Assembly (NCBI GenBank): GCA_963575645.1
Contig: OY754472.1
Location: forward strand, 29,823,401 to 29,887,400
Length of the DNA: 64,000 nucleotides
Direction of reading: 5' to 3'
Source of the DNA: Xanthostigma xanthostigma
Lineage: Eukaryota; Arthropoda; Insecta; Raphidioptera; Raphidiidae
Below are positions 1-64,000 of the stretch, piece after piece. Under the pieces are notes generated by a model. That model worked only from the letters and a program-made list of their open reading frames with translations. It had not been told where the DNA came from and did no database searches. A program made the position numbers and the translations under genes. Position 1 is the stretch's first letter. Every line of letters begins with the position of its first letter.

Positions 1-1098
1 CAATATTTTTAAAAAATCCTAAATTATCTTACTGTTGTTGCAAAATTATTAGTTGCTAAAGTATTTAATTAAAATACATATATATCGTTTTCATTAGTCA
101 TTTTAATTACATACGTATGTTTTGTGTCAGAGGTGATGTATTGTTGTATATAATTATTTTGATGAACTCATAAACGACGCTTGGGAAATCTAGAATAAAT
201 TATTGTAATTCAACATTTTGTTAGAACAAAATAGCTAAATGATGTTTCACAATCACACATGGATATAGTTTCTTTATGTTACAGTTTTGTTAACTTTCCG
301 TTCGAGCCTAAATTTAATAAAGGTTTTTTTTCTGATTGGCCCAAGACTGCCACGAAGTGAGGATGAAGGAGATTTTGAAAATACAGGAGACGGGTTGAAA
401 TCACATTAATTCTAACACTCAAGGTCAGAAGATTGCAGAGGCTACATCGTTCGATGAATGACGTCAACTGGGGGATTGTTAATATTTTTATCATCCACGC
501 AATATCGATTGACAAGTCCGCTAGATGACGTCATCCCTTACTATCCGACGGAACGGGATAACCTCTGTAATTTACCGATCTTGAGTTCTACTGATAAGTA
601 AAAGCACTTCCGTTTCAACTGATCCGATTTTAGTCCGTATCTACAACGTCTCTTGCAATTACATTACGTTAACATAAATGTCATGCAATGCAACTCGTTT
701 TGAAGCGGGCTTTAATTCGTGTTGCATCGCATGCATCTCGACTCAGTTGTAATCATACACATGAATGTACTTTATTGGGGGTATGCCGGTTGCCGGTTGG
801 GTTTAGAATATAAACATCATTACATATGTAAATATGAAGGCTTACAACACTTTATACTTACTATATTAATAATCAGATTATACCTATGTATGTGCATAAT
901 ATCTAATATGTAAAAATCTCACTCCAACTCGACTGGGCTGACTTTGATGGGTCCTGACACTTCATTTTTATACCGAATGTTATTTGTATTAAACAATGAT
1001 CGCGTTCAATAAAATTTTCTGGCAGTGGTTTCTAATCCATTGAGCTAAATATACAGGATGTTTCACGAAGAAAAGGAAAATACTTCCGGTGGTAGTTA
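1..1098. other. AT-rich intergenic DNA, no gene seen
   Basis: No repeat that recurs elsewhere in the window and no convincing ORF was found. The short open frames at 279-515 and 719-913 show neither coding-like codon use nor recognisable motifs. The block from about 450 to 660 is less AT-rich than its surroundings and holds two TGACGTCA octamers, listed separately. Confidence 0.4.
459..533. promoter_or_regulatory. pair of CRE-like TGACGTCA octamers
   Basis: Perfect palindromic TGACGTCA octamers lie at 459-466 and 526-533, the consensus bound by CREB/ATF bZIP factors. Two within 75 bases is notable, but the octamer also occurs singly near 22.76, 24.91 and 60.41 kb. No TATA box or initiator was recognised next to the pair, so this is only a candidate regulatory site. 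Confidence 0.25.
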
Positions 1099-1102
1099 AT
1101 AT

Positions 1103-1588
1103 TGTAACAAAACTGTTCTTTGTGTGGTGGAGAATATTTATTTACAATAATGAAAACCTTAACAAAACAAATAAACAAATTAAATGTACTTCTCTTGTAA
1201 AATGTAACAAAACTAATAACGTAACATAAAACTACTAATTCTAAGTAATAAAATAAAAATAATACAAAATTACTACTAAAAACGCTATAACACGACTATA
1301 CACAAGATTTATCTTCTATTCTTCTCTTCAATTTATATCTGAACTCAATGGTCTAATAACCACACAGCTATATGTATTTATTTCATACTGGTCGCACGTG
1401 TTTACTTCACTGTGTCTCAACCGTGTCTGTTTAACTAACCTCGCGCAGCTGTATTTATATGCCCGGGGTATCCCTTCTAGCGTTTTTCTCGAATGTTCCA
1501 AACCCGTCTATACCTGCGTTCATTACACCGAGAACATTCGACGAAAATCAGTGTCGTCACCTGCTGGGGGGGTGGAGAGCGTATTACA
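1103..1588 (-). mobile_element. solo LTR of an LTR retrotransposon (fossil)
   Basis: The block begins TGTAACAAAACTG, ends ATTACA, and is flanked on both sides by ATAT (1099-1102 and 1589-1592), as expected for an LTR insertion with a 4-bp target duplication. On the minus strand there is a TATAAATAC promoter-like motif near 1460. A longer, diverged relative with the same ends and the same promoter-like motif lies at 25820-26519. No internal retroviral genes adjoin it, so it is read as a solo LTR, probably Gypsy-like by duplication length. It is old and broken. Confidence 0.6.
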
Positions 1589-1592
1589 ATAT

Positions 1593-2384
1593 GAACAATT
1601 ATTGTGATTAGCTAAAGAGATATCGAGTTTAAATTGTCCAGACGAAAAATATCGACAAAATTTAGGATTATTTGATTAATTATACAATCACTTCGTGATA
1701 TAAAGAAAACCAGATGTCATTCTCTAATGTTGCTTTATTAATCAGCAAAACAAGTGAGACGTTTAATTTAGTTTTCAGTTTTTTGAGACAAACATTTGAA
1801 GTAAATATTTACCATTTACTATTGAGCCAGCTTTGACATGTGTGTGGCTCTAGTCTTAAATATTAGGAAGGTTAATTGTTTAGATATATGACGTTAGAAT
1901 AAATGATAATTCAGCCGCCACAATAGTGGAAGGTTAAGGTTTGAATCTCGACAATGGCATTGTTTGTGTAATATTTTTATATTTATTTCCATTCTAACTT
2001 CAACAATGGGGGTTTGATAATGTTATTGCAGACTAATGTTATTTATTTCTGTATTCATAACCTTAAAAAACTTAGTTGCAATAAACGTATCCCGGCATAA
2101 AATTGTTTAATATGCCTTTTTTTTATTCTGTATTATTTATAAATGTGCATGATATTCAGTTAATTTAAATATTGTGGGCAGATGTGCCTTCGAGTAGAAA
2201 AATGTTTTTGTTGTCATGCTGTTTTTTTGATATGTAAATAAAAAGTTCGGTAACGTTATGCAAAATTGCTGTTTTTGTTTTCATCGATTAATAAGCAAAG
2301 CTCCGAAAAAAATACAGAACAGCAAACTATAAAAATAATCTCGTTAGTGTATTAAAAACATTCAATAGACCGCGTAAAAATGAT
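1593..2384. other. AT-rich DNA, nothing recognised
   Basis: No ORF, RNA gene or repeat shared with the rest of the window was recognised between the solo LTR and the family A repeat. Confidence 0.4.
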
Positions 2385-3045
2385 CTTTTACCATTCCACA
2401 AGTGGGGGATGGTACCAGTTTAGGTCAAAAATCACTTTTCAAAAATTTTACAATATCTTTCCGTTTTGAGGTCCCCCGAATCAAAAAACATTGTTTTGGA
2501 AAAACTGTGCGTCTGTTAGTCTGTGAACACGATACAGGTCAAACGAATGAGCGGATTGAAACCAAATTTTGGGAGGATGTTTTGTATGCAAATGTGAAGA
2601 GCCCTATTGTTTTTACGGAAAATCGGCGCATGCGCAGAAGAGATATATTATGCTATAACGATGTTTTTTATATAATAATTGTATACTTTTTCTAACGGCT
2701 TATTAATCTATTTATTTTTTCAAGAAAGTTTCGTTAAATTTTTTTTTTCTAAACTTTATTGTTTCGGAAATATTTTGAAAATTAAAAAAAAATGAGCCGC
2801 TCTTTTGTTTTATGGATCTGTCAGAAAGAAACTAGTTAGGCATGCTTTGATTAATTAATTTTTATATGACGTGGAACATATTAAGTAGGTAACCATGGCA
2901 ACGAATAGCAAATATCATATTGAATACTAGCTATTACCCGCGTCACCGCACGCGATATCAGAAATTTTATTTTCTTTATTATAATCAAATGTCAACATTT
3001 TTGAAGTTGGAATGGTCCCGTCGCCCAATTGGCTGGATTTTTTTT
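2385..3045 (+). mobile_element. dispersed repeat family A, copy 1
   Basis: The most frequent dispersed repeat in the window. Shared landmarks in order are ACCATTCC at the start, CTGTGAACACGATACAGG, GCGCATGCGCAGAAGAGATA, GCATGCTTTGATTAATT, ACCCGCGTCACCGCACGCG, and a GGAATGGTCCCGTCGCCCAA end. Other copies lie at about 9.65-10.82, 23.70-24.30, 29.50-30.11 (reverse) and 52.74-53.28 kb, with fragments near 19.5 and 56.97 kb. The ends share an inverted ACCATTCCAAC, hinting at a TIR element, but no target duplication was established. The 97-codon ORF at 2402-2695 is not conserved in the other copies and is not believed coding. Confidence 0.7.
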
Positions 3046-3270
3046 ACCAAAAAGGATTTTTAATATTGTAAAGAATAATTTTTAAAAAAATGTATTCTTT
3101 ATAATATTAAAAATTCTTTTTTAGTAACAAAAATTGAAAGACTAAAAAGAACAAAATAAAAATATATATTAGAAAAAAAAAACTTTTTTAAAGATAAGTT
3201 TATATTGAAATGTACTAAAAATGAAAAATTATTTTGAAAAATTTAGATTCATAATTATAAAAGCGTGGGT
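3046..3270. repeat. AT-rich foldback repeat next to family A
   Basis: The first part is an imperfect hairpin (TTTTTAATATTGTAAAGAAT against ATTCTTTATAATATTAAAAA). The remainder, ending at AAAAGCGTGGGTTAGTTT, matches the left arm of the foldback at 11660-11940. It may be the tail of the adjacent family A insertion or a separate MITE. Confidence 0.5.
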
Positions 3271-3739
3271 TAGTTTATTAGTTATAAGCTATTGCATGTA
3301 AATTAGCTGCTAAAGATGGACCATAACTATTAAAAACATCGTGTACGTATATCTTCCAGTAATTAACTAAACTCTCTAAACTTAACAAACAGTAATATCC
3401 CTAAAGCTGTCCACCGACCCACATCTGTGATGAAACCAGACATTTATTGTCCGAAACAATATACATTACTGCAAACAAAACACGACAGTCTTTACTATTG
3501 GTCGTCTGTGCATTAGTGTTTTGTTTGAATGTGACGCGTTTCTAGCATATCGTATGGCACTCAGCTTCAAACCGCAAGATGGGCTATTGGCTAGCCCCTT
3601 GTCTATTTCACAGACTTTATTATAGGGATTAGAAAACGTTTGTTTAACTTTATAGGAACCACAAAACATAATGTACTGATAATAATGGTTGAGTGTAATG
3701 AGGCATTGAAACAGTATCACTCGCGCTTTAGTTATTTAC

Positions 3740-4375
3740 TAATTTCCATTTTCCGTCGTCCTTCGAATACCACTTTAGCAACTTTTTCTTTTGAGCCCTA
3801 TTCTTAGGGTTCAGAAACTCAAAATGAAAAAAGAAACCCTTTTTTGTCCGTCTGTCAATACTCTTGGGAATCAAAACCTATAGGGTACTTCCCGTTGACC
3901 TATAGAATCATGAAAGTTGGCAAGAAGCAATTATACTCGTAGCACAAGTAAAGGGAAAATCCGACGAATCGTAAATTTGTAGTTACATCACAAAAAAATA
4001 ATGTTTTTAAACCGCAACAACTTGCTACGCACGTACACAGTAACAGTTCTAATACAAATCAAGCGTCCGGTACGTTTATACAACACAATATGAGAACTCT
4101 CGCATACAATGTGGTACGACGACTAACCTATCAGATATAGCCAAGGGGTACAATACACTTCAGTAGGCTATCTGAACTCATTGCAATTACACGCTTAGTT
4201 GGCAACCTGACCGCGACCTTTGCCGATGTATGGGGTCAAGAGTTTTCCGACAGCTATAAGCGGGGAAATCTTCGTGACTCGATTCTCGTGATGGACGAAC
4301 TATTTACATACTTAAGTTTGTATGGAACCCTCGGTGCACGTGTCCGACTCGCACTTGACTGTTTTTTTTCTATGG
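3740..4375 (+). mobile_element. dispersed repeat family B, copy 1
   Basis: Landmarks are GTCCGTCTGTCAA, GGGTACTTCCCGTTGACCTA, GCACAAGTAAAG, TGCTACGCACGTACACAGTA, CAAGCGTCCG, then TGGAACCCTCGGTG and CGACTCGCACTTG before a T run. The same order occurs at 38215-38935 (+) and partly at 34.30-34.78 kb (reverse); the TGCTACGCACG part recurs at 21.3 kb. I recall this 3-prime signature from moth and butterfly genomes but have not searched it. No coding capacity is seen. Confidence 0.6.
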
Positions 4376-4470
4376 AGATGCGTTTCTTTAACGTTGTTGG
4401 CATCCTTCCGGAATTTTGACAAATTGAAAACAATTTCACTTTAGATTCTAACTTCTATTTTGTTTATAGT

Positions 4471-5241
4471 CCAGTGCATTTAGAAGTATTTTTAGGTGTG
4501 ACCCAAAAATTTTAGATACATTTTTCTTTTGTAGCTCATTCGAAAAGGTCTTCGATGAAGACCTTAACCCTGAATTTGCGCATTCTCTAAACTGCTCCGT
4601 CCGCCGTTTTGGGGGGTTCAAAATATTTACATGTTCGTCCGACTCACACACGCCACTATTGATCTAAATTCTAAGTTATAAATTTAAGTAAAAAATTAAT
4701 GTAAAATGCGTGTTCTTAGCACAGATTTAACGAATATGTCGTTGATCTTAATTAATTTGCGTTATATTAGTTACAAAATTGAGAAATGCAGCGCGAAGCG
4801 CGAGTATTAAAGGCTTCAAAATAGCACGGAATGAATATAGCGCAACTTCGAATGTGGATTGGTGGGCGAGGAATCAACCGATCGAGATGATTTTTTTTTA
4901 AATATTGGAAATTAAGTCTTCTTTCAATAGTAAATTGTCGGTGGGGTTCTCAGATGCACTAGAAAAAGATTCGCGCGGAAAAACCCGGCGCAAAAACTTT
5001 TGGCAAAGAACTTGTAACTTTGGACGCTAATAACCTTTTTCCAGTACATTGGAGAGTTTTACTTGATAGACATTCAATTAAAGAGTAAATCCTGACTAGA
5101 CCAATGACCTCAGAACAATTGCTGTGGGATTATTAGAACGCGAGATATGAGCAATTGAAGAAAAAAACAGAATCCAAACTGGCGGCGGACGGGCCAATTT
5201 GGAGAATGCGCAAATTCAGGGTTAATTCCTAAATGCACTGG
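4471..5241. mobile_element. non-autonomous TIR element, about 770 bp
   Basis: The ends are inverted repeats: CCAGTGCATTTAG at 4471 mirrors CTAAATGCACTGG ending at 5241. Further inside, CCCTGAATTTGCGCATTCTC and TCCGTCCGCCG on the left pair with the right arm. The left arm carries about 70 extra bases between the outer and inner blocks. No transposase reading frame was found, and a target duplication could not be fixed. Confidence 0.6.
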
Positions 5242-5427
5242 GCTATTAGTTACGGAACAATATTTTTTAGTTTATGTTTTACTGACACGTACTAAAACTT
5301 TTGACTCTCATTGTTCCGTAACGAAATGAAATAAGATTTTTTACACAAAATAATCTCAAATATTAATTTGTACTAATATATGAAATAATGAAGCAACAAA
5401 TGAAAACTTCAACATCGTGCATCTCCT

Positions 5428-5469
5428 CCGCCTAACTCAAGATCAACCGGAAGATCTGGAGTTAGGCGG
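5428..5469. repeat. short perfect-stem hairpin
   Basis: CCGCCTAACTCAAGATC pairs with GATCTGGAGTTAGGCGG around an AACCGGAA loop, with a single mismatch. It is GC-richer than its surroundings. It could be a decayed MITE tip or a structured RNA. Confidence 0.5.
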
Positions 5470-6119
5470 GACACTACGAAAATTGAGTGTGCGTGGTAAA
5501 CACGTAAGCCAGTGGCGTTTACAAAATTATAATAATAAGAATAAAGTATGGCATTGAATAGATAGTTCTACTTTAAACATTTTTATTTCCCATAACATAG
5601 ATTTTTTAGGTAGGTAAGCTTTTGGAAATTATTGAGAATTTTTTAATGAATTAACGAACTATTGGAACAAACTTTACATTATTGAGTTAAGTTACTATCG
5701 TAGTTGTATAATGCGACATTGTGTAAAGTATATGGCAGTGGGCGGAGTAAAGATTACATGTGCGTTATACTATTTCTCTCACACACACTTTGACAAAACA
5801 CGATTTCAATTGGTTAGGTACTCCATCTCCATATTCGTGGCTCCTAAGCGGGAAAGGGTTAGATTAAATATTGATTATGCTCAACAACTGAGTTAAGGGT
5901 GTAGAGATTCTATTATGCTGCGGCTCGTCCAACCCTGTATGAGCACTCGTATAATTCGAATGTGGCGATGCAAAGTGTCTGTCTGACTAAGGTATACGGC
6001 GAACGACGTCAACAGCAAACATGTAAAGCACGGAAAGATACTAGTTGAGTAGTTGCTCACCCTATCATTTATACCCCCACAGGTCACGGCACAGTTGATC
6101 CACTTTGCAACGTACCACT
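5470..6119. other. no gene recognised
   Basis: Two overlapping 60-codon frames near 5711-6087 run in opposite directions and lack recognisable motifs. A CCAGTGGCGTTTACAAAATT string near 5508 resembles a hAT tip, but no partner end was found. Confidence 0.35.
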
Positions 6120-6300
6120 ATAGAGGATTACAGAAGCGGCACTATTGCTGGGTTGCAGAAAACATTGTCAGTAAATCTGATTTGACAAATGACCACATGT
6201 ATATTTCTCGATAAGAAAAGCATTGTAGAATTTTAAATCGAATCTGCTCGAAAAATAACGGATCGATTGAAACGATATTTTTTGAAGTGAAAATTGCGGT
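6120..6300 (+). repeat. dispersed repeat family C, copy 1
   Basis: Shares GGGTTGCAGAAAACATTGT, GACCACA, AGAAAAGCATTGTAGAAT and TGCTCGAAAAATAA, in the same order and orientation, with 17750-17910. Type unknown. No termini or target duplication were identified. Confidence 0.5.
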
Positions 6301-6490
6301 AGGACAAATTGGTCTGGAGTGAAATTAACCGAAAACAGACCTTACCTTCGGAATAATTTTTATGAAGCCAATTTCAATATCCTTCAAATTGTGTTAGCAA
6401 AAAATACCACCTCCGGTTTTTCGGCAAATTGTCAGTTTTTTTTATCAAATAATTGAAAACCTACGCAGTGCTCCAACGTAGAGCTACATA

Positions 6491-7162
6491 CAGTATGGTT
6501 TTTTAAAAACCGAACACCCTTTTATTTCTTAGAGGAAGGGTTTTCGAAAAAAAAGTTTCGGACAAAAGTTACAGGGAATCAAGGGGGAAGAACAGTGATA
6601 TAGTTTTTTTTTTTCGTTTGGTGGAGGTGTCTCCAAAATATCAAGGTCACCTACACTTTCTTAAATACGACCCTGCATTTTTTATCTCGGATTATTGTTC
6701 TTTGGGTCAAAGAGATCAACTCTTGTACCAAACATTTTTGGATTTGATGCCATCATGAACCTCTGTTTGATTCTCAATTCATCCCGTTTCCTATTTTAGT
6801 TGGTTGTGTGAGTCGGAAAAACTTTTTCAGGGGTTTTTCCGACTCACACAATCTACTAAAATAGGAAACGGGATGAATTGAGAATCAAACAGCGGTTCAC
6901 GATGGCATCAAATCCAAAAATGTTTGGTACAAGAGTTGATCTCTTTGACCCAAAGAACAATAATCCGAGATAAAAAATACAGTGTCGTATTTAAGAAAGT
7001 GTAGGTGACCTTGATATTTTGGAGACACCTCCCCCAAACGAAAAAAAAACTACATCACTGTTCTTCCCCCTTGATTCCCTGTAACTTTTGTCCGAAACTT
7101 TTTTTTCGAAAACCCTTCCTCTAAGAAATAAAAGGGTGTTCGGTTTTTAAAAAACCATACTG
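6491..7162. mobile_element. 672-bp near-perfect palindromic TA element (foldback MITE)
   Basis: The whole element is one inverted repeat with arms of about 330 bp and a 10-base centre (6823-6832). It begins CAGTATGGTTTTTTAAAAAC and ends with the inverse, between TA dinucleotides at 6489-6490 and 7163-7164, as for Tc1/mariner-type insertion. Arm mismatches are few (for example near 6610, 6672 and 6770), so the arms are recent or kept homogeneous. It shares a CAGTATG tip with the mariner derivative at 50104-50689. It has no transposase; the ORF at 7121-7357 crosses its right edge and is not credible. Confidence 0.88.
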
Positions 7163-7164
7163 TA

Positions 7165-8081
7165 TATAATCGTTAAAGTAGCTACTTAAAAAAAATTGGA
7201 ACACACGTAATACTTCAAGAAAATGATACTTTTTCATCTGCAATTGGTTTCGCATCATTTTCTTGTCCCAGTCAAAACTACAGCCATTTCCGTACAGCGC
7301 GCGCGCTCCTACAAGCCTATTGCAATCTGAGCAACCGACGACGCTCTGCTCGCTCAAATTTCATGTAAAAAATACATGTTACACATGTTTCCTTCGTGAA
7401 ATTTCCGTTCTTTTCAAAAGAACTATTCATTTTTTTCTAACAAATTTATTTCAAAAGTAAGTGGCATTTTGATATGTAGGGGAGAATTTTTCCGAAGTGA
7501 AAATCCAATTTTTCCCCACTATATATATTTAACTGGATATATATAATAGGAGGATCAATTGATATTATGATACAATTATAAAAACTATAATAAACATGGC
7601 CAATTCAAACATGCTCTTAAAAATCATATTACCACTGAACACTGACGCTTCTGGTAATTCTCTTCTGTGCCACGAATCGCGATACAGTTGTTCCACATCG
7701 TATACCTACCCTACGACTCGTGTATAGAGGTACAGTGGCAGGACAGCGAGTGCTTGGCATTTTGTCACGTGGCCAAATCACTTACCGTAACGGAGGGTTC
7801 AGCTGTTACGGCAGAGTTGACACCCCGTGGATATCCTCTAACCAGTTCACATATGTACCTACGTCTTCACCCCAATTATTTGAACCGTACAAAAATGTTG
7901 CTTGTCTAAACTACAGCTCTTTGAAGTGAATACTTCTTATGCGACTCACTACTGGTAGCAATCGTCAAATTCGCAGATTTGTCACGTGATCTACACTACA
8001 CTCCGTTCCCCTGCTCAGGAGTCGGGACTGCTAGTGTTTACACTTTTAGTTCTACGTTATAATGCCGAATAGGGCAGTATA
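7165..8081. other. no gene recognised
   Basis: Two overlapping frames at 7667-7929 lie in a less AT-rich patch but match nothing I recognise and lack splice or start context. The rest is AT-rich and repeat-free as far as seen. Confidence 0.35.
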
Positions 8082-8089
8082 GTTTACAC

Positions 8090-8631
8090 CAGTGATTCCC
8101 AAAGTGGTCTATATCGACCCCCAGGGGTCGACGACAACTTGCAAGGAGTCCATGTCAGCGGGAAAAAAATTGGGGGTCCATGAAATGAAAATGGGGGTCA
8201 ACGATAGTGAATCTCCTAACAAAAAAAGAAACATACTGAACATCGTTAACCGAAGAGATTTAAGTTAAATCTAACTAAATTGATGCCAAATGTTGAAAAT
8301 TTATTATTAAAGCATCAGGTTCATCCCTCACACTAAAAGCATTTATTTTTTGCTTAGTTATTTTATGTAACAGAAAGTAAATTTTAATTTATTCGTTTAA
8401 TTTGAATCTAATTAATAAATGTATAAAACGAAACATTTCATACTACATTTCTACATTTCACTACCGTTATAAATTTAAATCGTTCAAAGTGAATAGCACT
8501 ATACCGGTTGTCAAAAATACATTTGAAATTAATGAATTTGCAAAAAATCAATACTAGATAAGCAGGGGGTCTACCCAAAACTGAAAAACATGGCAAGTGG
8601 TCTACGAGACGAAAAAGTTTGGGGACCTCTG
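8090..8631. mobile_element. hAT MITE with exact 8-bp target duplication
   Basis: The ends CAGTGATTCCCAAAGTGG and, inverted, CAGAGGTCCCCAAACTTTTT are typical hAT tips. The element is flanked by GTTTACAC at 8082-8089 and 8632-8639. Subterminal TAGACCACTT / AGTGGTCTA blocks also pair. At 542 bp with no transposase frame, it is non-autonomous. The 113-codon minus-strand frame at 8438-8779 runs across the insertion boundary and is not a gene. Confidence 0.88.
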
Positions 8632-8673
8632 GTTTACACTTTCGTATAACAAACGCAATAGTGTCAAGGTGGT

Positions 8674-9180
8674 ACTTCACTTGGCTATTTGTGTTCGCTA
8701 TTGGGTGTTTGTTGTATTTGGCAAAATATATGACGTTCAAGACAAACATGCAAATAGAGGCAAATACGACCATCCACACATCTAGTCAAATAGCAAACAC
8801 ACAAACATTTGGCAGCTGAACGCAAGGTTCAAAATTCCAGAAATTTTAGCACTGTTTCATTGTCCCAATTCATTTTCAATAGTAATTGTTCCAGTTATCG
8901 CTCACAGCACAGACACAAAAATACTGCACGTCCGTACAGGTTCACGGCGAGTACGCTTCTGAATATGGCCATTATGTGGACGGTTTATTTGCCGTATTTG
9001 CCTATTTGACTCCTTTGATGTGCCTCGAAAAACCGACAAGCGCACGGTAACGCATATTTGGTATTGGCCTTATTTGTCAAATAGGCAAATAAGGCCAACA
9101 CTTTGTCAAATAGACCCTCCACACTTGGTAATTGTTTGCCAAATATGCCAAATACACAAATACAAATAGCCATGTGAAGT
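8674..9180. mobile_element. TIR element rich in CAAATA/TATTTG motifs
   Basis: Left end ACTTCACTTGGCTATTTG mirrors right end CAAATAGCCATGTGAAGT, and a TGTATTTGGCA block pairs further in. CAAATA and its complement recur many times through both subterminal halves, for example GTCAAATAGGCAAATAAGGC near 9077. No matching target duplication was found, so the superfamily is open, although the design resembles the hAT MITEs with iterated subterminal motifs. Confidence 0.6.
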
Positions 9181-9645
9181 GCCGGCATCAGAAGCCTTAA
9201 CACTTTTTACACTGAAGCGCGATACAGAACACAAGCTATTGATTTAAATAAGACCTGAGATAATTCTTAACCGAACCCTGCAGTTAAGTGTCACACATCA
9301 ATGGGCACTGCCAACGATTGGTTGATTGAAACGGTGCCTCTTTTATGTTTGTTTTGTGACAGACGTTTATCTAATTTGAAGGTGATCTCTTTTAAATCTA
9401 ATTAATGCCGAAGACTCCTGTAAGGTTAGTTTTCGTTATTCATGTGCGATCCGTGTTAAAAGTCTGTCGCAACCTTTTTGATTATCGAAATTACCGTAAA
9501 AAATGTCGTCGTTAATATGTTCTCCTCTAATTAGTACCGACTCTTTTAATTTTCGTGTCATCATAGCTAAGTAGCCACAAAACTTGTTTATGTAACATAA
9601 AAAATCTAAATTAAAAATATACGTTTATATAAACGCACTAAAAAG
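9181..9645. other. no gene recognised
   Basis: Mixed-composition DNA between two mobile elements. Nothing recognisable. Confidence 0.35.
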
Positions 9646-9995
9646 TCGAAAATGTTTTCCTTTCTTTTCTGTAACGTCTATGCATCTGTTTGTCTGTTGT
9701 CTGTAAACACGATACAGGTCAAACGAGTAAGTGGATTGAAACCAAATTTTGAGAAGATGTTTAATAGAAAAATTTGAAGAACCCTATTGTATTTTGGGGA
9801 TGTACAGAAGAGATATATGCTATAACGTTGTTTTTTTTATATATTATGGTATACTTTTCATAACGGTTTTATTATTATATTTATTTTAACAAGAAAGTTT
9901 ATTGAAAAACAGTTTATTTTCTAAGTTTCACAGTTTACATATTTTGAAAATAAAAAAAATTTGAAAAGAAGTTTGACCCTGCAGGCCATCCCTGA

Positions 9996-10621
9996 AACTT
10001 CCCGCTATTTTCGAGTTCAAAACGCTCAAAAATATTTAAAATAGAGCTAAAAGTTTATTTTTTATCTTTTCGAGTTCAAAAAAAAAACACTTTCTTACGA
10101 ATTTTTCGTTCACGATATCTCGCGAACAAATGAACCGATTTTGATACGGTTTGCGGATATCGACGCAGTTTTTTAAGGAGAAGAGCTACTTAGATTTTGG
10201 AATTAATCGGTTTAGAAGTTTAGAAAATATTCTAAAAAAACAAATTTCTAAAAATTTTGCAAACTTGTATTTTTGAGATTTCTCAAAATTTATTGGGCCG
10301 AATCATTCCAAAAGGAAATCTAAGTTCAGCAAGGTCACGTCAGATTCCGCAAACCGCGTTTCAATCGGACACTCCGTTCAAAAGATATAAGAGGTTTGCA
10401 TACACTCGCGCGTGCGCTCACGCAAACAAATAAACACACACACACACACCCCAACACACATACATACAGCCCTACGGACATCATCGCCAAAATAGTCAGA
10501 ATAGCTTCCTGGGACCTCAAAACGTCTAGATCTGGCGAAAACTCGATTTTCGAAAATCGGGGTGAAAACAACTTCCTGATTTAAAAAAAAAATTTGATTT
10601 GTATTTTTATAGCGGGAAGTT
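9996..10621 (-). mobile_element. AACTTCCCGCTAT-ended TIR element, short form
   Basis: Ends are inverted AACTTCCCGCTAT. The interior matches the element at 57514-58586 in opposite orientation, including GTTCACGATATCTCGCGAAC-like palindromes, a CA/GT microsatellite, and ATCGGGGTGAAAACAACTTC. It has one copy of the internal 155-bp unit where the 57.5-kb copy has four. Similarity between the two copies may continue about ten bases beyond the AACTTCCC end. ORFs of 62-95 codons here overlap in several frames and are not genes. Confidence 0.72.
10434..10450. repeat. CA dinucleotide microsatellite
   Basis: A short ACACACACAC run inside the TIR element. The sister copy has a matching GT tract near 57670-57712, so the tract belongs to the family. 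Confidence 0.8.
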
Positions 10622-11307
10622 GAAAATATCTGTTCTTTATATCTGTCAGAGAGAAACCATGTCAAACCATATTATGTAACCATGTAAACCAACAGCACAT
10701 ATAATATTTATAACTAGCCGTTACCCTCGTCACCGCTCGCGTTAACAGTATTTTATTGATAGTTATAAATAAAAATGTCAGTAACTTTGAAGCTGGAATG
10801 GTCCGCCTGGATTTTCAATAGATAGGTACTTTTTCACGAACTGCGTAAGCAACGTTAGCAAATCTTTTTTTCAATACAGAAAGTGTATCTTGATAGAACA
10901 TATAATAATAATATAAATGATATCGGAAAGATGTCGACAGTATTATTGGGACGCCATCAGCATCAGATTCGGAGTTTCCGATGAACGAGTGTCACCGTGA
11001 AAGCAATTTGTGACAGCGAAATTGAGATCGAAGTCGAGTTTCTTTTCGTTTACTTACACTTTAGAAAACACAGGTAGATCCGGAATTTTATATAAAGAAT
11101 ATTTTTTTCAATAAGAAAAAGAGAGAATGATTTTTCTCTTCGTTTTACAATCATCTTCCCTACCTTCATTAAATAATCACAATTATTTCTTTATTATAAG
11201 CTTTTATTTAAATTGTTAGTTAGTCACTTTGAGTAAAATATTGCTAACCTTTCGACTAGATGTAATTTTGCACCGTGACAATGCATAAATCCAATACCTA
11301 TAGCGAA

Positions 11308-11556
11308 CGCTCCAAGATGGCGGATTTTACTTTTTTCTTCACAACCCTTTGGATACTGGTATAAAATGAATAAGTTTGACGAGTGAAATACGATAAGCTA
11401 TGTGACTTCATTACAAATCCAAAATGGCGGTCGCTCCAAAATGGCGAATTAATTTTGTCTTCACAACCCTCTTGACATGTGCATCAAATCAAAGAGTTTG
11501 ACGGGTGGAATACGATAAGCTCTGTGACGTAATTGTAAACTCAATATGGCGAACAC
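11308..11556 (+). repeat. tandem duplication, period about 124 bp
   Basis: Two units start GCTCCAAGATGGCGGATT (11308) and GCTCCAAAATGGCGAATT (11432). Each continues with CTTCACAACCCT, AGTTTGACG and ATACGATAAGCT. The units are diverged, and the array is probably the inner repeat of an unidentified dispersed element. Confidence 0.65.
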
Positions 11557-11659
11557 CACATATCCGATCGATTTGAAATTTTATACGCATATATATTCCC
11601 AATGATAAAACAAGATTTTAATAGTTTTTAGAATTAAATAATCAGTTACAGTAAACGTT

Positions 11660-11940
11660 TTGAAAGACTGAAAACAACAATATAAAATATTAGTAAGAAA
11701 AACTTTTTAAGAGAAAGTTTGAAATATGTACTAAAAAAAATTATTTTTAATAATTCAGATTTATAATAGGTAATTATAAAAACGTGGGTTGTAACCTCTA
11801 TGATAGTTTAATTGTCACATCCACGCTTTTACAATTTTGAACGTAAATTATTAAAAAATATTTTTCTTTTTTAGTACATTTCAACAAAACCTTCTCTTTA
11901 AAAAGTTTTTTCTTTATAATATTTTATTAGGTAAAGTCAT
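11660..11940. repeat. AT-rich foldback repeat
   Basis: The left arm (AAATATTAGTAAGAAAAAC ... AAAAACGTGGG) pairs imperfectly with the right arm (CCACGCTTTTACAATTT ... TATAATATTTTATTA), with a spacer of about 30 bases. The left arm matches 3125-3265. A decayed foldback MITE is likely. Confidence 0.55.
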
Positions 11941-12500
11941 AGTGGTTTATTTAGTTTTACGTCTAACTAAACGTAAGACAAGTGATCATAAAATGAAGAG
12001 GTAAATTAGTTCACGCTTTTTACGAAGTCGTACCCAAATGGTCTAAACAGAATCTTGATAATATATATCTTCGAAGTTCAAACTGTGATTAAAAAGTCCT
12101 AAATTAGTTTTGAATCGGCCTGTATGCTGCAAACTGTTGATGATTTGTGTTTAGGGTGAATAATATTGAATAGCGACCGTGCGAGCACGTGTGCACGTAT
12201 CTTTAACGCTGACAGAAGTACATTTCCTGTAAAATGCGACACATTTGACGTAAATTGAAAAGCTACAATAATCCTGCGCCTTCTCGAGATTGATGTAGGC
12301 ATTTCTGAAAAAGTGGAAACCGTTGCACGTTTATATTATAATCTCCGTTATTGTTAGGGAACGATATTTCAATTTTTGTAGATGTGTATATTTTTTGAAA
12401 AGCACGCGTTCATAAAATTGTAATATTTTCTTTGTTATTTATTGGGTGATTCAAAAACAAAAATTCAATTATTAAGAAGACGTTTTCAAATTTATTAAAA
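11941..12500. other. no gene recognised
   Basis: Contains a 67-codon minus-strand frame (12099-12302) with no recognisable motif. No repeats shared with the rest of the window were seen. Confidence 0.35.
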
Positions 12501-12905
12501 AACTAGCGGTCCGTCCCGGTTTCACCCGGATGCGATAGATATAGTTCTGCAAAATGTTTTTCGTTTGTGGCCCGGCGGCTGAACTAATGGTTTTGTGCAA
12601 ATTCTACCAAATTTGCTTCTGAACTAATAGCTTTGAGCGAATTGTAACAGATGTCGCTACTTGATGCTAAAATAGTTTTTTTTTGTTCGCTTCTGAACTA
12701 ATAACTTTGAATAAATTCTATCAGATGTCGTTACATGTTACTTAAACAGTTTTTTTGAGAAAACACCGTAATTTTGTACAAAGTATTTAATAAAAACTAT
12801 CCTATAGCATAAGTTGCACCAAGCAAGAAGTGTTTACAAAATTTCATTAAAATCGGTTCAAATATGCGGCCAAAATTGTGACACGGGAATTTTATAATAT
12901 AGATA
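12501..12905 (+). mobile_element. family D (RTE-like LINE tail) fragment
   Basis: Begins ACTAGCGGTCCGTCCCGG then TTTCACCCGGATGCGAT, includes AAAATCGGTTCAAAT, and ends near TTTTATAATATAGATATTAGG. Related tips occur reversed at 33600-33751 and forward at 38955. These resemble 3-prime ends of RTE-type LINEs common in insects. No reverse transcriptase is present. Confidence 0.5.
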
Positions 12906-12909
12906 TTAG

Positions 12910-13210
12910 GTTATGTTAGCACATGTGATGATGTGGCGTTATGTTGAAAACGAACCAGCGCGCAGCGAGTTTTACCAGTCACATGAGCTATAATATCATC
13001 ATTCACGAGATACAAATAATAATTTTTTGTATGTATCGCCTATAAAATAGCTGATTTTCACATAATTTTCAAAATTTTTGACAGTTGAATTTTGAGCAAA
13101 TTCACTTTTAATATGTAGGCTGTGTTGAATTTTTGTAATTTTGCTATGGAAATAGTAGTACGACAACGTTTATTTTGTTTTACGCACTAGTGCAAAAAAG
13201 ACCTATTTTA
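12910..13210 (+). repeat. dispersed repeat family E, copy 1
   Basis: Shares GTTATGTTGAAAACGA, GAGTTTTA, TTTTTGACAG, TATGGAA, GTACGACAACGTTT and TTTTGTTTTAC followed by a CGCACT block with 59617-59880, in the same orientation. Both copies follow a TAGC-type LINE tail, so E may be part of a longer element. Confidence 0.5.
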
Positions 13211-13803
13211 TGGGGGGATACAGAACAGAAGTTTAGGCATCCTGGATGGAATGGTTATTTTCAGTGAGTAAGTGATATTTTTAACTTAAACATTTTTTAT
13301 ATTTTAATTATTTATTAGACGAATTAAGAAGTAAGTATAAAATATCGCAAGTGATAAAATTGTTCAAATATCGATAATACCAAAGATTACAATTTTTTAT
13401 TTCTGTAATCATTGCAAACTATTCTTTAATAACGGACCGAGCAAATAAAATACACATAAATAAGGAAATTATAGGATTAAACCGAATGTAAATAATTTAA
13501 GAACTGTATTTTTTACGATTTTCTATTAAAGTGGCAAAGAACACGAAACTTTTTCGTAATTTGAAATATACTCGTATTTCTTCCACGCACATTAGAAAAG
13601 GAATTATCTCTAATAGTAATAGATATCCGTATAGATATAATATACGACTAGATAGGTACTCAGAAACTAATAAATAATTTCCATTATTCAGTCAGTGTAC
13701 ATAAATATACCTATACACGTGTATTAAATAATATCTGAACATAATATTATTTAAGAACTTTTACAGTCATGGTTAAATTCACTTTTTTCATTTTGATTTG
13801 ATT
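13211..13803. other. AT-rich DNA, nothing recognised
   Basis: No ORF, RNA gene or shared repeat found. Confidence 0.4.
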
Positions 13804-14140
13804 TGTAGTATAGTACGCGCCACGGATCTGAAAGGTTCAGAAGTCAGTCTCAAACAGCGTCGCAAAGGCATATTTTAGAGCCGTTGATACTCCCACCACC
13901 TCCTAGATACCTGCAAGGAACGTGCGCTCGTCGGTGATTGGCCGTGATCGCTCGTTGCCTTTGTCACTTGTCGCTTTCCTGCTTTAAAGTACAGTCGAGT
14001 ACGCTATTGTTAAGTTGTTATTGCTATGTTAGTTTTGTTCAGTTGAGAGTTTGTAGTTTCTCAACAGACTGTACAAGCGCAAGCCCGCATTCGCAACTAA
14101 CTTCCGAGCCTTTTACATTCGTGGCGCGTACTATACTACA
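13804..14140. mobile_element. 337-bp element with long terminal inverted repeats
   Basis: The tips are TGTAGTATAGTACGCGCCAC and its exact inverse ending at 14140. Pairing continues imperfectly for about 35 bases. The interior is GC-richer than its surroundings. TG...CA tips also suit an LTR-like unit, but no matching target duplication is seen and inverted pairing this long is unusual for an LTR. A MITE is the better guess. The 75-codon ORF 13938-14165 runs past the right tip and is not a gene. Confidence 0.65.
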
Positions 14141-15190
14141 CGATCAGATATGTCTTAAATCTTAGACTTGCCCAAAATAATTTCAAAGGTGAATTAATGA
14201 AAATGAAGCGTTTCCTTTGCGGAGTCAACTAAAAATGGCTGTGACTTTAAACTCACGGATTTCATTGGCGTGCTTTCGTACTGCTACTGATATCAGGAGA
14301 GTGATTGAGTGCGAGATTAAATTATAGTTGCTCGACAACTGAGGTAATTTGTGAGCTGATGTCAGATTTCAGCATCTTGCGTCCGTCGTCTTCTTTCCAG
14401 TTGCGGGCAATGACCATGCGAAGATTGTCCAATGTCAAAGATGGAATTGGCCATGACTGTACATAAAGTTGAGTGCCGATGAACGATGTCGAACAAGACC
14501 GATGATTACAAGTGTAAATGTAAGCAGAATAACACTTATTCTTTGTTAATTAATTTACCGTTAACAAAGTATGTACCTATTATAAATAACCGAAAGTTCG
14601 AAACAACAATCGAGGCAGGGTCTCGACACGTTAGTGATAACGTTAACGGCTGTTCGACGCCTTGGATTATAAGGTGATTAATTGAACGCACAACGTGTTT
14701 TCTCTGTTTAGCTATGTTTAACATTACACGAAAAATAGAAAGAAATCTTTCTTCGGACGATACACATTTTTCAAAATCATAGTCATTCAAGAATAAGCAA
14801 TGGTACAGTGAAAATTGTATCATTGCTATATTTTATATTTCATCTTCAATTCCAATTGAACCTTGTGTTGACTTTCTGCTTTATAACATTGTTCTCTTTT
14901 ACTATTCAGTAACAGTGCTTGGATCCATCAACCCCAATTGAATCTAAAGTCGGAATTCCAAAACAAATGCACAAATAATTGTGCTGTGACACCAGTCAAA
15001 AATTGAGAAACTGAAAATTTCGTGTTTGGGTATAGATAGTTCTCTCAAATGTTTAGAACAATTATTATTGTAATTATTAAGGATATAAACGTGGAACATA
15101 AATCAATGAATGAATGAATAAATTATAGGTTATGGCTTAATAGTCCGTTATGCACGTCATCCTAAAAGAAATTTTGTGCTTCCCCTTGTC
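14141..15190. other. no gene recognised
   Basis: Two antisense frames of 63 and 95 codons overlap at 14486-14823 without motifs. A TGAATGAATGAATAAA run near 15110 may be the tail of the adjacent LINE fragment. Confidence 0.35.
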
Positions 15191-15196
15191 CTGGAT

Positions 15197-15492
15197 CTAG
15201 TCTTCCAATAGTTTGGATCCCGTCATGAACTCCAGAATATTGGTGATTAGATTGTTCTGAGGAGTTACTCCGCTGTCATCAATGTATCCAAAGATGGTTG
15301 TTTTCCTGTAGGCTAGAGCCTCGCATTCGAACAGTAAATAGTTAGCTGTTTCGTCCTCCATTTCACAAAATCTACACTGTGTCACTCCCTAACGTATCCC
15401 CATCGTGTGTAGATGCTTTCTCAGTGGTTCATGACCCGTTAAGAGAACATAAATCAAACTTTTATCCGTATTTAGTTTTGTTCCTATAGAAA
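15197..15492 (-). mobile_element. LINE ORF2 C-terminal fragment (RNase H side, zinc knuckle)
   Basis: Translates to ...LLTGHEPLRKHLHTMGIR, an in-frame stop at 15389-15391, then CRFCEMEDETANYLLFEC and ALAYRKTTIFG. LLTGH-PLRKHL followed by a C-x2-C...H/Y...C knuckle is typical of the end of non-LTR retrotransposon ORF2 proteins with an RNase H domain (Jockey/R1/I group). Only about 95 codons remain. A second fragment of the same family lies at 16500-17000 on the plus strand. Confidence 0.7.
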
Positions 15493-15540
15493 ATTAATCG
15501 TTGAGGGAAAGTTTGCTTATGGAACAATTAAAAAAATAAT

Positions 15541-15654
15541 CTTCACCGATGTTTCGCTTGTGGCGTACGTTTCCAAAATTGCATTTTTATCTTCAGACCC
15601 TGATGATGAAAATACATTTTTCGAAACGTTGGCTACAAGCGAAACATAGGTGAA
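15541..15654. repeat. long imperfect hairpin with GAAACGTT/CGCTTGT motifs
   Basis: TTCACCGATGTTTCGCTTGT pairs with ACAAGCGAAACATAGGTGAA, and CGTACGTTTCCAAAA pairs with TTTTTCGAAACGTTGG. The loop side contains CCCTGATGATGAAAAT. A partial relative in reverse orientation lies at 25655-25765. Similar CTGATGA...GAAAC blocks occur at the ends of Penelope-like elements and hammerhead-bearing retroelements in arthropods; that link is an inference. Confidence 0.55.
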
Positions 15655-16499
15655 AATTCTTTTCTTTTTTTTCAAATCATTACAAAATGTAGGCAGTCTT
15701 TTTAAATATCATTTATAGACAAATCACGTGGCGAACGTGAGATTTTGCGAATATGAATAAGGAAAATCATTTTGATTCATAGTTTATAATCACATAAATA
15801 GCGCGGCTTAACCAGCCAACGTACCATAATATGATTTCCAGTAAGATTTATAGAGGCTTGAGTTCGCTTTAACAACTTGTTAGCGTTGTAATTTTTTAAG
15901 TAATTTATTAATAACGATTCTTTAGCTATTATTCAATTTTATTTTTAACAGAGCTAGATCCGTGTTTAATCAAATCGAACCACTGTGGTGAAAGATCGGC
16001 ATTCCTTAAATAAGAAGAAATATAATTATATGCTTGAATACTGAATACGTTTCATCACGTGCTCGTTTAATTTTATTTTTTTTCTATATATTTTTAAATA
16101 ATTATGTTTGTACATGATCTTTGTCAACTTCCCAACCAGTTTTGTTGATTGAACTCATTTATATATTTATTTTGATAGTAATCGGTTCTTTTATTTCTAG
16201 TGATCGTTACCTAGTCGTATCCGTTATCGATTACTTGATGAAATTCAAACGATGCTTTCGTGTATTACAATATTTTTTGAGTAGACGAAGTCGTACTCTT
16301 CTAAGTGCGTAACTGTACCCAATATCTACGCAAAGATTTTCATTTTCAAAGCGACCTATAAAACAATAATTCAAGATGGGGAGAACTGAAGAAGGTGATC
16401 CCACGGTTATCAAATACCTTCTCTGGTTAGACAGAACCCCATGTCTTAGTATTTCATTAAGCTGTTTTGGGATTGTCATCGACTAATTGACCCGGGAAC
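15655..16499. other. no gene recognised
   Basis: AT-rich DNA with two antisense overlapping frames (16121-16479) lacking recognisable motifs. Confidence 0.35.
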
Positions 16500-17000
16500 A
16501 ACGGACAAAGTATATCTAATGTGGAAGGAATTTGGGGAAACAAAAAAGTGGACAGCATTGCCAGGCAAGAGGCATCAATGACTCAAAACCAGTTTGTGAG
16601 ATAAATATATTCAACAGGCTGTTAAAAGTTTTACTCCCTGACTGCAGTGGCTTGATTTCAAGAAATATACATGGGAAGAATATTGCGGGTCCTCCAATTA
16701 AATCCACAGAGGACTTGTTCAGACTCAGTAGATCGAAACCAAGGACAGTAGTTCGGCTTTTGGACCACGCACCCCTGAAGAAATACAAACATCGATGAAG
16801 ATACATCGGGATTCAACATTGTAGATTTTGTGAAATGAAGGGCAAAATAGTTATCCATTTCTTGTTCGAATGCGAGGCTAAAACCTACAGGAAGCCAACT
16901 ATCTTTGGACAAAAAAGTGGGCGAAGTAATTCTACAGGAAAATCTGGTCGACAATTTTCTGAGTTTATAAAATCCATTTTACTAGAGAACTATATGCAGT
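16500..17000 (+). mobile_element. LINE ORF2 C-terminal fragment, second copy
   Basis: One frame reads through LFRLSRSKPRTVVRLLDHAP, meets a stop at 16796-16798, then gives CRFCEMKGKIVIHFLFEC and TYRKPTIFGQKSG. The WKEFGETKKWTALPGKRH part upstream is in another frame, so at least one frameshift is present. The CRFCEM...FECEA...YRK-TIFG signature is shared with 15197-15492, placing both in one Jockey/R1/I-type family. About 165 codons remain. Confidence 0.7.
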
Positions 17001-17745
17001 GACAGGGGGAGCACAAAAATCCTTATAGAATGACGTGTATCATTGGCCTGTACTCTGACTAATTCATCGGCTCATTCATATGCAAAGGTCTGAAGCTTGA
17101 GGATTTCACACAAATATAATAATTTTTTTACTGGACACTATATGAATTCTAGCAGTATCTAAAATGTCGAAATTCTGTTACGAAAGACGTCAAATCATCT
17201 CCATCAGTTTAATCGTGTTGACTTAAAATTATCACAATGTAAATTTCATTCTTTGTCTTAATACTCCGTATTCGTCCTAATGAAAAAACTTCAATTGGTT
17301 TATTTTTCACGCATGACGTGTTAATAGCCAATAAGCGTAGCATTTTCTTCTCTTTTAAATTTATTCATGGATAGTTTATCCCTGTGCGTAATGACGCGTT
17401 GACAAACGATGAAAGAGGGAGCGAAATGGCTATAATAATGAAGCAAGAACGAGAGTCACGTAAATCAGCGTCTTTATTACTTAGAGTCCTTGCTCTGAGG
17501 GGCGGTTGTTAGGTTGCAGTGCTGTATTATAGTCCTTATAAGTAAGTCCTCAGTCCACTGTAAGAGGGAGGGGGTGGGTGGTGAATAAACGACGGGGACA
17601 TTCCGAGGAGGGTGACAACTGTCTTGTGGATGATGCGAGGGGTGGTTGCCGGTTCCAGGAATGACGGGAACATTGCGTGAATCTATGTATGTTTTTGTTG
17701 TTCTATACTCTATAGGGATTGGACACACTGTTGTGATGTTAATTC
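17001..17745. other. no gene recognised; long frame probably repeat-derived
   Basis: A 150-codon minus-strand frame (17477-17929), the longest in the window, begins inside family C and continues into GC-richer DNA. It shows no domain, no start context and no conservation with the other family C copy. I do not call it a gene. Confidence 0.35.
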
Positions 17746-17749
17746 GAAA

Positions 17750-17910
17750 GTTGTAACGAAGATTGCAGAAAACGTTGTGAGAAAATCTTCTTTGACAATG
17801 AGCTAAGATTGTGACCACACAGATTTCTCCGTCAGAAAAGCATTGTAGAATTTCAAATCGATCCTGCTCGAAAAATAATCGATCATTGGAAACTATATAT
17901 TTATTAACTT
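17750..17910 (+). repeat. dispersed repeat family C, copy 2
   Basis: Matches 6120-6300 through GATTGCAGAAAACGTTGT, GACCACA, AGAAAAGCATTGTAGAAT and TGCTCGAAAAATAATCGATC. Same orientation. Confidence 0.5.
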
Positions 17911-17974
17911 TTTTTTTGTACACTTCCAAACAACATTTTTACGAATTTTGATCTAGCTTCAGACGCGATTTTTT

Positions 17975-18275
17975 GGTTAGAGTACGATAACGTGATGTGC
18001 AAAATATCCATTGGAAAATGGAAATACACAATTATTAGTTTATATAACATATAACAGTATTATTAACCGTTTTAAGTGAGGATTTTTTTTTTATTAATCT
18101 TTTTTTGCGCAGTGAAAAGGGAAGGGCTTTTGGGGTTTTTTTTTTAAACCAATTACGCGCTCGTGTATAAAGACTATTTCGGGGTCGTGTCGATGCGATG
18201 ACGTTTTTTTTGCACAGTGAAAAGGGGAGGGCGTTTGGGAGGAGTTCTTTAAAAAAAATTACGGAGTCGTGTATA
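17975..18275 (+). repeat. dispersed repeat family F, copy 1, with tandem units
   Basis: Begins GGTTAGAGTACGATAACG, contains ATATCCATTGGAAA and TATAACA, then two units of TTTTTTGC(G/A)CAGTGAAAAG followed by GG(A/G)AGGGC and TTACG(C/G)... about 106 bp apart, with GGTCGTGTCGATGCGATG between. The same order occurs in reverse at 45410-45655. A short related string (CCCCTTCCCGTTTCACTGCG) sits in the 37-bp array at 39.78 kb. Confidence 0.6.
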
Positions 18276-19405
18276 CAAAGTGAGATAGTAATACAGTAAT
18301 TCTACACCAGTTGTTATGACGTGTATATGTGATTTCTGCTTGGTTAGATTCAAAAAATGACAGTGAAAGACGGAAAGTTTTTACATATCGAACTGGACCC
18401 CAATTTTTTATATGTAGATCCGCCATTTGTTTATTATAAGTACTATCTAATGTTCTATATGACAACGACATTAGACTTCTCCTGAATGTATATAAAACGA
18501 ATTATATCACTACATAAGCATTATTGTCAAATCCATTTTTTCGACAATGCTTTTTGCACTAAGTTAAAGTAAATTAATCAAATCTTTGATTAACGTCTGA
18601 TCAGAATTCTTTTTTTTAAGGTATTCAATTACAAATGTTACAATTCGTTCATTCAGTCAAAACTCTTCGTTGTATTTTTTCAAATTCAGTATCAAAATTA
18701 TTGTTCAATAAATTAATGATAAGTTAAAACTATAAAGATATAAGTAACTAGAGTATGCTAGTGCGTATGTTTGCCATAAGTGGAAGTGTCCTCAGTTAAG
18801 AGAGAGAACGCTGCAGAAAACCAGAAATTTGTTTGCTTAAATCAGCATTGTTGCCATAGAGATGAGGAACTGTTCTCTCTCTTTCACTGCTCCCTCGCGT
18901 ACTCTATTGTAATATCTCTATGATTAGAACAGACAGATTTTCTGTTTTAGGTTCTAATGTCAAAAATGTTTCAGTTTAAATCTGGCTTTAAAACAAAACG
19001 TAAAAAGCGAGTCCTTCGACTGATCTTATTACATAATATTGTATACTGTAAATTGCAATAATTTCATGTAATAAATACGGTATAAAATTTTATTATTCAT
19101 TTTCAAAATAGATTTCAGCTGCAAGAGTGGTGTGTTTTTTAAATATTTTTTTCCGGTTTTGTGGCACTAACTCTCAATGTACAGTTTTTCGTGTGAATGG
19201 CTGCTGCGATATTCGTTTTCCAGGTAAAATTTTGACTTCTCTTATTTAAATGAAAATTTATTTCGTCGAAAAAATAAAATTATTGCAAAGTTAGTCAGTA
19301 TTATAATAGCTGAAGAGCTCACGTACCACTTTTCACGAAGTGTTTGATGCACCTAGAAATTTTGACCAGTGGTACAGATAGGATAGATGAACAAGAAAAA
19401 ATATG
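18276..19405. other. no gene recognised
   Basis: Holds an imperfect inverted pair (TAGAGTATGC near 18750 against GCGTACTCTA near 18898, with AGAGAGAGAAC / GTTCTCTCTCTT inside) that may be a decayed MITE. Otherwise AT-rich without motifs. Confidence 0.3.
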
Positions 19406-19411
19406 TTTGCC

Positions 19412-19945
19412 TGACTTACCGTGATACTACAGGTACTGCGCATACAAGTAATGCGCTCAAAAATTTATGTCAAAAAAAGTGTCTGACTGAAAGAAATCAT
19501 CTATGCATGCTTTGATTAATTGGAACATATTGTGTAGGTAACCATGCCAATGAATAGCAAATATCGTATTTAATACTAGCCATTACCGGCACACCGCACG
19601 CGATTTAATACAAAAACAATAATCCGATCAAAATGGAATGTATTTCTTTTGTAATTTGTAAAAAAATGTCAATAATATCGGCAAGATTATAATTTAAGGT
19701 ACAGTGATGTGGTTATATACCATTAAATGGTTCTCCTACTAAAGGCTGTCATCGACAATGTTATACAAATTTCACAAGTTTAAAGCAACAGTACAGGAAA
19801 AGCTTATCAACAAATTTTAGCCGAATCTCCTATTAATCAAAGCATACATAGATGATTTCTTTCAATCAGACACTTTTTTTGACATAAATTTTTGGGCGCA
19901 TTACTTGTATGCGCAGTACCTGTAGTATCACGGAAAACTAGGCAA
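19412..19945. mobile_element. TIR element with about 110-bp arms
   Basis: The left arm (GCCTGACTTACCGTGATACT ... CATGCTTTGATTAAT) and the right arm (ATTAATCAAAGCATACATAG ... AGTATCACGGAAAACTAGGC) pair over about 110 bases with few mismatches, including TGTCAAAAAAAGTGTCTGA. The 300-bp interior carries a family A-like stretch (GGTAACCATGCCAATGAATA, CACACCGCACGCG). No clear target duplication was found. Confidence 0.7.
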
Positions 19946-20974
19946 TGTTGGAAGATGTCACCTTGTATAAAATAATAATGTCATATTCGGATTCAGCGCA
20001 CTCGAAAACATATTTTTAGAGCTTAGGATTTTTTAAGATTGTAAACTCAACGGATAAGTATCTCTATAATCTATATATCTAAAATCTCGGTAAACAGATC
20101 TGTATAGCTAAACAGTCACCTTAATTTGTGACATTATAAAAATAGGTTTCGTTTTGTGTTCTGAATGATTGCAAAATAGTTACGCGTTTTACCACCCCTG
20201 TTTGATACACGGAGCACATTGTACAATACAAGGGGGTGCTAAGGGTCCTGATTGATAAGGGATGACGAATGATAATGGGTTTTATCTCTACAATCCGACT
20301 GCTGCTATGAATTCCGACAACGACGAAGACGACGACAATGTGTGCCCTTCTATATAACAGATTATTTAGATTTGTGTAGCGAAAATACGACAATGTTCGA
20401 ACCTTTGCAGTGATTGAATGAACAAAGTTCTATCCGCGCTACGAATTCTAAACTACGTTTGATCGTAAATATTGGCTTTTTTATAAAATTAAATTAAATC
20501 AATTGATTTTTATTGAACCCTAAATTTCCATGCTTATTTTCGTTTTGAGCTTGTAAATAAATATTGGCTTTTAGAAAGAAGAGTTTCATGAATTTGCAAA
20601 ATCGCCAAACTGTTATTTTGCTACAAATAATCAGAGATGCGGCAGTACGAAAATATATCCTCGCATCTGTTAAGTGTAAAAGCTGATTACAATATAATTC
20701 AGGATAGTCCTGCTGCCATTAACATTATTTAATTAATTAACAATCATTTTTTTATAATTTTCTTCATCGCGATACATTTTGGTTTATATTGTTTATTTCA
20801 GACTGCATTACTTTTCTAGACATCATCCAAATTTTATCGTATTCATTCGAATTATGAATACGATTTAATACAGTTATTTATTTTATCAATTAATACGTGA
20901 GGGAAGTAAGTTCAGTTTATACCTGAACTTCAAGTAACTCTCGTAGTCATAGTTTATGTATAGTTATTCTATGA
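19946..20974. other. no gene recognised
   Basis: A 90-codon minus-strand frame (20121-20393) has no recognisable motif. The rest is AT-rich. Confidence 0.35.
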
Positions 20975-21060
20975 CAGTGATGGCGAACCTTTTTAAGAAG
21001 TGGATCAAATTTTGTTAATTATTTTAGTACACTAGCTCGTGGGCCACTAAGTCAGTGGCG
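20975..21060 (+). mobile_element. single hAT-like end
   Basis: CAGTGATGGCGAACCTTTTT and GTGGGCCAC resemble the tip of a hAT element. No matching inverted end was found downstream, so this is a truncated relic at best. Confidence 0.3.
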
Positions 21061-21289
21061 TTACTTGCAAAGGTGAGTGGTGATGGTTAAATACTATTTT
21101 TTTACTCACGAAGGAACGGAGCAGCCTGAGAGATTGTTTGTGCATTCGAATGTCGCAATTTATCTGGAAAACGGTTTGATCAATTCAGATGCGCGGTTTT
21201 CTGTTAAGGGTTCGTAATTCATCTGCGATGCTTCTTAGTTAGATATTACGATGGTAACGCCCCAGGGGGCGCTGCACTGCACAAAAAAA

Positions 21290-21570
21290 TTAATCGCAAA
21301 AACCATAACAAACGTGCTACGCACGAACAGATCTAACAAGCGTCCGTTAGTACTTATTGCTTTTTAATAGCAATACACCTGAACATTTAAACAACCATAA
21401 CAAACGTGCTACGCACGAGCAGATCTAACAAGCGTCCGTTACTACTGATTTTTATAGCAATACGCTTGAACATTTATTATAAACACAATTATGAGCACTC
21501 TTGCACATAACGCGATTCGATAGCAAGGCTATCAGATATAGCTACACTGTGCACATCATCACACTTTTAC
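21290..21570 (+). repeat. family B fragment with internal tandem duplication
   Basis: Two units start AACCATAACAAACGTGCTAC at 21301 and 21393 (period 92), each with CACGA(A/G)CAGATCTAACAA and GCGTCCGTTA. The second continues into TATGAGCACTCTTGCA and CTATCAGATATAGC, as in the longer family B copies. Confidence 0.6.
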
Positions 21571-21614
21571 AAAATCTCTTAAAAGTTTAAAATAGAACAA
21601 AATAAAAAAATATC

Positions 21615-21966
21615 AAAAAACCCACGACTAGTGTAAATGTTGTAGTAGAAAAGGAATTAAATAAACTTCTAAAATCCCCGGCTTAAAAGAGGTAAGTAAC
21701 CAAAGAAAATCCGTCGGGGTGGCTGCCATTCACTGCCCTGAAATGAACTAAAATATTGCAATTTTAGAGTATGTGGCTAATTGAAATCACGTTTGGTACG
21801 TAAATAACAGATGTACTCTAATTTATATTCCTCTATTCTTAATTCAGGGCAGCGAATGGGCAGCCCCCGACGGATTTTCTTTGGTGTTACTTACCTGTCT
21901 TAAGTCGGGGGAATTTAGAACTTTATTTAATTATTTTTCTACTACAACATTCGTCGTGGGTTTTTT
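21615..21966. mobile_element. 352-bp TIR element (MITE)
   Basis: Tips AAAAAACCCACGACTAGTG and GTCGTGGGTTTTTT are inverted. About 120 bp of each side pair imperfectly, including AAAATCCGTCGGGG with CCCCGACGGATTTT and CACTGCCCTGAA with TTCAGGGCAG. Each arm contains a GTAAGTAAC splice-donor-like string. No transposase frame. Confidence 0.72.
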
Positions 21967-22019
21967 AAAAAGGTTTAATTTTTTTTAGTTCGACACTTTT
22001 TTTGGACGAAACACAACGT

Positions 22020-22340
22020 TTTACCACCATGCTAGATTCAGCGTGTTTTTTTCTAAATGCATGATGATTTTGCCAACGTTCCAAAAGATTTTGGTTTTCA
22101 TTTTTGAAATTGAGAACACTTACAGAATACGCTGAATTCAATGAGCGTAAGCAAACGTCTGTATCTCGTTTGGTTTGAAAACTACGACCAATCGGAGGTT
22201 TTATGTTTTTCTGAAAACTATAAACGCAAATAACTTCTAAACCAAAAGGCATACAGACGTTTGTTTGTGCTCATTGGATCAAGCGTGTTTTTTTTCTATA
22301 AGCATAATGATTTTGCAAAAGTTCTGACAGATTCTTGTTT
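22020..22340. repeat. diverged direct and inverted repeat block
   Basis: A CGTGTTTTTTTC...ATGATTTTGC...TTCC/TCTGA unit recurs at about 22038 and 22278. Between them, ATGAGCGTAAGCAAACGTCT is mirrored by AGACGTTTGTTTGTGCTCAT. Possibly the interior of a dispersed element. Confidence 0.45.
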
Positions 22341-22946
22341 TCGTCAAAAATAGCATTTTTTGAAAGGGGTTATAAACACAATAGTATTAATTAATTTTAA
22401 CGTATTTAACAGAATATAGTTAGATGAGTTATCATTTGGCAAATGTTGTCAAAAAATGTTGTTACACTTGTAATTTTTAACGTTTTTAAGAAACGCCACA
22501 GTGCAACCGTTCAAGAAACTCTGACGTGAGCAATAAAAATTTTATTTTATTGCTCAACCGCTCTAAAAAAATTGCTTCAATTCTTTTAATAGAGCGATTT
22601 TTTTAAGTAGCCATTTGGGGTCGTGCCATCTTCCTCCATAAAAATCAATGAAATCACTGCCTAAAGAGCTTTTCGCTTTCATAGGCATTTTATGTCGTAA
22701 CAGAATAGAGAAAGTCGTAAAACCTTTTAAAATATGACGTCGACCCGACGCGCTATCACATATGTGACGTCACAAATTACAACTATAAATCAAAACCCCC
22801 CTCTTTCAATACCTCATATCGACATGAAATGTCATCGACGTGTGTGTTGCCGCCGGCACATTACCTTAAAACTAACGCTGACATTATTTTGTGGTATACT
22901 TGAATATATTATAAATTCGCGATGCTTTTTTTCGCTTTGTACACAG

Positions 22947-23063
22947 CTGAAGGGCGGAACACAATGTGTGCAGTTCTTTGGTGATCCGGAAGTATTATTA
23001 TCAAGTTGTAAATGCCTTTGTGATTCGAGTATAGTTTATGGGCGTTTGGAACAAAACATTTAA
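22947..23063 (+). CDS. possible isolated Cys-rich exon (weak)
   Basis: A polypyrimidine tract ending in CTTTGTACACAG at 22946 looks like a splice acceptor. The following frame reads LKGGTQCVQFFGDPEVLLSS then CKCLCDSSIVYGRLEQNI and a stop. Four cysteines in 38 residues and fewer A/T-ending codons than the surroundings are mildly suggestive. No family is recognised, and no partner exon is visible. It could equally be chance in a short frame. Confidence 0.15.
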   Translation: MKGGTQCVQFFGDPEVLLSSCKCLCDSSIVYGRLEQNI

Positions 23064-23243
23064 ACATTGCGTTTTCATGTTTCATCATTTATATTATTAT
23101 AATTATTTCTATTGTAGTTGTTTTTCGAGTATGGAGTGCTTTTACTTTGCGTAAATTTAAATTGTCATTCAACCCTTTGCGTTCCAAATAAATCAAAAAT
23201 AACCTACCGATCAACATTTGACTTATAAATTCTATAATATGCA

Positions 23244-23444
23244 CAGAACCGTTACTAACTTTTTTTGGGGCCCTGGGCAAGAAAAAACTGTATGTCTTTC
23301 AAAAATATTAGCCAAGCCCACCTCCCCCCTCCTTACTACTGTCCTGTCAACGTAGTAACTTTATTTAATTCATAAAATTTAATGTAAGAAGGCTACTGAT
23401 GGGACTTGCCCATCAGGGTTTCAAAAAAGCTAGTTACGGTCCTG
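23244..23444. mobile_element. short hAT-like MITE
   Basis: Left CAGAACCGTTACTAACTTTT and inverted right CAGGACCGTAACTAGCTTTT pair over about 38 bases, continuing CCCTG...GGGCAAG on both sides. At 201 bp it has no frame. The flanking 8-mers do not match, so the target duplication has decayed or the true edges are slightly different. Confidence 0.6.
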
Positions 23445-23696
23445 CGTCTATATATACTCGCTTTTTTATCATTTAACAAAAAACACGTATTATTTAATTT
23501 TTATCAAATTTTTAAAGTTTTTTTTCTTTTTTACAGGTAAGGCCGTTTTTTCTGATTTCGTGGATTTTATGAGTAAGAATTTTTATGCAACATTTTTTCT
23601 ACATGACAATTTATTGGTATACCTACAACTTGATAAATATTATTTGAAACAATTTAAATATGTGTGTACGAAACGCGGTACTCTAAATCTTATAAT

Positions 23697-24300
23697 ACCA
23701 TTCCAACCCACAAGTGGGGAATGGTGCCTACTAGTTTAAATCAAAAATCACTTTTTAAAAATTTTACAATATCTTTCCGTTTTGAGGTTCCCCGAATACA
23801 AAAATCATATTTTTGGAAAAAATGTGCGTCTGTTAGTCTGTGAACATGATACAGGTCAAACGGATGAACGAATTGAAACCAAATTTTGGGAGGATGTTTG
23901 GTATGAAAATATGAAGAGCCCTATTGTTTTTGGGGAAAATCGGCGCATGCGCAGAAGAGATACTTATATAACGGTGTGTTTTATATAATAATGGTATACT
24001 TTTCATAACGGCTTATTATTCTATTTATTTTTTCCAGAAAGTTTCGTTAAAAAAATTTTTTTCTCAACTTTATAGTTTCGGAAATATTTTGAAAATAAAA
24101 AAAAACAGCCGCTCTTTTGTTTTATGGATCTGTCAGAAATAAACTAGTTCAGCATGCTTTGATTAATTTTTACATGATGTGGGACATATTATGTCACCTC
24201 ACGCGATATCAGAAATTTTATTTTCTTTATTATATTCAAATGTCAACATTTTTGAAGTTGGAATGGTCCAGCCGCCCAATTGGCTGGAATTTTTTTGTCC
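23697..24300 (+). mobile_element. dispersed repeat family A, copy 3
   Basis: Complete set of family landmarks: ACCATTCCAACCCACAAG, CTGTGAACATGATACAGG, GGCGCATGCGCAGAAGAGAT, CATGCTTTGATTAATTTT, and GGAATGGTCCAGCCGCCCAA. Part of the CACGCG block is deleted relative to copy 1. Confidence 0.7.
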
Positions 24301-24813
24301 ATATACCTGCGAATTTTCTTATAGTATTCTTATTTGAAGTCACTAAGTAATTGTACATTGTTTTAATTGAAATATAATTGTATTTAACATTGGTGGATAA
24401 AGGGTTAAGTTGCTTTCAGAACATTCTGAAGTGTTTCACATTTTCAAGTATTTACGTAGCATCACTTTAATTAATGGCATATACAGAGTGTTTCAGGAAA
24501 GATAATTGTTTTACCTTTAAAAGAAAATGTAGTTAGTACTTCCTGTTCACTCACTTGAAAGCTTGTTTGTAGCGTAGTAATTTGTATACATTTCTATAAA
24601 ATTTGAAGGATAATCTACGTGACACAGGATAAAAAAATAGAAGAAGAAGAAGAATATTTGTTGTTCCACAAAATATAAATATAAAAATAATAATAACAAC
24701 AAAACTGTTTCCAAACAAACAATAGAAATAATAACAATCTTCCCAATTGCGGAACCAGAATGAAACAATACTGATTTTGGAAATGGAATTTACTCTCCTA
24801 CTGTGGTATCCGT

Positions 24814-24907
24814 ACTCTTTGTATTATTATCTTCAGAGCATTCTGAATGAGTTTGTAATAGTTATTTACATCTCTTTCTAGAATGCTCTGAAGATGATAC
24901 AAAGAGT
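24814..24907. repeat. hairpin, about 30-bp arms
   Basis: ACTCTTTGTATTATTATCTT and CAGAGCATTCT (24814-24844) pair with AGAATGCTCTG and AAGATGATACAAAGAGT (24880-24907), around a 35-base loop. Precursor-miRNA-like in size, but more likely a small foldback repeat. Confidence 0.55.
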
Positions 24908-25084
24908 TATCGTGACGTCAGTTAATTAAATGCAATTTTTAACATCAGTATTGCTTCATTTATTGATCCTGTGCCACGGAGGCCATCCTTCAAATTTCAC
25001 AACACTACCGAAAGGTCACAATCAAAGACGTAAAATATATTAATTTATCATTTATCATTTATTTATCACAAACTACTCTATAAG

Positions 25085-25500
25085 ATCACTTTCGTGTCTG
25101 CCTGTCCGTCCGTCTTTCACAGCCAATTTTCTCCGAATCTACTGGACGAAAAAGTTTGCATATATGCAGAGTTAGATAACTCAATCACGGACTTATAGCG
25201 TAAATAAATGAATTCCGATTTTGGGGTGCAAATTTGAAAATAAAAGAAAACATTATTTTTCAAGTGACATATCAAATGAAAGAGCTCGTTTTAAGAAATA
25301 CAAATATCATTTTAAAGTGTATTGTTTAAAAGAAATCAAGACATCAAAAATCGAGAATTCCCGTCCTTATCTCAAAAACTACTGAGCCTAAAATTCTGAA
25401 AAAAATGTTAAATATATGGCCTCACTCATAGTTTACATACAGAAAACCTAAACGAAAACCCTAAGTCTTAAAGTTGTCACGAAACCAAATGGTACGGAAC
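25085..25500 (+). repeat. possible dispersed repeat with GTCCGTCCGTC start
   Basis: Begins with CTGTCCGTCCGTCTTTCACA, like the start of family B at 38.24 kb, and ends with a GGTACGGAAC string reminiscent of its end. The middle does not match family B. It may be a related family. Confidence 0.35.
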
Positions 25501-25654
25501 TTTCGTTACACTAGTTCCACTCGAAATTGACCGGTATTCTTGGTAATATTATTACTGTTTTTCTGGTAAGTAAATCGTTCTGAAATCTAAGGAAATTGTT
25601 GCTGATATATTAAGAAGTTAAAATGTATACAAATTGAAGGAGATTTAAATTGGT

Positions 25655-25765
25655 TGAGGAACAATTTAAAAATAAGATTTACCAGAGTATCGCTTGTAGC
25701 AAATTATATTTTCATCATCAGGGCCTAAATGCAAGTTGAGATGGTAAATTGTGCAAACTATTTTT
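25655..25765 (-). repeat. partial relative of the 15.54-kb hairpin repeat
   Basis: In reverse orientation it carries CCCTGATGATGAAAAT, GCTACAAGCGAT and a GGAACAATT edge, the order seen at 15510-15650. Only one side of the hairpin is preserved. Confidence 0.45.
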
Positions 25766-25819
25766 ATATACATGATCATTAAATTATGAATTTTACAGAT
25801 TTTTTTAATTTAAAAACAT

Positions 25820-26519
25820 TGTTACAAAACTGATCTAGTTCGTGGTGGAAATTATTTATTTACAATAACAAACGTGTAACAAAACAGTTAAACACCCAAA
25901 CGAAAAGTTCTTCTTTAACATAACAGAAACATTACATAACAACAAATTCTGACTAATAGAATAAAAGAATAAGTAACGAAGAATATAAAGTCATTAATTA
26001 TGTACACAAAATATTTACACTACAGGAACACACCAAAGTTTATTCAGCACACTTAACTATTAACTATGCACATACGATTATTTACAAGAAGTTATTTATG
26101 TTAAACCAGATTTATATAACTTCAGTCAATGGTTTATTAACCACACTGCACTAGCATTTTTTACACATTTCCTTTATCTTCTATCTTTACAGTTACCTCG
26201 GTATTACTGCACCAACTAAACAATTTATGTCACAGCTATTTGTAACCCACTGTACGTTTGCCGCACACACGAAATCTGACTGCCCGACTTCCTGGCGCGC
26301 GTCGTATTTATAGCTTCGACCCCCGCCTGGTCGAATGTTCTAGAAACATCTCACTGGGCCGAGAAACTTCCTACACTTGCTTTGCCTTCTTCAGGCAATT
26401 CTATGAATGTCGGGATTTGACTACCTGTTTTACAAAAACATGCTACCTGCAGTCGTTGTTGTCGTCGAGAACATTCTACAGAAAACATTGGCGCATCAGC
26501 TGGGGGGAAACGTGTAACA
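25820..26519 (-). mobile_element. solo LTR, long relative of the 1.1-kb one (fossil)
   Basis: Starts TGTTACAAAACTG and ends GTGTAACA. It shares TTATTTACAATAA, AACCACAC and a minus-strand TATAAATACGACGCGCG promoter-like block with 1103-1588, and the flanks also resemble that site. No internal genes adjoin. The about 200-bp length difference marks it as a diverged member. Frames at 26258-26629 overlap on both strands and are not genes. Confidence 0.6.
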
Positions 26520-26654
26520 ATATCATAAAACAGTTTTTTTGATAAAAATTTGTTGTTCAATGTGAAAATAAATATTGTACTAACAATTAATTTACTAAAT
26601 TTCAATCCTTTCTCGGTGATTTGAGTCAATCAAGTAGATGATGAAGCAATACAT

Positions 26655-26928
26655 TGTTATGTTCGTGTTCATGCGTGGTGGCAGTAGGTAGACTCGAATT
26701 TTATACTTTGTACACCCTGTATATTATGTTATGCACGATACTTAACAGTGATGAAGTCTTATTATTCATGTAATTTGATTGAGAGCGTCTACAAGTCAGC
26801 AACTCAAGTCGGTATGATTTACAATAAAATAGACACCGTGTGCTTCAATTCACTGCGGTGTTTGTTAAAATATACTAACAAATGTATAAAATAAGAAACA
26901 GCATAACATCTGGCGCTCAACGCCAACT
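26655..26928 (+). mobile_element. LTR plus primer-binding-site-like fossil
   Basis: TGTTATG at 26655 and CATAACA ending at 26908 bracket 254 bp. Two bases later comes TGGCGCTCAACGCCAAC, similar to the TGGCGC primer-binding sites of Ty3/Gypsy-type elements. No gag or pol follows. Reading: a left LTR with the start of the leader, broken and undated. Confidence 0.42.
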
Positions 26929-27049
26929 TTGATTTTAATTATCTGACTGAATATATCGTAGCGGCCAAATCGAAAAAGCGCTTATGTCGATTTTTTTAGT
27001 TTTTCCGATTCGCCATAGTGTCATAAATTACTTACGCGTAGCCCGCACG

Positions 27050-27327
27050 CAGCCCCGGATCTGGGGGGGGGAACCGGGGCACCCGCCCCGGGCGGCAATT
27101 TTAGAAGGCGCCAAAACCATAATATAATATGGTTGGAAACCACATCTAATCTGTCCTTTTTCCGATTTACTTTATCTGCTTGTTTTCTGACGGTTTCCCG
27201 TTCACGAAAAATACCAACCATTATATATTTGTGAGTTTTTTTAAGTTATTTATCTCAAATGCTGGAGAGAAGGGGCGCCATTATCAAGTTTCTGCCCCGG
27301 TTCGAAAAAATCGTAGATCCGGGGCTG
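27050..27327. mobile_element. hAT MITE with exact 8-bp target duplication
   Basis: CAGCCCCGGATCT tips are inverted, and an inner AACCGGGGCA block is also inverted. CCCGCACG flanks both sides (27042-27049 and 27328-27335). At 278 bp it is non-autonomous. The GC-rich tips contrast with the AT-rich surroundings. The 66-codon ORF inside (27021-27221) crosses the left boundary. Confidence 0.85.
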
Positions 27328-27864
27328 CCCGCACGTTCGTTTTTTAAGGAACTTAAAACTGGGTAGGTATTGCAAGCAACATTATTTTTTCACTATTTCG
27401 GGTGCTGTTTACTGACAATTTTAGATTACCATGATTGTGTAGAAATTGAGCATTTTTAAACATTATACAAAATAGATCTCAAAAATGTGTATGTGGAAGG
27501 TATGATAAAATTGGTACGTAATTCACTTTACCTTGTGACCGCCAATTTAGGATGTGTTGAAGAAGGAAAACGAGAGTATAATGGAGTATTGACCTTACTC
27601 AACTGTTTTGTTAGCATCTTGTAAGATTTCGAACTCTGTTTCATGCGGATATAAATTTTTGATCGTGTATTTATTAGAATCCAATCTTGTAAAGATCTAT
27701 TCATTTGAAGAACTTTTTTTTGTGTTGAAGGTACAGTTATGTTAACCTTTTTTTTATTTGGAATAAGTATAATTTTTTTTTCAATACACCATAAAATTTC
27801 TTTTCATTTGAAAAAAAAACGTGTAATGCTATTTCAGAAACGTATAGGTACTCGTAGACTACGT

Positions 27865-28387
27865 TAGGGATGTTGAAAAAGTATCGATATATCGATATTT
27901 TTAATTCAAAACGTCGCTATTTTTAGCCGATATATTTTGATCCGATATATCGATACAAAATATTCAATATCGCAAATTGTATCAAAACGATATATATTTT
28001 TTTTTATTTATGTAACTAAAGTCACTAGAATCCAAAACCGTAATACTGGTTTGCCTAATACAATAAATAGGCTTAAAAAAATTAGTTAGAAGATAGCTTT
28101 TTAGTTTTTGATATTTTTGTAATTATTGTATTGCCTAATTAAAAGAAATACTGGTAAAAATACCTTCAATTTTATTGAGATTTTTGTACATTAAAATAAT
28201 GTAGGTACATTTTATGTAAAAATTACTATTGATAATATTAAGCTAAATACACTATTATTTTAAAAACGCAAAATTTTTTGAAAATTTGACCAATATATCG
28301 ATGTTTTTTCCTCGATATATTGACGTCGATATTGATATTTTTATAAATATCGATATATCGATATTTTTTTCACTTCTGACATCCCTA
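27865..28387. mobile_element. hAT MITE with iterated GATATATCGAT motif
   Basis: TAGGGATG tips are inverted, with GACTACGT on both flanks (27857-27864 and 28388-28395). Both subterminal regions are dominated by ATCGATATATCGATA-type strings, several copies on each side and near each tip. The centre is AT-rich with no frame. Length 523 bp. Confidence 0.87.
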
Positions 28388-28621
28388 GACTACGTGCAGA
28401 AAAGTCGAGCTTACTAAAATTTGACTGCCAGCGATAGTAGTGGAAAGACAGTAACTTATCATTGTAATATTTACATGGTAACAATGCAAATAATAATTTT
28501 TATTTGTGTGCTGTGCCATAACCTGAAAATGTTAAATGGGTAAAACATCGAACGATAATGTTTGTTGTATTGTAGACTTTTATACTGTGTAATACAGTAT
28601 AATTAAAAGAAGAATTGAAAA

Positions 28622-28892
28622 CAAGGGCGTGGATATGGAAGGTAAAGGGGGTAATTACCCCCCCCCCCCCCAGGATCATAATAATAAAAAAATAAAACTG
28701 AAAATACGAATACCTGGCTAAAAAATAAAATTTAGGAATACTTTTTGAAAAGGAATTTGTAAAATTAGTTTGGGAAGTAATAATTTGCCTGACATCTTCG
28801 AGAGTATTCTTGTGTTATATTAAAGTAAAACTTAAAAAAAATATTGATTTTTTGCTTTACCCTCCCCCCCAGAAAAAATATCTACGTTCTTG
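28622..28892. mobile_element. hAT MITE, CAAGGGCGTGGATA family, copy 1
   Basis: Left CAAGGGCGTGGATATG and inverted right CAAGAACGTAGATATT are related. Flanks ATTGAAAA / ATTGAAAG match in 7 of 8 positions. It includes a C14-type homopolymer near 28659. The reverse-oriented sister at 33300-33549 shares GGTAATTACCCCC, GGATCATAATAA-like and CTTTTTGAAAAGGAA blocks. Length 271 bp. Confidence 0.82.
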
Positions 28893-29028
28893 ATTGAAAG
28901 AGAATTTAAAGACTGATCTTCTTACAATGTCTGTATAAGGTAGATGATTTTGTTATATACAAGATAAATCTTTCTTTTTAATTGATGAATCCTATACATA
29001 ATTGTATGTCTTTGGATCAATAAATTCT

Positions 29029-29107
29029 AATTTTAATTTTAAATAAAATAACAGACAAACCTATCTGTTTGGTTTGTCTGTCTGTTATTTTATTTAGAAT
29101 TAAAATT
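29029..29107. repeat. hairpin, about 34-bp arms
   Basis: AATAAAATAACAGACAAACC pairs with GGTTTGTCTGTCTGTTATTT, with extension into AATTTTAATT / AATTAAAATT. The loop is TATCTGTTT. Either a small foldback element or an inverted duplication. Confidence 0.6.
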
Positions 29108-29494
29108 GCGAAAGACACTGCATTTATTTAAAAAAAATTTTAAACACTATTGAAGAATTTTCTTCGTGTGGATAGTTTCTTTACAAAATATTAAATTTTA
29201 TTGTTTCCAATGTAGGTGTTGGTATCGTGTTATTTTGACATATCAAACAGATTTTATCTCGAATGACAAAACTATCTATCCGTTTAATCATATATTATTT
29301 TATTTTGACTTTCCAAGGTAGATACATAACAACAATTTAATTTATTCATGATTCTTTCCATAATTTTATTAATAAAATTGACTAAATGTGTGTTACGTAT
29401 GAACAATTTTTGACGTGCTCAGGGCTTCGTATACCCAAAGAACCTTATTATTCTGCCACTGACTTCTCTACTTCGATATGAACATTTTAAGACA

Positions 29495-30115
29495 ATAAAA
29501 AAATTCCAGCCAATTGGGTGACGGGACCATTCCAACTACAAAGTGTTGACATTTGATGTAGTAAAATAAAGAAAATAAAATTTCAGATATCGCGTGAGGT
29601 GGCGTTGGTAATGACTAGTATTCAATATGATATTTGCTACTCGTTGCTATGGTTACCTACATAATATGTTCACGTCATGTAAAAATTAATCAAAGCATGC
29701 TTAACTATCATATTTCTAACAGATCTACAAAACAAAATAACAGCTGATTTTTTTTTCAAAATATTTACGAAACTATAAAGTTTAGAAAAAAAATTTAACG
29801 AAACTTTCTTGAAAAAATAAGTAGAATAATAAGCCCTCATGAAAAGTATTATATAAAAATTATATATAAAAAAAAAACACCATTATAGCATATACTTATA
29901 TCTCTTCTGCGCATACGCTCTTTATATTTTCATACCAAACATCCTCCCAAAATTTGGTTTTAATCCGCTCATCCGTTTGATCTGTATCGTACTCACAGAC
30001 AAACGGACGCACAGAGTTTTTCCAAAAATATGTTTTTTGGATTCGGGGGACCTCAGAACGAAAAGATATACTTAGTAAAATTTTGAAAAGTGATTTTTGA
30101 CCTAAACTATAGTAG
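29495..30115 (-). mobile_element. dispersed repeat family A, copy 4 (reverse)
   Basis: The reverse complement carries CCATTCC at the start, ACGATACAGATCAAACGGAT, AGAAGAGATATAAG, AAGCATGCTTTGATTAATTT, and GGAATGGTCCCGTCACCCAA. It directly abuts the left tip of the Tigger-like element. The 85-codon ORF here translates repeat sequence. Confidence 0.7.
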
Positions 30116-30288
30116 GGTAGGACGGGGGAATGGCGTTCACTTAAGGAAAACATGGTGTATTTTTTAAATTATTTATTATGAATCAAAATTAACAAGAGTA
30201 ACAAAGTCTTTAATTATCGAGTAATCAACAATTTAACAACAAAAGCATATATCTTTCACCTACTAGTAGTAGGAAAACATTATTAAAA

Positions 30289-30781
30289 AAAACTTTTTAA
30301 CAAAAAAATTAAACCGCCGAAAAACTGAAAAGCAAAAAATAATAAATCTTTTTATTTAACTAAGTTCTATTTAAGTAGTTGAACGTATGTGACAGTCTAG
30401 TATATCTAAGTAATTTTGAGTCGGCGTCAACAATCCTTCGCCGGAAATCTCTGAGAGTTCACGAAGTTAATGTCAGCGACAGAGCAACCCGAACGGGCAC
30501 ACACTGAGGGCACACGTCTTTGCGAGTGGTCGTGTGGAGAGCGCATGTTTAGAATGTTAATGTTTATCGCTGGAGATTTCACGTATCATTGTTAATTTGA
30601 TTTGGTTATTTCTTTTAGTGATCTTTGTTCATTGATTGTTTGACGCCGACTCAAAATTACTTAGATATACTAGACTGTCACATACGTTCAACTACTTAAA
30701 TAGAACTTAGTTAAATAAAAAGATTTATTATTTTTTGCTTTTCAGTTTTTCGGCGGTTTAATTTTTTTGTTAAAAAGTTTT
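30289..30781. repeat. 146-bp near-identical inverted repeat pair
   Basis: 30289-30434 and 30634-30781 are inverse copies. In what I compared, the arms differ by a single-base indel near the inner edge. The 200-bp spacer is less AT-rich and unique here. The outer AAAACTTTTTAAC tips abut A-rich DNA. This is a young foldback element or a recent inverted duplication inside the Tigger-like element. Confidence 0.75.
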
Positions 30782-30845
30782 TATTTTATAATTTTTTGTG
30801 GCTATATAATTTATAATTGTAATACACAACTCAGCATGAAAATCT

Positions 30846-31335
30846 GTGAGTGAACAATAAATCACCCCTATTTTCCCACCCTTAGGGTAGGAATTTTTTT
30901 TCCAAATTTATATGAGACCAACCTCGAGGTATACCCTATCCAATAAAAAAATAATTATCAAAATCGGACTACTCTGTAAAAAGTTATGTGTGGTCATACA
31001 TTACATTCAGTGAGTAAACAATCAATCATCCCCTGTTTTCCTACCCTTAGGGTTGGAATTTTTTTACCAAATTTATATGAGACCAACTTCGGGGTATACC
31101 CTTTCAACCAAAAAAATAATTATCAAAATCGGACTACTCTGTAAAAAGTTATGTGTGGTCATACATTACAATCAGTGAGTGAACAATCAATCATCCCCTG
31201 TTTTCCTACCCTTAGGGTTGGAATTTTTTTACCAAATTTATATGGGACCAACTTCGGGGTATACCCTTTCAAACAAAAAAATATTTATCAAAATCGGACT
31301 ACTCTGTAAAAAGTTATGCGTGGTCATACATAAAT
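30846..31335 (+). repeat. three tandem units of about 165 bp
   Basis: Units start GTGAGTGAACAAT-like at 30846, 31010 and 31175. Each carries CCCACCCTTAGGGT or CCTACCCTTAGGGT, GACCAAC(C/T)TCG(A/G)GGTATAC, and AAAATCGGACTACTCTGTAA. An A-rich tract and CTTGAGAACCTCCTCC with GTCGGTTAAAAAA follow. I recall this end from many lepidopteran repeats, so the array is probably the 3-prime part of one. Confidence 0.75.
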
Positions 31336-31464
31336 AAAAAAAAAAAAAAAAATAAAAAAAAAAAAAAAATATACGCGTCGACTTGAGAACCTCCTCCGTT
31401 TTTGTTTTTCGTCGGTTAAAAAACATGTTTGAGCGGCATTGCCCCTGACTTTGGGTAATGCCGC

Positions 31465-31715
31465 TCAGGGTCTCATAAAGAAGTGTACCCAATCCAATCT
31501 GGCTGTTTTGCTGCTTTGATCAAAATTGTTTTTGATATTGTTGCGCTCAGCAAATTTATAAACAAGTTTACGCAAATCTGCAACATTGAGTCCATAATAT
31601 AGCGAGCCCACCAACTTAACTTGTTCAGCAATTTCAGTTTCTTGCTGTTGGGTGAAAAACGGGCTTCTTCGGTCCAAGCCGCTTTAGCGGTGGTCCTTTG
31701 ACGATTTCTTGGCAT
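31465..31715 (-). pseudogene. pogo/Tigger transposase N-terminal fragment
   Basis: The upstream part reads MPRNRQRTTAKAAWTEEA, a pogo-like start with a psq-type DNA-binding helix. The next frame reads FFTQQQETEIAEQVKLVGSL then LRKLVYKFAERNNIKNNF and KTARLDWVHFFMRP, matching the CENP-B/Tc5-type helix-turn-helix with its RNNIKxxF and DWxxxF signatures. The two parts lie in different frames (about 31630-31677), and sequence ends near 31465 at an insertion. The rest of the protein, including DDE, is missing. Confidence 0.68.
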
Positions 31716-32154
31716 ATCTATCTAAAACAATAAAAAAATAAGTCACTAAGGGGTAATGGCGCTCAGATGAGCGGTATAACCCCAACCGGTCGTTTTGTAA
31801 TTAATTTGAAATTTTAAAAAAATTAGGTATACACGATTGTTGAAAATTGACTGCAATATCACAAAATAGAACAGTTTATTGGCAGAAAAGTAAAATTAGT
31901 AATTAAATAAGCATTAAAGTTTTGAACTTACCGACAAAAAACACTTAATTAAAAATTAGATCAGTGCGGCCGCAAACGAAGAAACGCTCTTCACGGTCAC
32001 ATGACGCGAGCTGACTGTCCGTTTGCAACGCTGTCTATTAGAGGCCCCCTCCCCTCGCGCTTCACTCGACGTGACGTGTCGCTGCGTTTCTTTTTGACAG
32101 AGTTACAGGGGTGAGCGCCATTACCCAGTGAGCGCCATTCCCCCTTCCTCCCCT

Positions 32155-33290
32155 ACCACTCCCCACTTATGGGTTAGCATGTTAAAATAAAAGTCAGTAC
32201 GGAATTTACCATTTATTTTTTGAAAACAAGCATGCTTTTTAAATACGAATTGCAGTGTAAGGACCATAATATAATCCTCGCTGTAGTTGCTGATTCCAAA
32301 GAAATCTTGGATAAATATATGGTTAACCTTAGTTAGGTGTAACAAGCGAAAACAACATATTGTTGTTTAAACCCGAGTTGAATGTCAGTAAACGGTCGTG
32401 ATTTACTGAAAATCTCAGCGTGAAATATATATTTTCAGCGTCGAGCTCTTTGAAAATTACTCAATAAGAAGACGTTCCTACACATATTTGCAGAGACTAG
32501 GTTCAGTGCATATTTTCATTTTTTACGTAAAATGCAGCTGTATAAATAAATTATAAGAATTATAGCTATCTTGTCCTGTTTGTCATCGCATAACTTGATT
32601 CGAGTGGATTAGGAATGTGAAAATAAGACTTGGAAATTTTTCCCAAATTCATTTTCTCCACATCGGACTTTGTCCAGCTTGAAAACTAAAGCGCTCGTTG
32701 CTGGGATAAACAGACCATTTATTTAAGTGCTTGATCCTCGATGCTTCAAGCATTTAGGTTCAGTACTTACTGCTTTGTACAGCTCTGTCTATGATGTATC
32801 TTGACCATAAAAAAATCCATATTTATAAATTTATGTTCTTTTTCTCTTTGCGGATAAATGCATAATGAACTTGCCAAAGTTCCGTGATTGTCCGCAGATA
32901 GAAACAGAACATTTATATCACCGTCTCAAATTGTTGGTTACATTGTGGCAAATAGGAACCCGTCGAGATTTGCAGATTGTCAATTCAAGACTTTTTTGTT
33001 GAATATAGTCGTTTTTCCCTGTGAATAGCAGCTCCCTTTTATGATTGCATGGCGAGACCAGCCAAAATATTTTATCTCGATAAAAAAAATCTCCAACTAG
33101 GATCACGTCGTGTGAAGTCAGAAGTCGAATGAATTGAACTGGTTGTTTCACGGTTTTATATGTACGTAGCATATATCTTAGTGGCGGCAGAAGAGGGAAT
33201 ACCGGTCTACCTTGACAACACGTTACTATTTTATGTAGATATTTGTATATAAGTATAAGTATATGTACTCATAAATATCTAATTAATTTC
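32155..33290. other. no gene recognised
   Basis: Moderately AT-rich and free of the repeats seen elsewhere. Minus-strand frames at 32121-32345 and 32918-33172 lack motifs. Confidence 0.35.
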
Positions 33291-33299
33291 CTGCCAGTT

Positions 33300-33549
33300 C
33301 AAGGATGTAAATATTTTTTTCGGGGAGGCGGGTTAAACAAAAAAAATCAATATTTTTTAAATTTTATTAATATCACACAAGAATACTCACGATGGAAGGT
33401 GTTAAGCAAAATATTAATTCCCAAACTAATTTTACACATTCCTTTTCAAAAAGTATTTCTACATTTTATTTTTTAGCCAGATATTCGTATTATTTTGATC
33501 CTGGGGGGGGGAGTAATTACCCCCTTTACCCCACATATCTACGCCCTTG
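33300..33549. mobile_element. hAT MITE, CAAGGGCGTAGATA family, copy 2
   Basis: Left CAAGGATGTAAATATTTTTT and inverted right CAAGGGCGTAGATATGTGGG are related, and TGCCAGTT flanks both sides exactly (33292-33299 and 33550-33557). The interior is the reverse complement of 28622-28892. Length 250 bp. ORFs of 77-78 codons here are element sequence in shifted frames. Confidence 0.87.
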
Positions 33550-33599
33550 TGCCAGTTTCTGTAAAGTTAAAAAAAAATCTGTTTCTACTATAATGATGA

Positions 33600-33751
33600 A
33601 AATCTGTCCGTCCTACAGAAACTTTTGAAGGGTAACTCCGATCGTCATGAAATTTGGACCCGATATTCGTCTCGGTAAACTAAGATGAACATGTTCCCCG
33701 CCCCCCATTCGTTCGTTTGCACCTGGATGAAACCGGGACGGACCGCTAGTA
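33600..33751 (-). mobile_element. family D tail (reverse)
   Basis: The reverse complement starts ACTAGCGGTCCGTCCCGG and TTTCATCCAGG, then GAACGAATGG, CATGTTCATCTTAGTTTACC, AAATTTCATGACGATCGGAG and TTACCCTTCAAAAGTTT. The same order occurs forward at 38955-39110. Confidence 0.55.
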
Positions 33752-34299
33752 TTATGTAAAAATGAGCACGATAACGCCATCTCTCAGTGTAAAAATGAAA
33801 AGTCCAAATGTATTTGTATTCCTGTATTAGTAGATCGTCTGTCTTACGGATCGCCTTGATATTGGGTCGGCAGCAACGATCCACGGATTAGCGACTTACG
33901 TGATTCGTTAAACTTAAACAGTCCACAATAGGGTTCGGTGTTTAACACATCCCTGGCACATTATGAAACAGTGCGAATGTTAAAGCTACGTATATCTTTT
34001 TCCGTAAGACTTGTCATACGAGGCCCTACACTGTAAATCCTTCAGGGAAATCATTGCGGCGTTTCTTTGCTCTCTATACATGTCTACTATCTCTATGTAT
34101 CCGCGCTGTATTTCATCTGGGGTTATGGATTCTTTATACACATGCACTTCTTGAATGCCATGGGATTAAAAAAAATGTATGCAGATATATACAGCACAGT
34201 AAAGTGAAGAGAAAATACATAAAACATTACATATATATAGACGTTAGTTCGAATAAAAAACTTGTGTTTACTTTGCTTGATTCTTCTGTTTCATTTTAT

Positions 34300-34780
34300 A
34301 CGCATTGCTACAAAAAAAGACGGACAAGTACGAGTAGAACTTGCGCCTTGGGGGTTCCGTACCGCTATTTCATAAAAATTAAAGTTCTCATGTAATAATT
34401 TGGGATATAGAATCAGAAGTTCATGATTTTCGGATTTTTTTCTTTACTTGTGCTATGCAACCTTCTTTCGCGCCAAACAAGATTCTAGGTTAACGGGAAA
34501 CATTAAAAGTTTTGATAAGTGAGTCAGTATAAAAAAGTAATCAAGTGATTTGCAATTCTAAAGACAAAAAAGATAATTGCATCGGCCAGGAATCGAACAT
34601 GGGCGCCCGCGTGGCTGACGACCATTCTACCACTTAACGCTCGTAAAGACTTGTTGCTTACACTACATTACTAAGAGCTGTCACTGCTACTCCGTGCGTA
34701 GCACGTTGCTGCGGTTTAAAAACATTTTTTTGTGACGTTACTACTTTACAGTTTTCGAATTTTTCCCTTTTCCTTTTTCT
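34300..34780 (-). mobile_element. family B copy (reverse), with a tRNA-like insert
   Basis: The reverse complement of 34655-34760 gives TGTTTTTAAACCGCAGCAAC and GTGCTACGCACGG, as in copies at 4.0 and 38.5 kb. GCACAAGTAAAG and GGTTCCGTACC-type parts lie near 34450 and 34350. Order is partly rearranged. A glycine tRNA-like module interrupts it. Confidence 0.5.
34579..34645 (-). pseudogene. tRNA-Gly(GCC)-like module
   Basis: On the minus strand, GTTAAGTGGTAGAATGGTCG, AGCCACGCGGGCGCCC and GTTCGATTCCTGGCCGATGC follow the normal tRNA-Gly order: D arm, GCC anticodon, T arm and 3-prime acceptor half. Box A and box B are recognisable, and TTTTTT follows downstream as a Pol III stop. The 5-prime acceptor half does not pair, so it is not a working tRNA gene; it is a SINE head or tRNA pseudogene. 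Confidence 0.75.
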
Positions 34781-35010
34781 CAACCCCGGAAAAAAATTCA
34801 CCCGTTTCGAGGGTGAGATTTGGCCAGAGGGGTTGGTGAGAGTCCGCGTTAATTTTTAACACCGCCACCGTTTAATATCACCGTTGTGTTCAGCATTCTG
34901 GCAAACGGGGGAGGTGAGTTAATCTCGTTCCGGCTCTAAATATTTACATTTTTCGAGGTTTTTGAAGTAAAACTTCTTTAGGCACTTGATTTGGGGAGTA
35001 ATCTGGTAAA

Positions 35011-35090
35011 TGCCTGACGAAATCGTTTAAGGAAGTGCATCATCGCGATGCCTGACGAAATCATTTACGGAAATGCATCATCGCGACGGT
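35011..35090 (+). repeat. 38-bp tandem duplication
   Basis: TGCCTGACGAAATC(G/A)TTTA and GGAA(G/A)TGCATCATCGCG occur twice (35011 and 35049). GCATCATCGCGATGC at the join is close to palindromic. A second duplicated string, GATATAAGTTAGTGA / GACATAAGTTAGTGA, follows about 70 bp apart. Confidence 0.7.
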
Positions 35091-35229
35091 GCGTGATCGT
35101 ATGAGGCGAACGGAGTTGAGAGAGAGATATAAGTTAGTGAAGATAGTAAGAGGGAGAGTTATGTTTCGTATATTGGAAGTTGAGAGGGAGACATAAGTTA
35201 GTGAGTGCGACAAAGACGGAGCATTAATC

Positions 35230-36570
35230 GAAATTCTTTTTTTTTGACATCTATTTGATGTTTAAAATGAAAACAATTGTTTTTGTATAAAAAATTATAC
35301 ATTTCATCGATTTTTTCTGCATTTTGTAACGGGAAATAATGTAGGTTAGTTAATAAATCCTTAAAAATGTATTATAAATTATGCTAATAAAAATATGTAC
35401 ATATTTTGCCTATTAATTAATCAAAAGTTATATTTTAAACATATCGTCTGTAGATACGTGCTACAGAGTGAGGTTATATTGTGTTCGATAAACTTTGAGA
35501 CGAACCGAATGCATAATATTATTGTTCGTTTATGAATTTACCATATGAGCAAATTTGAGGTATTTACGCATTATTCTTAATAAATAAATAATTATGGCAG
35601 GAAAAAGTTTAACTTCAGTCGTGTGGTCTAAAGCACACTCGCTTTTTTTCAGACACTAGTTTATTGGGGCACTATTTCATTATGCTGCATTTCGTATAAT
35701 GTGAACACAAGAACGTAAAATTCAATATCTTCTTCATTCTTTCCGAATTGATATTAAGTATACAATACAATACTTCAGAATTGACTCTTGAGAATTTTAT
35801 ATAAGTTGAAACTGGAAAATAATATGTGTTCAGTCTTAAACAAACTGAGGAATATTGATACTAAATAACTGTCTGTCATTCTATTCGCGATAAAATTCAA
35901 TACCTTCCGTTTTTTATTTTCAATACCAATTTGCGTTTGCGTGCATTCAATGTTTCGGAAATGTTTATATAAATTCAATTTCTATTTTCATACGATCTGA
36001 ATATTTATTTCAGAGATGTCGTCCCGTCTTCCAGGTTCTAATCTGTGAATTGGTGAGATTAACGGAACCCGGATTTATAATTTTGTTTTCTTGTGCCTTT
36101 TCAAGTATTTTTTGGATCAATAAATTCTAATTCTAAAGTTCAAATTACCAGAAAGTTCAAATCAGGTTAAAATTAGCGATTCAAAAGTGTAAAAACTGCA
36201 TACACTCATTCTCCGATACATTTTGTGAATATTAAAAAATTATTGAGAAAAATTTTGCAATGATTTCATTATTCTGTTTTTAATATTGTACATGATAATA
36301 TAATTTATTCGTTATTTTTGAAAAGTGAAAGAAAAAACGAAAAAATTACATGCATTAAATTAATAAACATGTAAATGTATGCAAATTATTTTTGTGCACA
36401 CTGCAATATACTTTAGACATAATATATAATTTTGCCAGAACCAATCTTATTTTAGTTGTAGCATTAAATGAAAATTGGCGAAACATGGCATATTTTAAAA
36501 TATAATAGGGACTATTAATTATTTTATTTTAATCATGAAATTATTAAAATGTGCGTTGGCAAAAGATATA
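35230..36570. other. AT-rich DNA, no gene recognised
   Basis: Long A/T-rich stretch with a 67-codon minus-strand frame and no motifs. TTTGGATCAATAAATTCTAA near 36111 recurs near 29013 and may be a retroelement tail. Confidence 0.4.
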
Positions 36571-36715
36571 ATATTGGGTTCCTTTAAATGGGTGAAGCTT
36601 TAAAAACATGGCGACGATGGAGTAAATTTTCTTCTGTCTTTATAGTATACAGTGCAATTGTGATTTTTTTTAAATGCAACAAAGTGACAAGTATCAGCAC
36701 AATATGTGATTGGGC

Positions 36716-37507
36716 TAGGGAATGCAATCCCGCAAAATAATTTCAATCCAGGTATTTGCGGGACTGAACCATTTTAGTCCCGCTGGATCCCGGTATATGC
36801 GGCATCCATCAGGGTGGACTTCTCAATCCAATCGTAATAAAGACTTAATAGCCCTTGTTTTCGTGGTTTTAATTTTAACCTATATTAAATAAGTTTTTTG
36901 ATTTATTAATACTTTTAGACATAAAGATTAAGACATAAATTGACATAGTATTGACCAAAAAATGTTTCTGTAGACGCTGCCATCGGGACAGCCGGTTTTC
37001 TTGGACTTCTGCAAGATTTGGTTCCAAAATGGCGCTGGGTGAGTCGCCCACAAGGAAATGACCAGAAGTTAAGGCTTTAAAGTTAGAGGGATTGTCAGAT
37101 AATGGAGTTATGGGTCGCGAATTCAAACAAGCTTAAATTTGATTTAGGAGTGTATACATTTCTTCATACGTTGACAACGCATTTTTTTTACTCGACGTAA
37201 ATGATACTGATACAACTCTGTACAGCCGCCTCCCGCAATCCACTGAAGTGGGGTGCGCGAGGCGGAATAAAATGCCAGGAAATTGAACAATCCAGAATAT
37301 ATAAAGTTTGAAATTTTTGAATTGTGACTTATTTGTTTGAAAAACTGTTTTTCTAATTTTGTAAGCTCATGATTAGCGCCAATAAAATATCGCTCGCTTG
37401 CCAAATTCCAGTTCACGCGCCGCCATGCGTCGAGTAGCACGTATGAACCACGTTTCTTCGAGATTAGTTCCGCAAAATGTATGCGGGACCCGGTATTGCA
37501 TTCCCTA
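36716..37507. mobile_element. hAT-like element carrying retroelement cargo
   Basis: The tips TAGGGAATGCAATCCCG and, inverted, TAGGGAATGCAATACCGG pair. Flanking 8-mers GATTGGGC / GGTTGGGC match in 7 of 8 positions. The sister TA element at 62.5 kb has the uninterrupted sequence GTTATTGGGCTGATAC at the same point, supporting insertion here. About 440 bp of the interior is a BEL/Pao integrase fossil. There is no hAT transposase. Confidence 0.78.
36960..37400 (-). mobile_element. BEL/Pao retrotransposon integrase fossil
   Basis: Minus-strand peptides include NSRPITPLSDNPSNF, LTSGHFLVGDS and ENRLSRWQRLQKHF, the well-known C-terminal integrase region of BEL/Pao elements. Weaker integrase-like sequence continues upstream. 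It is broken, lacks LTRs and the rest of pol, and is enclosed within the hAT-like termini of 36716-37507. Confidence 0.72.
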
Positions 37508-38214
37508 GGTTGGGCTGACACAAATCATCGAAAAAGGAATTTTATTGAAGGGGAACATGTATTTAATGCCGGTCATATAAAATTAGGGAAACAATTCATG
37601 TGAAACATAACCTTCAAGTAAGGTGAATTTTAATCATTTCTGTTTACAAACTTCCGATTTAAAGAGTAATCCACATGAAATAAAAGTAGTGAATACAGAT
37701 ATTATATCAATGCAGTGTTGATGAATGTTGCAAATATATATATATTATTGAAACATTACTTTATTGCAACAGGTAAGTTTCTAACCTAAAAATAGTCATC
37801 TGTCAAAATGTATTTTCAACTTTTTTTTCTATCAAAATTCTAAAATGTTATTAAATAATAATAACTATTCAATTAATAAATTAAGTAATATCTACTTACT
37901 TGGTAAAATATTTAATCATCTGCATTAAAATGACGTGCGGTACTATTACAGCCTTTTACTGTCTTTGCACAATGTGAAAACTTCACAAGTTCCATAATAA
38001 TTCATTTATTAATTTATTCAACGCTTTTTATTATTACAATAAAAAAATTCTCGATTAACAGTACCAATTCACAGTACGATTCATAATAATAATTCATTTA
38101 CCTGATTATAGTTGTAAGTTTCGCCGCCAGATAAAGTAGTCCATATAAAGGATCCCAATAGGCGATATTCTATTTTAAAAACAAACGTTGACCACTGAAG
38201 ATGTTGAGCCAATG

Positions 38215-38935
38215 ATTATTGTTTTTTAAACCCCCTATTACAAAGCCTCTGCTGTCCGTCCGTCCTTCATCTGTCAGCGGCCTATATCTCATGAACCGTA
38301 ATAATAATAATAATAATAATGCGTTTAACTTCCGTTTCTCGACTTTTTGTCATAACAGACGCCTGATTCCATCTATCACATTTCTCATTATTTTCTACAT
38401 TTTTTCAACATCGACTAAAATCGGTAGAGAGTTGAAATTTTCAGAGTGTGTATATCTATTATCTATAGCTGCTATAACAACAAATAATGAAAAACCAATT
38501 TTTTTATACACAATACATTTTATACTATATATACACAAATCGCAACAACGTGCTACGCACGTACACAGTAACATTTCTAATACAACACAAGCGTCCGCTA
38601 ACAGTGCGTTTATACAGCAGTATACCCGAACATTTATTAAAATACAATTATGAGTACTCTTGCATAAAGCACGGTACGACTGCTAGGCTATCAGCTATAG
38701 CCACAGTATACAGTACAGTTCGGGTAGTCCATCTGAACTCATTGCAGCAATTATACGATACACTTAGTTGGTAAACTGACCACGACCTACGTCGATGTAT
38801 GGGGACAGTTTTTCAACGGCAAAGCGGGAAAAATTTTCGAGACTCGATTCCCGTGATGGACGTACTATTTATATACCTACAAGTTTGTACGGAACCCTCG
38901 GAACGACTCGCACTTGGCCGGTTTTTTTCCTTCCC
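38215..38935 (+). mobile_element. dispersed repeat family B, longest copy
   Basis: Runs from CTGTCCGTCCGTCC and CATATCTCATGAACCGT-like sequence through TGCTACGCACGTACACAGTA, CAAGCGTCCGCTAACAGT, CTATCAGCTATAGCCACAGT and GGACGTACTATTTATA to CGGAACCCTCGG, CGACTCGCACTTGGCCGG and a T run. The 144-codon and 95-codon ORFs inside overlap in different frames and are repeat sequence. Confidence 0.62.
38300..38321 (+). repeat. AAT trinucleotide microsatellite
   Basis: About seven units of AAT inside family B. Confidence 0.85.
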
Positions 38936-39236
38936 GTATTTATACCTATATAGACTAGCGGTCCCGTCCAGTTTCACCCGGGTGTAAAAGAACGAATGGG
39001 GAAGGGACTAGGGAGGAACATGAGTACACACATTCATCTTAGTTTACTGAGATGCATGTTGTGTCCAAATTTCATGATGATCGGAGTTACCGTTCAAAAG
39101 TTTTTGTTGATAAAATGCAGTATTTAAACTTTTTTTAACTAATATTTTTTTTAATTAATTAAATAAAATTAAAATAAATTTAAATATAAGCCTTAGAAGA
39201 AAGCAATGTAGAAAATAAAAAAAAAAAATATATTCA

Positions 39237-39307
39237 CCCAACGTGGGGCTCGAACCCACGACCCTGATATTGACAGTCGCATGCTCTACCAATTGAGCCA
39301 CCTGAGG
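39237..39307 (-). pseudogene. tRNA-Lys-like module with altered anticodon
   Basis: The minus strand reads GGCTCAATTGGTAGAGCATG, GACTGTCAATATCAGGGTCG, then TGGGTTCGAGCCCCACGTT, close to arthropod tRNA-Lys. The loop reads CTGTCAA instead of CTCTTAA, the anticodon stem has mismatches, and the 5-prime acceptor CCTCAGG does not pair with the 3-prime side. It is a tRNA-derived module, not a working gene. Box A and box B are intact. Confidence 0.75.
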
Positions 39308-39333
39308 TTGTGTTCTCACAACGCTAATATGAG

Positions 39334-39560
39334 TATATCTAATTAGTGCATTTTATATAAATCGAAACTTATTTTTGAGATACATTTTGCAACATTTTTC
39401 ATTAAAGCTCCGCTCCTATAATGGTCGTAGCGTAATATTATATAGCCTATATCTAGTTAGTGCATTTCACATGAATAGAAGCTTATTTTTGAGATACATT
39501 TTGCAACATTTTTCATTAAAGCTCCGCTCCTAATGGTCGTAGCGTAATATTATATAGCCT
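39334..39560 (+). repeat. 114-bp tandem duplication within family D
   Basis: TATATCTA(A/G)TTAGTGCATTT recurs at 39334 and 39448. Each copy contains TTTTTGAGATACATTTTGCA, AAAGCTCCGCTCCTA and ATGGTCGTAGCGTAATATTA. Confidence 0.8.
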
Positions 39561-39592
39561 ATAGCCTTCCTCGATAAATGGGCTATCCAACA

Positions 39593-40262
39593 AAAATTTT
39601 GGTAATTATTTACTTTCACGGTCACCTGGTTTTTTGGCTCTAGAAAATCGAAAAATAGATGGATTTCAATGATCTCGGTCTCAAAAAGTTCCATTTTACG
39701 GCGGATTTATTCACCCCGGGATTACAATTCGCATACCCGTTTATCGTTCACCCCGGAATTGTTTTTTTAAAAACTCCACATTTGCCCCTTCCCGTTTCAC
39801 TGCGAGACAATTCGCATACCCCTTTATCGTTCACCCCGGAATTACAATTCGCATACCCCTTTATCGTTCACCCCGGAATTACAATTCGCATACCCCTTTA
39901 TCGTTCACCCCGGAATTACAATTCGCATACCCCTTTATCGTTTAAAAAAAAATTAACTTTTTTGAAAAATTTTTTTTTTCAAAATATTCATTTTTTTATG
40001 TAGATTGCGAAAAAAAATATACGAACTTGATTCCACGACGTCAGAAACAGTTATAAAGGATTATATGTAGAAAGTCAATTTTTTTTTGCATTTAAAGTCA
40101 TGAAACTGAGAAATATTAATTTTTTCAATTTTCGTATTTTTTTCCATAAATCCGCCATAAAAACGAAGATTTAAAAAAAATTCATCGAAATCGGATGATT
40201 TTTCGATTTTCTAGAGCCAAAAAACCAGGTGACCGCGAAACTAAATAATTACCAAAATTTTT
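39593..40262. mobile_element. TIR element filled with a 37-bp array
   Basis: The left arm AAAATTTTGGTAATTATTTA, CACGGTCACCTGGTTTTTTG and GCTCTAGAAAATCGAAAAAT is mirrored by the right arm ending near 40262 over about 65 bp. It sits inside the RTE-like tail, splitting a string that normally runs on. The interior is mostly tandem repeats. There is no transposase. The target duplication is unclear because both edges are A/T runs. Confidence 0.72.
39712..39940 (+). repeat. 37-bp tandem array, about five units
   Basis: Units are GGAATTACAATTCGCATACC followed by CCTTTATCGTTCACCCC. The first is partly diverged and interrupted by TTTTTTTAAAAACTCCACAT and CCCCTTCCCGTTTCACTGCG. The 37-base period rotates frames, so the 114-codon ORF across it is an artefact of a stop-free repeat. 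Confidence 0.85.
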
Positions 40263-40350
40263 TTTTCAATTTGAACCAGTAGTTCCTAAGATTAGCGCGT
40301 TCAAACAAACAAACTCTTCAGTTTTATATATTAGTATAGATGTTCAACGA

Positions 40351-40411
40351 CTGAACATGAATCCTCACGGATAGTGTACAATGTACACTATCCGTGAAGA
40401 TTTATGTTCAG
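40351..40411. repeat. 61-base hairpin, 28-bp arms
   Basis: CTGAACATGAATCCTCACGG and ATAGTGTA pair with TACACTATCCGTGAAGATTT and ATGTTCAG with two mismatches and a loop of a few bases. Directly follows the RTE-like tail. Resembles a miRNA precursor in size or a tiny foldback element. Confidence 0.7.
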
Positions 40412-40817
40412 CTAAAATAACTCAGTAGCAATAAAGTTAAACCGTATAACAATCAGTGAGAGATGTGCACTTTCGCTATCAACAGTGAAATAAACATAAC
40501 TTTTTCTCGTTCATTATTATAATATAACTGCTGTGCAGTGCTCATATGTCTGGCCAAAAGACAAAACCGCTCATGTAAAATTTTAAATCTTCCAGTCCCT
40601 TGAGTGATCTAGTTTTCCGCTGGAATGAAAAGAGCAGCACTACAGGACGTCCACATTCACAGATTTGTTTCCTGGCCACGAAAAAAACTGCAGCCGAATT
40701 GGTCGGGTGGTCTGCCCTCGTAAACGCCATGCATGGCAGCACCGTGGATCACACGCGTCAAGTTAACTTTTCTATCACCATCGCGAACGCGTCGATTCGA
40801 GTGTCATATTATTATTT

Positions 40818-41420
40818 ACTAGCCGTTACCCGCGGCTTCGCACGCGATTGAGACGAAACACGGATGTATTCCCATTATTTGGCATAGTTAGTCCTATATC
40901 TCGACGTAGACCTCTCTCTAATTAATTTTATTCAAATCATGCGCGCTATTTATGTTTTATCATGCCTAAAAACCGAACCCTAAATAGCCATTTACCGGCT
41001 GGTGACAATTACTTGTCATAACTCAATGAAAATTCCTACTAGCTCGGCCATTGTGGAGTAATGAAAATAAACGTAACTATTTTCTGAGTCGTAACGAAAT
41101 AGTAGGTAACAACAACTCCCTGTTGTTACCCATTGAGGCTAAAATTGAGAGGCCGAATGTTTTCGACATGGAGTTTATTCATAACCTCAAACCAAAACAT
41201 TGAATCGTGCTGTTTGGTGCTGTTAGTATTGACAGTTTTTTTTATAAAGAAATAAATAGATATTAGGCTTCGTTTTTTAGGCAATGAATAAAACATGAAT
41301 AACGCGCAATTATTGAATAAAATTATGGGCGCAACTTGTAGGCTAAGTCATGACACGCCATGAATGGCTTAGACTACAAGTTACGCCAATAACTATTAAA
41401 AATTAGTGACATTCACGTGA
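40818..41420. repeat. repeat block with nested inverted pairs
   Basis: Starts ACTAGCCGTTACCCGCGG and CTTCGCACGCGATTGAG, a common insect repeat end. AATCATGCGCGCTATTTATG / CATGAATAACGCGCAATTAT and the adjoining TTTATCATGCCTAAAAACCG / TTTTTTAGGCAATGAATAAA are inverted about 330 bp apart. Inside the right part is a 23-bp-arm hairpin at 41328-41387 (GGCGCAACTTGTAGGCTAAG). Probably a decayed TIR element. Confidence 0.5.
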
Positions 41421-41798
41421 TCAACGTCCTGACAAACCGTAAAAATGACACCTATGTTGATTTTTAGCCTAATTACCTCTTATCGCCCTCTGAACGGGTT
41501 GTTTTAGAAAAGGTATGAAACACGTGTTTATTTATTTGTTGACAGGAGTAATCCTGCGCATTTTCGAATTGATACATCTTATGATTTCTCCATTCAAATT
41601 TTGAATCCCCGTTACACCGTTTTAGGGGTTGATTTTTCAAAAATCTGTACTTAGCGGATGTCTACATCATAATAACTATCTTTGTTCCAAATCTGTCCAG
41701 TGGTTTGAGTTGTGCGTTGATTTTATGAGTCAGTCAGTCACGGTTTCCTTTATATTTAGATATGAGATTTCAACTAATATTCAGTTTTCTTTGTTATT

Positions 41799-41827
41799 GC
41801 ACATACCGCTAAACTAGCGGTATGTGC
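41799..41827. repeat. perfect 12-bp stem-loop
   Basis: GCACATACCGCT, loop AAACT, AGCGGTATGTGC. Short and isolated. Confidence 0.6.
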
Positions 41828-42302
41828 TTTATTATCGCTTTGTGCGTCAGAGCTGACTTTCGTTCATATAAGAAGTTATATCTAAGTTAATTTCACACGA
41901 AATCCATTCAAATTGAAGCTTTTTGAAAAGAGGAGATTCTAATCTATAAAACAGAACCATTTTTAAATCAATTCGAGTTCATAAATACTATTAAAATTGT
42001 AATTGAAAATCACAAACAGCAGTTGTCGGTTGGTCTGTACGTATGTACGTCACGACTCTACAGATCGCAATTTTGGTCGGATTGCCTTGGGTTATATTTT
42101 ATTCACTTTGTTTACTATCAGACCAGAACCCTATTTAAATTCACTAAAATGTGTTCAGTAGTTTTATTTTTATGAACAGTTTTATTTTATTATTTTTGAC
42201 AGCTAATAGTTTAAAAAACAATATAATAATTGCTGTGTAAATATAGTGTAATCCATAAAACAAGTGCTACACTTCTATAGCGTGATAACACCACTACACC
42301 TA

Positions 42303-42372
42303 GAGGCTTCGTGGCGTAATGGTTATGCCGTTGGATCCCCAAGGGCAAGGTCCTGGGTTCGATTTCTTACGA
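42303..42372 (+). pseudogene. tRNA-like module (SINE head or pseudogene)
   Basis: TGGCGTAATGGTTATGCC fits box A, and GGTCCTGGGTTCGATTTC fits box B at normal spacing, with a T-rich tract beginning about 15 bases after the T arm. The acceptor halves do not pair, and the anticodon arm (GGATCCCC region) is irregular, so identity is unclear. tRNA-Gly-like is a guess. Confidence 0.6.
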
Positions 42373-42379
42373 AATAATT

Positions 42380-45300
42380 GATTTTTTCTTTTTTTTTCTT
42401 TTTATTTTGTTTTATTTTATTCCACTTGATATTAATTATATATTATATTATGTATAGTTCTTATTTTTTTTAATTAATGCAAACTTAAAAAAAATATTTT
42501 TTCAATTTTTAATTATTTATTTCTTTAAATTTTTAAATCTTTTTAAATTTATTAAAAATATTTTTTAATTGTTATTTTTTTATCATACAGTGGAAAACTT
42601 GCGGGATGTGCACTTTTGGTTTTGCCAACTATTATTTACTTTAATTGCACTCAAGTACAATTGATTATTTATTAGTGTATTTGCCATAATGCACACTTAC
42701 ACTATTGGCGTCAGTCGTATGGCGGGACCTATATAGGGATCGGATCAAAATTTCATAGCCTCCTGAACAATTTGGCAACGTCGCCCGAATTAACGTTCTA
42801 ACTCATATATCTATTAATTAACTATATGAATCATCGTCTATCTACTCAATGTGCGTTGAGTGAACGCAACAAAGCGTATCGAAAATATATCTGCGTCTCT
42901 TTCTTCGACGTAGTTGATTTCTCTGATAAGATTGGTTGATGTACTTGCATACTTTGACTTTTTCTATGACGTTAACATGGGCGTACCCAGCTTAGGGCTC
43001 AGGAGGGGGCAAATTAGAAACAATACGCCAATGCTTACGGCTTAAAAAACAGAAATATATCTTTGCATCCTAATGGTTCGATTGCGATTTTATTCCTTAT
43101 ATATATACATATTACATATATACTTTTATTCTATACCGAGCATAGGTTGCTCGCTACCTAATTTAAAACTCGTGACTACCATGCGCAGGCGCCTACGATC
43201 GTGCGAAGGCGTCACAGGCAAAACAAATCCTGCGTGAAAAACACGTACGGACCTTTGCTCGCGCAAATAGTCACGTAGTTAAGTATTAGCGATTCAAATC
43301 GGACACCATTTTGTCACACAAGAAATTTCGACCGACTGTCATTCGAGTAGAGACGTTGTCACGTCAAAATTATGATGCGTTCTACATGAACCGTGTTGTT
43401 TTTTGGTCACAGATAGGACATGTAGATCGTTTTACGTAACAAGCGACCTTATGCGGTGGACCCGTCATTATGTGTTCATAACTAAGCAAAGCATAGTCAG
43501 TGGTTTTATGTAAGCCGGTTTAACTGCAACCACATGCTAACGCTACACTGTTACGGCGACTAGACTTGCTTTGCTTTTGATGTAGGCAGTGGCTGTATAC
43601 TCCTCTCCACTCAACTGTACCATAGGGCTGACCAATCTTATACCTCAAACGACTCGGTATTGAGTCGATTCATTACGCATTATGAACGATTAAGGAGGTT
43701 GATCCGTTACAGTCCCAATCAAAAGTAAGTCGAATTCTTAAGGGGAACTTTTCCATAATAAATTTTTACAAAAGGGTGTAAGTCGATGATACCAATAAAT
43801 TATTGTCATAATATATAATTTTTTTTGAATATTATTAATTATTTCAGTATTTTACTTAATTTGTACAAAGTTAGATTAGAAAAATAAATTTATGTAAATA
43901 TTTGTATTTTACATATTGTTTGCAGTAAATAATTTAAAAAAGAAATTAGAAATAATAAAAATTAAAATTAAATCATTAAAAAGTTGAAAATTCAGTTAAA
44001 ATTGTCAAGAATAAAAGCCCATAATTGAAAAGTGCTAAGGTTTAATAATTTTTTTTATTGATTAAAAGTCTCCTAATTAAATTGGAAAAAATATTAAAAT
44101 ATGCGTAAGACATCAATACTTTACATAGTTAGTTTTCGGAACTGCTGACATTATTTGGTTATTTGCAAAAAATTAAAATGTACCGTATTTGCATGCTAGA
44201 TTGACATATTTTCCATAAGACTACATGTAAAAGTTTTTTTTAAATTTTGACTTTATAAAAATCTCCTAATGATTTTGGATTTTTTACAGAAAATTTTGTT
44301 ATAAAAAATCTATTAAAAAAACTTTTCTTAACAATTGAGATATTATTTCGTCCTAAAGATCTGGTAGGTCTTGTTTATGTGATATGAAGGGATGATTATA
44401 GGGGTTATTTCAAATGAGACCTTTTCTTTACACATGAAGAAAATATTGAAAAATAAAACACGGTAAGCCAAAAGATCTGGTAGACATTTGTGTGATATAA
44501 GAGGGTGATTTTAGGGTAAAATATGTTGTTTAGTTTGGTAGACTATCGAAGTTTATATATGTGTGTTATGGAGAGACAAAGGAGTGGGTAATTAGAGGAA
44601 AGCGGCTTTCAACAAAATTGAATATGAATCTAGTGCCTTGCCAGTATCCCTAAGCGACTATTTTTTGCCAAGTTCCGCGAAAATGAGAACATAATATTGT
44701 GAATGAACTAATTAGTAGCAATTTAAACATATATGTAATTACATTATTACATCATTATAATATAGCAGATTTAAGGAAGAAATTGTATGCGTAATATCCT
44801 CAATTTAAAAATTAAGGTCGAGTCTATTTAATCTAGTGAAGGGATAGAAGTTTCCCTTTATAATTTACATAAACTTTACTATATGTGTATTATGTAGTAT
44901 AGATGGAATACCTACTTTTTTAAGAAACTTAATTCGTTATCCGCAAAAAAAGGCATCGCGTTTGGCAAACTTCTGTTCAGAGCTCGGGAATATCTTATAG
45001 ATACCTAAAATACTGTTTCATATCTAAGATTTTTATTGTAAGTACTACTAGGTACTTATCTATATCAGAAAAATGAAGATACTGTTCTAAAGTAATTAGT
45101 ATCTACGATAGATTTAAAAATAGATATTTTAGGTACTCCAAAGTCTAAACTTGGATATTTAAACTGTACTTTAAATAGTAATTAAAACACTTTATTTTAG
45201 ATCAGAGATTCCCAAACTTATTTTCTATAGTATTATTATATTATAAATTGCACCGGTTTGTTTATTTAGAAAATTTATAAAATAGTGCCCAAATTTTGAC

Positions 45301-45400
45301 TTTTTTTAAGTCATAGAAAACGCTAAATTTTGACGTTCCAAAAAAAACTTTGCGGATTATTCACAAATTTCCTCAAAAATATGTAAAAACTTTTCAGTCC
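42380..45400. other. AT-rich DNA, no gene recognised
   Basis: Contains a lone hAT-like tip near 42976 (CATGGGCGTACCCAGC), a TAGGGCTGACCAATCTTATA tip-like string near 43623, and a diverged direct repeat (AAAGATCTGGTAG near 44356 and 44471). No ORF above 60 codons in about 3 kb. Confidence 0.4.
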
Positions 45401-45409
45401 TTTTTTGAA

Positions 45410-45655
45410 TCCCTGTAATTGTTTTTTAAAGAACTTCCCCCAATCGCCCTCCCCATTTCACTGCGCAAAAAAAACGCCATCGCATCGACACGACCCCGTA
45501 ATTGTTTTTTAAAGAACTCTCCCCAAACGCCTTCCCCTTTGCACTGCGCGAACGGCTAATAACACTGTTATAATTTTATGTTATATAAAATAATAATTTC
45601 CAATGGATATTTTGAACATCGAATTATCGTACTCTAACCTTATTTTTGTATTTAG
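45410..45655 (-). repeat. dispersed repeat family F, copy 2 (reverse)
   Basis: Reverse counterpart of 17975-18275: CCCTCCCCATTTCACTGCGC and GCATCGACACGACCCCGTAA, a second unit 83 bp on, then TAATTTCCAATGGATATTTT and ATTATCGTACTCTAACC. The tandem period differs from copy 1 (83 against about 106 bp). Confidence 0.6.
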
Positions 45656-45723
45656 ATATTTTCAAATGAAGAATCTTGTATCTTTTGGGGTAGGTATCTT
45701 TGTTATAGGGTGAAAGGATTGAA

Positions 45724-46114
45724 CAATAAATAAAATTATCGACCAATTTTTCAGACAATATATTAACAAAAAAATATATAAACGTTTCGATCCGGATTTG
45801 GATCTTCTTCAGAACTGTTCTAAAATATATTAAAAATAAAATAATATTTAATTTCTAATTAACTTTTTAAAAATTTTTTTCAAAATTATTAATTAATATC
45901 AAAATATTGAAAAAATAATAACCTATTATTGTTAATATTTTTTCAATATTTTGATATTAATTAATAATTTTGAAGGAGTTTTATGTAAATCTAATTAGAA
46001 ATTAAATATTATATTTTTTTTTATATTTTTTAGATCAGTTTTGAAGAATGTATTAATTATATATTTTTTTGTTAATATAATGTCTGAAAAATTGGTCCAT
46101 AATTGTATTTATTG
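45724..46114. repeat. 391-bp imperfect palindrome
   Basis: Arms begin CAATAAATAAAATTATCGAC and, inverted, CAATAAATACAATTATGGAC, share ACCAATTTTTCAGACA(A/T)TAT, and meet at about 45926. The left arm has extra CGTTTCGATCCGGATTTGGA and TCTTCTTCAG, a string I associate with Penelope-like element ends. A one-armed relative is at 55697-55855, and both are followed by AATCAGACGTTAATCAAAGA. Confidence 0.65.
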
Positions 46115-46446
46115 AAGAGTTCTAATCAGACGTTAATCAAAGATTTGAAAGGATTGAAATCCTATGCAGACTTGCGTGTCGCGCTTAAACCCGACACGGT
46201 GCGTAATGAATCAGTGCCAATTGGACACCCCTCCCTGCTCACTAATACTATACCACCGTATACAGTGTGCCCCGTTCGGGTTTGGTTCACTTCACCAGTG
46301 TCAGCAGTCGGTTCACAGTTGCCCCCTGTTGTTAATCCGCTGCAGACGTGTGTTGTACGGTGATGTGGTTGGGCTCTCCTCACTCGGTCGCGGAACGAGG
46401 CATGCGTTTTCCTAAAAACTACCTGTCCGCCTGCTAATTAAAAAAT

Positions 46447-46487
46447 ATTTATATAAATACCTATTCTTACCTTGTTCTTCAGTGTGT
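46447..46487 (+). promoter_or_regulatory. candidate core promoter: TATA box plus initiator
   Basis: TTATATAAATAC lies about 30 bases upstream of the A in TTCTTCAGTGTG (46481), matching the insect TCAGT initiator at canonical TATA spacing. The 300 bp upstream are distinctly GC-richer than the surroundings. Downstream are about 2 kb without repeats shared with the rest of the window. A GTGAGTGATG donor-like string follows at 46489. No DPE was seen. It could also be a promoter within an unrecognised element. Confidence 0.35.
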
Positions 46488-48279
46488 GTGAGTGATGCGT
46501 GAGCTCCATTGGGATGAGAGATTTTATCTTATTATTTTTTGGCAAGTTTTTTTTTGGTGAATTTACGTTTTGTGATGATTGTGACATTTGACATCAGTTG
46601 CGAGACTTGAGTCAAGTCGTTGTTCGTAATTTGTGATTTATGGATTGTTGTGTTGGTTGATAATACAAACGGGGGTAAAAACTGAGCATGTCCTTTATGT
46701 GGTAAATTAAGCTATAAAAAATACAAAAAAAAATTAAAAGTAAACTTGTGACATTTTTCAAAATACTAGGGTTTCTACTTAGCTGGTTAAAAAAATTTCG
46801 TTGATTTTCATTTTTTTCAAATTTTTTAATAGATTTTTAGGCGCGACCCAAGCTTTAGCTGGAAGCGCCTATATTGTCTTGTTTTTTTTTTGAGAACAGT
46901 AATATTTTTATTTAAAACTATACATTTTTTAAGTTAAAACGTGTAAGCAAAAAAAAAGACATTCCTTCACAAGCATGACATTATATGAAAAAATCGTGAA
47001 TTAACTACTAAAATAATGAAATTCTTGTTTTTTTAACAATTAAGTAAAAGGAACTATTCGAGGTATTTTGTGTACATTATTCTAAGTTGACAAAACATCG
47101 TGCGTGACACATTTAAATAACTCAAGTTTGTGTATTCTAAACTCTCGCAAGTGACAAATGAGTTAGCGACTTCTGCATGTTTGTGGTTAGAAAACAAATT
47201 ATCCAACTACTAAATTTACTACGATAAATGGTTATATATTATATAATAATTGTTCTTCTGCGTTAAAAAAAAAGGTTTTTGTATTATCCAGTGTGTAAAT
47301 CATTTTGTGCGAAGTTAAGAGTTGGGATTAAAACTTCTAATAAATTAATTAGCGTCGCATAAATCCTATTACGAGGCCGACTTGACATAAAAAAGTGTTA
47401 ATAGTCTTCTATAATTGAGTTGCGCAGACATCATCTTGTATTAATATGACACCTTATTAAGACTTGCGTTAATAGGCTTGTAATTCCCTTGTATTGAAAA
47501 CAAGTGAAGAAACGTTGGAAAAATAAGAAGAAAAAACAAAAAAGAAATTAATGATGGTGTTGTGTTGAAACTTATTGCAAAACAGTGTAATTAGTTGTGC
47601 TTTGTAGAAACAAATGAGGGATAAAATAATAGTTGAATTAAAAAAAAAAAACAAAAGAGTTTAATGTCACTATGAATGCAACTTTCTAAGAAACGATTTT
47701 TATGGTTTTTAATAAGCGTTATCGTAACGATGACACCTAAAAAATATTAATATTGGTTAGTTTGTGTTGTTATCAACGTTGGTATAAATAGATAAAAGAC
47801 TAATTTATTAATGATAAAATAAAAGTAATATCAATATTAAAAAAAATCATTGCAGTGTTGTTTCAACTATTACGTTCGATAAATGAAAGCGAAATAACGT
47901 AACTTTTTTTTGTAGAGTGGAATTTTAATATCGAAACAAAAAAGCGTTGCGCTGAAAACGTGTTTTTAATGAAAATACTAAAACTTTTTTTAATTAAATT
48001 GTTTTCAGCTTAAAACAAAGTTATGCGTGGAAAGTTATTAAAATTCTTAAATGATTTACTTGTTTAGCATTTTGCACGTAAGATTTAGTGGGATAACGGT
48101 GTAATAAATATAATTAGTGTTCAGTGTTAATTTGTAGTGTTTTGAGCTGTAATCTAGATATTTATGAGTAGTGTGTTATTATTCAATTAAAAATAGCAAG
48201 TGTTTAAAAGTTTTAACAATGGATACGTCAGTTTTGTGGTTTGTTTCAATCAGTTATCGGTGTTTTAATTCTTAATTGA
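46488..48279 (+). other. repeat-poor AT-rich stretch, possible leader or intron
   Basis: The longest stretch in the window without a repeat that I can match elsewhere in it. It lies between the candidate promoter and the coding-like ORF at 48280. It has no ORF above 62 codons. A strong-context ATG (AACAATGGATACG) at 48220 opens an 18-codon upstream ORF. Its role as an untranslated leader or first intron is inference only. Confidence 0.3.
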
Positions 48280-48405
48280 ATGGAATTGAAGGCTGAAGTT
48301 TTGAACAACATGAAGTACTTCAGTGGATCGAATAAGGAGTCCTACACCCTCATTGCGAGAAAACGGTACATCAGGAAAATATTGTATGTAATAGATATAA
48401 AATAG
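48280..48405 (+). CDS. possible host first coding exon (41-codon ORF)
   Basis: Reads MELKAEVLNNMKYFSGSNKE then SYTLIARKRYIRKILYVIDI and K-stop. It stands out because its middle uses C/G-ending codons (AAC AAC ATG AAG TAC TTC and GAG TCC TAC ACC CTC) within very AT-rich DNA. The second in-frame ATG (48310) has a better context (ACAACATGA). TATTGTATGTAAT at 48384 is a plausible splice donor, which would end the exon after ...RKI and leave the last residues intronic. The protein is basic near its end and matches no family I recognise. Confidence 0.35.
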   Translation: MELKAEVLNNMKYFSGSNKESYTLIARKRYIRKILYVIDIK

Positions 48406-48704
48406 CTTTTAAGTTTCAAGCCAGACCCGCAAACACACATCTCAGATAACTCCTGAACCTTTTTACAAGCGTCTCGTGAAAAGCTTTTAGGTCAGGTTAA
48501 CAATAATAAAATGAATCTATTTATTTGATTGTTTGTTGTTTTCTTCGTTTTAATGCATTTTACAACATTTTACTTATATTTTATTTATACAAAATTGAAA
48601 ATTACAATAATAGTATATTACATCACAAGGTCCGAAAGTGAGATATCCCTGCGCGCCATGATGCCTGAAACGAAGCATATCACACTTTCAGCCAGTGTGG
48701 TGTA

Positions 48705-49047
48705 TACTATTTTTCTTCATACCTCCGGTCGTAAGCACGCTTATTAAATACATTAATTATTTAATTACATAAAAACACAGATAAATTCCAAGCAAGGAGC
48801 TTTGAGATTATACGTAAAAACACGTATGACAGCTGTTCGCGACTATTAGCTAACCTGTAATAGGGTTCCTATGGAAACATCTAAACAACAGTTGATTGGT
48901 TGTTTTTTGCTTTACTATACCGCCCGAGCGTACGAACTTTCCTTATCGGTGCGTGTAATACCACCAAGGAGTAAATGTTAGACTTTCTGCCTTACAATTG
49001 ATGCCGAAAGTATGCACTTTCGATCGAGGTATGAAGAAAATAATTTT
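48705..49047. repeat. possible TIR element
   Basis: TATTTTTCTTCATACCTC near 48709 is mirrored by GAGGTATGAAGAAAATA near 49026, with CGGTCG / CGATCG extending inward and CTTTCAGCC / GAAAGT blocks nearby. About 340 bp. Decayed or coincidental; no target duplication. Confidence 0.35.
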
Positions 49048-49049
49048 AT

Positions 49050-50100
49050 ATAAATCCCCGCTTCACGAATTTGGATTTGGTTTTTTTTAAGTGTCGACAT
49101 AATCGAAAATTGGAATAAATACCTCACTATAAAATAAACAGCCCAATCAATGAATAGCTAAAAAGGGGGTGTAGAGTGCGTGAGCAGGCCCCTAAGCGGT
49201 TTCTTCAGAAACTTGTTCAGGGTGATGAGGGAGTTTTTTATTTGGGAGTTCTTTATTTTAAGTAAGTATCAACAAAAAAAATCAAAAAATATTTAAAAAA
49301 TTAAAATTTAAACTCACAAAGCTAGAACTACCTGTATTCACGAGGAAAACGTTTTCACTCCTAATTCCTGAATAAGTATACTCTCGTATATGTATTAGGA
49401 AAATGCTGCGAAAATTAAATGCAACGCCGCTCCGGTAAAAGGACACAGTAAAAATGATCTTACGGTTTTAAATTCTGGACTCAATGATATCGCAAGACGT
49501 GACTTACAAAGAGTGACATCATCGAAATATACTCTGAGATTAGAAACTTTGTGAGTTGTTATCCCACAAGTATTACGTGACGTTACATCCTTTCGATACA
49601 CAAGAACTGTTTTTGCAAAATCTGTATTTTTCACAGACGTTAATGATCCCAATTGCTCGAAATCTAAATGTATATTAGAAATATAAAAAATCGAAACTTT
49701 TGCCTTTCATCTTCATTTATGTGAACTTTATGAATGATGATTTTTCTTTTGTAATTAGCAACTTTAATTTAAAAATCGTGAAAGTGCTTTAAAACGCTGG
49801 AGTATGCTGCAAAAATTATTTATTATAGAAAATAGTACAAGGTTATTTACCTCTGCCGAATTTAATTTACTTCCGTTTTTGTACTAATTGCATTGCAATA
49901 CAATTGTAATTTAATATATCATTATTTTAATACAAGATGATTCAAAATGTAAACTCAACATTCAGCAACATATTGCAAAGAACCTGGCTACTCATTTTGC
50001 CATATCGATGAGGTAGTGTTGTTTGAGGCACCGCCGCGCCGTCAGTCTATCTTTGACGGGTTTTTCAACTTATTTTGCCAAATGTTAAGGCAAACTTGAT
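49050..50100. other. no gene recognised
   Basis: An 85-codon minus-strand frame (49395-49652) sits in a less AT-rich patch but has no motif or splice context that I recognise. Confidence 0.35.
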
Positions 50101-50103
50101 ATA

Positions 50104-50689
50104 CAGTATGTAAACGCGTAAGGTGCACATAGGGAAATTAGCATTGGGAAAAAAAACTTGGATCAGAGTTAGCCATGACTGCATTCATTGTTATTTCTAT
50201 TGAATTATCGTGGTAATCTTAAGGATTTCTATTTTATTTTGACTTATTTTTATTTTACTTGGCTTTTTTAATAATAAAAAGCTCCTATAAATCATTATTT
50301 TAATTTTTTTGTACAAAAATAAAACAATAAAACAACTCCATCTGTATGGACACATTTCATTCAAAAATTGTCTGACTGGTATGACGTATGCGCGTTGGTA
50401 AATCAGTGACCCAATGTCTTTAGGTTCAACACGAATAGGCGGAGATATTTGATCTCGCACCATATTTTTTAAATATTTTTGGGAATTTAATGTCCCATTA
50501 ATGAAAAAAGTCCGATTATGTTGTAATAATTTGAATATTTTCTTCGGTAGTATACACATTCATTTTGCAAAAGAATATTATCTGTCAAATTGAAAAACAA
50601 GATTTCAAGGCTCACTCTGATCCAGTCATTTTTTCCCAATGTTAATTTCCCTATGTGCACCTTACGTGTTTACATACTGTATATTAAAG
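50104..50689. mobile_element. mariner-type element, internally deleted
   Basis: Inverted tips CAGTATGTAAACGCGTAAGG / CAGTATGTAAACACGTAAGG continue for about 70 bp (GTGCACATAGGGAAATTA, TGGGAAAAAA). They lie between TA dinucleotides at 50102-50103 and 50690-50691. The interior keeps a transposase fragment on the minus strand. At 586 bp it is about half or less of a normal mariner. It shares its CAGTATG tip with the palindrome at 6491. Confidence 0.85.
50197..50559 (-). pseudogene. mariner-like transposase fragment
   Basis: Residues about 15-75 read FFINGTLNSQKYLKNMV ... VIPVRQFLNEMCPYRW, matching the region of insect mariner-like transposases where NG-LN--YL precedes the second catalytic Asp (usually FQQDGAPPHY) and then PVR-FL---FPNRW. 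The QQDGAPPHY-equivalent stretch here is SLIYQRAYVI, so the catalytic Asp is lost. The N-terminal helix-turn-helix and the first and third acidic residues are absent. After the RW motif the frame continues in unrelated AT-rich codons. Confidence 0.65.
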
Positions 50690-50691
50690 GT

Positions 50692-52730
50692 TATTAGCTT
50701 GTTTTAAATAAATAATGCACGAGCAAAAGGTGCAGGATTACATATTATTATTTTTACAAAATGTCATTACCTATATGTAAGTTTTCCTACCCAACTTGGC
50801 AGAGCCAGTTCCAGGGTAGGAAACAAAACATTTTGTTTCATTTAATAGCATTACAAATTATTACTTACTATGAAACAGTGATGAGAATAATGATGTGTTC
50901 TCATTAATTGTAAGTAACTCGTTAGTTATGTCTACATAATAATGTAATGTTTATAAGTATAAACTAAGTGAACTTATACATCTATTTGCTTGTGCTAATA
51001 TACGAAATCAAGAAACCGGAACGGATATGCAATAAACTGACATCTGTTTTATCATTTCCGTGGATCGTGTGGAGTTTTTTCGTATATATTTAATAATTTA
51101 CTGCCACCAAACGCCGGCGATGTAGTATAATCAAAAGATTGCTTCGTGAACCCGCATCCGGTGAAATAAGATTCTTTTATGTGACAACTTTGCCTTGCGA
51201 AATGTGTTATATTTTATTCAGAAGGCTTTATTGTTTCACTACTGAATAATTACACGTTTCTTAAAGTGCTTTTAAAACATGTTGACATCATAATACGGTG
51301 TTTAAGTTTTATGCTAGTGCAATCTATTTGATATATTAAAAATTGCTCATGACTTTCATTCTCCGAGTAGAGAGATTAATGTATAATTTTATTAAAAGAG
51401 TTTTTTTTTGTAGTTTCTGGGAAAGTATAGCTTAAAAGGGCTTATTCAAACACGAGTTGTATTTCAATTTTCAAAAAATTATATATTGCACCCAAAGCTA
51501 AGCAAAGCATCGAACCCACAGTTCTGTGATCGAACCTAAGTGCTTGAAGCGTCGAATACTTTAATTAATGTTCGATTAATGGCCATATTCAACGAACGTA
51601 ACTAGTTATTTATTCGGTTCATTTGTTTTTCAGGTAGCTATTCCTCCGAATAAATAGCGATAATTCAATTCACCACGCATATTTATGTTTACTGCAGGCA
51701 TACCTAAATCTATTCTGTCCAAATTTTCGGGGATAAATATTTATTCGCCTGATAAAATAAGTATTATATCTACAGTTGCTCTTGTGAGTTGTTTATTAAC
51801 CTTTTGTAAAGCGTGTATTAATTGTAAAACATTAAAGTTAGTGGAAGTTTTGTGTGCAATTGGATTAGAATAAAACATGATTATTTTGTGAGTGTTTTTT
51901 TTTTACGTTTACACTAACGCCATCGGTCGGATTTTTAGGTGAACGTCAAAATATTCAACAAAAAGAGAAAGGCGTATAGTGCAGTATATATTTATTCTAC
52001 AAGTAAATATTTTAACAGATATATTGCTTGGTGAATTGAAAGTACATTTTATTCGAAGGAATAAATTTGTTCCAAGGTTAGTAACTTCTATCTTTAATAG
52101 AATACGGACATAAATTCGAAAAAAGACACATTTTTGTATACCGCACATTTTTCGTGTACATACACAAATTTTCATTTCATCGATCTAGCGTTTTATTCTT
52201 CAAATCGCCGAGGCAGCAAGAAGTTTTACTTCAAACAGTTCAGTCTAAATAGTTTTTTGTTGTGTGCGACTAATTTGAAAAATTTTCGATGAGCAACCGT
52301 AAGTTTTTATTCTCATAATTAATTTTAGGAACTCTAATTTTTAGCGAGTTCATTGAATCTTGTGGTTGTCATCCGCTTGACTTGTTCTACGCTGCGCTTT
52401 GCTTTCAGTCTTCAGGAGAGATTACTATATATATTTTGTTGTAATTTTAATTAGTGTGGGATTCATTTTATCGGAATATCTAACAGTTCATGTAAAAAGT
52501 TGTTGTTGCAGTTGTTAAGCTGTAAAAATAATACAAAACAACATTGTGCTTATGCTACCTGTTAGGTTTGTCTTTTTGCACTTACCCAAACACGATTATA
52601 CGGATATCTGTTATTGATTGAAAACCAGTACCGTGAATTTACACATTTCTGGCGAATTTGTTTTGTTCCAATTACTTATTTGGATAAATTTATGGAGACA
52701 GAAAATTAGTATAACTAATAATACTGTCGT
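50692..52730. other. AT-rich DNA, no gene recognised
   Basis: Two kilobases without repeats matched elsewhere in the window. Frames of 62 (51685) and 88 (51909, minus) codons have no motifs. CTAAGCAAAGCATCGAACC and TGCTTGAAGCGTCGAATACT near 51.5 kb resemble CTCGATGCTTCAAGCA near 32.74 kb, perhaps a small old repeat. Confidence 0.35.
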
Positions 52731-52734
52731 GCTC

Positions 52735-53280
52735 CACAAGCAGGGAATTTTACAATATTTTTTCGTCTCAAAGTCCCCCGTATCCTAAAAACATATTTTT
52801 GGAAAAAGTCTGTGCGTCTGTTTGTCTGTGAACACGATACAGGTCAAACGGGTGAGCGAATTGAAACCAATTTTTGAGAGGATGTTAAATATGCAAATAT
52901 GAAGAGCCCTATTGTTTTTGGGCGAGAAGAGATATATATATATTCTAAAACGTTTTTTATATAATAATAATATAGGTATTATATTTTTCATAACGATTTA
53001 TTATTCTATTTATTTTTTTTAAACTTTTATTCTAAATTTTATAATTTCGGAAATATTTTGAAAATTAAAAAAATCAGTTAGATATTCCTTTGTTCTGTAG
53101 ATCTGTCACAAAGAAATTAGTTAGGTAGCTGAAAAGCATGCTTTGATTAATTTTTACATGCCGTGATAATTATATCAAATGGCAAATATCATAATATTTA
53201 ATTCTTGCCGTTACCCGCGTCACCGCAGGCGTTAACGAAAATTTTATTTTCTTATAGTGCATATCAAATGTAGGTAAATA
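52735..53280 (+). mobile_element. dispersed repeat family A, copy 5
   Basis: Carries GTCTGTGAACACGATACAGG, GAAGAGCCCTATTGTTTTTG, AAGCATGCTTTGATTAATTT and CCGTTACCCGCGTCACCGCA. It lacks a clear GGAATGGTCC end. Confidence 0.62.
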
Positions 53281-53882
53281 TTTTTGATTTTGAAAATTAG
53301 CTGTAATTTTTTAAATATTTTTCGGGAATATTTCTTTCCATTTATGTATCTAATATCTGTATAGGTATTAGTGGAATATTAATTTTCTTTGCAGCATTTC
53401 CTCAATTATAAAAGATGAAGAAATGGTCGTGAAACATTTAAATTATAAAAAATGAGTTTTTATAAAAAATGAAATTAAACAATAAAATCTGTGTTTCACA
53501 ATACTGAAATACAATAATATTGTACTCGGTTGTTCACGAACCCACATCAAAATATTTCATTTGTTATAATTACACTACCGGTCCAATTATTATAATTTCC
53601 TTTTAATTAAATACATGAGTCATAAATTTGTAATGTTTAGAATCTGGATTTTAATCAAGAATTTCTAAAAAACACGGGTTCAATTTTCTTCATTTCAGAT
53701 ATTTTCCTGAAATAATAAAATTTCAGTATTCGGTAAGATAATTGTACTTCATAGATTCGTAAATCTATATAGATACGAGAACGAAACCTTGCTTGGAAAA
53801 CGAAATTAATTCACCTGAATATTTTTCGAAAAAAAAAGACAAAACTAATTCGTATGCCCACGTATTTTATGTATATACAGAC

Positions 53883-54427
53883 TAGTGATGTGCCGGATCG
53901 TTAAAAATGTATATCCGCGGATACGGATCTGAATACGGATATTTGGTTTCAAGATCCGCGGATACGGATACGGATCTTAACTTTCTTAGAGTACGCGGCG
54001 GTAAATATTGCACATCGACCTTTGGAAAGAGACTATCTGTTATGGGAAAAAGCTATTGACCTCTTTAAGAGTTAACTCTCATAACAGATTGTCTCTTTCC
54101 AAAGATCGATGTGCAATATCTCATTATAAAGATAGTTGATTTAGTACCTTTGAGTTATGTACTATTGGTATGGTACTCACTACGATAAATGTTTGCAATA
54201 TAAAGGTGCCTATACGATTTAAAAAAATAAAAAATAATCTGAATGGAATTTAACAGGTTATCATTATTACCTAATCACCTATATATATAAAATTTCATCT
54301 ATGAATTGAAAATTAATAAGATAAAAGATCCGTAAAAGATCCGCCAAAAACTAACGGATACGGATACGGATCTTTCTTCTCCCTCGGATATCCGCGGATA
54401 GGGATACGGATATCCGGCACATCACTA
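53883..54427. mobile_element. hAT MITE with iterated GGATACGGATAC motif
   Basis: Inverted TAGTGATGTGCCGGAT tips are flanked by ATACAGAC on both sides (53875-53882 and 54428-54435). GATCCGCGGATACGGATACG-type strings fill both subterminal regions on each side. The interior contains its own inverted pair (54007-54045 and 54078-54118: ATTGCACATCGACCTTTGGA and CCAAAGATCGATGTGCAAT). Length 545 bp, no transposase. Confidence 0.88.
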
Positions 54428-54435
54428 ATACAGAC

Positions 54436-55690
54436 ACCTCAAACCGCTAAACCATTTTCTATTTATTTATTATTTTGTTAGCTTCCTTTCGGGCTGCCTG
54501 TGCACCACGATGTCAATTCTAGAAAGAAACAAATTATAAAAAATGATTCTTAAAAACCAAGTAAACTTTTATGACGATAAGTAAGAAAAAATAAAGACGA
54601 TTTGTTATCTTTGATGTTAAATTATGTCTCAGAAATTGGATCACGCCTTGTAATTTTTGAATCACATACGTAAAGCCCTTTGTCTTGTGACCACTAGTGT
54701 ACAAATATAGATACATATTCCGTGACTAAACTCATTTGCTGCAACGAAAATGTATTGTTATTTTTTTTCATCTTCTTTTTATTTATTGTAGAGATTCTAT
54801 TACCAAAATATGCTGTGTTTTGTTAGCGTTGTTCGAAAAATTACTGTAAGTACCTACCCAGTGTTTTTAACAAATCTGACACGACGTGTCGGCTTGATGA
54901 TCGTTTGATTCAGAATTATTAAGAGTCCAATTCAATCGATGTTATTGATCAGATTTTTGTAAACACTTGTCAATCAATTTACACAAAATACATGGCGACA
55001 CGATTCATTTTAAAATTTGTAAATAAAAACAAACGTAAGAAATAATTAAAAACACTTTCTTAACGATTGATATTCTATTAGAACAACTATATTATAGGTA
55101 CCTACGCAGACATTCAAACTGCGTAACATTAATTTGCATGAAGGAATCCGATGCTCATAATAATCCTTATTTTACCTCAGCCGATGCCATTTTATGTTCT
55201 CTTCGGACAAATAAAGTTCTGGATCGAACAGCTGTCTGTGGACCCGAGGGGAAGCGCTCCATTCTGTGCATAAACCCATTTATAATGCAACTTGAGCCTT
55301 GGTTGTTGATTATAATAACAGCATACCATATTTTTCTATGTGACGTTAGAACCATTTCATGCGTCATCTCATCAAATCTGTGATACTATTACTTTTTATT
55401 TTTTGCTCTGTCAATTTTCACTACATTTATTCATTCGACAAGGCTATCATTTATTTTCATATTTACCAGAAAGTTAATTTTTGAACTTGAGAATGATTGA
55501 AGTGGTATGGAGCCAAAGGTTTCGATACTGTTGTCGTTATAGAAGACTGCCGAAGACTCCACTACTGTTATCGCTGCCTTGTTCAACTCAATCGTGTGTG
55601 AAACCGCGGGTAATGGCTAGTTATATATGTATAAAAATCTGATTCAAAGTCATACGGGAATAATGATATTGCATATTTCTAATTTATTTT
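54436..55690. other. no gene recognised
   Basis: Overlapping frames on both strands at 55138-55383 lie in a GC-richer patch (CTGTCTGTGGACCCGAGGGG) after a CTTATTTTACCTCAG acceptor-like string. No family is recognised in any frame. Confidence 0.35.
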
Positions 55691-55696
55691 GAAAGC

Positions 55697-55855
55697 AATA
55701 AATAAAATTATCGAACAATTTTTCAGACAATATGTTGCAAAAATATTTAATTATAATTCAATATATTATATCAATGACGTTTCGATCCGAATTTATCTGG
55801 ATCTCCTTCAGGATAATTGAGGAGCAATCAGACGTTAATCAAAGATTTAATTATT
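55697..55855 (+). repeat. one-armed relative of the 45.7-kb palindrome
   Basis: Shares CAATAAATAAAATTATCGAA, CAATTTTTCAGACAATAT, ACGTTTCGATCCGAATTTAT, GGATCTCCTTCAGGA and AATCAGACGTTAATCAAAGA with 45724-46150 but lacks the inverted second arm. Confidence 0.6.
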
Positions 55856-56558
55856 TTGAGCACATTACCAAAAGAAGGATTTTTTCAGGAATTACAGATT
55901 TCCGTCTAGACGGATTAATATAAGAGGTCATATTAAACAGCTGGTGAACAATCACCTTAACAACGAAAAAACTATTCTCTGATTCATCATAACGCCATAA
56001 TAAGTCTAAATGTCACACCTGTTAACAGTCTTAAATGCAAATAGGAATAACATTGTATTAATTATTAATAGAGTTCGTATTCTAGCATTGTAAATAATAG
56101 ATTGTTCATGAATTGTTCCATAAAGAAAGGTCAATAAATCTTAAAGAACATATATACTGTGCAACATTCTTCGACCCATGTTTTGGTTTTTATTACCTGA
56201 GCCACGCATAAACACTTTCACGTTTAGTGGTTTACCCGGTGGTTATTTTAATAGTCCGTTGTGGTTTGTTAAGCGTTATTTTAAACTAGTAACTATCCAT
56301 TATTTAAATGTAACAACAACCTACTGTTTAATTTTACAGTACTCACGTTTTATCGTGGCGAGCTTTAGGTCGACCAGATTACAGTAGAACTTGATTATAA
56401 CGAATTTCAGTTATACTTTTTAGGTGTTGAATGAAATACGTGCATTAAATCTAATAAATAATAATGGCACTTGAAGACGGGAACCACGATGTCCATCGTG
56501 TTATCTGTCGCAGGGGTAAATAACCAAAACACTTCACAATAGTTTAAAACACTTCAAT

Positions 56559-56802
56559 AAAAAATTAAAAATGTGTTACGAGAACGCAATTTCTAGTTGC
56601 AAATCATACGATTGCATTTGGACAAGTGGAAAAAATGTGTTACGAGATAGTTTCACGTTTAAATATTTCGTCTGTGGAAGTTAATCTGAACGTGAAACTA
56701 TGTCGTAACACATTTTTCCTACTCATCCAAATGCAATCGTAGGATTTGCAACTAGAAGTTTCACTTCTGTAATGCGTTCTCGTAACACATTTTTAATTTT
56801 TT
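56559..56802. mobile_element. 244-bp foldback MITE
   Basis: AAAAAATTAAAAATGTGTTA and CGAGAACGC at the left mirror GCGTTCTCGTAACACATTTT and TAATTTTTT at the right. The arms pair for about 105 bp through GCAAAT, CGATTGCATTTGGA and GTTTCACGTT, with a 27-base loop. TGTGTTACGAGA occurs twice per arm. No frame; flanks not resolved. Confidence 0.78.
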
Positions 56803-56889
56803 CGCAGATTTATTGCAAACAGTAAATAAAAAAACACAAGCAAAATTTTCGCAGGTATACTTAAATAAAAAAAAAAAACAAATTGTTGC

Positions 56890-56962
56890 GCGCACCTGAC
56901 GGTAATCGAACCCAGGCCGGCGAGTGGTATGCCGGCATCCTATCACTGATCTACCAATGCTT
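56890..56962 (-). pseudogene. tRNA-Gly-like module
   Basis: The minus strand reads GGTAGATCAGTGATAGGATG, GCCGGCATACCACTCGCCGG and CCTGGGTTCGATTACCG: box A-like, a GCCGGC-stem anticodon arm with an enlarged loop, and a perfect box B core. The acceptor halves do not pair. An A-rich run lies just beyond its 3-prime side, as with the other tRNA-like modules. SINE head or tRNA pseudogene. Confidence 0.6.
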
Positions 56963-56973
56963 AGTAATAATCA

Positions 56974-57052
56974 TTGTTTTATGGATCTGTCAGAAATAAA
57001 CTAGTTCAGCATTCTTTGAATGGTCCCGTCGCCCAATTGGCTGAAATTTTTT
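56974..57052 (+). mobile_element. family A fragment
   Basis: TTTTATGGATCTGTCAGAAA, TAAACTAGTTCAGCAT, then directly GAATGGTCCCGTCGCCCAAT: two distant parts of family A are joined, so the middle is deleted. Confidence 0.65.
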
Positions 57053-57513
57053 CCTTTCTGTTGCGCAGCTGATGTCTCCTGTTCTTTTCTGCGCAGCTTA
57101 CAGACGTATTTGTGTTACGGAACCTGTACGTTTCATATGAGATACATCTTGTATATATATTGCGATAATATTATTTATTACTTACACATAATATATGCTA
57201 CATAATTTATTGATTGAATAAAATGCTTGTAATCAATTAATGTATGTCAAATAAAGAAAGTGAATTGTGCTGTCCTGCATTGTTGCGACTTTGCTCGAAG
57301 CAGCGCGGGGTTATGAAAAGATCTCTGTACATTTATTGGACTTATCTGGTATTATTCCCACGATTAATATATAATGGAATCGCAATAATTGGACATTTGA
57401 GCCTAAGTAAAAAAACATCTCAATTTCGGAACTGGCTACGTTTGGTTCTGAGTTCCGGATATCGAGAAAAGTCTATAACAAGAATACTGCATGTAGAAGA
57501 AACGTGCTTTTTT

Positions 57514-58586
57514 AACTTCCCGCTATAAAAAAAAATTTTTTTTTCAAAAATCGGGAAGTTATTGGTTTTACCCCGATTTTCGAAAATCGAGTTTTCGCCA
57601 GATCTCGACGTTTTGAGGTCCTAGGAAGCTATTGAAACTATTTTGGCGATGATGTCCGTAGGGCTGTATGTATGTGTGCGCGTGTGTGTATGGGTGTGTG
57701 TGTGTGTATGTATGTAAACCTTTTATATCTTTTGAACGGAGTGTCCGACTGAAACACGATTTGCGGCATTTGACGTGATCTTGGTGAACTTAGACTTCCT
57801 GAAAATTTGAAATGATTCGGCCCAAAAAATTTTGAGAAATATTAAAAAACAAGTTTCAAAAATTTTTAAAAATTTGTTTTTGTAAAATATTTTCTAAACT
57901 ACTCAACCGATTAATTCCAAAATCTTATCAGCTCTTCTCCTTAATAAACTGCGTCGATTTCGGCAAACCGCATCAAAATCGGTTAATTTGTTCACGAGAT
58001 ACCGTGAACGAAAAAATCGTAAAAACGTGTTTTTTTTAAAATGACTTAAAATTGTTATCAAATCAATTTTTTTGTAAGAAATTACTTTCTTAGGCTAAAA
58101 AAACTGCGTCAATCGCCGCAAACCAGATCAAAATTGGTTCATTTGTTCATGAGATAGCGTGAACGAAAAATTAGGAAAAAAGTAATTTTTTAAAATTACT
58201 CGTAAAATTCTTATCAAATCGATTTTTTTGTAATAATTTACTTTCTTAGGTTAAAAAAACTGCGTCCATCGCTGCAAACCGCATCAAAATCGGTTCATTT
58301 GTTCACGAGATATCGTGAACGAAAAATTTGTAAAAAACTTTTTTTTTAATTACTCGTAAAATTCCTTTGAGATCGATTTTTCTGTAATAAATTACTTTTT
58401 TAGGTTAAAAAATTGCGTCGACTGCCGCAAATCGCATCAAAATCGGTTCATTTGTTCATGAGATACCGTGAACGAAAATTTCGTAACAAAGTGTTTTTTT
58501 TTTTGAGCTCGTAGAGCTAAAAAATAAACTTCTTGCTATATTTTATATATTTTTGAGCGTTTTGAACTCGAAAATAGCGGGAAGTT
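57514..58586 (+). mobile_element. AACTTCCCGCTAT-ended TIR element, long form
   Basis: Starts AACTTCCCGCTATAAA and ends TTTGAACTCGAAAATAGCGG plus GAAGTT. It contains CCCCGATTTTCGAAAATCGA, a GT microsatellite (57670-57712), TATCTTTTGAACGGAGTGTC, and four tandem 155-bp units. It matches the 626-bp copy at 9996-10621 in reverse. No transposase; the frame at 57244-57528 only enters it at its end. Confidence 0.75.
57946..58510 (+). repeat. four tandem units of about 155 bp
   Basis: Units start at 57946, 58101, 58257 and 58410 with AAA(C/T)TGCGTC. Each holds GCATCAAAATCGGTT, TTTGTTCA(C/T)GAGATA and CGTGAACGAAAA, where GTTCACGAGATATCGTGAAC is palindromic. Only one unit is present in the 9996 copy. 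The array accounts for the whole length difference between the copies. Confidence 0.85.
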
Positions 58587-59080
58587 GCAGGGATGTAGGT
58601 ATACATTTTTTATGTTTTTATGATTTTGTATGAAAACAATGTAAAACATTTCTGAAATTTTATAGTATTTCAATTTTACAGTCGTCAGGTTTTTTTCTAA
58701 TTAAATTATTTTTTATGAAAATTATATATTTAAAATTAATCTAGAACATTTATTTTAATATAACTTTGAGAATATTTGCTGAATAGGTTCGATCATTTGC
58801 ATGATGATATTTGGGTTGTTCAATGCGTCACATTGCGTGGAAGAGCAGTCTCATGAAAGCGAGATGTTTGAAACGCTGGAGCCCCGAAGCACTATGCATA
58901 GTTCCATTTACCTGCGAATGTGAGAAAATTTTATAATGGATTTTATTAGTAAATATTATAAAGGAGAACGAATATAGACGTCATGAGACGTTGCGTTTCT
59001 TAAAATTCACAAACTGACTGTTATTATTGAGTCAAATATCTGAAAAATTGTAGCGAAAGAAATACTCGTTATATAATCAA

Positions 59081-59240
59081 CATTAATTGTAACAGGTCTA
59101 TTAATTGGTATCAATGCAATTTATTGAAAACATGAATTAATAGACGTGTTATAAATTGGCGCCCAACGTGAGGCGCTAATTTGTAACACGTCTATTGATT
59201 GGTATCAATGTAATTTTTTGAAAACAAAAATTAATAAGTT
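59081..59240. repeat. inverted and direct repeat block with PBS-like string
   Basis: TTGTAACA(G/C)GTCTATT(A/G)ATTGGT recurs about 93 bp apart. Around the centre, AATAGACGTGTTATAAATTGG is mirrored by TAATTTGTAACACGTCTATT. The centre reads TGGCGCCCAACGTGAGGC, like a lysine-tRNA primer-binding site of an LTR element, but the symmetry may explain it equally well. If retroviral-like, it is only a broken leader. Confidence 0.4.
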
Positions 59241-59429
59241 CGGTATAAAATAAAAAAAATTATGTAGATTTATAAAGAATATATATTGAACCGCTCGCCA
59301 ACGCGTGTTGACTCCATTGTCTGTCTTGCATCCAACGCCTCACATATCCCCCTGTGGGAACACCAGTGGCGGCGTGCATTTTAGGATGTGTCGTTACTTA
59401 TTTTTAATTTTATATAGGGACTCATTTGA

Positions 59430-59885
59430 TACTAGCCGTTGATTGCAATTTCGCTCGCGTTAATAGGTATATGTTTTTATTACTTCTTCCCGATCGCATC
59501 TGATACAGTACCGTATATTTTAAGTTTGGATGCTAATTTATAATGTTCCAAGTTTCATCAAAATCAGTTCAGTCGTGCTCGAGGCTGACATAATAGTAGG
59601 TTATGTTCCTAGTGCGTGACGACATGGCGAATGTGATATTATGTTAAAACGAGCGATACCGAGTTTTAACAGTTGTACACACGAAAGGCATATAGTATTT
59701 TTGGCACGTACCCACTTTTAAATAGCTGTCTTTCACAACATTTTTGACAGTCCATCTGTATAGGCTACGTTAAATTTTTATACATTACTATGGAACTGGT
59801 TGTACGACAACGTTTCGCATTTCTTTTGTTTTACTTTCCGCACTCGTGCGAAATTGATCATTTTACTACCGTTTGTGATAAGCAC
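59430..59885 (+). repeat. LINE-tail-like start plus family E, copy 2
   Basis: ATACTAGCCGTTGATTGC and TTCGCTCGCGTTAATAGG resemble the ACTAGC-type end. Then AGTTTCATCAAAATCAGTTC, and family E from 59617 (TATGTTAAAACGA, ACATTTTTGACAG, GTTGTACGACAACGTTT, CGCACTCGTGCGAAA). Same arrangement as 12501-13210. Confidence 0.5.
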
Positions 59886-62340
59886 GTCTTCCAATCTATT
59901 TATAGGGTATAAAATAACTAAAAAATTCCAAAAATCTCGCATGAAATCGAAATCATGTTAAGCTTAATATGAGCTTTACTTTCACCATTACGGATAATTT
60001 ATTGCATTCAATAAAATCATTTTCCGTCAAGGTTTTATTCAATTAATATACATTAAATAGCAATAATTGTTATATAGTTGCTGTTAATTTTAAAATAGTC
60101 GTAAAATAAAATAAACACAGTAGTTCTTCAACGTTCCATTAACAATTTTTTTATTAATTTAATTCTCTTTTACGATCTATAAAACGTTATTACTAGAAAT
60201 CTTATTAATATTTTATCACAAAGAACGACTTACAATTTCCTAAGAGCGACTTATACAGAAAAATGCAGTGTTAAGCACTAATTAACAGATAGTATACATA
60301 GCTATTAAGTCAAGATTTCATCTTAAGGGCGCTGCACACGATGCTGTTTTTGCCGCTGGAATCACTGCTGGAACTTGTGTTGGCTGGCGCGCTGACTGCG
60401 CATATGTAAATGACGTCACAAGATGGATTTCAAAATTAGAACCGGGGCTATTTTCCGTGATTGTTCATGTGCTTATTTTAAGCAAGAACCAACGAGAAAA
60501 CAGTATCTTGTGAGCGACATGGGCAAACGCCAACAAACAAACATGGCGTCATAGTGTGTGTTCTGTTCAGAGACAATAAACGTTCACTTTTATTACCTTT
60601 AGAACTGTCACTGCAAGAACACCAAACCTTCAAAACAAGCATCGTGTGACGCGAGCACATGAAAGCTATCACGAAAACCAGCGTCACAGCTCGCTTGAAA
60701 TTTAGCAAGGAATCTAGCGATAAAACCATTCTCGCAGGCAGCGACTGTTATCAGTTCGAAACTGAAGCGATTCTATTTACACTTGGATAGTTCCGGACTT
60801 GTATTAGCTCCTTTAAAACCATGTCTTCCCTCGGAGTTGTCTTCCGTTCTCTATAACATTGTAGCTTGATTTCATCATGGTAAACGGTCACATCCGTTCG
60901 CTCGCGAATGAGAGTGCATATGTGTATCGGGTACATGACAAGTTCAAGGTGAACTCGATGTTTTTTCTTCAACGCAAGTTGCCACTGAAACAATGGAATA
61001 TTGTTCCGTTCTTCGGAAATATCTAAAGAAAGGGAACGTCCTCGTTATTTTCGTCTTTGGAACAGTTTTGCGTAAGCCTAACTTTTAGGCTTCAGAGTTG
61101 ATGTTGAAACTTTTGTCCTGTAATATTTTGAAATAGTTAATTATTGATTCATTCAAATTCCTATTATTGTTTAATTATTCATTCCTTGAGTTAAAACGGA
61201 GAACGAGGTATAATATGGTTGAAAAAATAAAACGCCATGTTTGTAGCTTCCTATGGAACAAAAACGTAGGACACGCAATCTTTAGTTTCTTCTACTAAAT
61301 TCTTATTTGCTTGCGTGTCTAAAAAGCTTTGCGCTTTTTACTTCTATTTTTAAATTTCATAAACAAGTATAGCATATTTAAATTTCATTTATTTACTAAG
61401 TAATCTTGTAAGAAGTGGTGTTTTTATGGTTCTTTCAAGGGAAAATATAAATTGGCTAAAGTAAAAATGTAAAAAAATATTTGCAGAATCATAAAAGAGC
61501 ACGCAATAACAAAATATCAAATAGGTACAATTTTTTTTACATTTTACATGTGAAATGGCGGATTCAACATTGCATTTAGCCTAGACTCCACCCATAATGT
61601 CAAATCCCAATAGTAAGGTACCAAATCTTTTAAAAGTTGAACATCATTACCTCATTTAATGAAGCAGCAACGCCATGAAACAATATAAATCACACCGGTC
61701 CCATGTATAAGAAGTATGCCTCACTTCTTAAATGTGGAATATAGAACTGTAAGTTGGCGAGTTAACTAATTTCTCTATACTAATACCGCGGTAATTATCC
61801 CCACAATCTTCCGTTACTCTGTCCTGCCACGCCTAAAGAAGTGTCACTTCTGAAAAAAAATTGTCATCCTAGCCACTACAAACACTTATCGGTATTATTA
61901 GTATAATATATTCCCAGCTTATAAAATACTATGGAATCACGTCTCACGCTGGGATATTGCCGGTATAAATCACATTAATGATATTCTATATAATATAATA
62001 TCGCGTCCTCTATTATTATATTACTTTTTACTTACACTATGCACTCTTGTTCATTTCTGCCCACAGTGTGTTATAATATAGTGTAATTAACGAAACTGTC
62101 GACTTCATGATACACGAAATATAGATGTCAAATCGTGAGCACAATTCGCGAAAGGTCAGAGCAACGTTGTTGCGATACAGATTTCTCGATGTCCGTTATA
62201 GTAGGAGCGGCGACGGTAAAAAATTGAGGATGAAACATTTAATGGCAAGTTTGGGTAGGAACAGTCCATAATACAAAATAAAAAAAATTATATTTGTTTA
62301 ATATTTGTGCGGATATATTTCTTATAATTATAATTCTTAT
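59886..62340. other. no gene recognised
   Basis: Two and a half kilobases without repeats matched elsewhere in the window. The patch at 60330-60980 is GC-richer (GGGCGCTGCACACGATGCTG near 60327) with minus-strand frames of 80-83 codons lacking motifs. It may hold an old MITE or host sequence. Confidence 0.35.
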
Positions 62341-62344
62341 TATA

Positions 62345-63716
62345 TTGGGGTCCTTCAAATCGGTGGAGCTTTAAAAACATGGTGACGATGGGGTATCATT
62401 TCCCGTAGTTACTTTACTATATGGTTACTATATAGATAGTAAACAGTGCAATTGTGAATTTTTTTAAGTGCAGTAAAATGATAAGTATCAGCACAATATG
62501 TAGGTTATTGGGCTGATACAAATCACCGAAAAAGAAATTTCCTTGAAGGGGAACGTATATTTAATGCTGACCATATCATAAAATTAGGCAAAATTTCAAT
62601 TGAAACAGAACCTTCAAGTAAGATGAATTTTAATTGTTTCTGTTTACAAACTTCCGATTTAAAGAGTAATCCATAGGGCTTCACACGAGACGAGAGTAGA
62701 CGAGACTATCAAAAATCTCGTCTCGGTCTCGTCAATCCCTAGAAAATTCAGTCTCGTTCAAGTCTCGGTCTCGTCTCGTTACCAGATGTCTCGTCTCGTC
62801 TCGCTTAATTTTAAATAATGATAATATATATTCAAACTTAAGATATAGAAATTTGCAAGGATAAATATTTATGATAAAAGATACGTTACAATAAGAAGTG
62901 TTAACAAGTTGAAGTAAGAATGTGAAAAAATCATACTCTGTTGAGTTTTTTTTAAATTTACTATAAAATATGTCACAGATGGTCACCAGATTTTATATTT
63001 TGTAAAATATATTGTTTTTTATTTCGACCTTTTCTAATTTTTCCAATAAAAACTTTATAAAAAAAAATTTAACGAGACCATAAACGAGACTCCGGGTTGC
63101 ACTGTATGTGGTCTCGGTATCGTCCAAAATATTTACCAAAACGTATCGTCTCGTCTCGTCTCGCTTTTCCGAGACGAGAACGAGACGAGACGAGAAAAAT
63201 CTCGCTCTCGTGTGAAGCCCTAGTAATCCACAAGAAATAAAAGTGGTAAATAGAGATATATATCAATGCAGTGTCAATGAACGTTGCAAACATATTATTG
63301 AAACATTACTTTATTGCAACAGGTAAGTTCCCAACCTAAAAATAATCATCTGTCAAAATGTATTTTTAACTTTATTTTTTTCCATCAAAATTTTTAATGT
63401 TATTTAATAATAATAACTATACAATTAATAAATTAAGTTTTCAATACTAAGACTAAGTATAATACCTACTTGGTAAAATAACTAATCATCTGCATTGAAA
63501 TGACATTTTACTAACTTTTTATTTGTGTTTGCACGAGGTGAAAACTTCGCAGATTCCATAATAAGTCATTTATTAATTTATCAACGTTTTTTTATTATTA
63601 TTATAAAAAAAACACGATTAACAATACTCATTGACAGTACGATTCATATACTTGTTTCTCACGTGTTAGTAAATTTCGCAGCCTGTAGATAGAGTAGTCC
63701 ATATCGCGGATCCCCA
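62345..63716. mobile_element. TA-flanked TIR element, copy 2 (split by a hAT MITE)
   Basis: The tips TTGGGGTCCTTCAAAT and, inverted, TGGGGATCCGCGATATGG lie between TA dinucleotides (62343-62344 and 63717-63718). It aligns along its length with 36574-38158. Removing the 549-bp MITE and one copy of its target duplication leaves about 815 bp. GAGTAATCCACAAGAAATAA, the rejoined sequence, matches GAGTAATCCACATGAAATAA in copy 1. Confidence 0.75.
62674..63222. mobile_element. hAT MITE with iterated CGTCTCG motif
   Basis: Inverted TAGGGCTTCACACGAGA tips are flanked by GTAATCCA on both sides (62666-62673 and 63223-63230). TCTCGTCTCG / CGAGACGAGA strings occur in runs in both subterminal regions, in both orientations. 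The centre is plain AT-rich sequence. Length 549 bp, no transposase. Frames at 62732-62986 and 63069-63293 are byproducts. Confidence 0.9.
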
Positions 63717-64000
63717 TACTGTGACTGAAATTAGTTGCCTAGGCAACCCTGCGAAAATCTGACTAGACAGCGGGGAAACACCGCTTCCAATATTCATTTT
63801 GATAAACTAATTTTGGATCGCTTGTTTTATCAATTAATTTTGATGTAGTTACCTACTTGTCCTACAGAGTTAGAGCTTTTAATTGTTTTTTTAATTTGTT
63901 GGTCGGTAAGAGCTTTTTAGGAATATAATATATGTTTGCCGTTCTAAATAATAATCAATTATAATGGCAATCCATAAAAAAATCTGAGCTGCTATTATAT

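Follow-up and report, generated by a model that had tools for sequence, protein, structure and literature searches.

The subterminal motif of the maize hAT element Ac is AAACGG, and the binding of hAT transposases to subterminal repeats is already in print for Ac, Tol2, Hermes, Herves and the CGGBP-type proteins. Ac and Ds, whose non-autonomous derivatives are described as having the tips and part of the subterminal repeats in common with the coding element (PMC3260210), represent a plant system with another word than those presented below. A likeness exists to Hermes of the house fly, a hAT transposase with a BED finger and several short repeats near each tip, for which the BED domains are reported to bind the subterminal repeats (PMC10368747). 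The Hermes repeat, as it is described there, is a 4-nt AAG(T/C) motif distributed asymmetrically at the two ends, whereas the words analysed here are 6-12 nt long, dense and often CpG-centred. For Herves, a hAT element of Anopheles, a short subterminal motif (strongest: CGATTCAT) is reported to suffice for transposase binding, and its authors concluded that differing sites ensure specificity (PMC3143072); their account of binding concerns a single element, whereas many families of one genome are compared here. CGGBP-type hAT proteins, which combine a zf-BED with a Hermes DNA-binding domain, are described as recognizing diverse words, usually with CGG or CGC, and four hAT proteins have motifs that correspond to their own subterminal regions (PMC8097297). 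These are, in the data described, protein-array results from many species, whereas we surveyed the arrays within one genome. New here are this within-genome survey, the sister families that keep or change their arrays and the CpG-centred words.

The stretch of DNA that was analysed (the window; 64,000 nucleotides of Xanthostigma xanthostigma, contig OY754472.1, positions 29,823,401 to 29,887,400) contains three elements on the plus strand with exact 8-bp target-site duplications on both sides. E1 (27865..28387, 523 bp) has the tips TAGGGATGT and the array word ATATCGATAT (TATCGATA), and its duplication is GACTACGT (27857..27864 and 28388..28395). E2 (53883..54427, 545 bp) has the tips TAGTGATGTGCCGGAT, the array words CGGATA and CGGATC, and the duplication ATACAGAC (53875..53882 and 54428..54435). 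E3 (62674..63222, 549 bp) has the tips TAGGGCTTCACACGAGA, the array word CGAGAC/GTCTCG, and the duplication GTAATCCA (62666..62673 and 63223..63230); a paralogue of its surroundings at 37580..37828 (plus strand) lacks the insertion and contains a single GTAATCCA, as revealed by a side-by-side comparison based on the repeat families D13 and D16 in the window. The consensus start of hAT terminal inverted repeats is YARNG, and the tips begin with TAGGG in E1 and E3 and with TAGTG in E2, at both ends of each. Their 8-bp duplications and YARNG-type tips place all three elements among the hAT elements.

The initial annotation had described these elements as following one plan at similar length. Their coordinates, tips, exact duplications and differing arrays were reproduced, but a fourth hAT element had been missed. 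W4 (36716..37507, plus strand, 792 bp) has the tips TAGGGAATGCAA, which match at 12/12 positions, duplications that differ by one mismatch (GATTGGGC/GGTTGGGC) and looser array words (GTCCCGC/GCGGGAC, by eye); the vocabulary similarity of its ends is low (0.13), a value that 8/56 mismatched end pairs also reach. The similar lengths (523/545/549 bp) are correct but of little meaning, with kept E3 copies ranging from 529 to 862 bp and E3 tip pairs lying 372 to 2127 bp apart among the first 100 tip matches listed. An array-blind screen of the window for duplications plus tips returned eight candidates, E1, E2 and E3 among them; shifted duplication registers yielded 3, 3, 6, 4 and 5, and part of the other five candidates may therefore be due to chance. 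A stricter screen of the window and the fetched loci yielded 42 candidates, of which 31 belong to the E1 or E2 type; shifted registers yielded 1, 2, 0 and 0, with TAGTGATG-tipped pairs excluded from this null. Low between-end vocabulary (0.10-0.25) was seen in 5 of the 11 candidates outside these two types (8090-8631, L042, L060, L051 and W4).

Judged from sequence, we consider it about 85% probable that E1, E2 and E3 are non-autonomous MITEs of three hAT families, and that their arrays are putative transposase-binding sites that largely confine each transposase to its own DNA. Each MITE would be what remained of a coding parent after loss of its coding middle, with the cis-acting ends retained. 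As subterminal repeats, the arrays would offer the family's transposase several putative sites for its N-terminal BED zinc finger; the protein would assemble on both ends and cut at the conserved tips, giving rise to the 8-bp duplications. Because many hAT families have a near-identical tip, specificity would be provided by the array word, which may hold each transposase largely to its own DNA; each transposase probably recognizes the word that is specific to its family.

The arrays are dense in all three elements. Per 200-nt end, ATATCG occurs 6 and 5 times in E1 (0.10 expected), CGGATA 5 and 5 times in E2 (0.08 expected) and CGAGAC 11 and 9 times in E3 (0.03 expected), and mapping of the motif positions in the window copies revealed no array word in the three centres. 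Among 58 held-out control segments, one scored above E3, four above E1 and five above E2, and four of the five top control segments (L029, L057, L046 and L003) are hAT arrays themselves. A score of at least 7.35 was reached by 20/42 regions behind hAT genes versus 5/58 control segments, four of which are these hAT arrays. With the uncleaned control, only 5/42 hAT-gene regions passed the 95% value and 0/42 the maximum. When the local dinucleotide background served as the null, 16/42 regions lay above the control 95% value, with E1 and E2 below it; as arrays depress their own score under this null, it was abandoned in favour of background word counts, for which the control set itself contains hAT arrays. 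Arrays are not universal in hAT families: by eye, a clear array with a tip was absent in 21/42 hAT C-terminal regions, including that of L086 with its 633-aa frame.

Beyond the tips, the two ends of an element align at only 50-59%, but they share vocabulary. The median vocabulary similarity is 0.72 for ends of the same element (n=8; at least 0.44 in 7/8) versus 0.01 for mismatched ends (n=56), and only 2 of 40320 possible pairings equal the true one, the true one included. Among 16 co-resident hAT families, the median array similarity is 0.04, with values above 0.4 in 3/120 pairs, and arrays track the transposase better than tips do (Mantel r 0.41 vs 0.09). As the arrays are mostly unlike between families and the non-aligning ends of one element share their vocabulary, family-typical arrays of putative transposase-binding sites are well supported. 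The proposal that each family has its own code does not hold strictly, as L103 and L097 have similar arrays (0.51) at 28% transposase identity.

Exact genome matches number 86 for the 25-nt left tip of E1 and 8210 for the 16-nt tip of E2, with none for the reversed controls, and 274 for the E3 tip, with none for its control. All three are short, non-coding and multi-copy, as is typical of MITEs, and a coding element with the same ends was demonstrated for E3 only. Considering the best-scoring copies only, duplications that are exact or have one mismatch were present at 16/30 E1 loci (both tips in 25), 23/30 E2 loci and 24/24 E3 loci. The Ac-type target preference of hAT elements is nTnnnnAn; E2 target sites fit this pattern (T at position 2 in 24/24 and A at position 7 in 21/24 of the loci used), and the fit is weak for E1 (T 11/19, A 8/19) and E3 (T 14/24, A 13/24). 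All kept copies of E2 and E3 contain both arrays (minimum CGGAT 6 and 6, minimum CGAGAC 10 and 7, respectively). Among the examined copies of these two families the word does not vary; it is looser in E1, where the CGATAT count of kept copies varies from 0 to 9 on the left and from 4 to 11 on the right. At the E1 locus L029, the 3' end has expanded into a tandem repeat with a unit of about 70 nt and a total length above 2 kb. Four longer E3 copies (L079, L080, L081 and L085) carry additional DNA inside base 159. A comparison of E3 length changes by alignment region was discarded, because the boundary coincides with the insertion point. In the E1 and E2 copies, conservation at motif sites does not exceed that of the remaining sites, which is what inert copies should show.

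The variable counts in E1 and the tandem units of L029 are what would be seen if the arrays were microsatellite-like, expanded by slippage and without a role in transposition. This is extremely improbable, because one word is common to both ends although the ends do not align, the words occur in both orientations and are absent from the centres of the window copies, the word does not change among the kept copies of E2 and E3, and the coding relative of E3 carries the E3 word as well.

This relative is a coding hAT element with the tip and array of E3. Over its bases 1-159, E3 agrees with the 3' end of L084 at 100% identity. This locus bears a transposase, with a 586-aa hAT frame (PF05699 at 1.8e-21) followed by the array and tip of E3; a search of the 2.5 kb upstream did not reveal the 5' end of the element. 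L081 and L085 contain a fragmentary transposase C-terminus between E3 ends, with exact duplications in L085, and a PF05699 match lies within a longer E3 copy. The frame is preceded by a BED-coding stretch: in L090, upstream of the E3-type frame, zf-BED (PF02892) matches with 21.2 bits at a cut-off of 20.6; PF02892 also exceeds the cut-off in L088, L089, L133 and L134, and the scanned L087 frame gave no match. For L084 as for L088, no solved relative other than Hermes was found. By these sequence matches, E3 arose by deletion from a hAT element that encodes a transposase.

The nearest coding relative of E1 (L103/L110/L120) is remote. It is flanked by the duplication TCTCTTAT, and each of its ends carries an ATATCG array, with a similarity of 0.66-0.78 to E1, but its tips are TAGGGAAGGGCA/TAGGGATGGGCA versus TAGGGATGTTGA/TAGGGATGTCAG in E1. 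A coding E2 element was not found among the first 100 of the 8210 tip places, the 42 hAT 3' regions and three longer loci, the latter containing only E2 sequence and other DNA (by eye and BLAST to E2). We infer that E1 and E2 also derive from coding parents. The assignment of all three elements to one clan is not upheld: the E3 transposase forms a very long branch, the E1 relative is remote, and the E2 transposase was not found in these searches.

In coding elements the arrays flank the gene, and their words are CpG-rich, with a median CpG o/e of 2.09 in 30 ends versus 1.30 in the flanks. Both features would suit arrays with a mainly regulatory or host-interacting role, as promoter elements or as targets of host zinc fingers or silencing, rather than in transposase recognition. 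We regard this as very unlikely, because arrays are located at both ends, also in MITEs without a gene, and differ by transposase family. A methylation-reading code, conceivable for words that hold CpG, is not favoured either: the background CpG o/e of 1.27 is not depleted, and CpG transitions in the copies are not raised (E1 21/714 vs 60/1523, E2 24/1314 vs 88/3204, E3 3/1532 vs 18/3024).

A further alternative concerns only the evolutionary half of the preferred reading. The words may differ simply by descent and drift in old families, without selection for private recognition. The C-terminal identity of the transposases exceeds 0.38 in only 4 of the 120 family pairs, which implies a long time for array drift, and the sister pairs L107/L117 and L087/L127 retain similar arrays (0.55 and 0.52). 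In contrast, arrays differ in L102/L106 (similarity 0.06 at identity 0.48) and L088/L089 (0.23 at 0.47), i.e. at near-equal identity and with tips that still match (8/11 and 7/11). We assign less than even odds to drift alone.

The changed arrays of sister families, together with mixed arrays, suggest the turnover that the initial annotation had proposed. L102 uses GCGAATG, L057 GCGGATG with residual GCGAATG, and L106 GCGGAGG with residual GCGGATG. Such one-base series were discarded as proof of stepwise change, because 76/231 end pairs are already within one base of each other for some repeated 7-mer. From sequence comparison we infer the words as binding sites, specificity as their function, and the mode of their divergence. 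As a tentative extension, rather doubtful as a whole, at least 16 families with similar tips would reside together, and each of them would have its own CpG-centred word arrayed at both ends; whole words would change in some sisters, perhaps by single-base steps via mixed arrays, driven by the avoidance of cross-mobilization and the shedding of parasitic MITEs.

The binding of subterminal repeats by hAT transposases is established; of interest here is how the protein changes along with its sites. One genome with many hAT families, readable words and sister pairs constitutes a natural data set for the code of the BED finger, and the same data set can be used to test whether escape from MITE parasitism drives array change.

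The three hAT MITEs of the window, E1 (27865-28387), E2 (53883-54427) and E3 (62674-63222), lie exactly where the initial annotation had placed them, each flanked on both sides by a perfect 8-bp target-site duplication (TSD). The surroundings of E3 have a paralogue at 37580-37828 with a single GTAATCCA and no insertion, which serves as an in-window empty-site control. The words iterated at the ends, ATATCG/CGATAT in E1, CGGATA/CGGATC in E2 and CGAGAC/GTCTCG in E3, are far more frequent there than expected and absent from the centres. Beyond the tips, i.e. the terminal inverted repeats, left and right ends align at only 50-59% and are thus arrays of one word rather than long inverted repeats. 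The centre of E2 contains a separate imperfect inverted repeat of ~115 nt (element bases about 122-236). A fourth array-type hAT element, W4, which had been overlooked, occupies 36716-37507, with tips TAGGGAATGCAA and the words GTCCCGC/GCGGGAC. A hAT-like candidate at 8090-8631 has tips CAGTGATTCCCA/CAGAGGTCCCCA and an exact TSD GTTTACAC, with no dense array seen. A large near-perfect inverted repeat at 6485-7168 (arms 217 and 128 nt, 97-98%) is possibly a foldback element.

In the 623-Mb genome containing the window, the tips of E1 (25 nt), E2 (16 nt) and E3 (17 nt) have 86, 8210 and 274 exact matches, and the reversed controls 0 each. The families were sampled by top-scoring copies only: 30 E1 and 30 E2 loci drawn from the best 40 of 291 and the best 40 of 278 candidates, and 24 E3 loci pooled from several searches, one of which scored the best 40 of 154. 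Both tips were located in 25/30 E1, 30/30 E2 and 24/24 E3 loci; the two TSD copies agreed fully in 11, 17 and 22 loci, differed at one position in 5, 6 and 2, and at two in 3, 1 and 0. Mean divergence from the consensus is 5.0%, 2.5% and 1.3%, with one outlier counted in for E1 (L025) and one for E3 (L085). Removal of these outliers before motif comparison left 18 E1, 24 E2 and 24 E3 rows. In these best-scoring copies, the proposal that the motif is fixed per family held for E2, with at least six CGGAT per end, and for E3, with at least ten CGAGAC at one end and at least seven at the other; E1 is looser (CGATAT 0-9 left, 4-11 right). In the kept copies, motif sites diverge by 0.027 in E1, 0.027 in E2 and 0.003 in E3, the other subterminal sites by 0.025, 0.023 and 0.012, and central sites by 0.023, 0.025 and 0.003. 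The near equality in E1 and E2 indicates that, after insertion, their motifs are no better preserved than the remainder.

Individual copies have histories of their own. In the E1 copy L029 (G000:C9:1742693-1744826), the 3' subterminal part has grown to >2 kb of ~70-nt tandem units, a MITE end seeding a satellite. At L119 (G000:C1:5181330-5183000), two oppositely oriented E2 copies lie ~570 bp apart, the inner tip of each mismatched. At L056:1500-2725, an E2 copy adjoins a hAT-like element of another kind (2054-2725; by eye, its word is TTCCCGG), and the 8-mer ATTGCTAC precedes, separates and follows the two; a second hAT landed in the TSD of the first.

A coding hAT with the tip and array of a MITE was found for E3. 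Among the best 150 of 1851 candidates scored in a genome search for the hAT dimerisation domain, one match falls within a longer E3 copy, and a transposase C-terminus sits between E3 ends in L081 (862 bp) and L085 (813 bp). Used as query, this fragment led to a 586-aa open frame on contig C10 (locus L084), which terminates in the E3 array and tip and matches E3 bases 1-159 at 100% identity. A BED finger is encoded in the open frame directly upstream, probably a separate exon; no 5' end of the element was found within 2.5 kb upstream. Judging by sequence, E3 is a deletion derivative of an L084-type coding element.

E1 has a coding relative (C10:10885150-10889450), which is flanked on both sides by the TSD TCTCTTAT, has ATATCG arrays at both ends and encodes a transposase with a 424-aa frame, its upstream part being spread over several frames owing to introns or decay. 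Its array vocabulary resembles that of E1 (similarity 0.66-0.78), but its tips differ, and it is therefore counted as a relative and not as an established parent. The search for a coding E2 element, which covered the first 100 of 8210 tip matches, three longer E2 loci and the 3' flanks of 42 hAT C-terminal matches, gave none; GATCCG, common to E2, L088 and L089, and a TAGTGATG tip common to E2 and one L089 end hint at parentage in the L088/L089 clade.

By hand count, 31 of the best 150 dimerisation-domain matches have hAT frames of at least 300 aa, 21 of them on C10 (6.6% of the genome) and 20 of these within about 9.0-16.3 Mb. This region is a reservoir of long hAT frames and may be sex-linked, heterochromatic or piRNA-like. 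Locus L086 (G000:C4:16662500-16665500) has a 633-aa hAT frame with a BED-like start by eye and a 3' flank without visible array; a frame of equal length and score is present on C5. L086 is either an array-less family or a domesticated gene.

When the 3' flanks of 42 hAT C-terminal matches were read by eye, 20 showed iterated words beside a hAT-like tip and were taken as 17 families, with L131 a weaker case. The words include CGAGAC (L084), GTATCGATAC (L087, L127), GAGCCG (L088), GATCCG and GAACGG (L089), CGAATACC (L091), AACCGGTTAACCGAT (L092), AATCGAG (L093), ACTATCGATA (L097), AATCGATT (L100), GCGAATG (L102), ATATCGATAT (L103), AAACCGGTTT (L105), GCGGAGG (L106), TATCGG (L107, L117) and TTTCGG (L126). 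No clear array and tip were seen in 21 regions (L099 and L116 doubtful), for which truncation, decay or host genes may account. An array score of at least 7.35 was reached by 20/42 regions, 18 of them among the 20 picked by eye, versus 5/58 held-out control segments, four of which are themselves hAT arrays; against the uncleaned control, which still contains such arrays, 5/42 regions exceed its 95% value and 0/42 its maximum.

Where both ends were available (eight elements), the ends of one element share vocabulary (similarity 0.13-0.83, median 0.72), in contrast to ends of different elements (median 0.01, n=56), of which 8/56 reach 0.13 and the E1/L103 crosses 0.76-0.78. Only 2 of 40320 end pairings equal the true one, itself included, the other being the E1/L103 swap; W4 is the exception, with 0.13 between its own ends. 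Because the ends share a word yet do not align, some factor must keep it common to both, and one protein reading both ends would be the simplest reason.

Arrays were compared across 16 families for which both a transposase C-terminus and a 3' end were available. Their similarity has a median of 0.04 and exceeds 0.4 in 3/120 pairs; these families were chosen for a visible array or tip, so that the comparison is uninformative on families lacking one. By Mantel test, array similarity correlates with transposase identity (r 0.41, p 0.0004); similarity over the first 11 tip nucleotides gives r 0.09 (p 0.23). We think that the array correlation is mostly due to the sister pairs L107/L117 and L087/L127, which retained their arrays, whereas L102/L106 and L088/L089, of similar transposase identity, did not. 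The same word can recur, since the L103 and L097 arrays are alike despite 28% transposase identity. In the transposase tree, 3/14 inner branches are well supported and most are weak, and E3 sits on a very long branch.

Words may also change stepwise. L102 has GCGAATG 9 and 8 times at its ends and GCGGATG 0 times; L057, a MITE with nearly the L102 tip, has GCGGATG 6 and 6 times and GCGAATG 0 and 2 times; the single end in hand of L106, the transposase sister of L102, has GCGGAGG six times and GCGGATG twice. This looks like a possible single-step replacement via mixed arrays, a series weakened by the wide occurrence of near words (76/231 pairs of ends).

Most words contain CpG. In 30 ends, which are not independent and were mostly picked by sight, CpG per 146 nt lies above the flank mean in 30/30 (median 9 vs 5.26), the median CpG o/e is 2.09 vs 1.30 in flanks, and the top 6-mer contains CG in 26/30 vs 42/177 control segments. 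No methylation decay was seen in background CpG or in E1-E3 copies. According to one study, related proteins prefer CGG/CGC (PMC8097297).

The initial annotation had read the arrays as transposase-binding sites that give each family its own recognition code. This idea is known in principle, since statements to this effect are already in print: the Hermes study describes subterminal repeats as targets of the BED domains, with cooperative binding at one pair, and says that such repeats occur in most hAT transposons (PMC10368747), and the Herves paper describes differing binding sites of hAT transposases that ensure specificity (PMC3143072). A literature search, with most subscription journals outside it, returned no within-genome survey of array words per hAT family. 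E1-E3 and the co-resident hAT families provide a data set that makes the evolution of such a recognition code testable.
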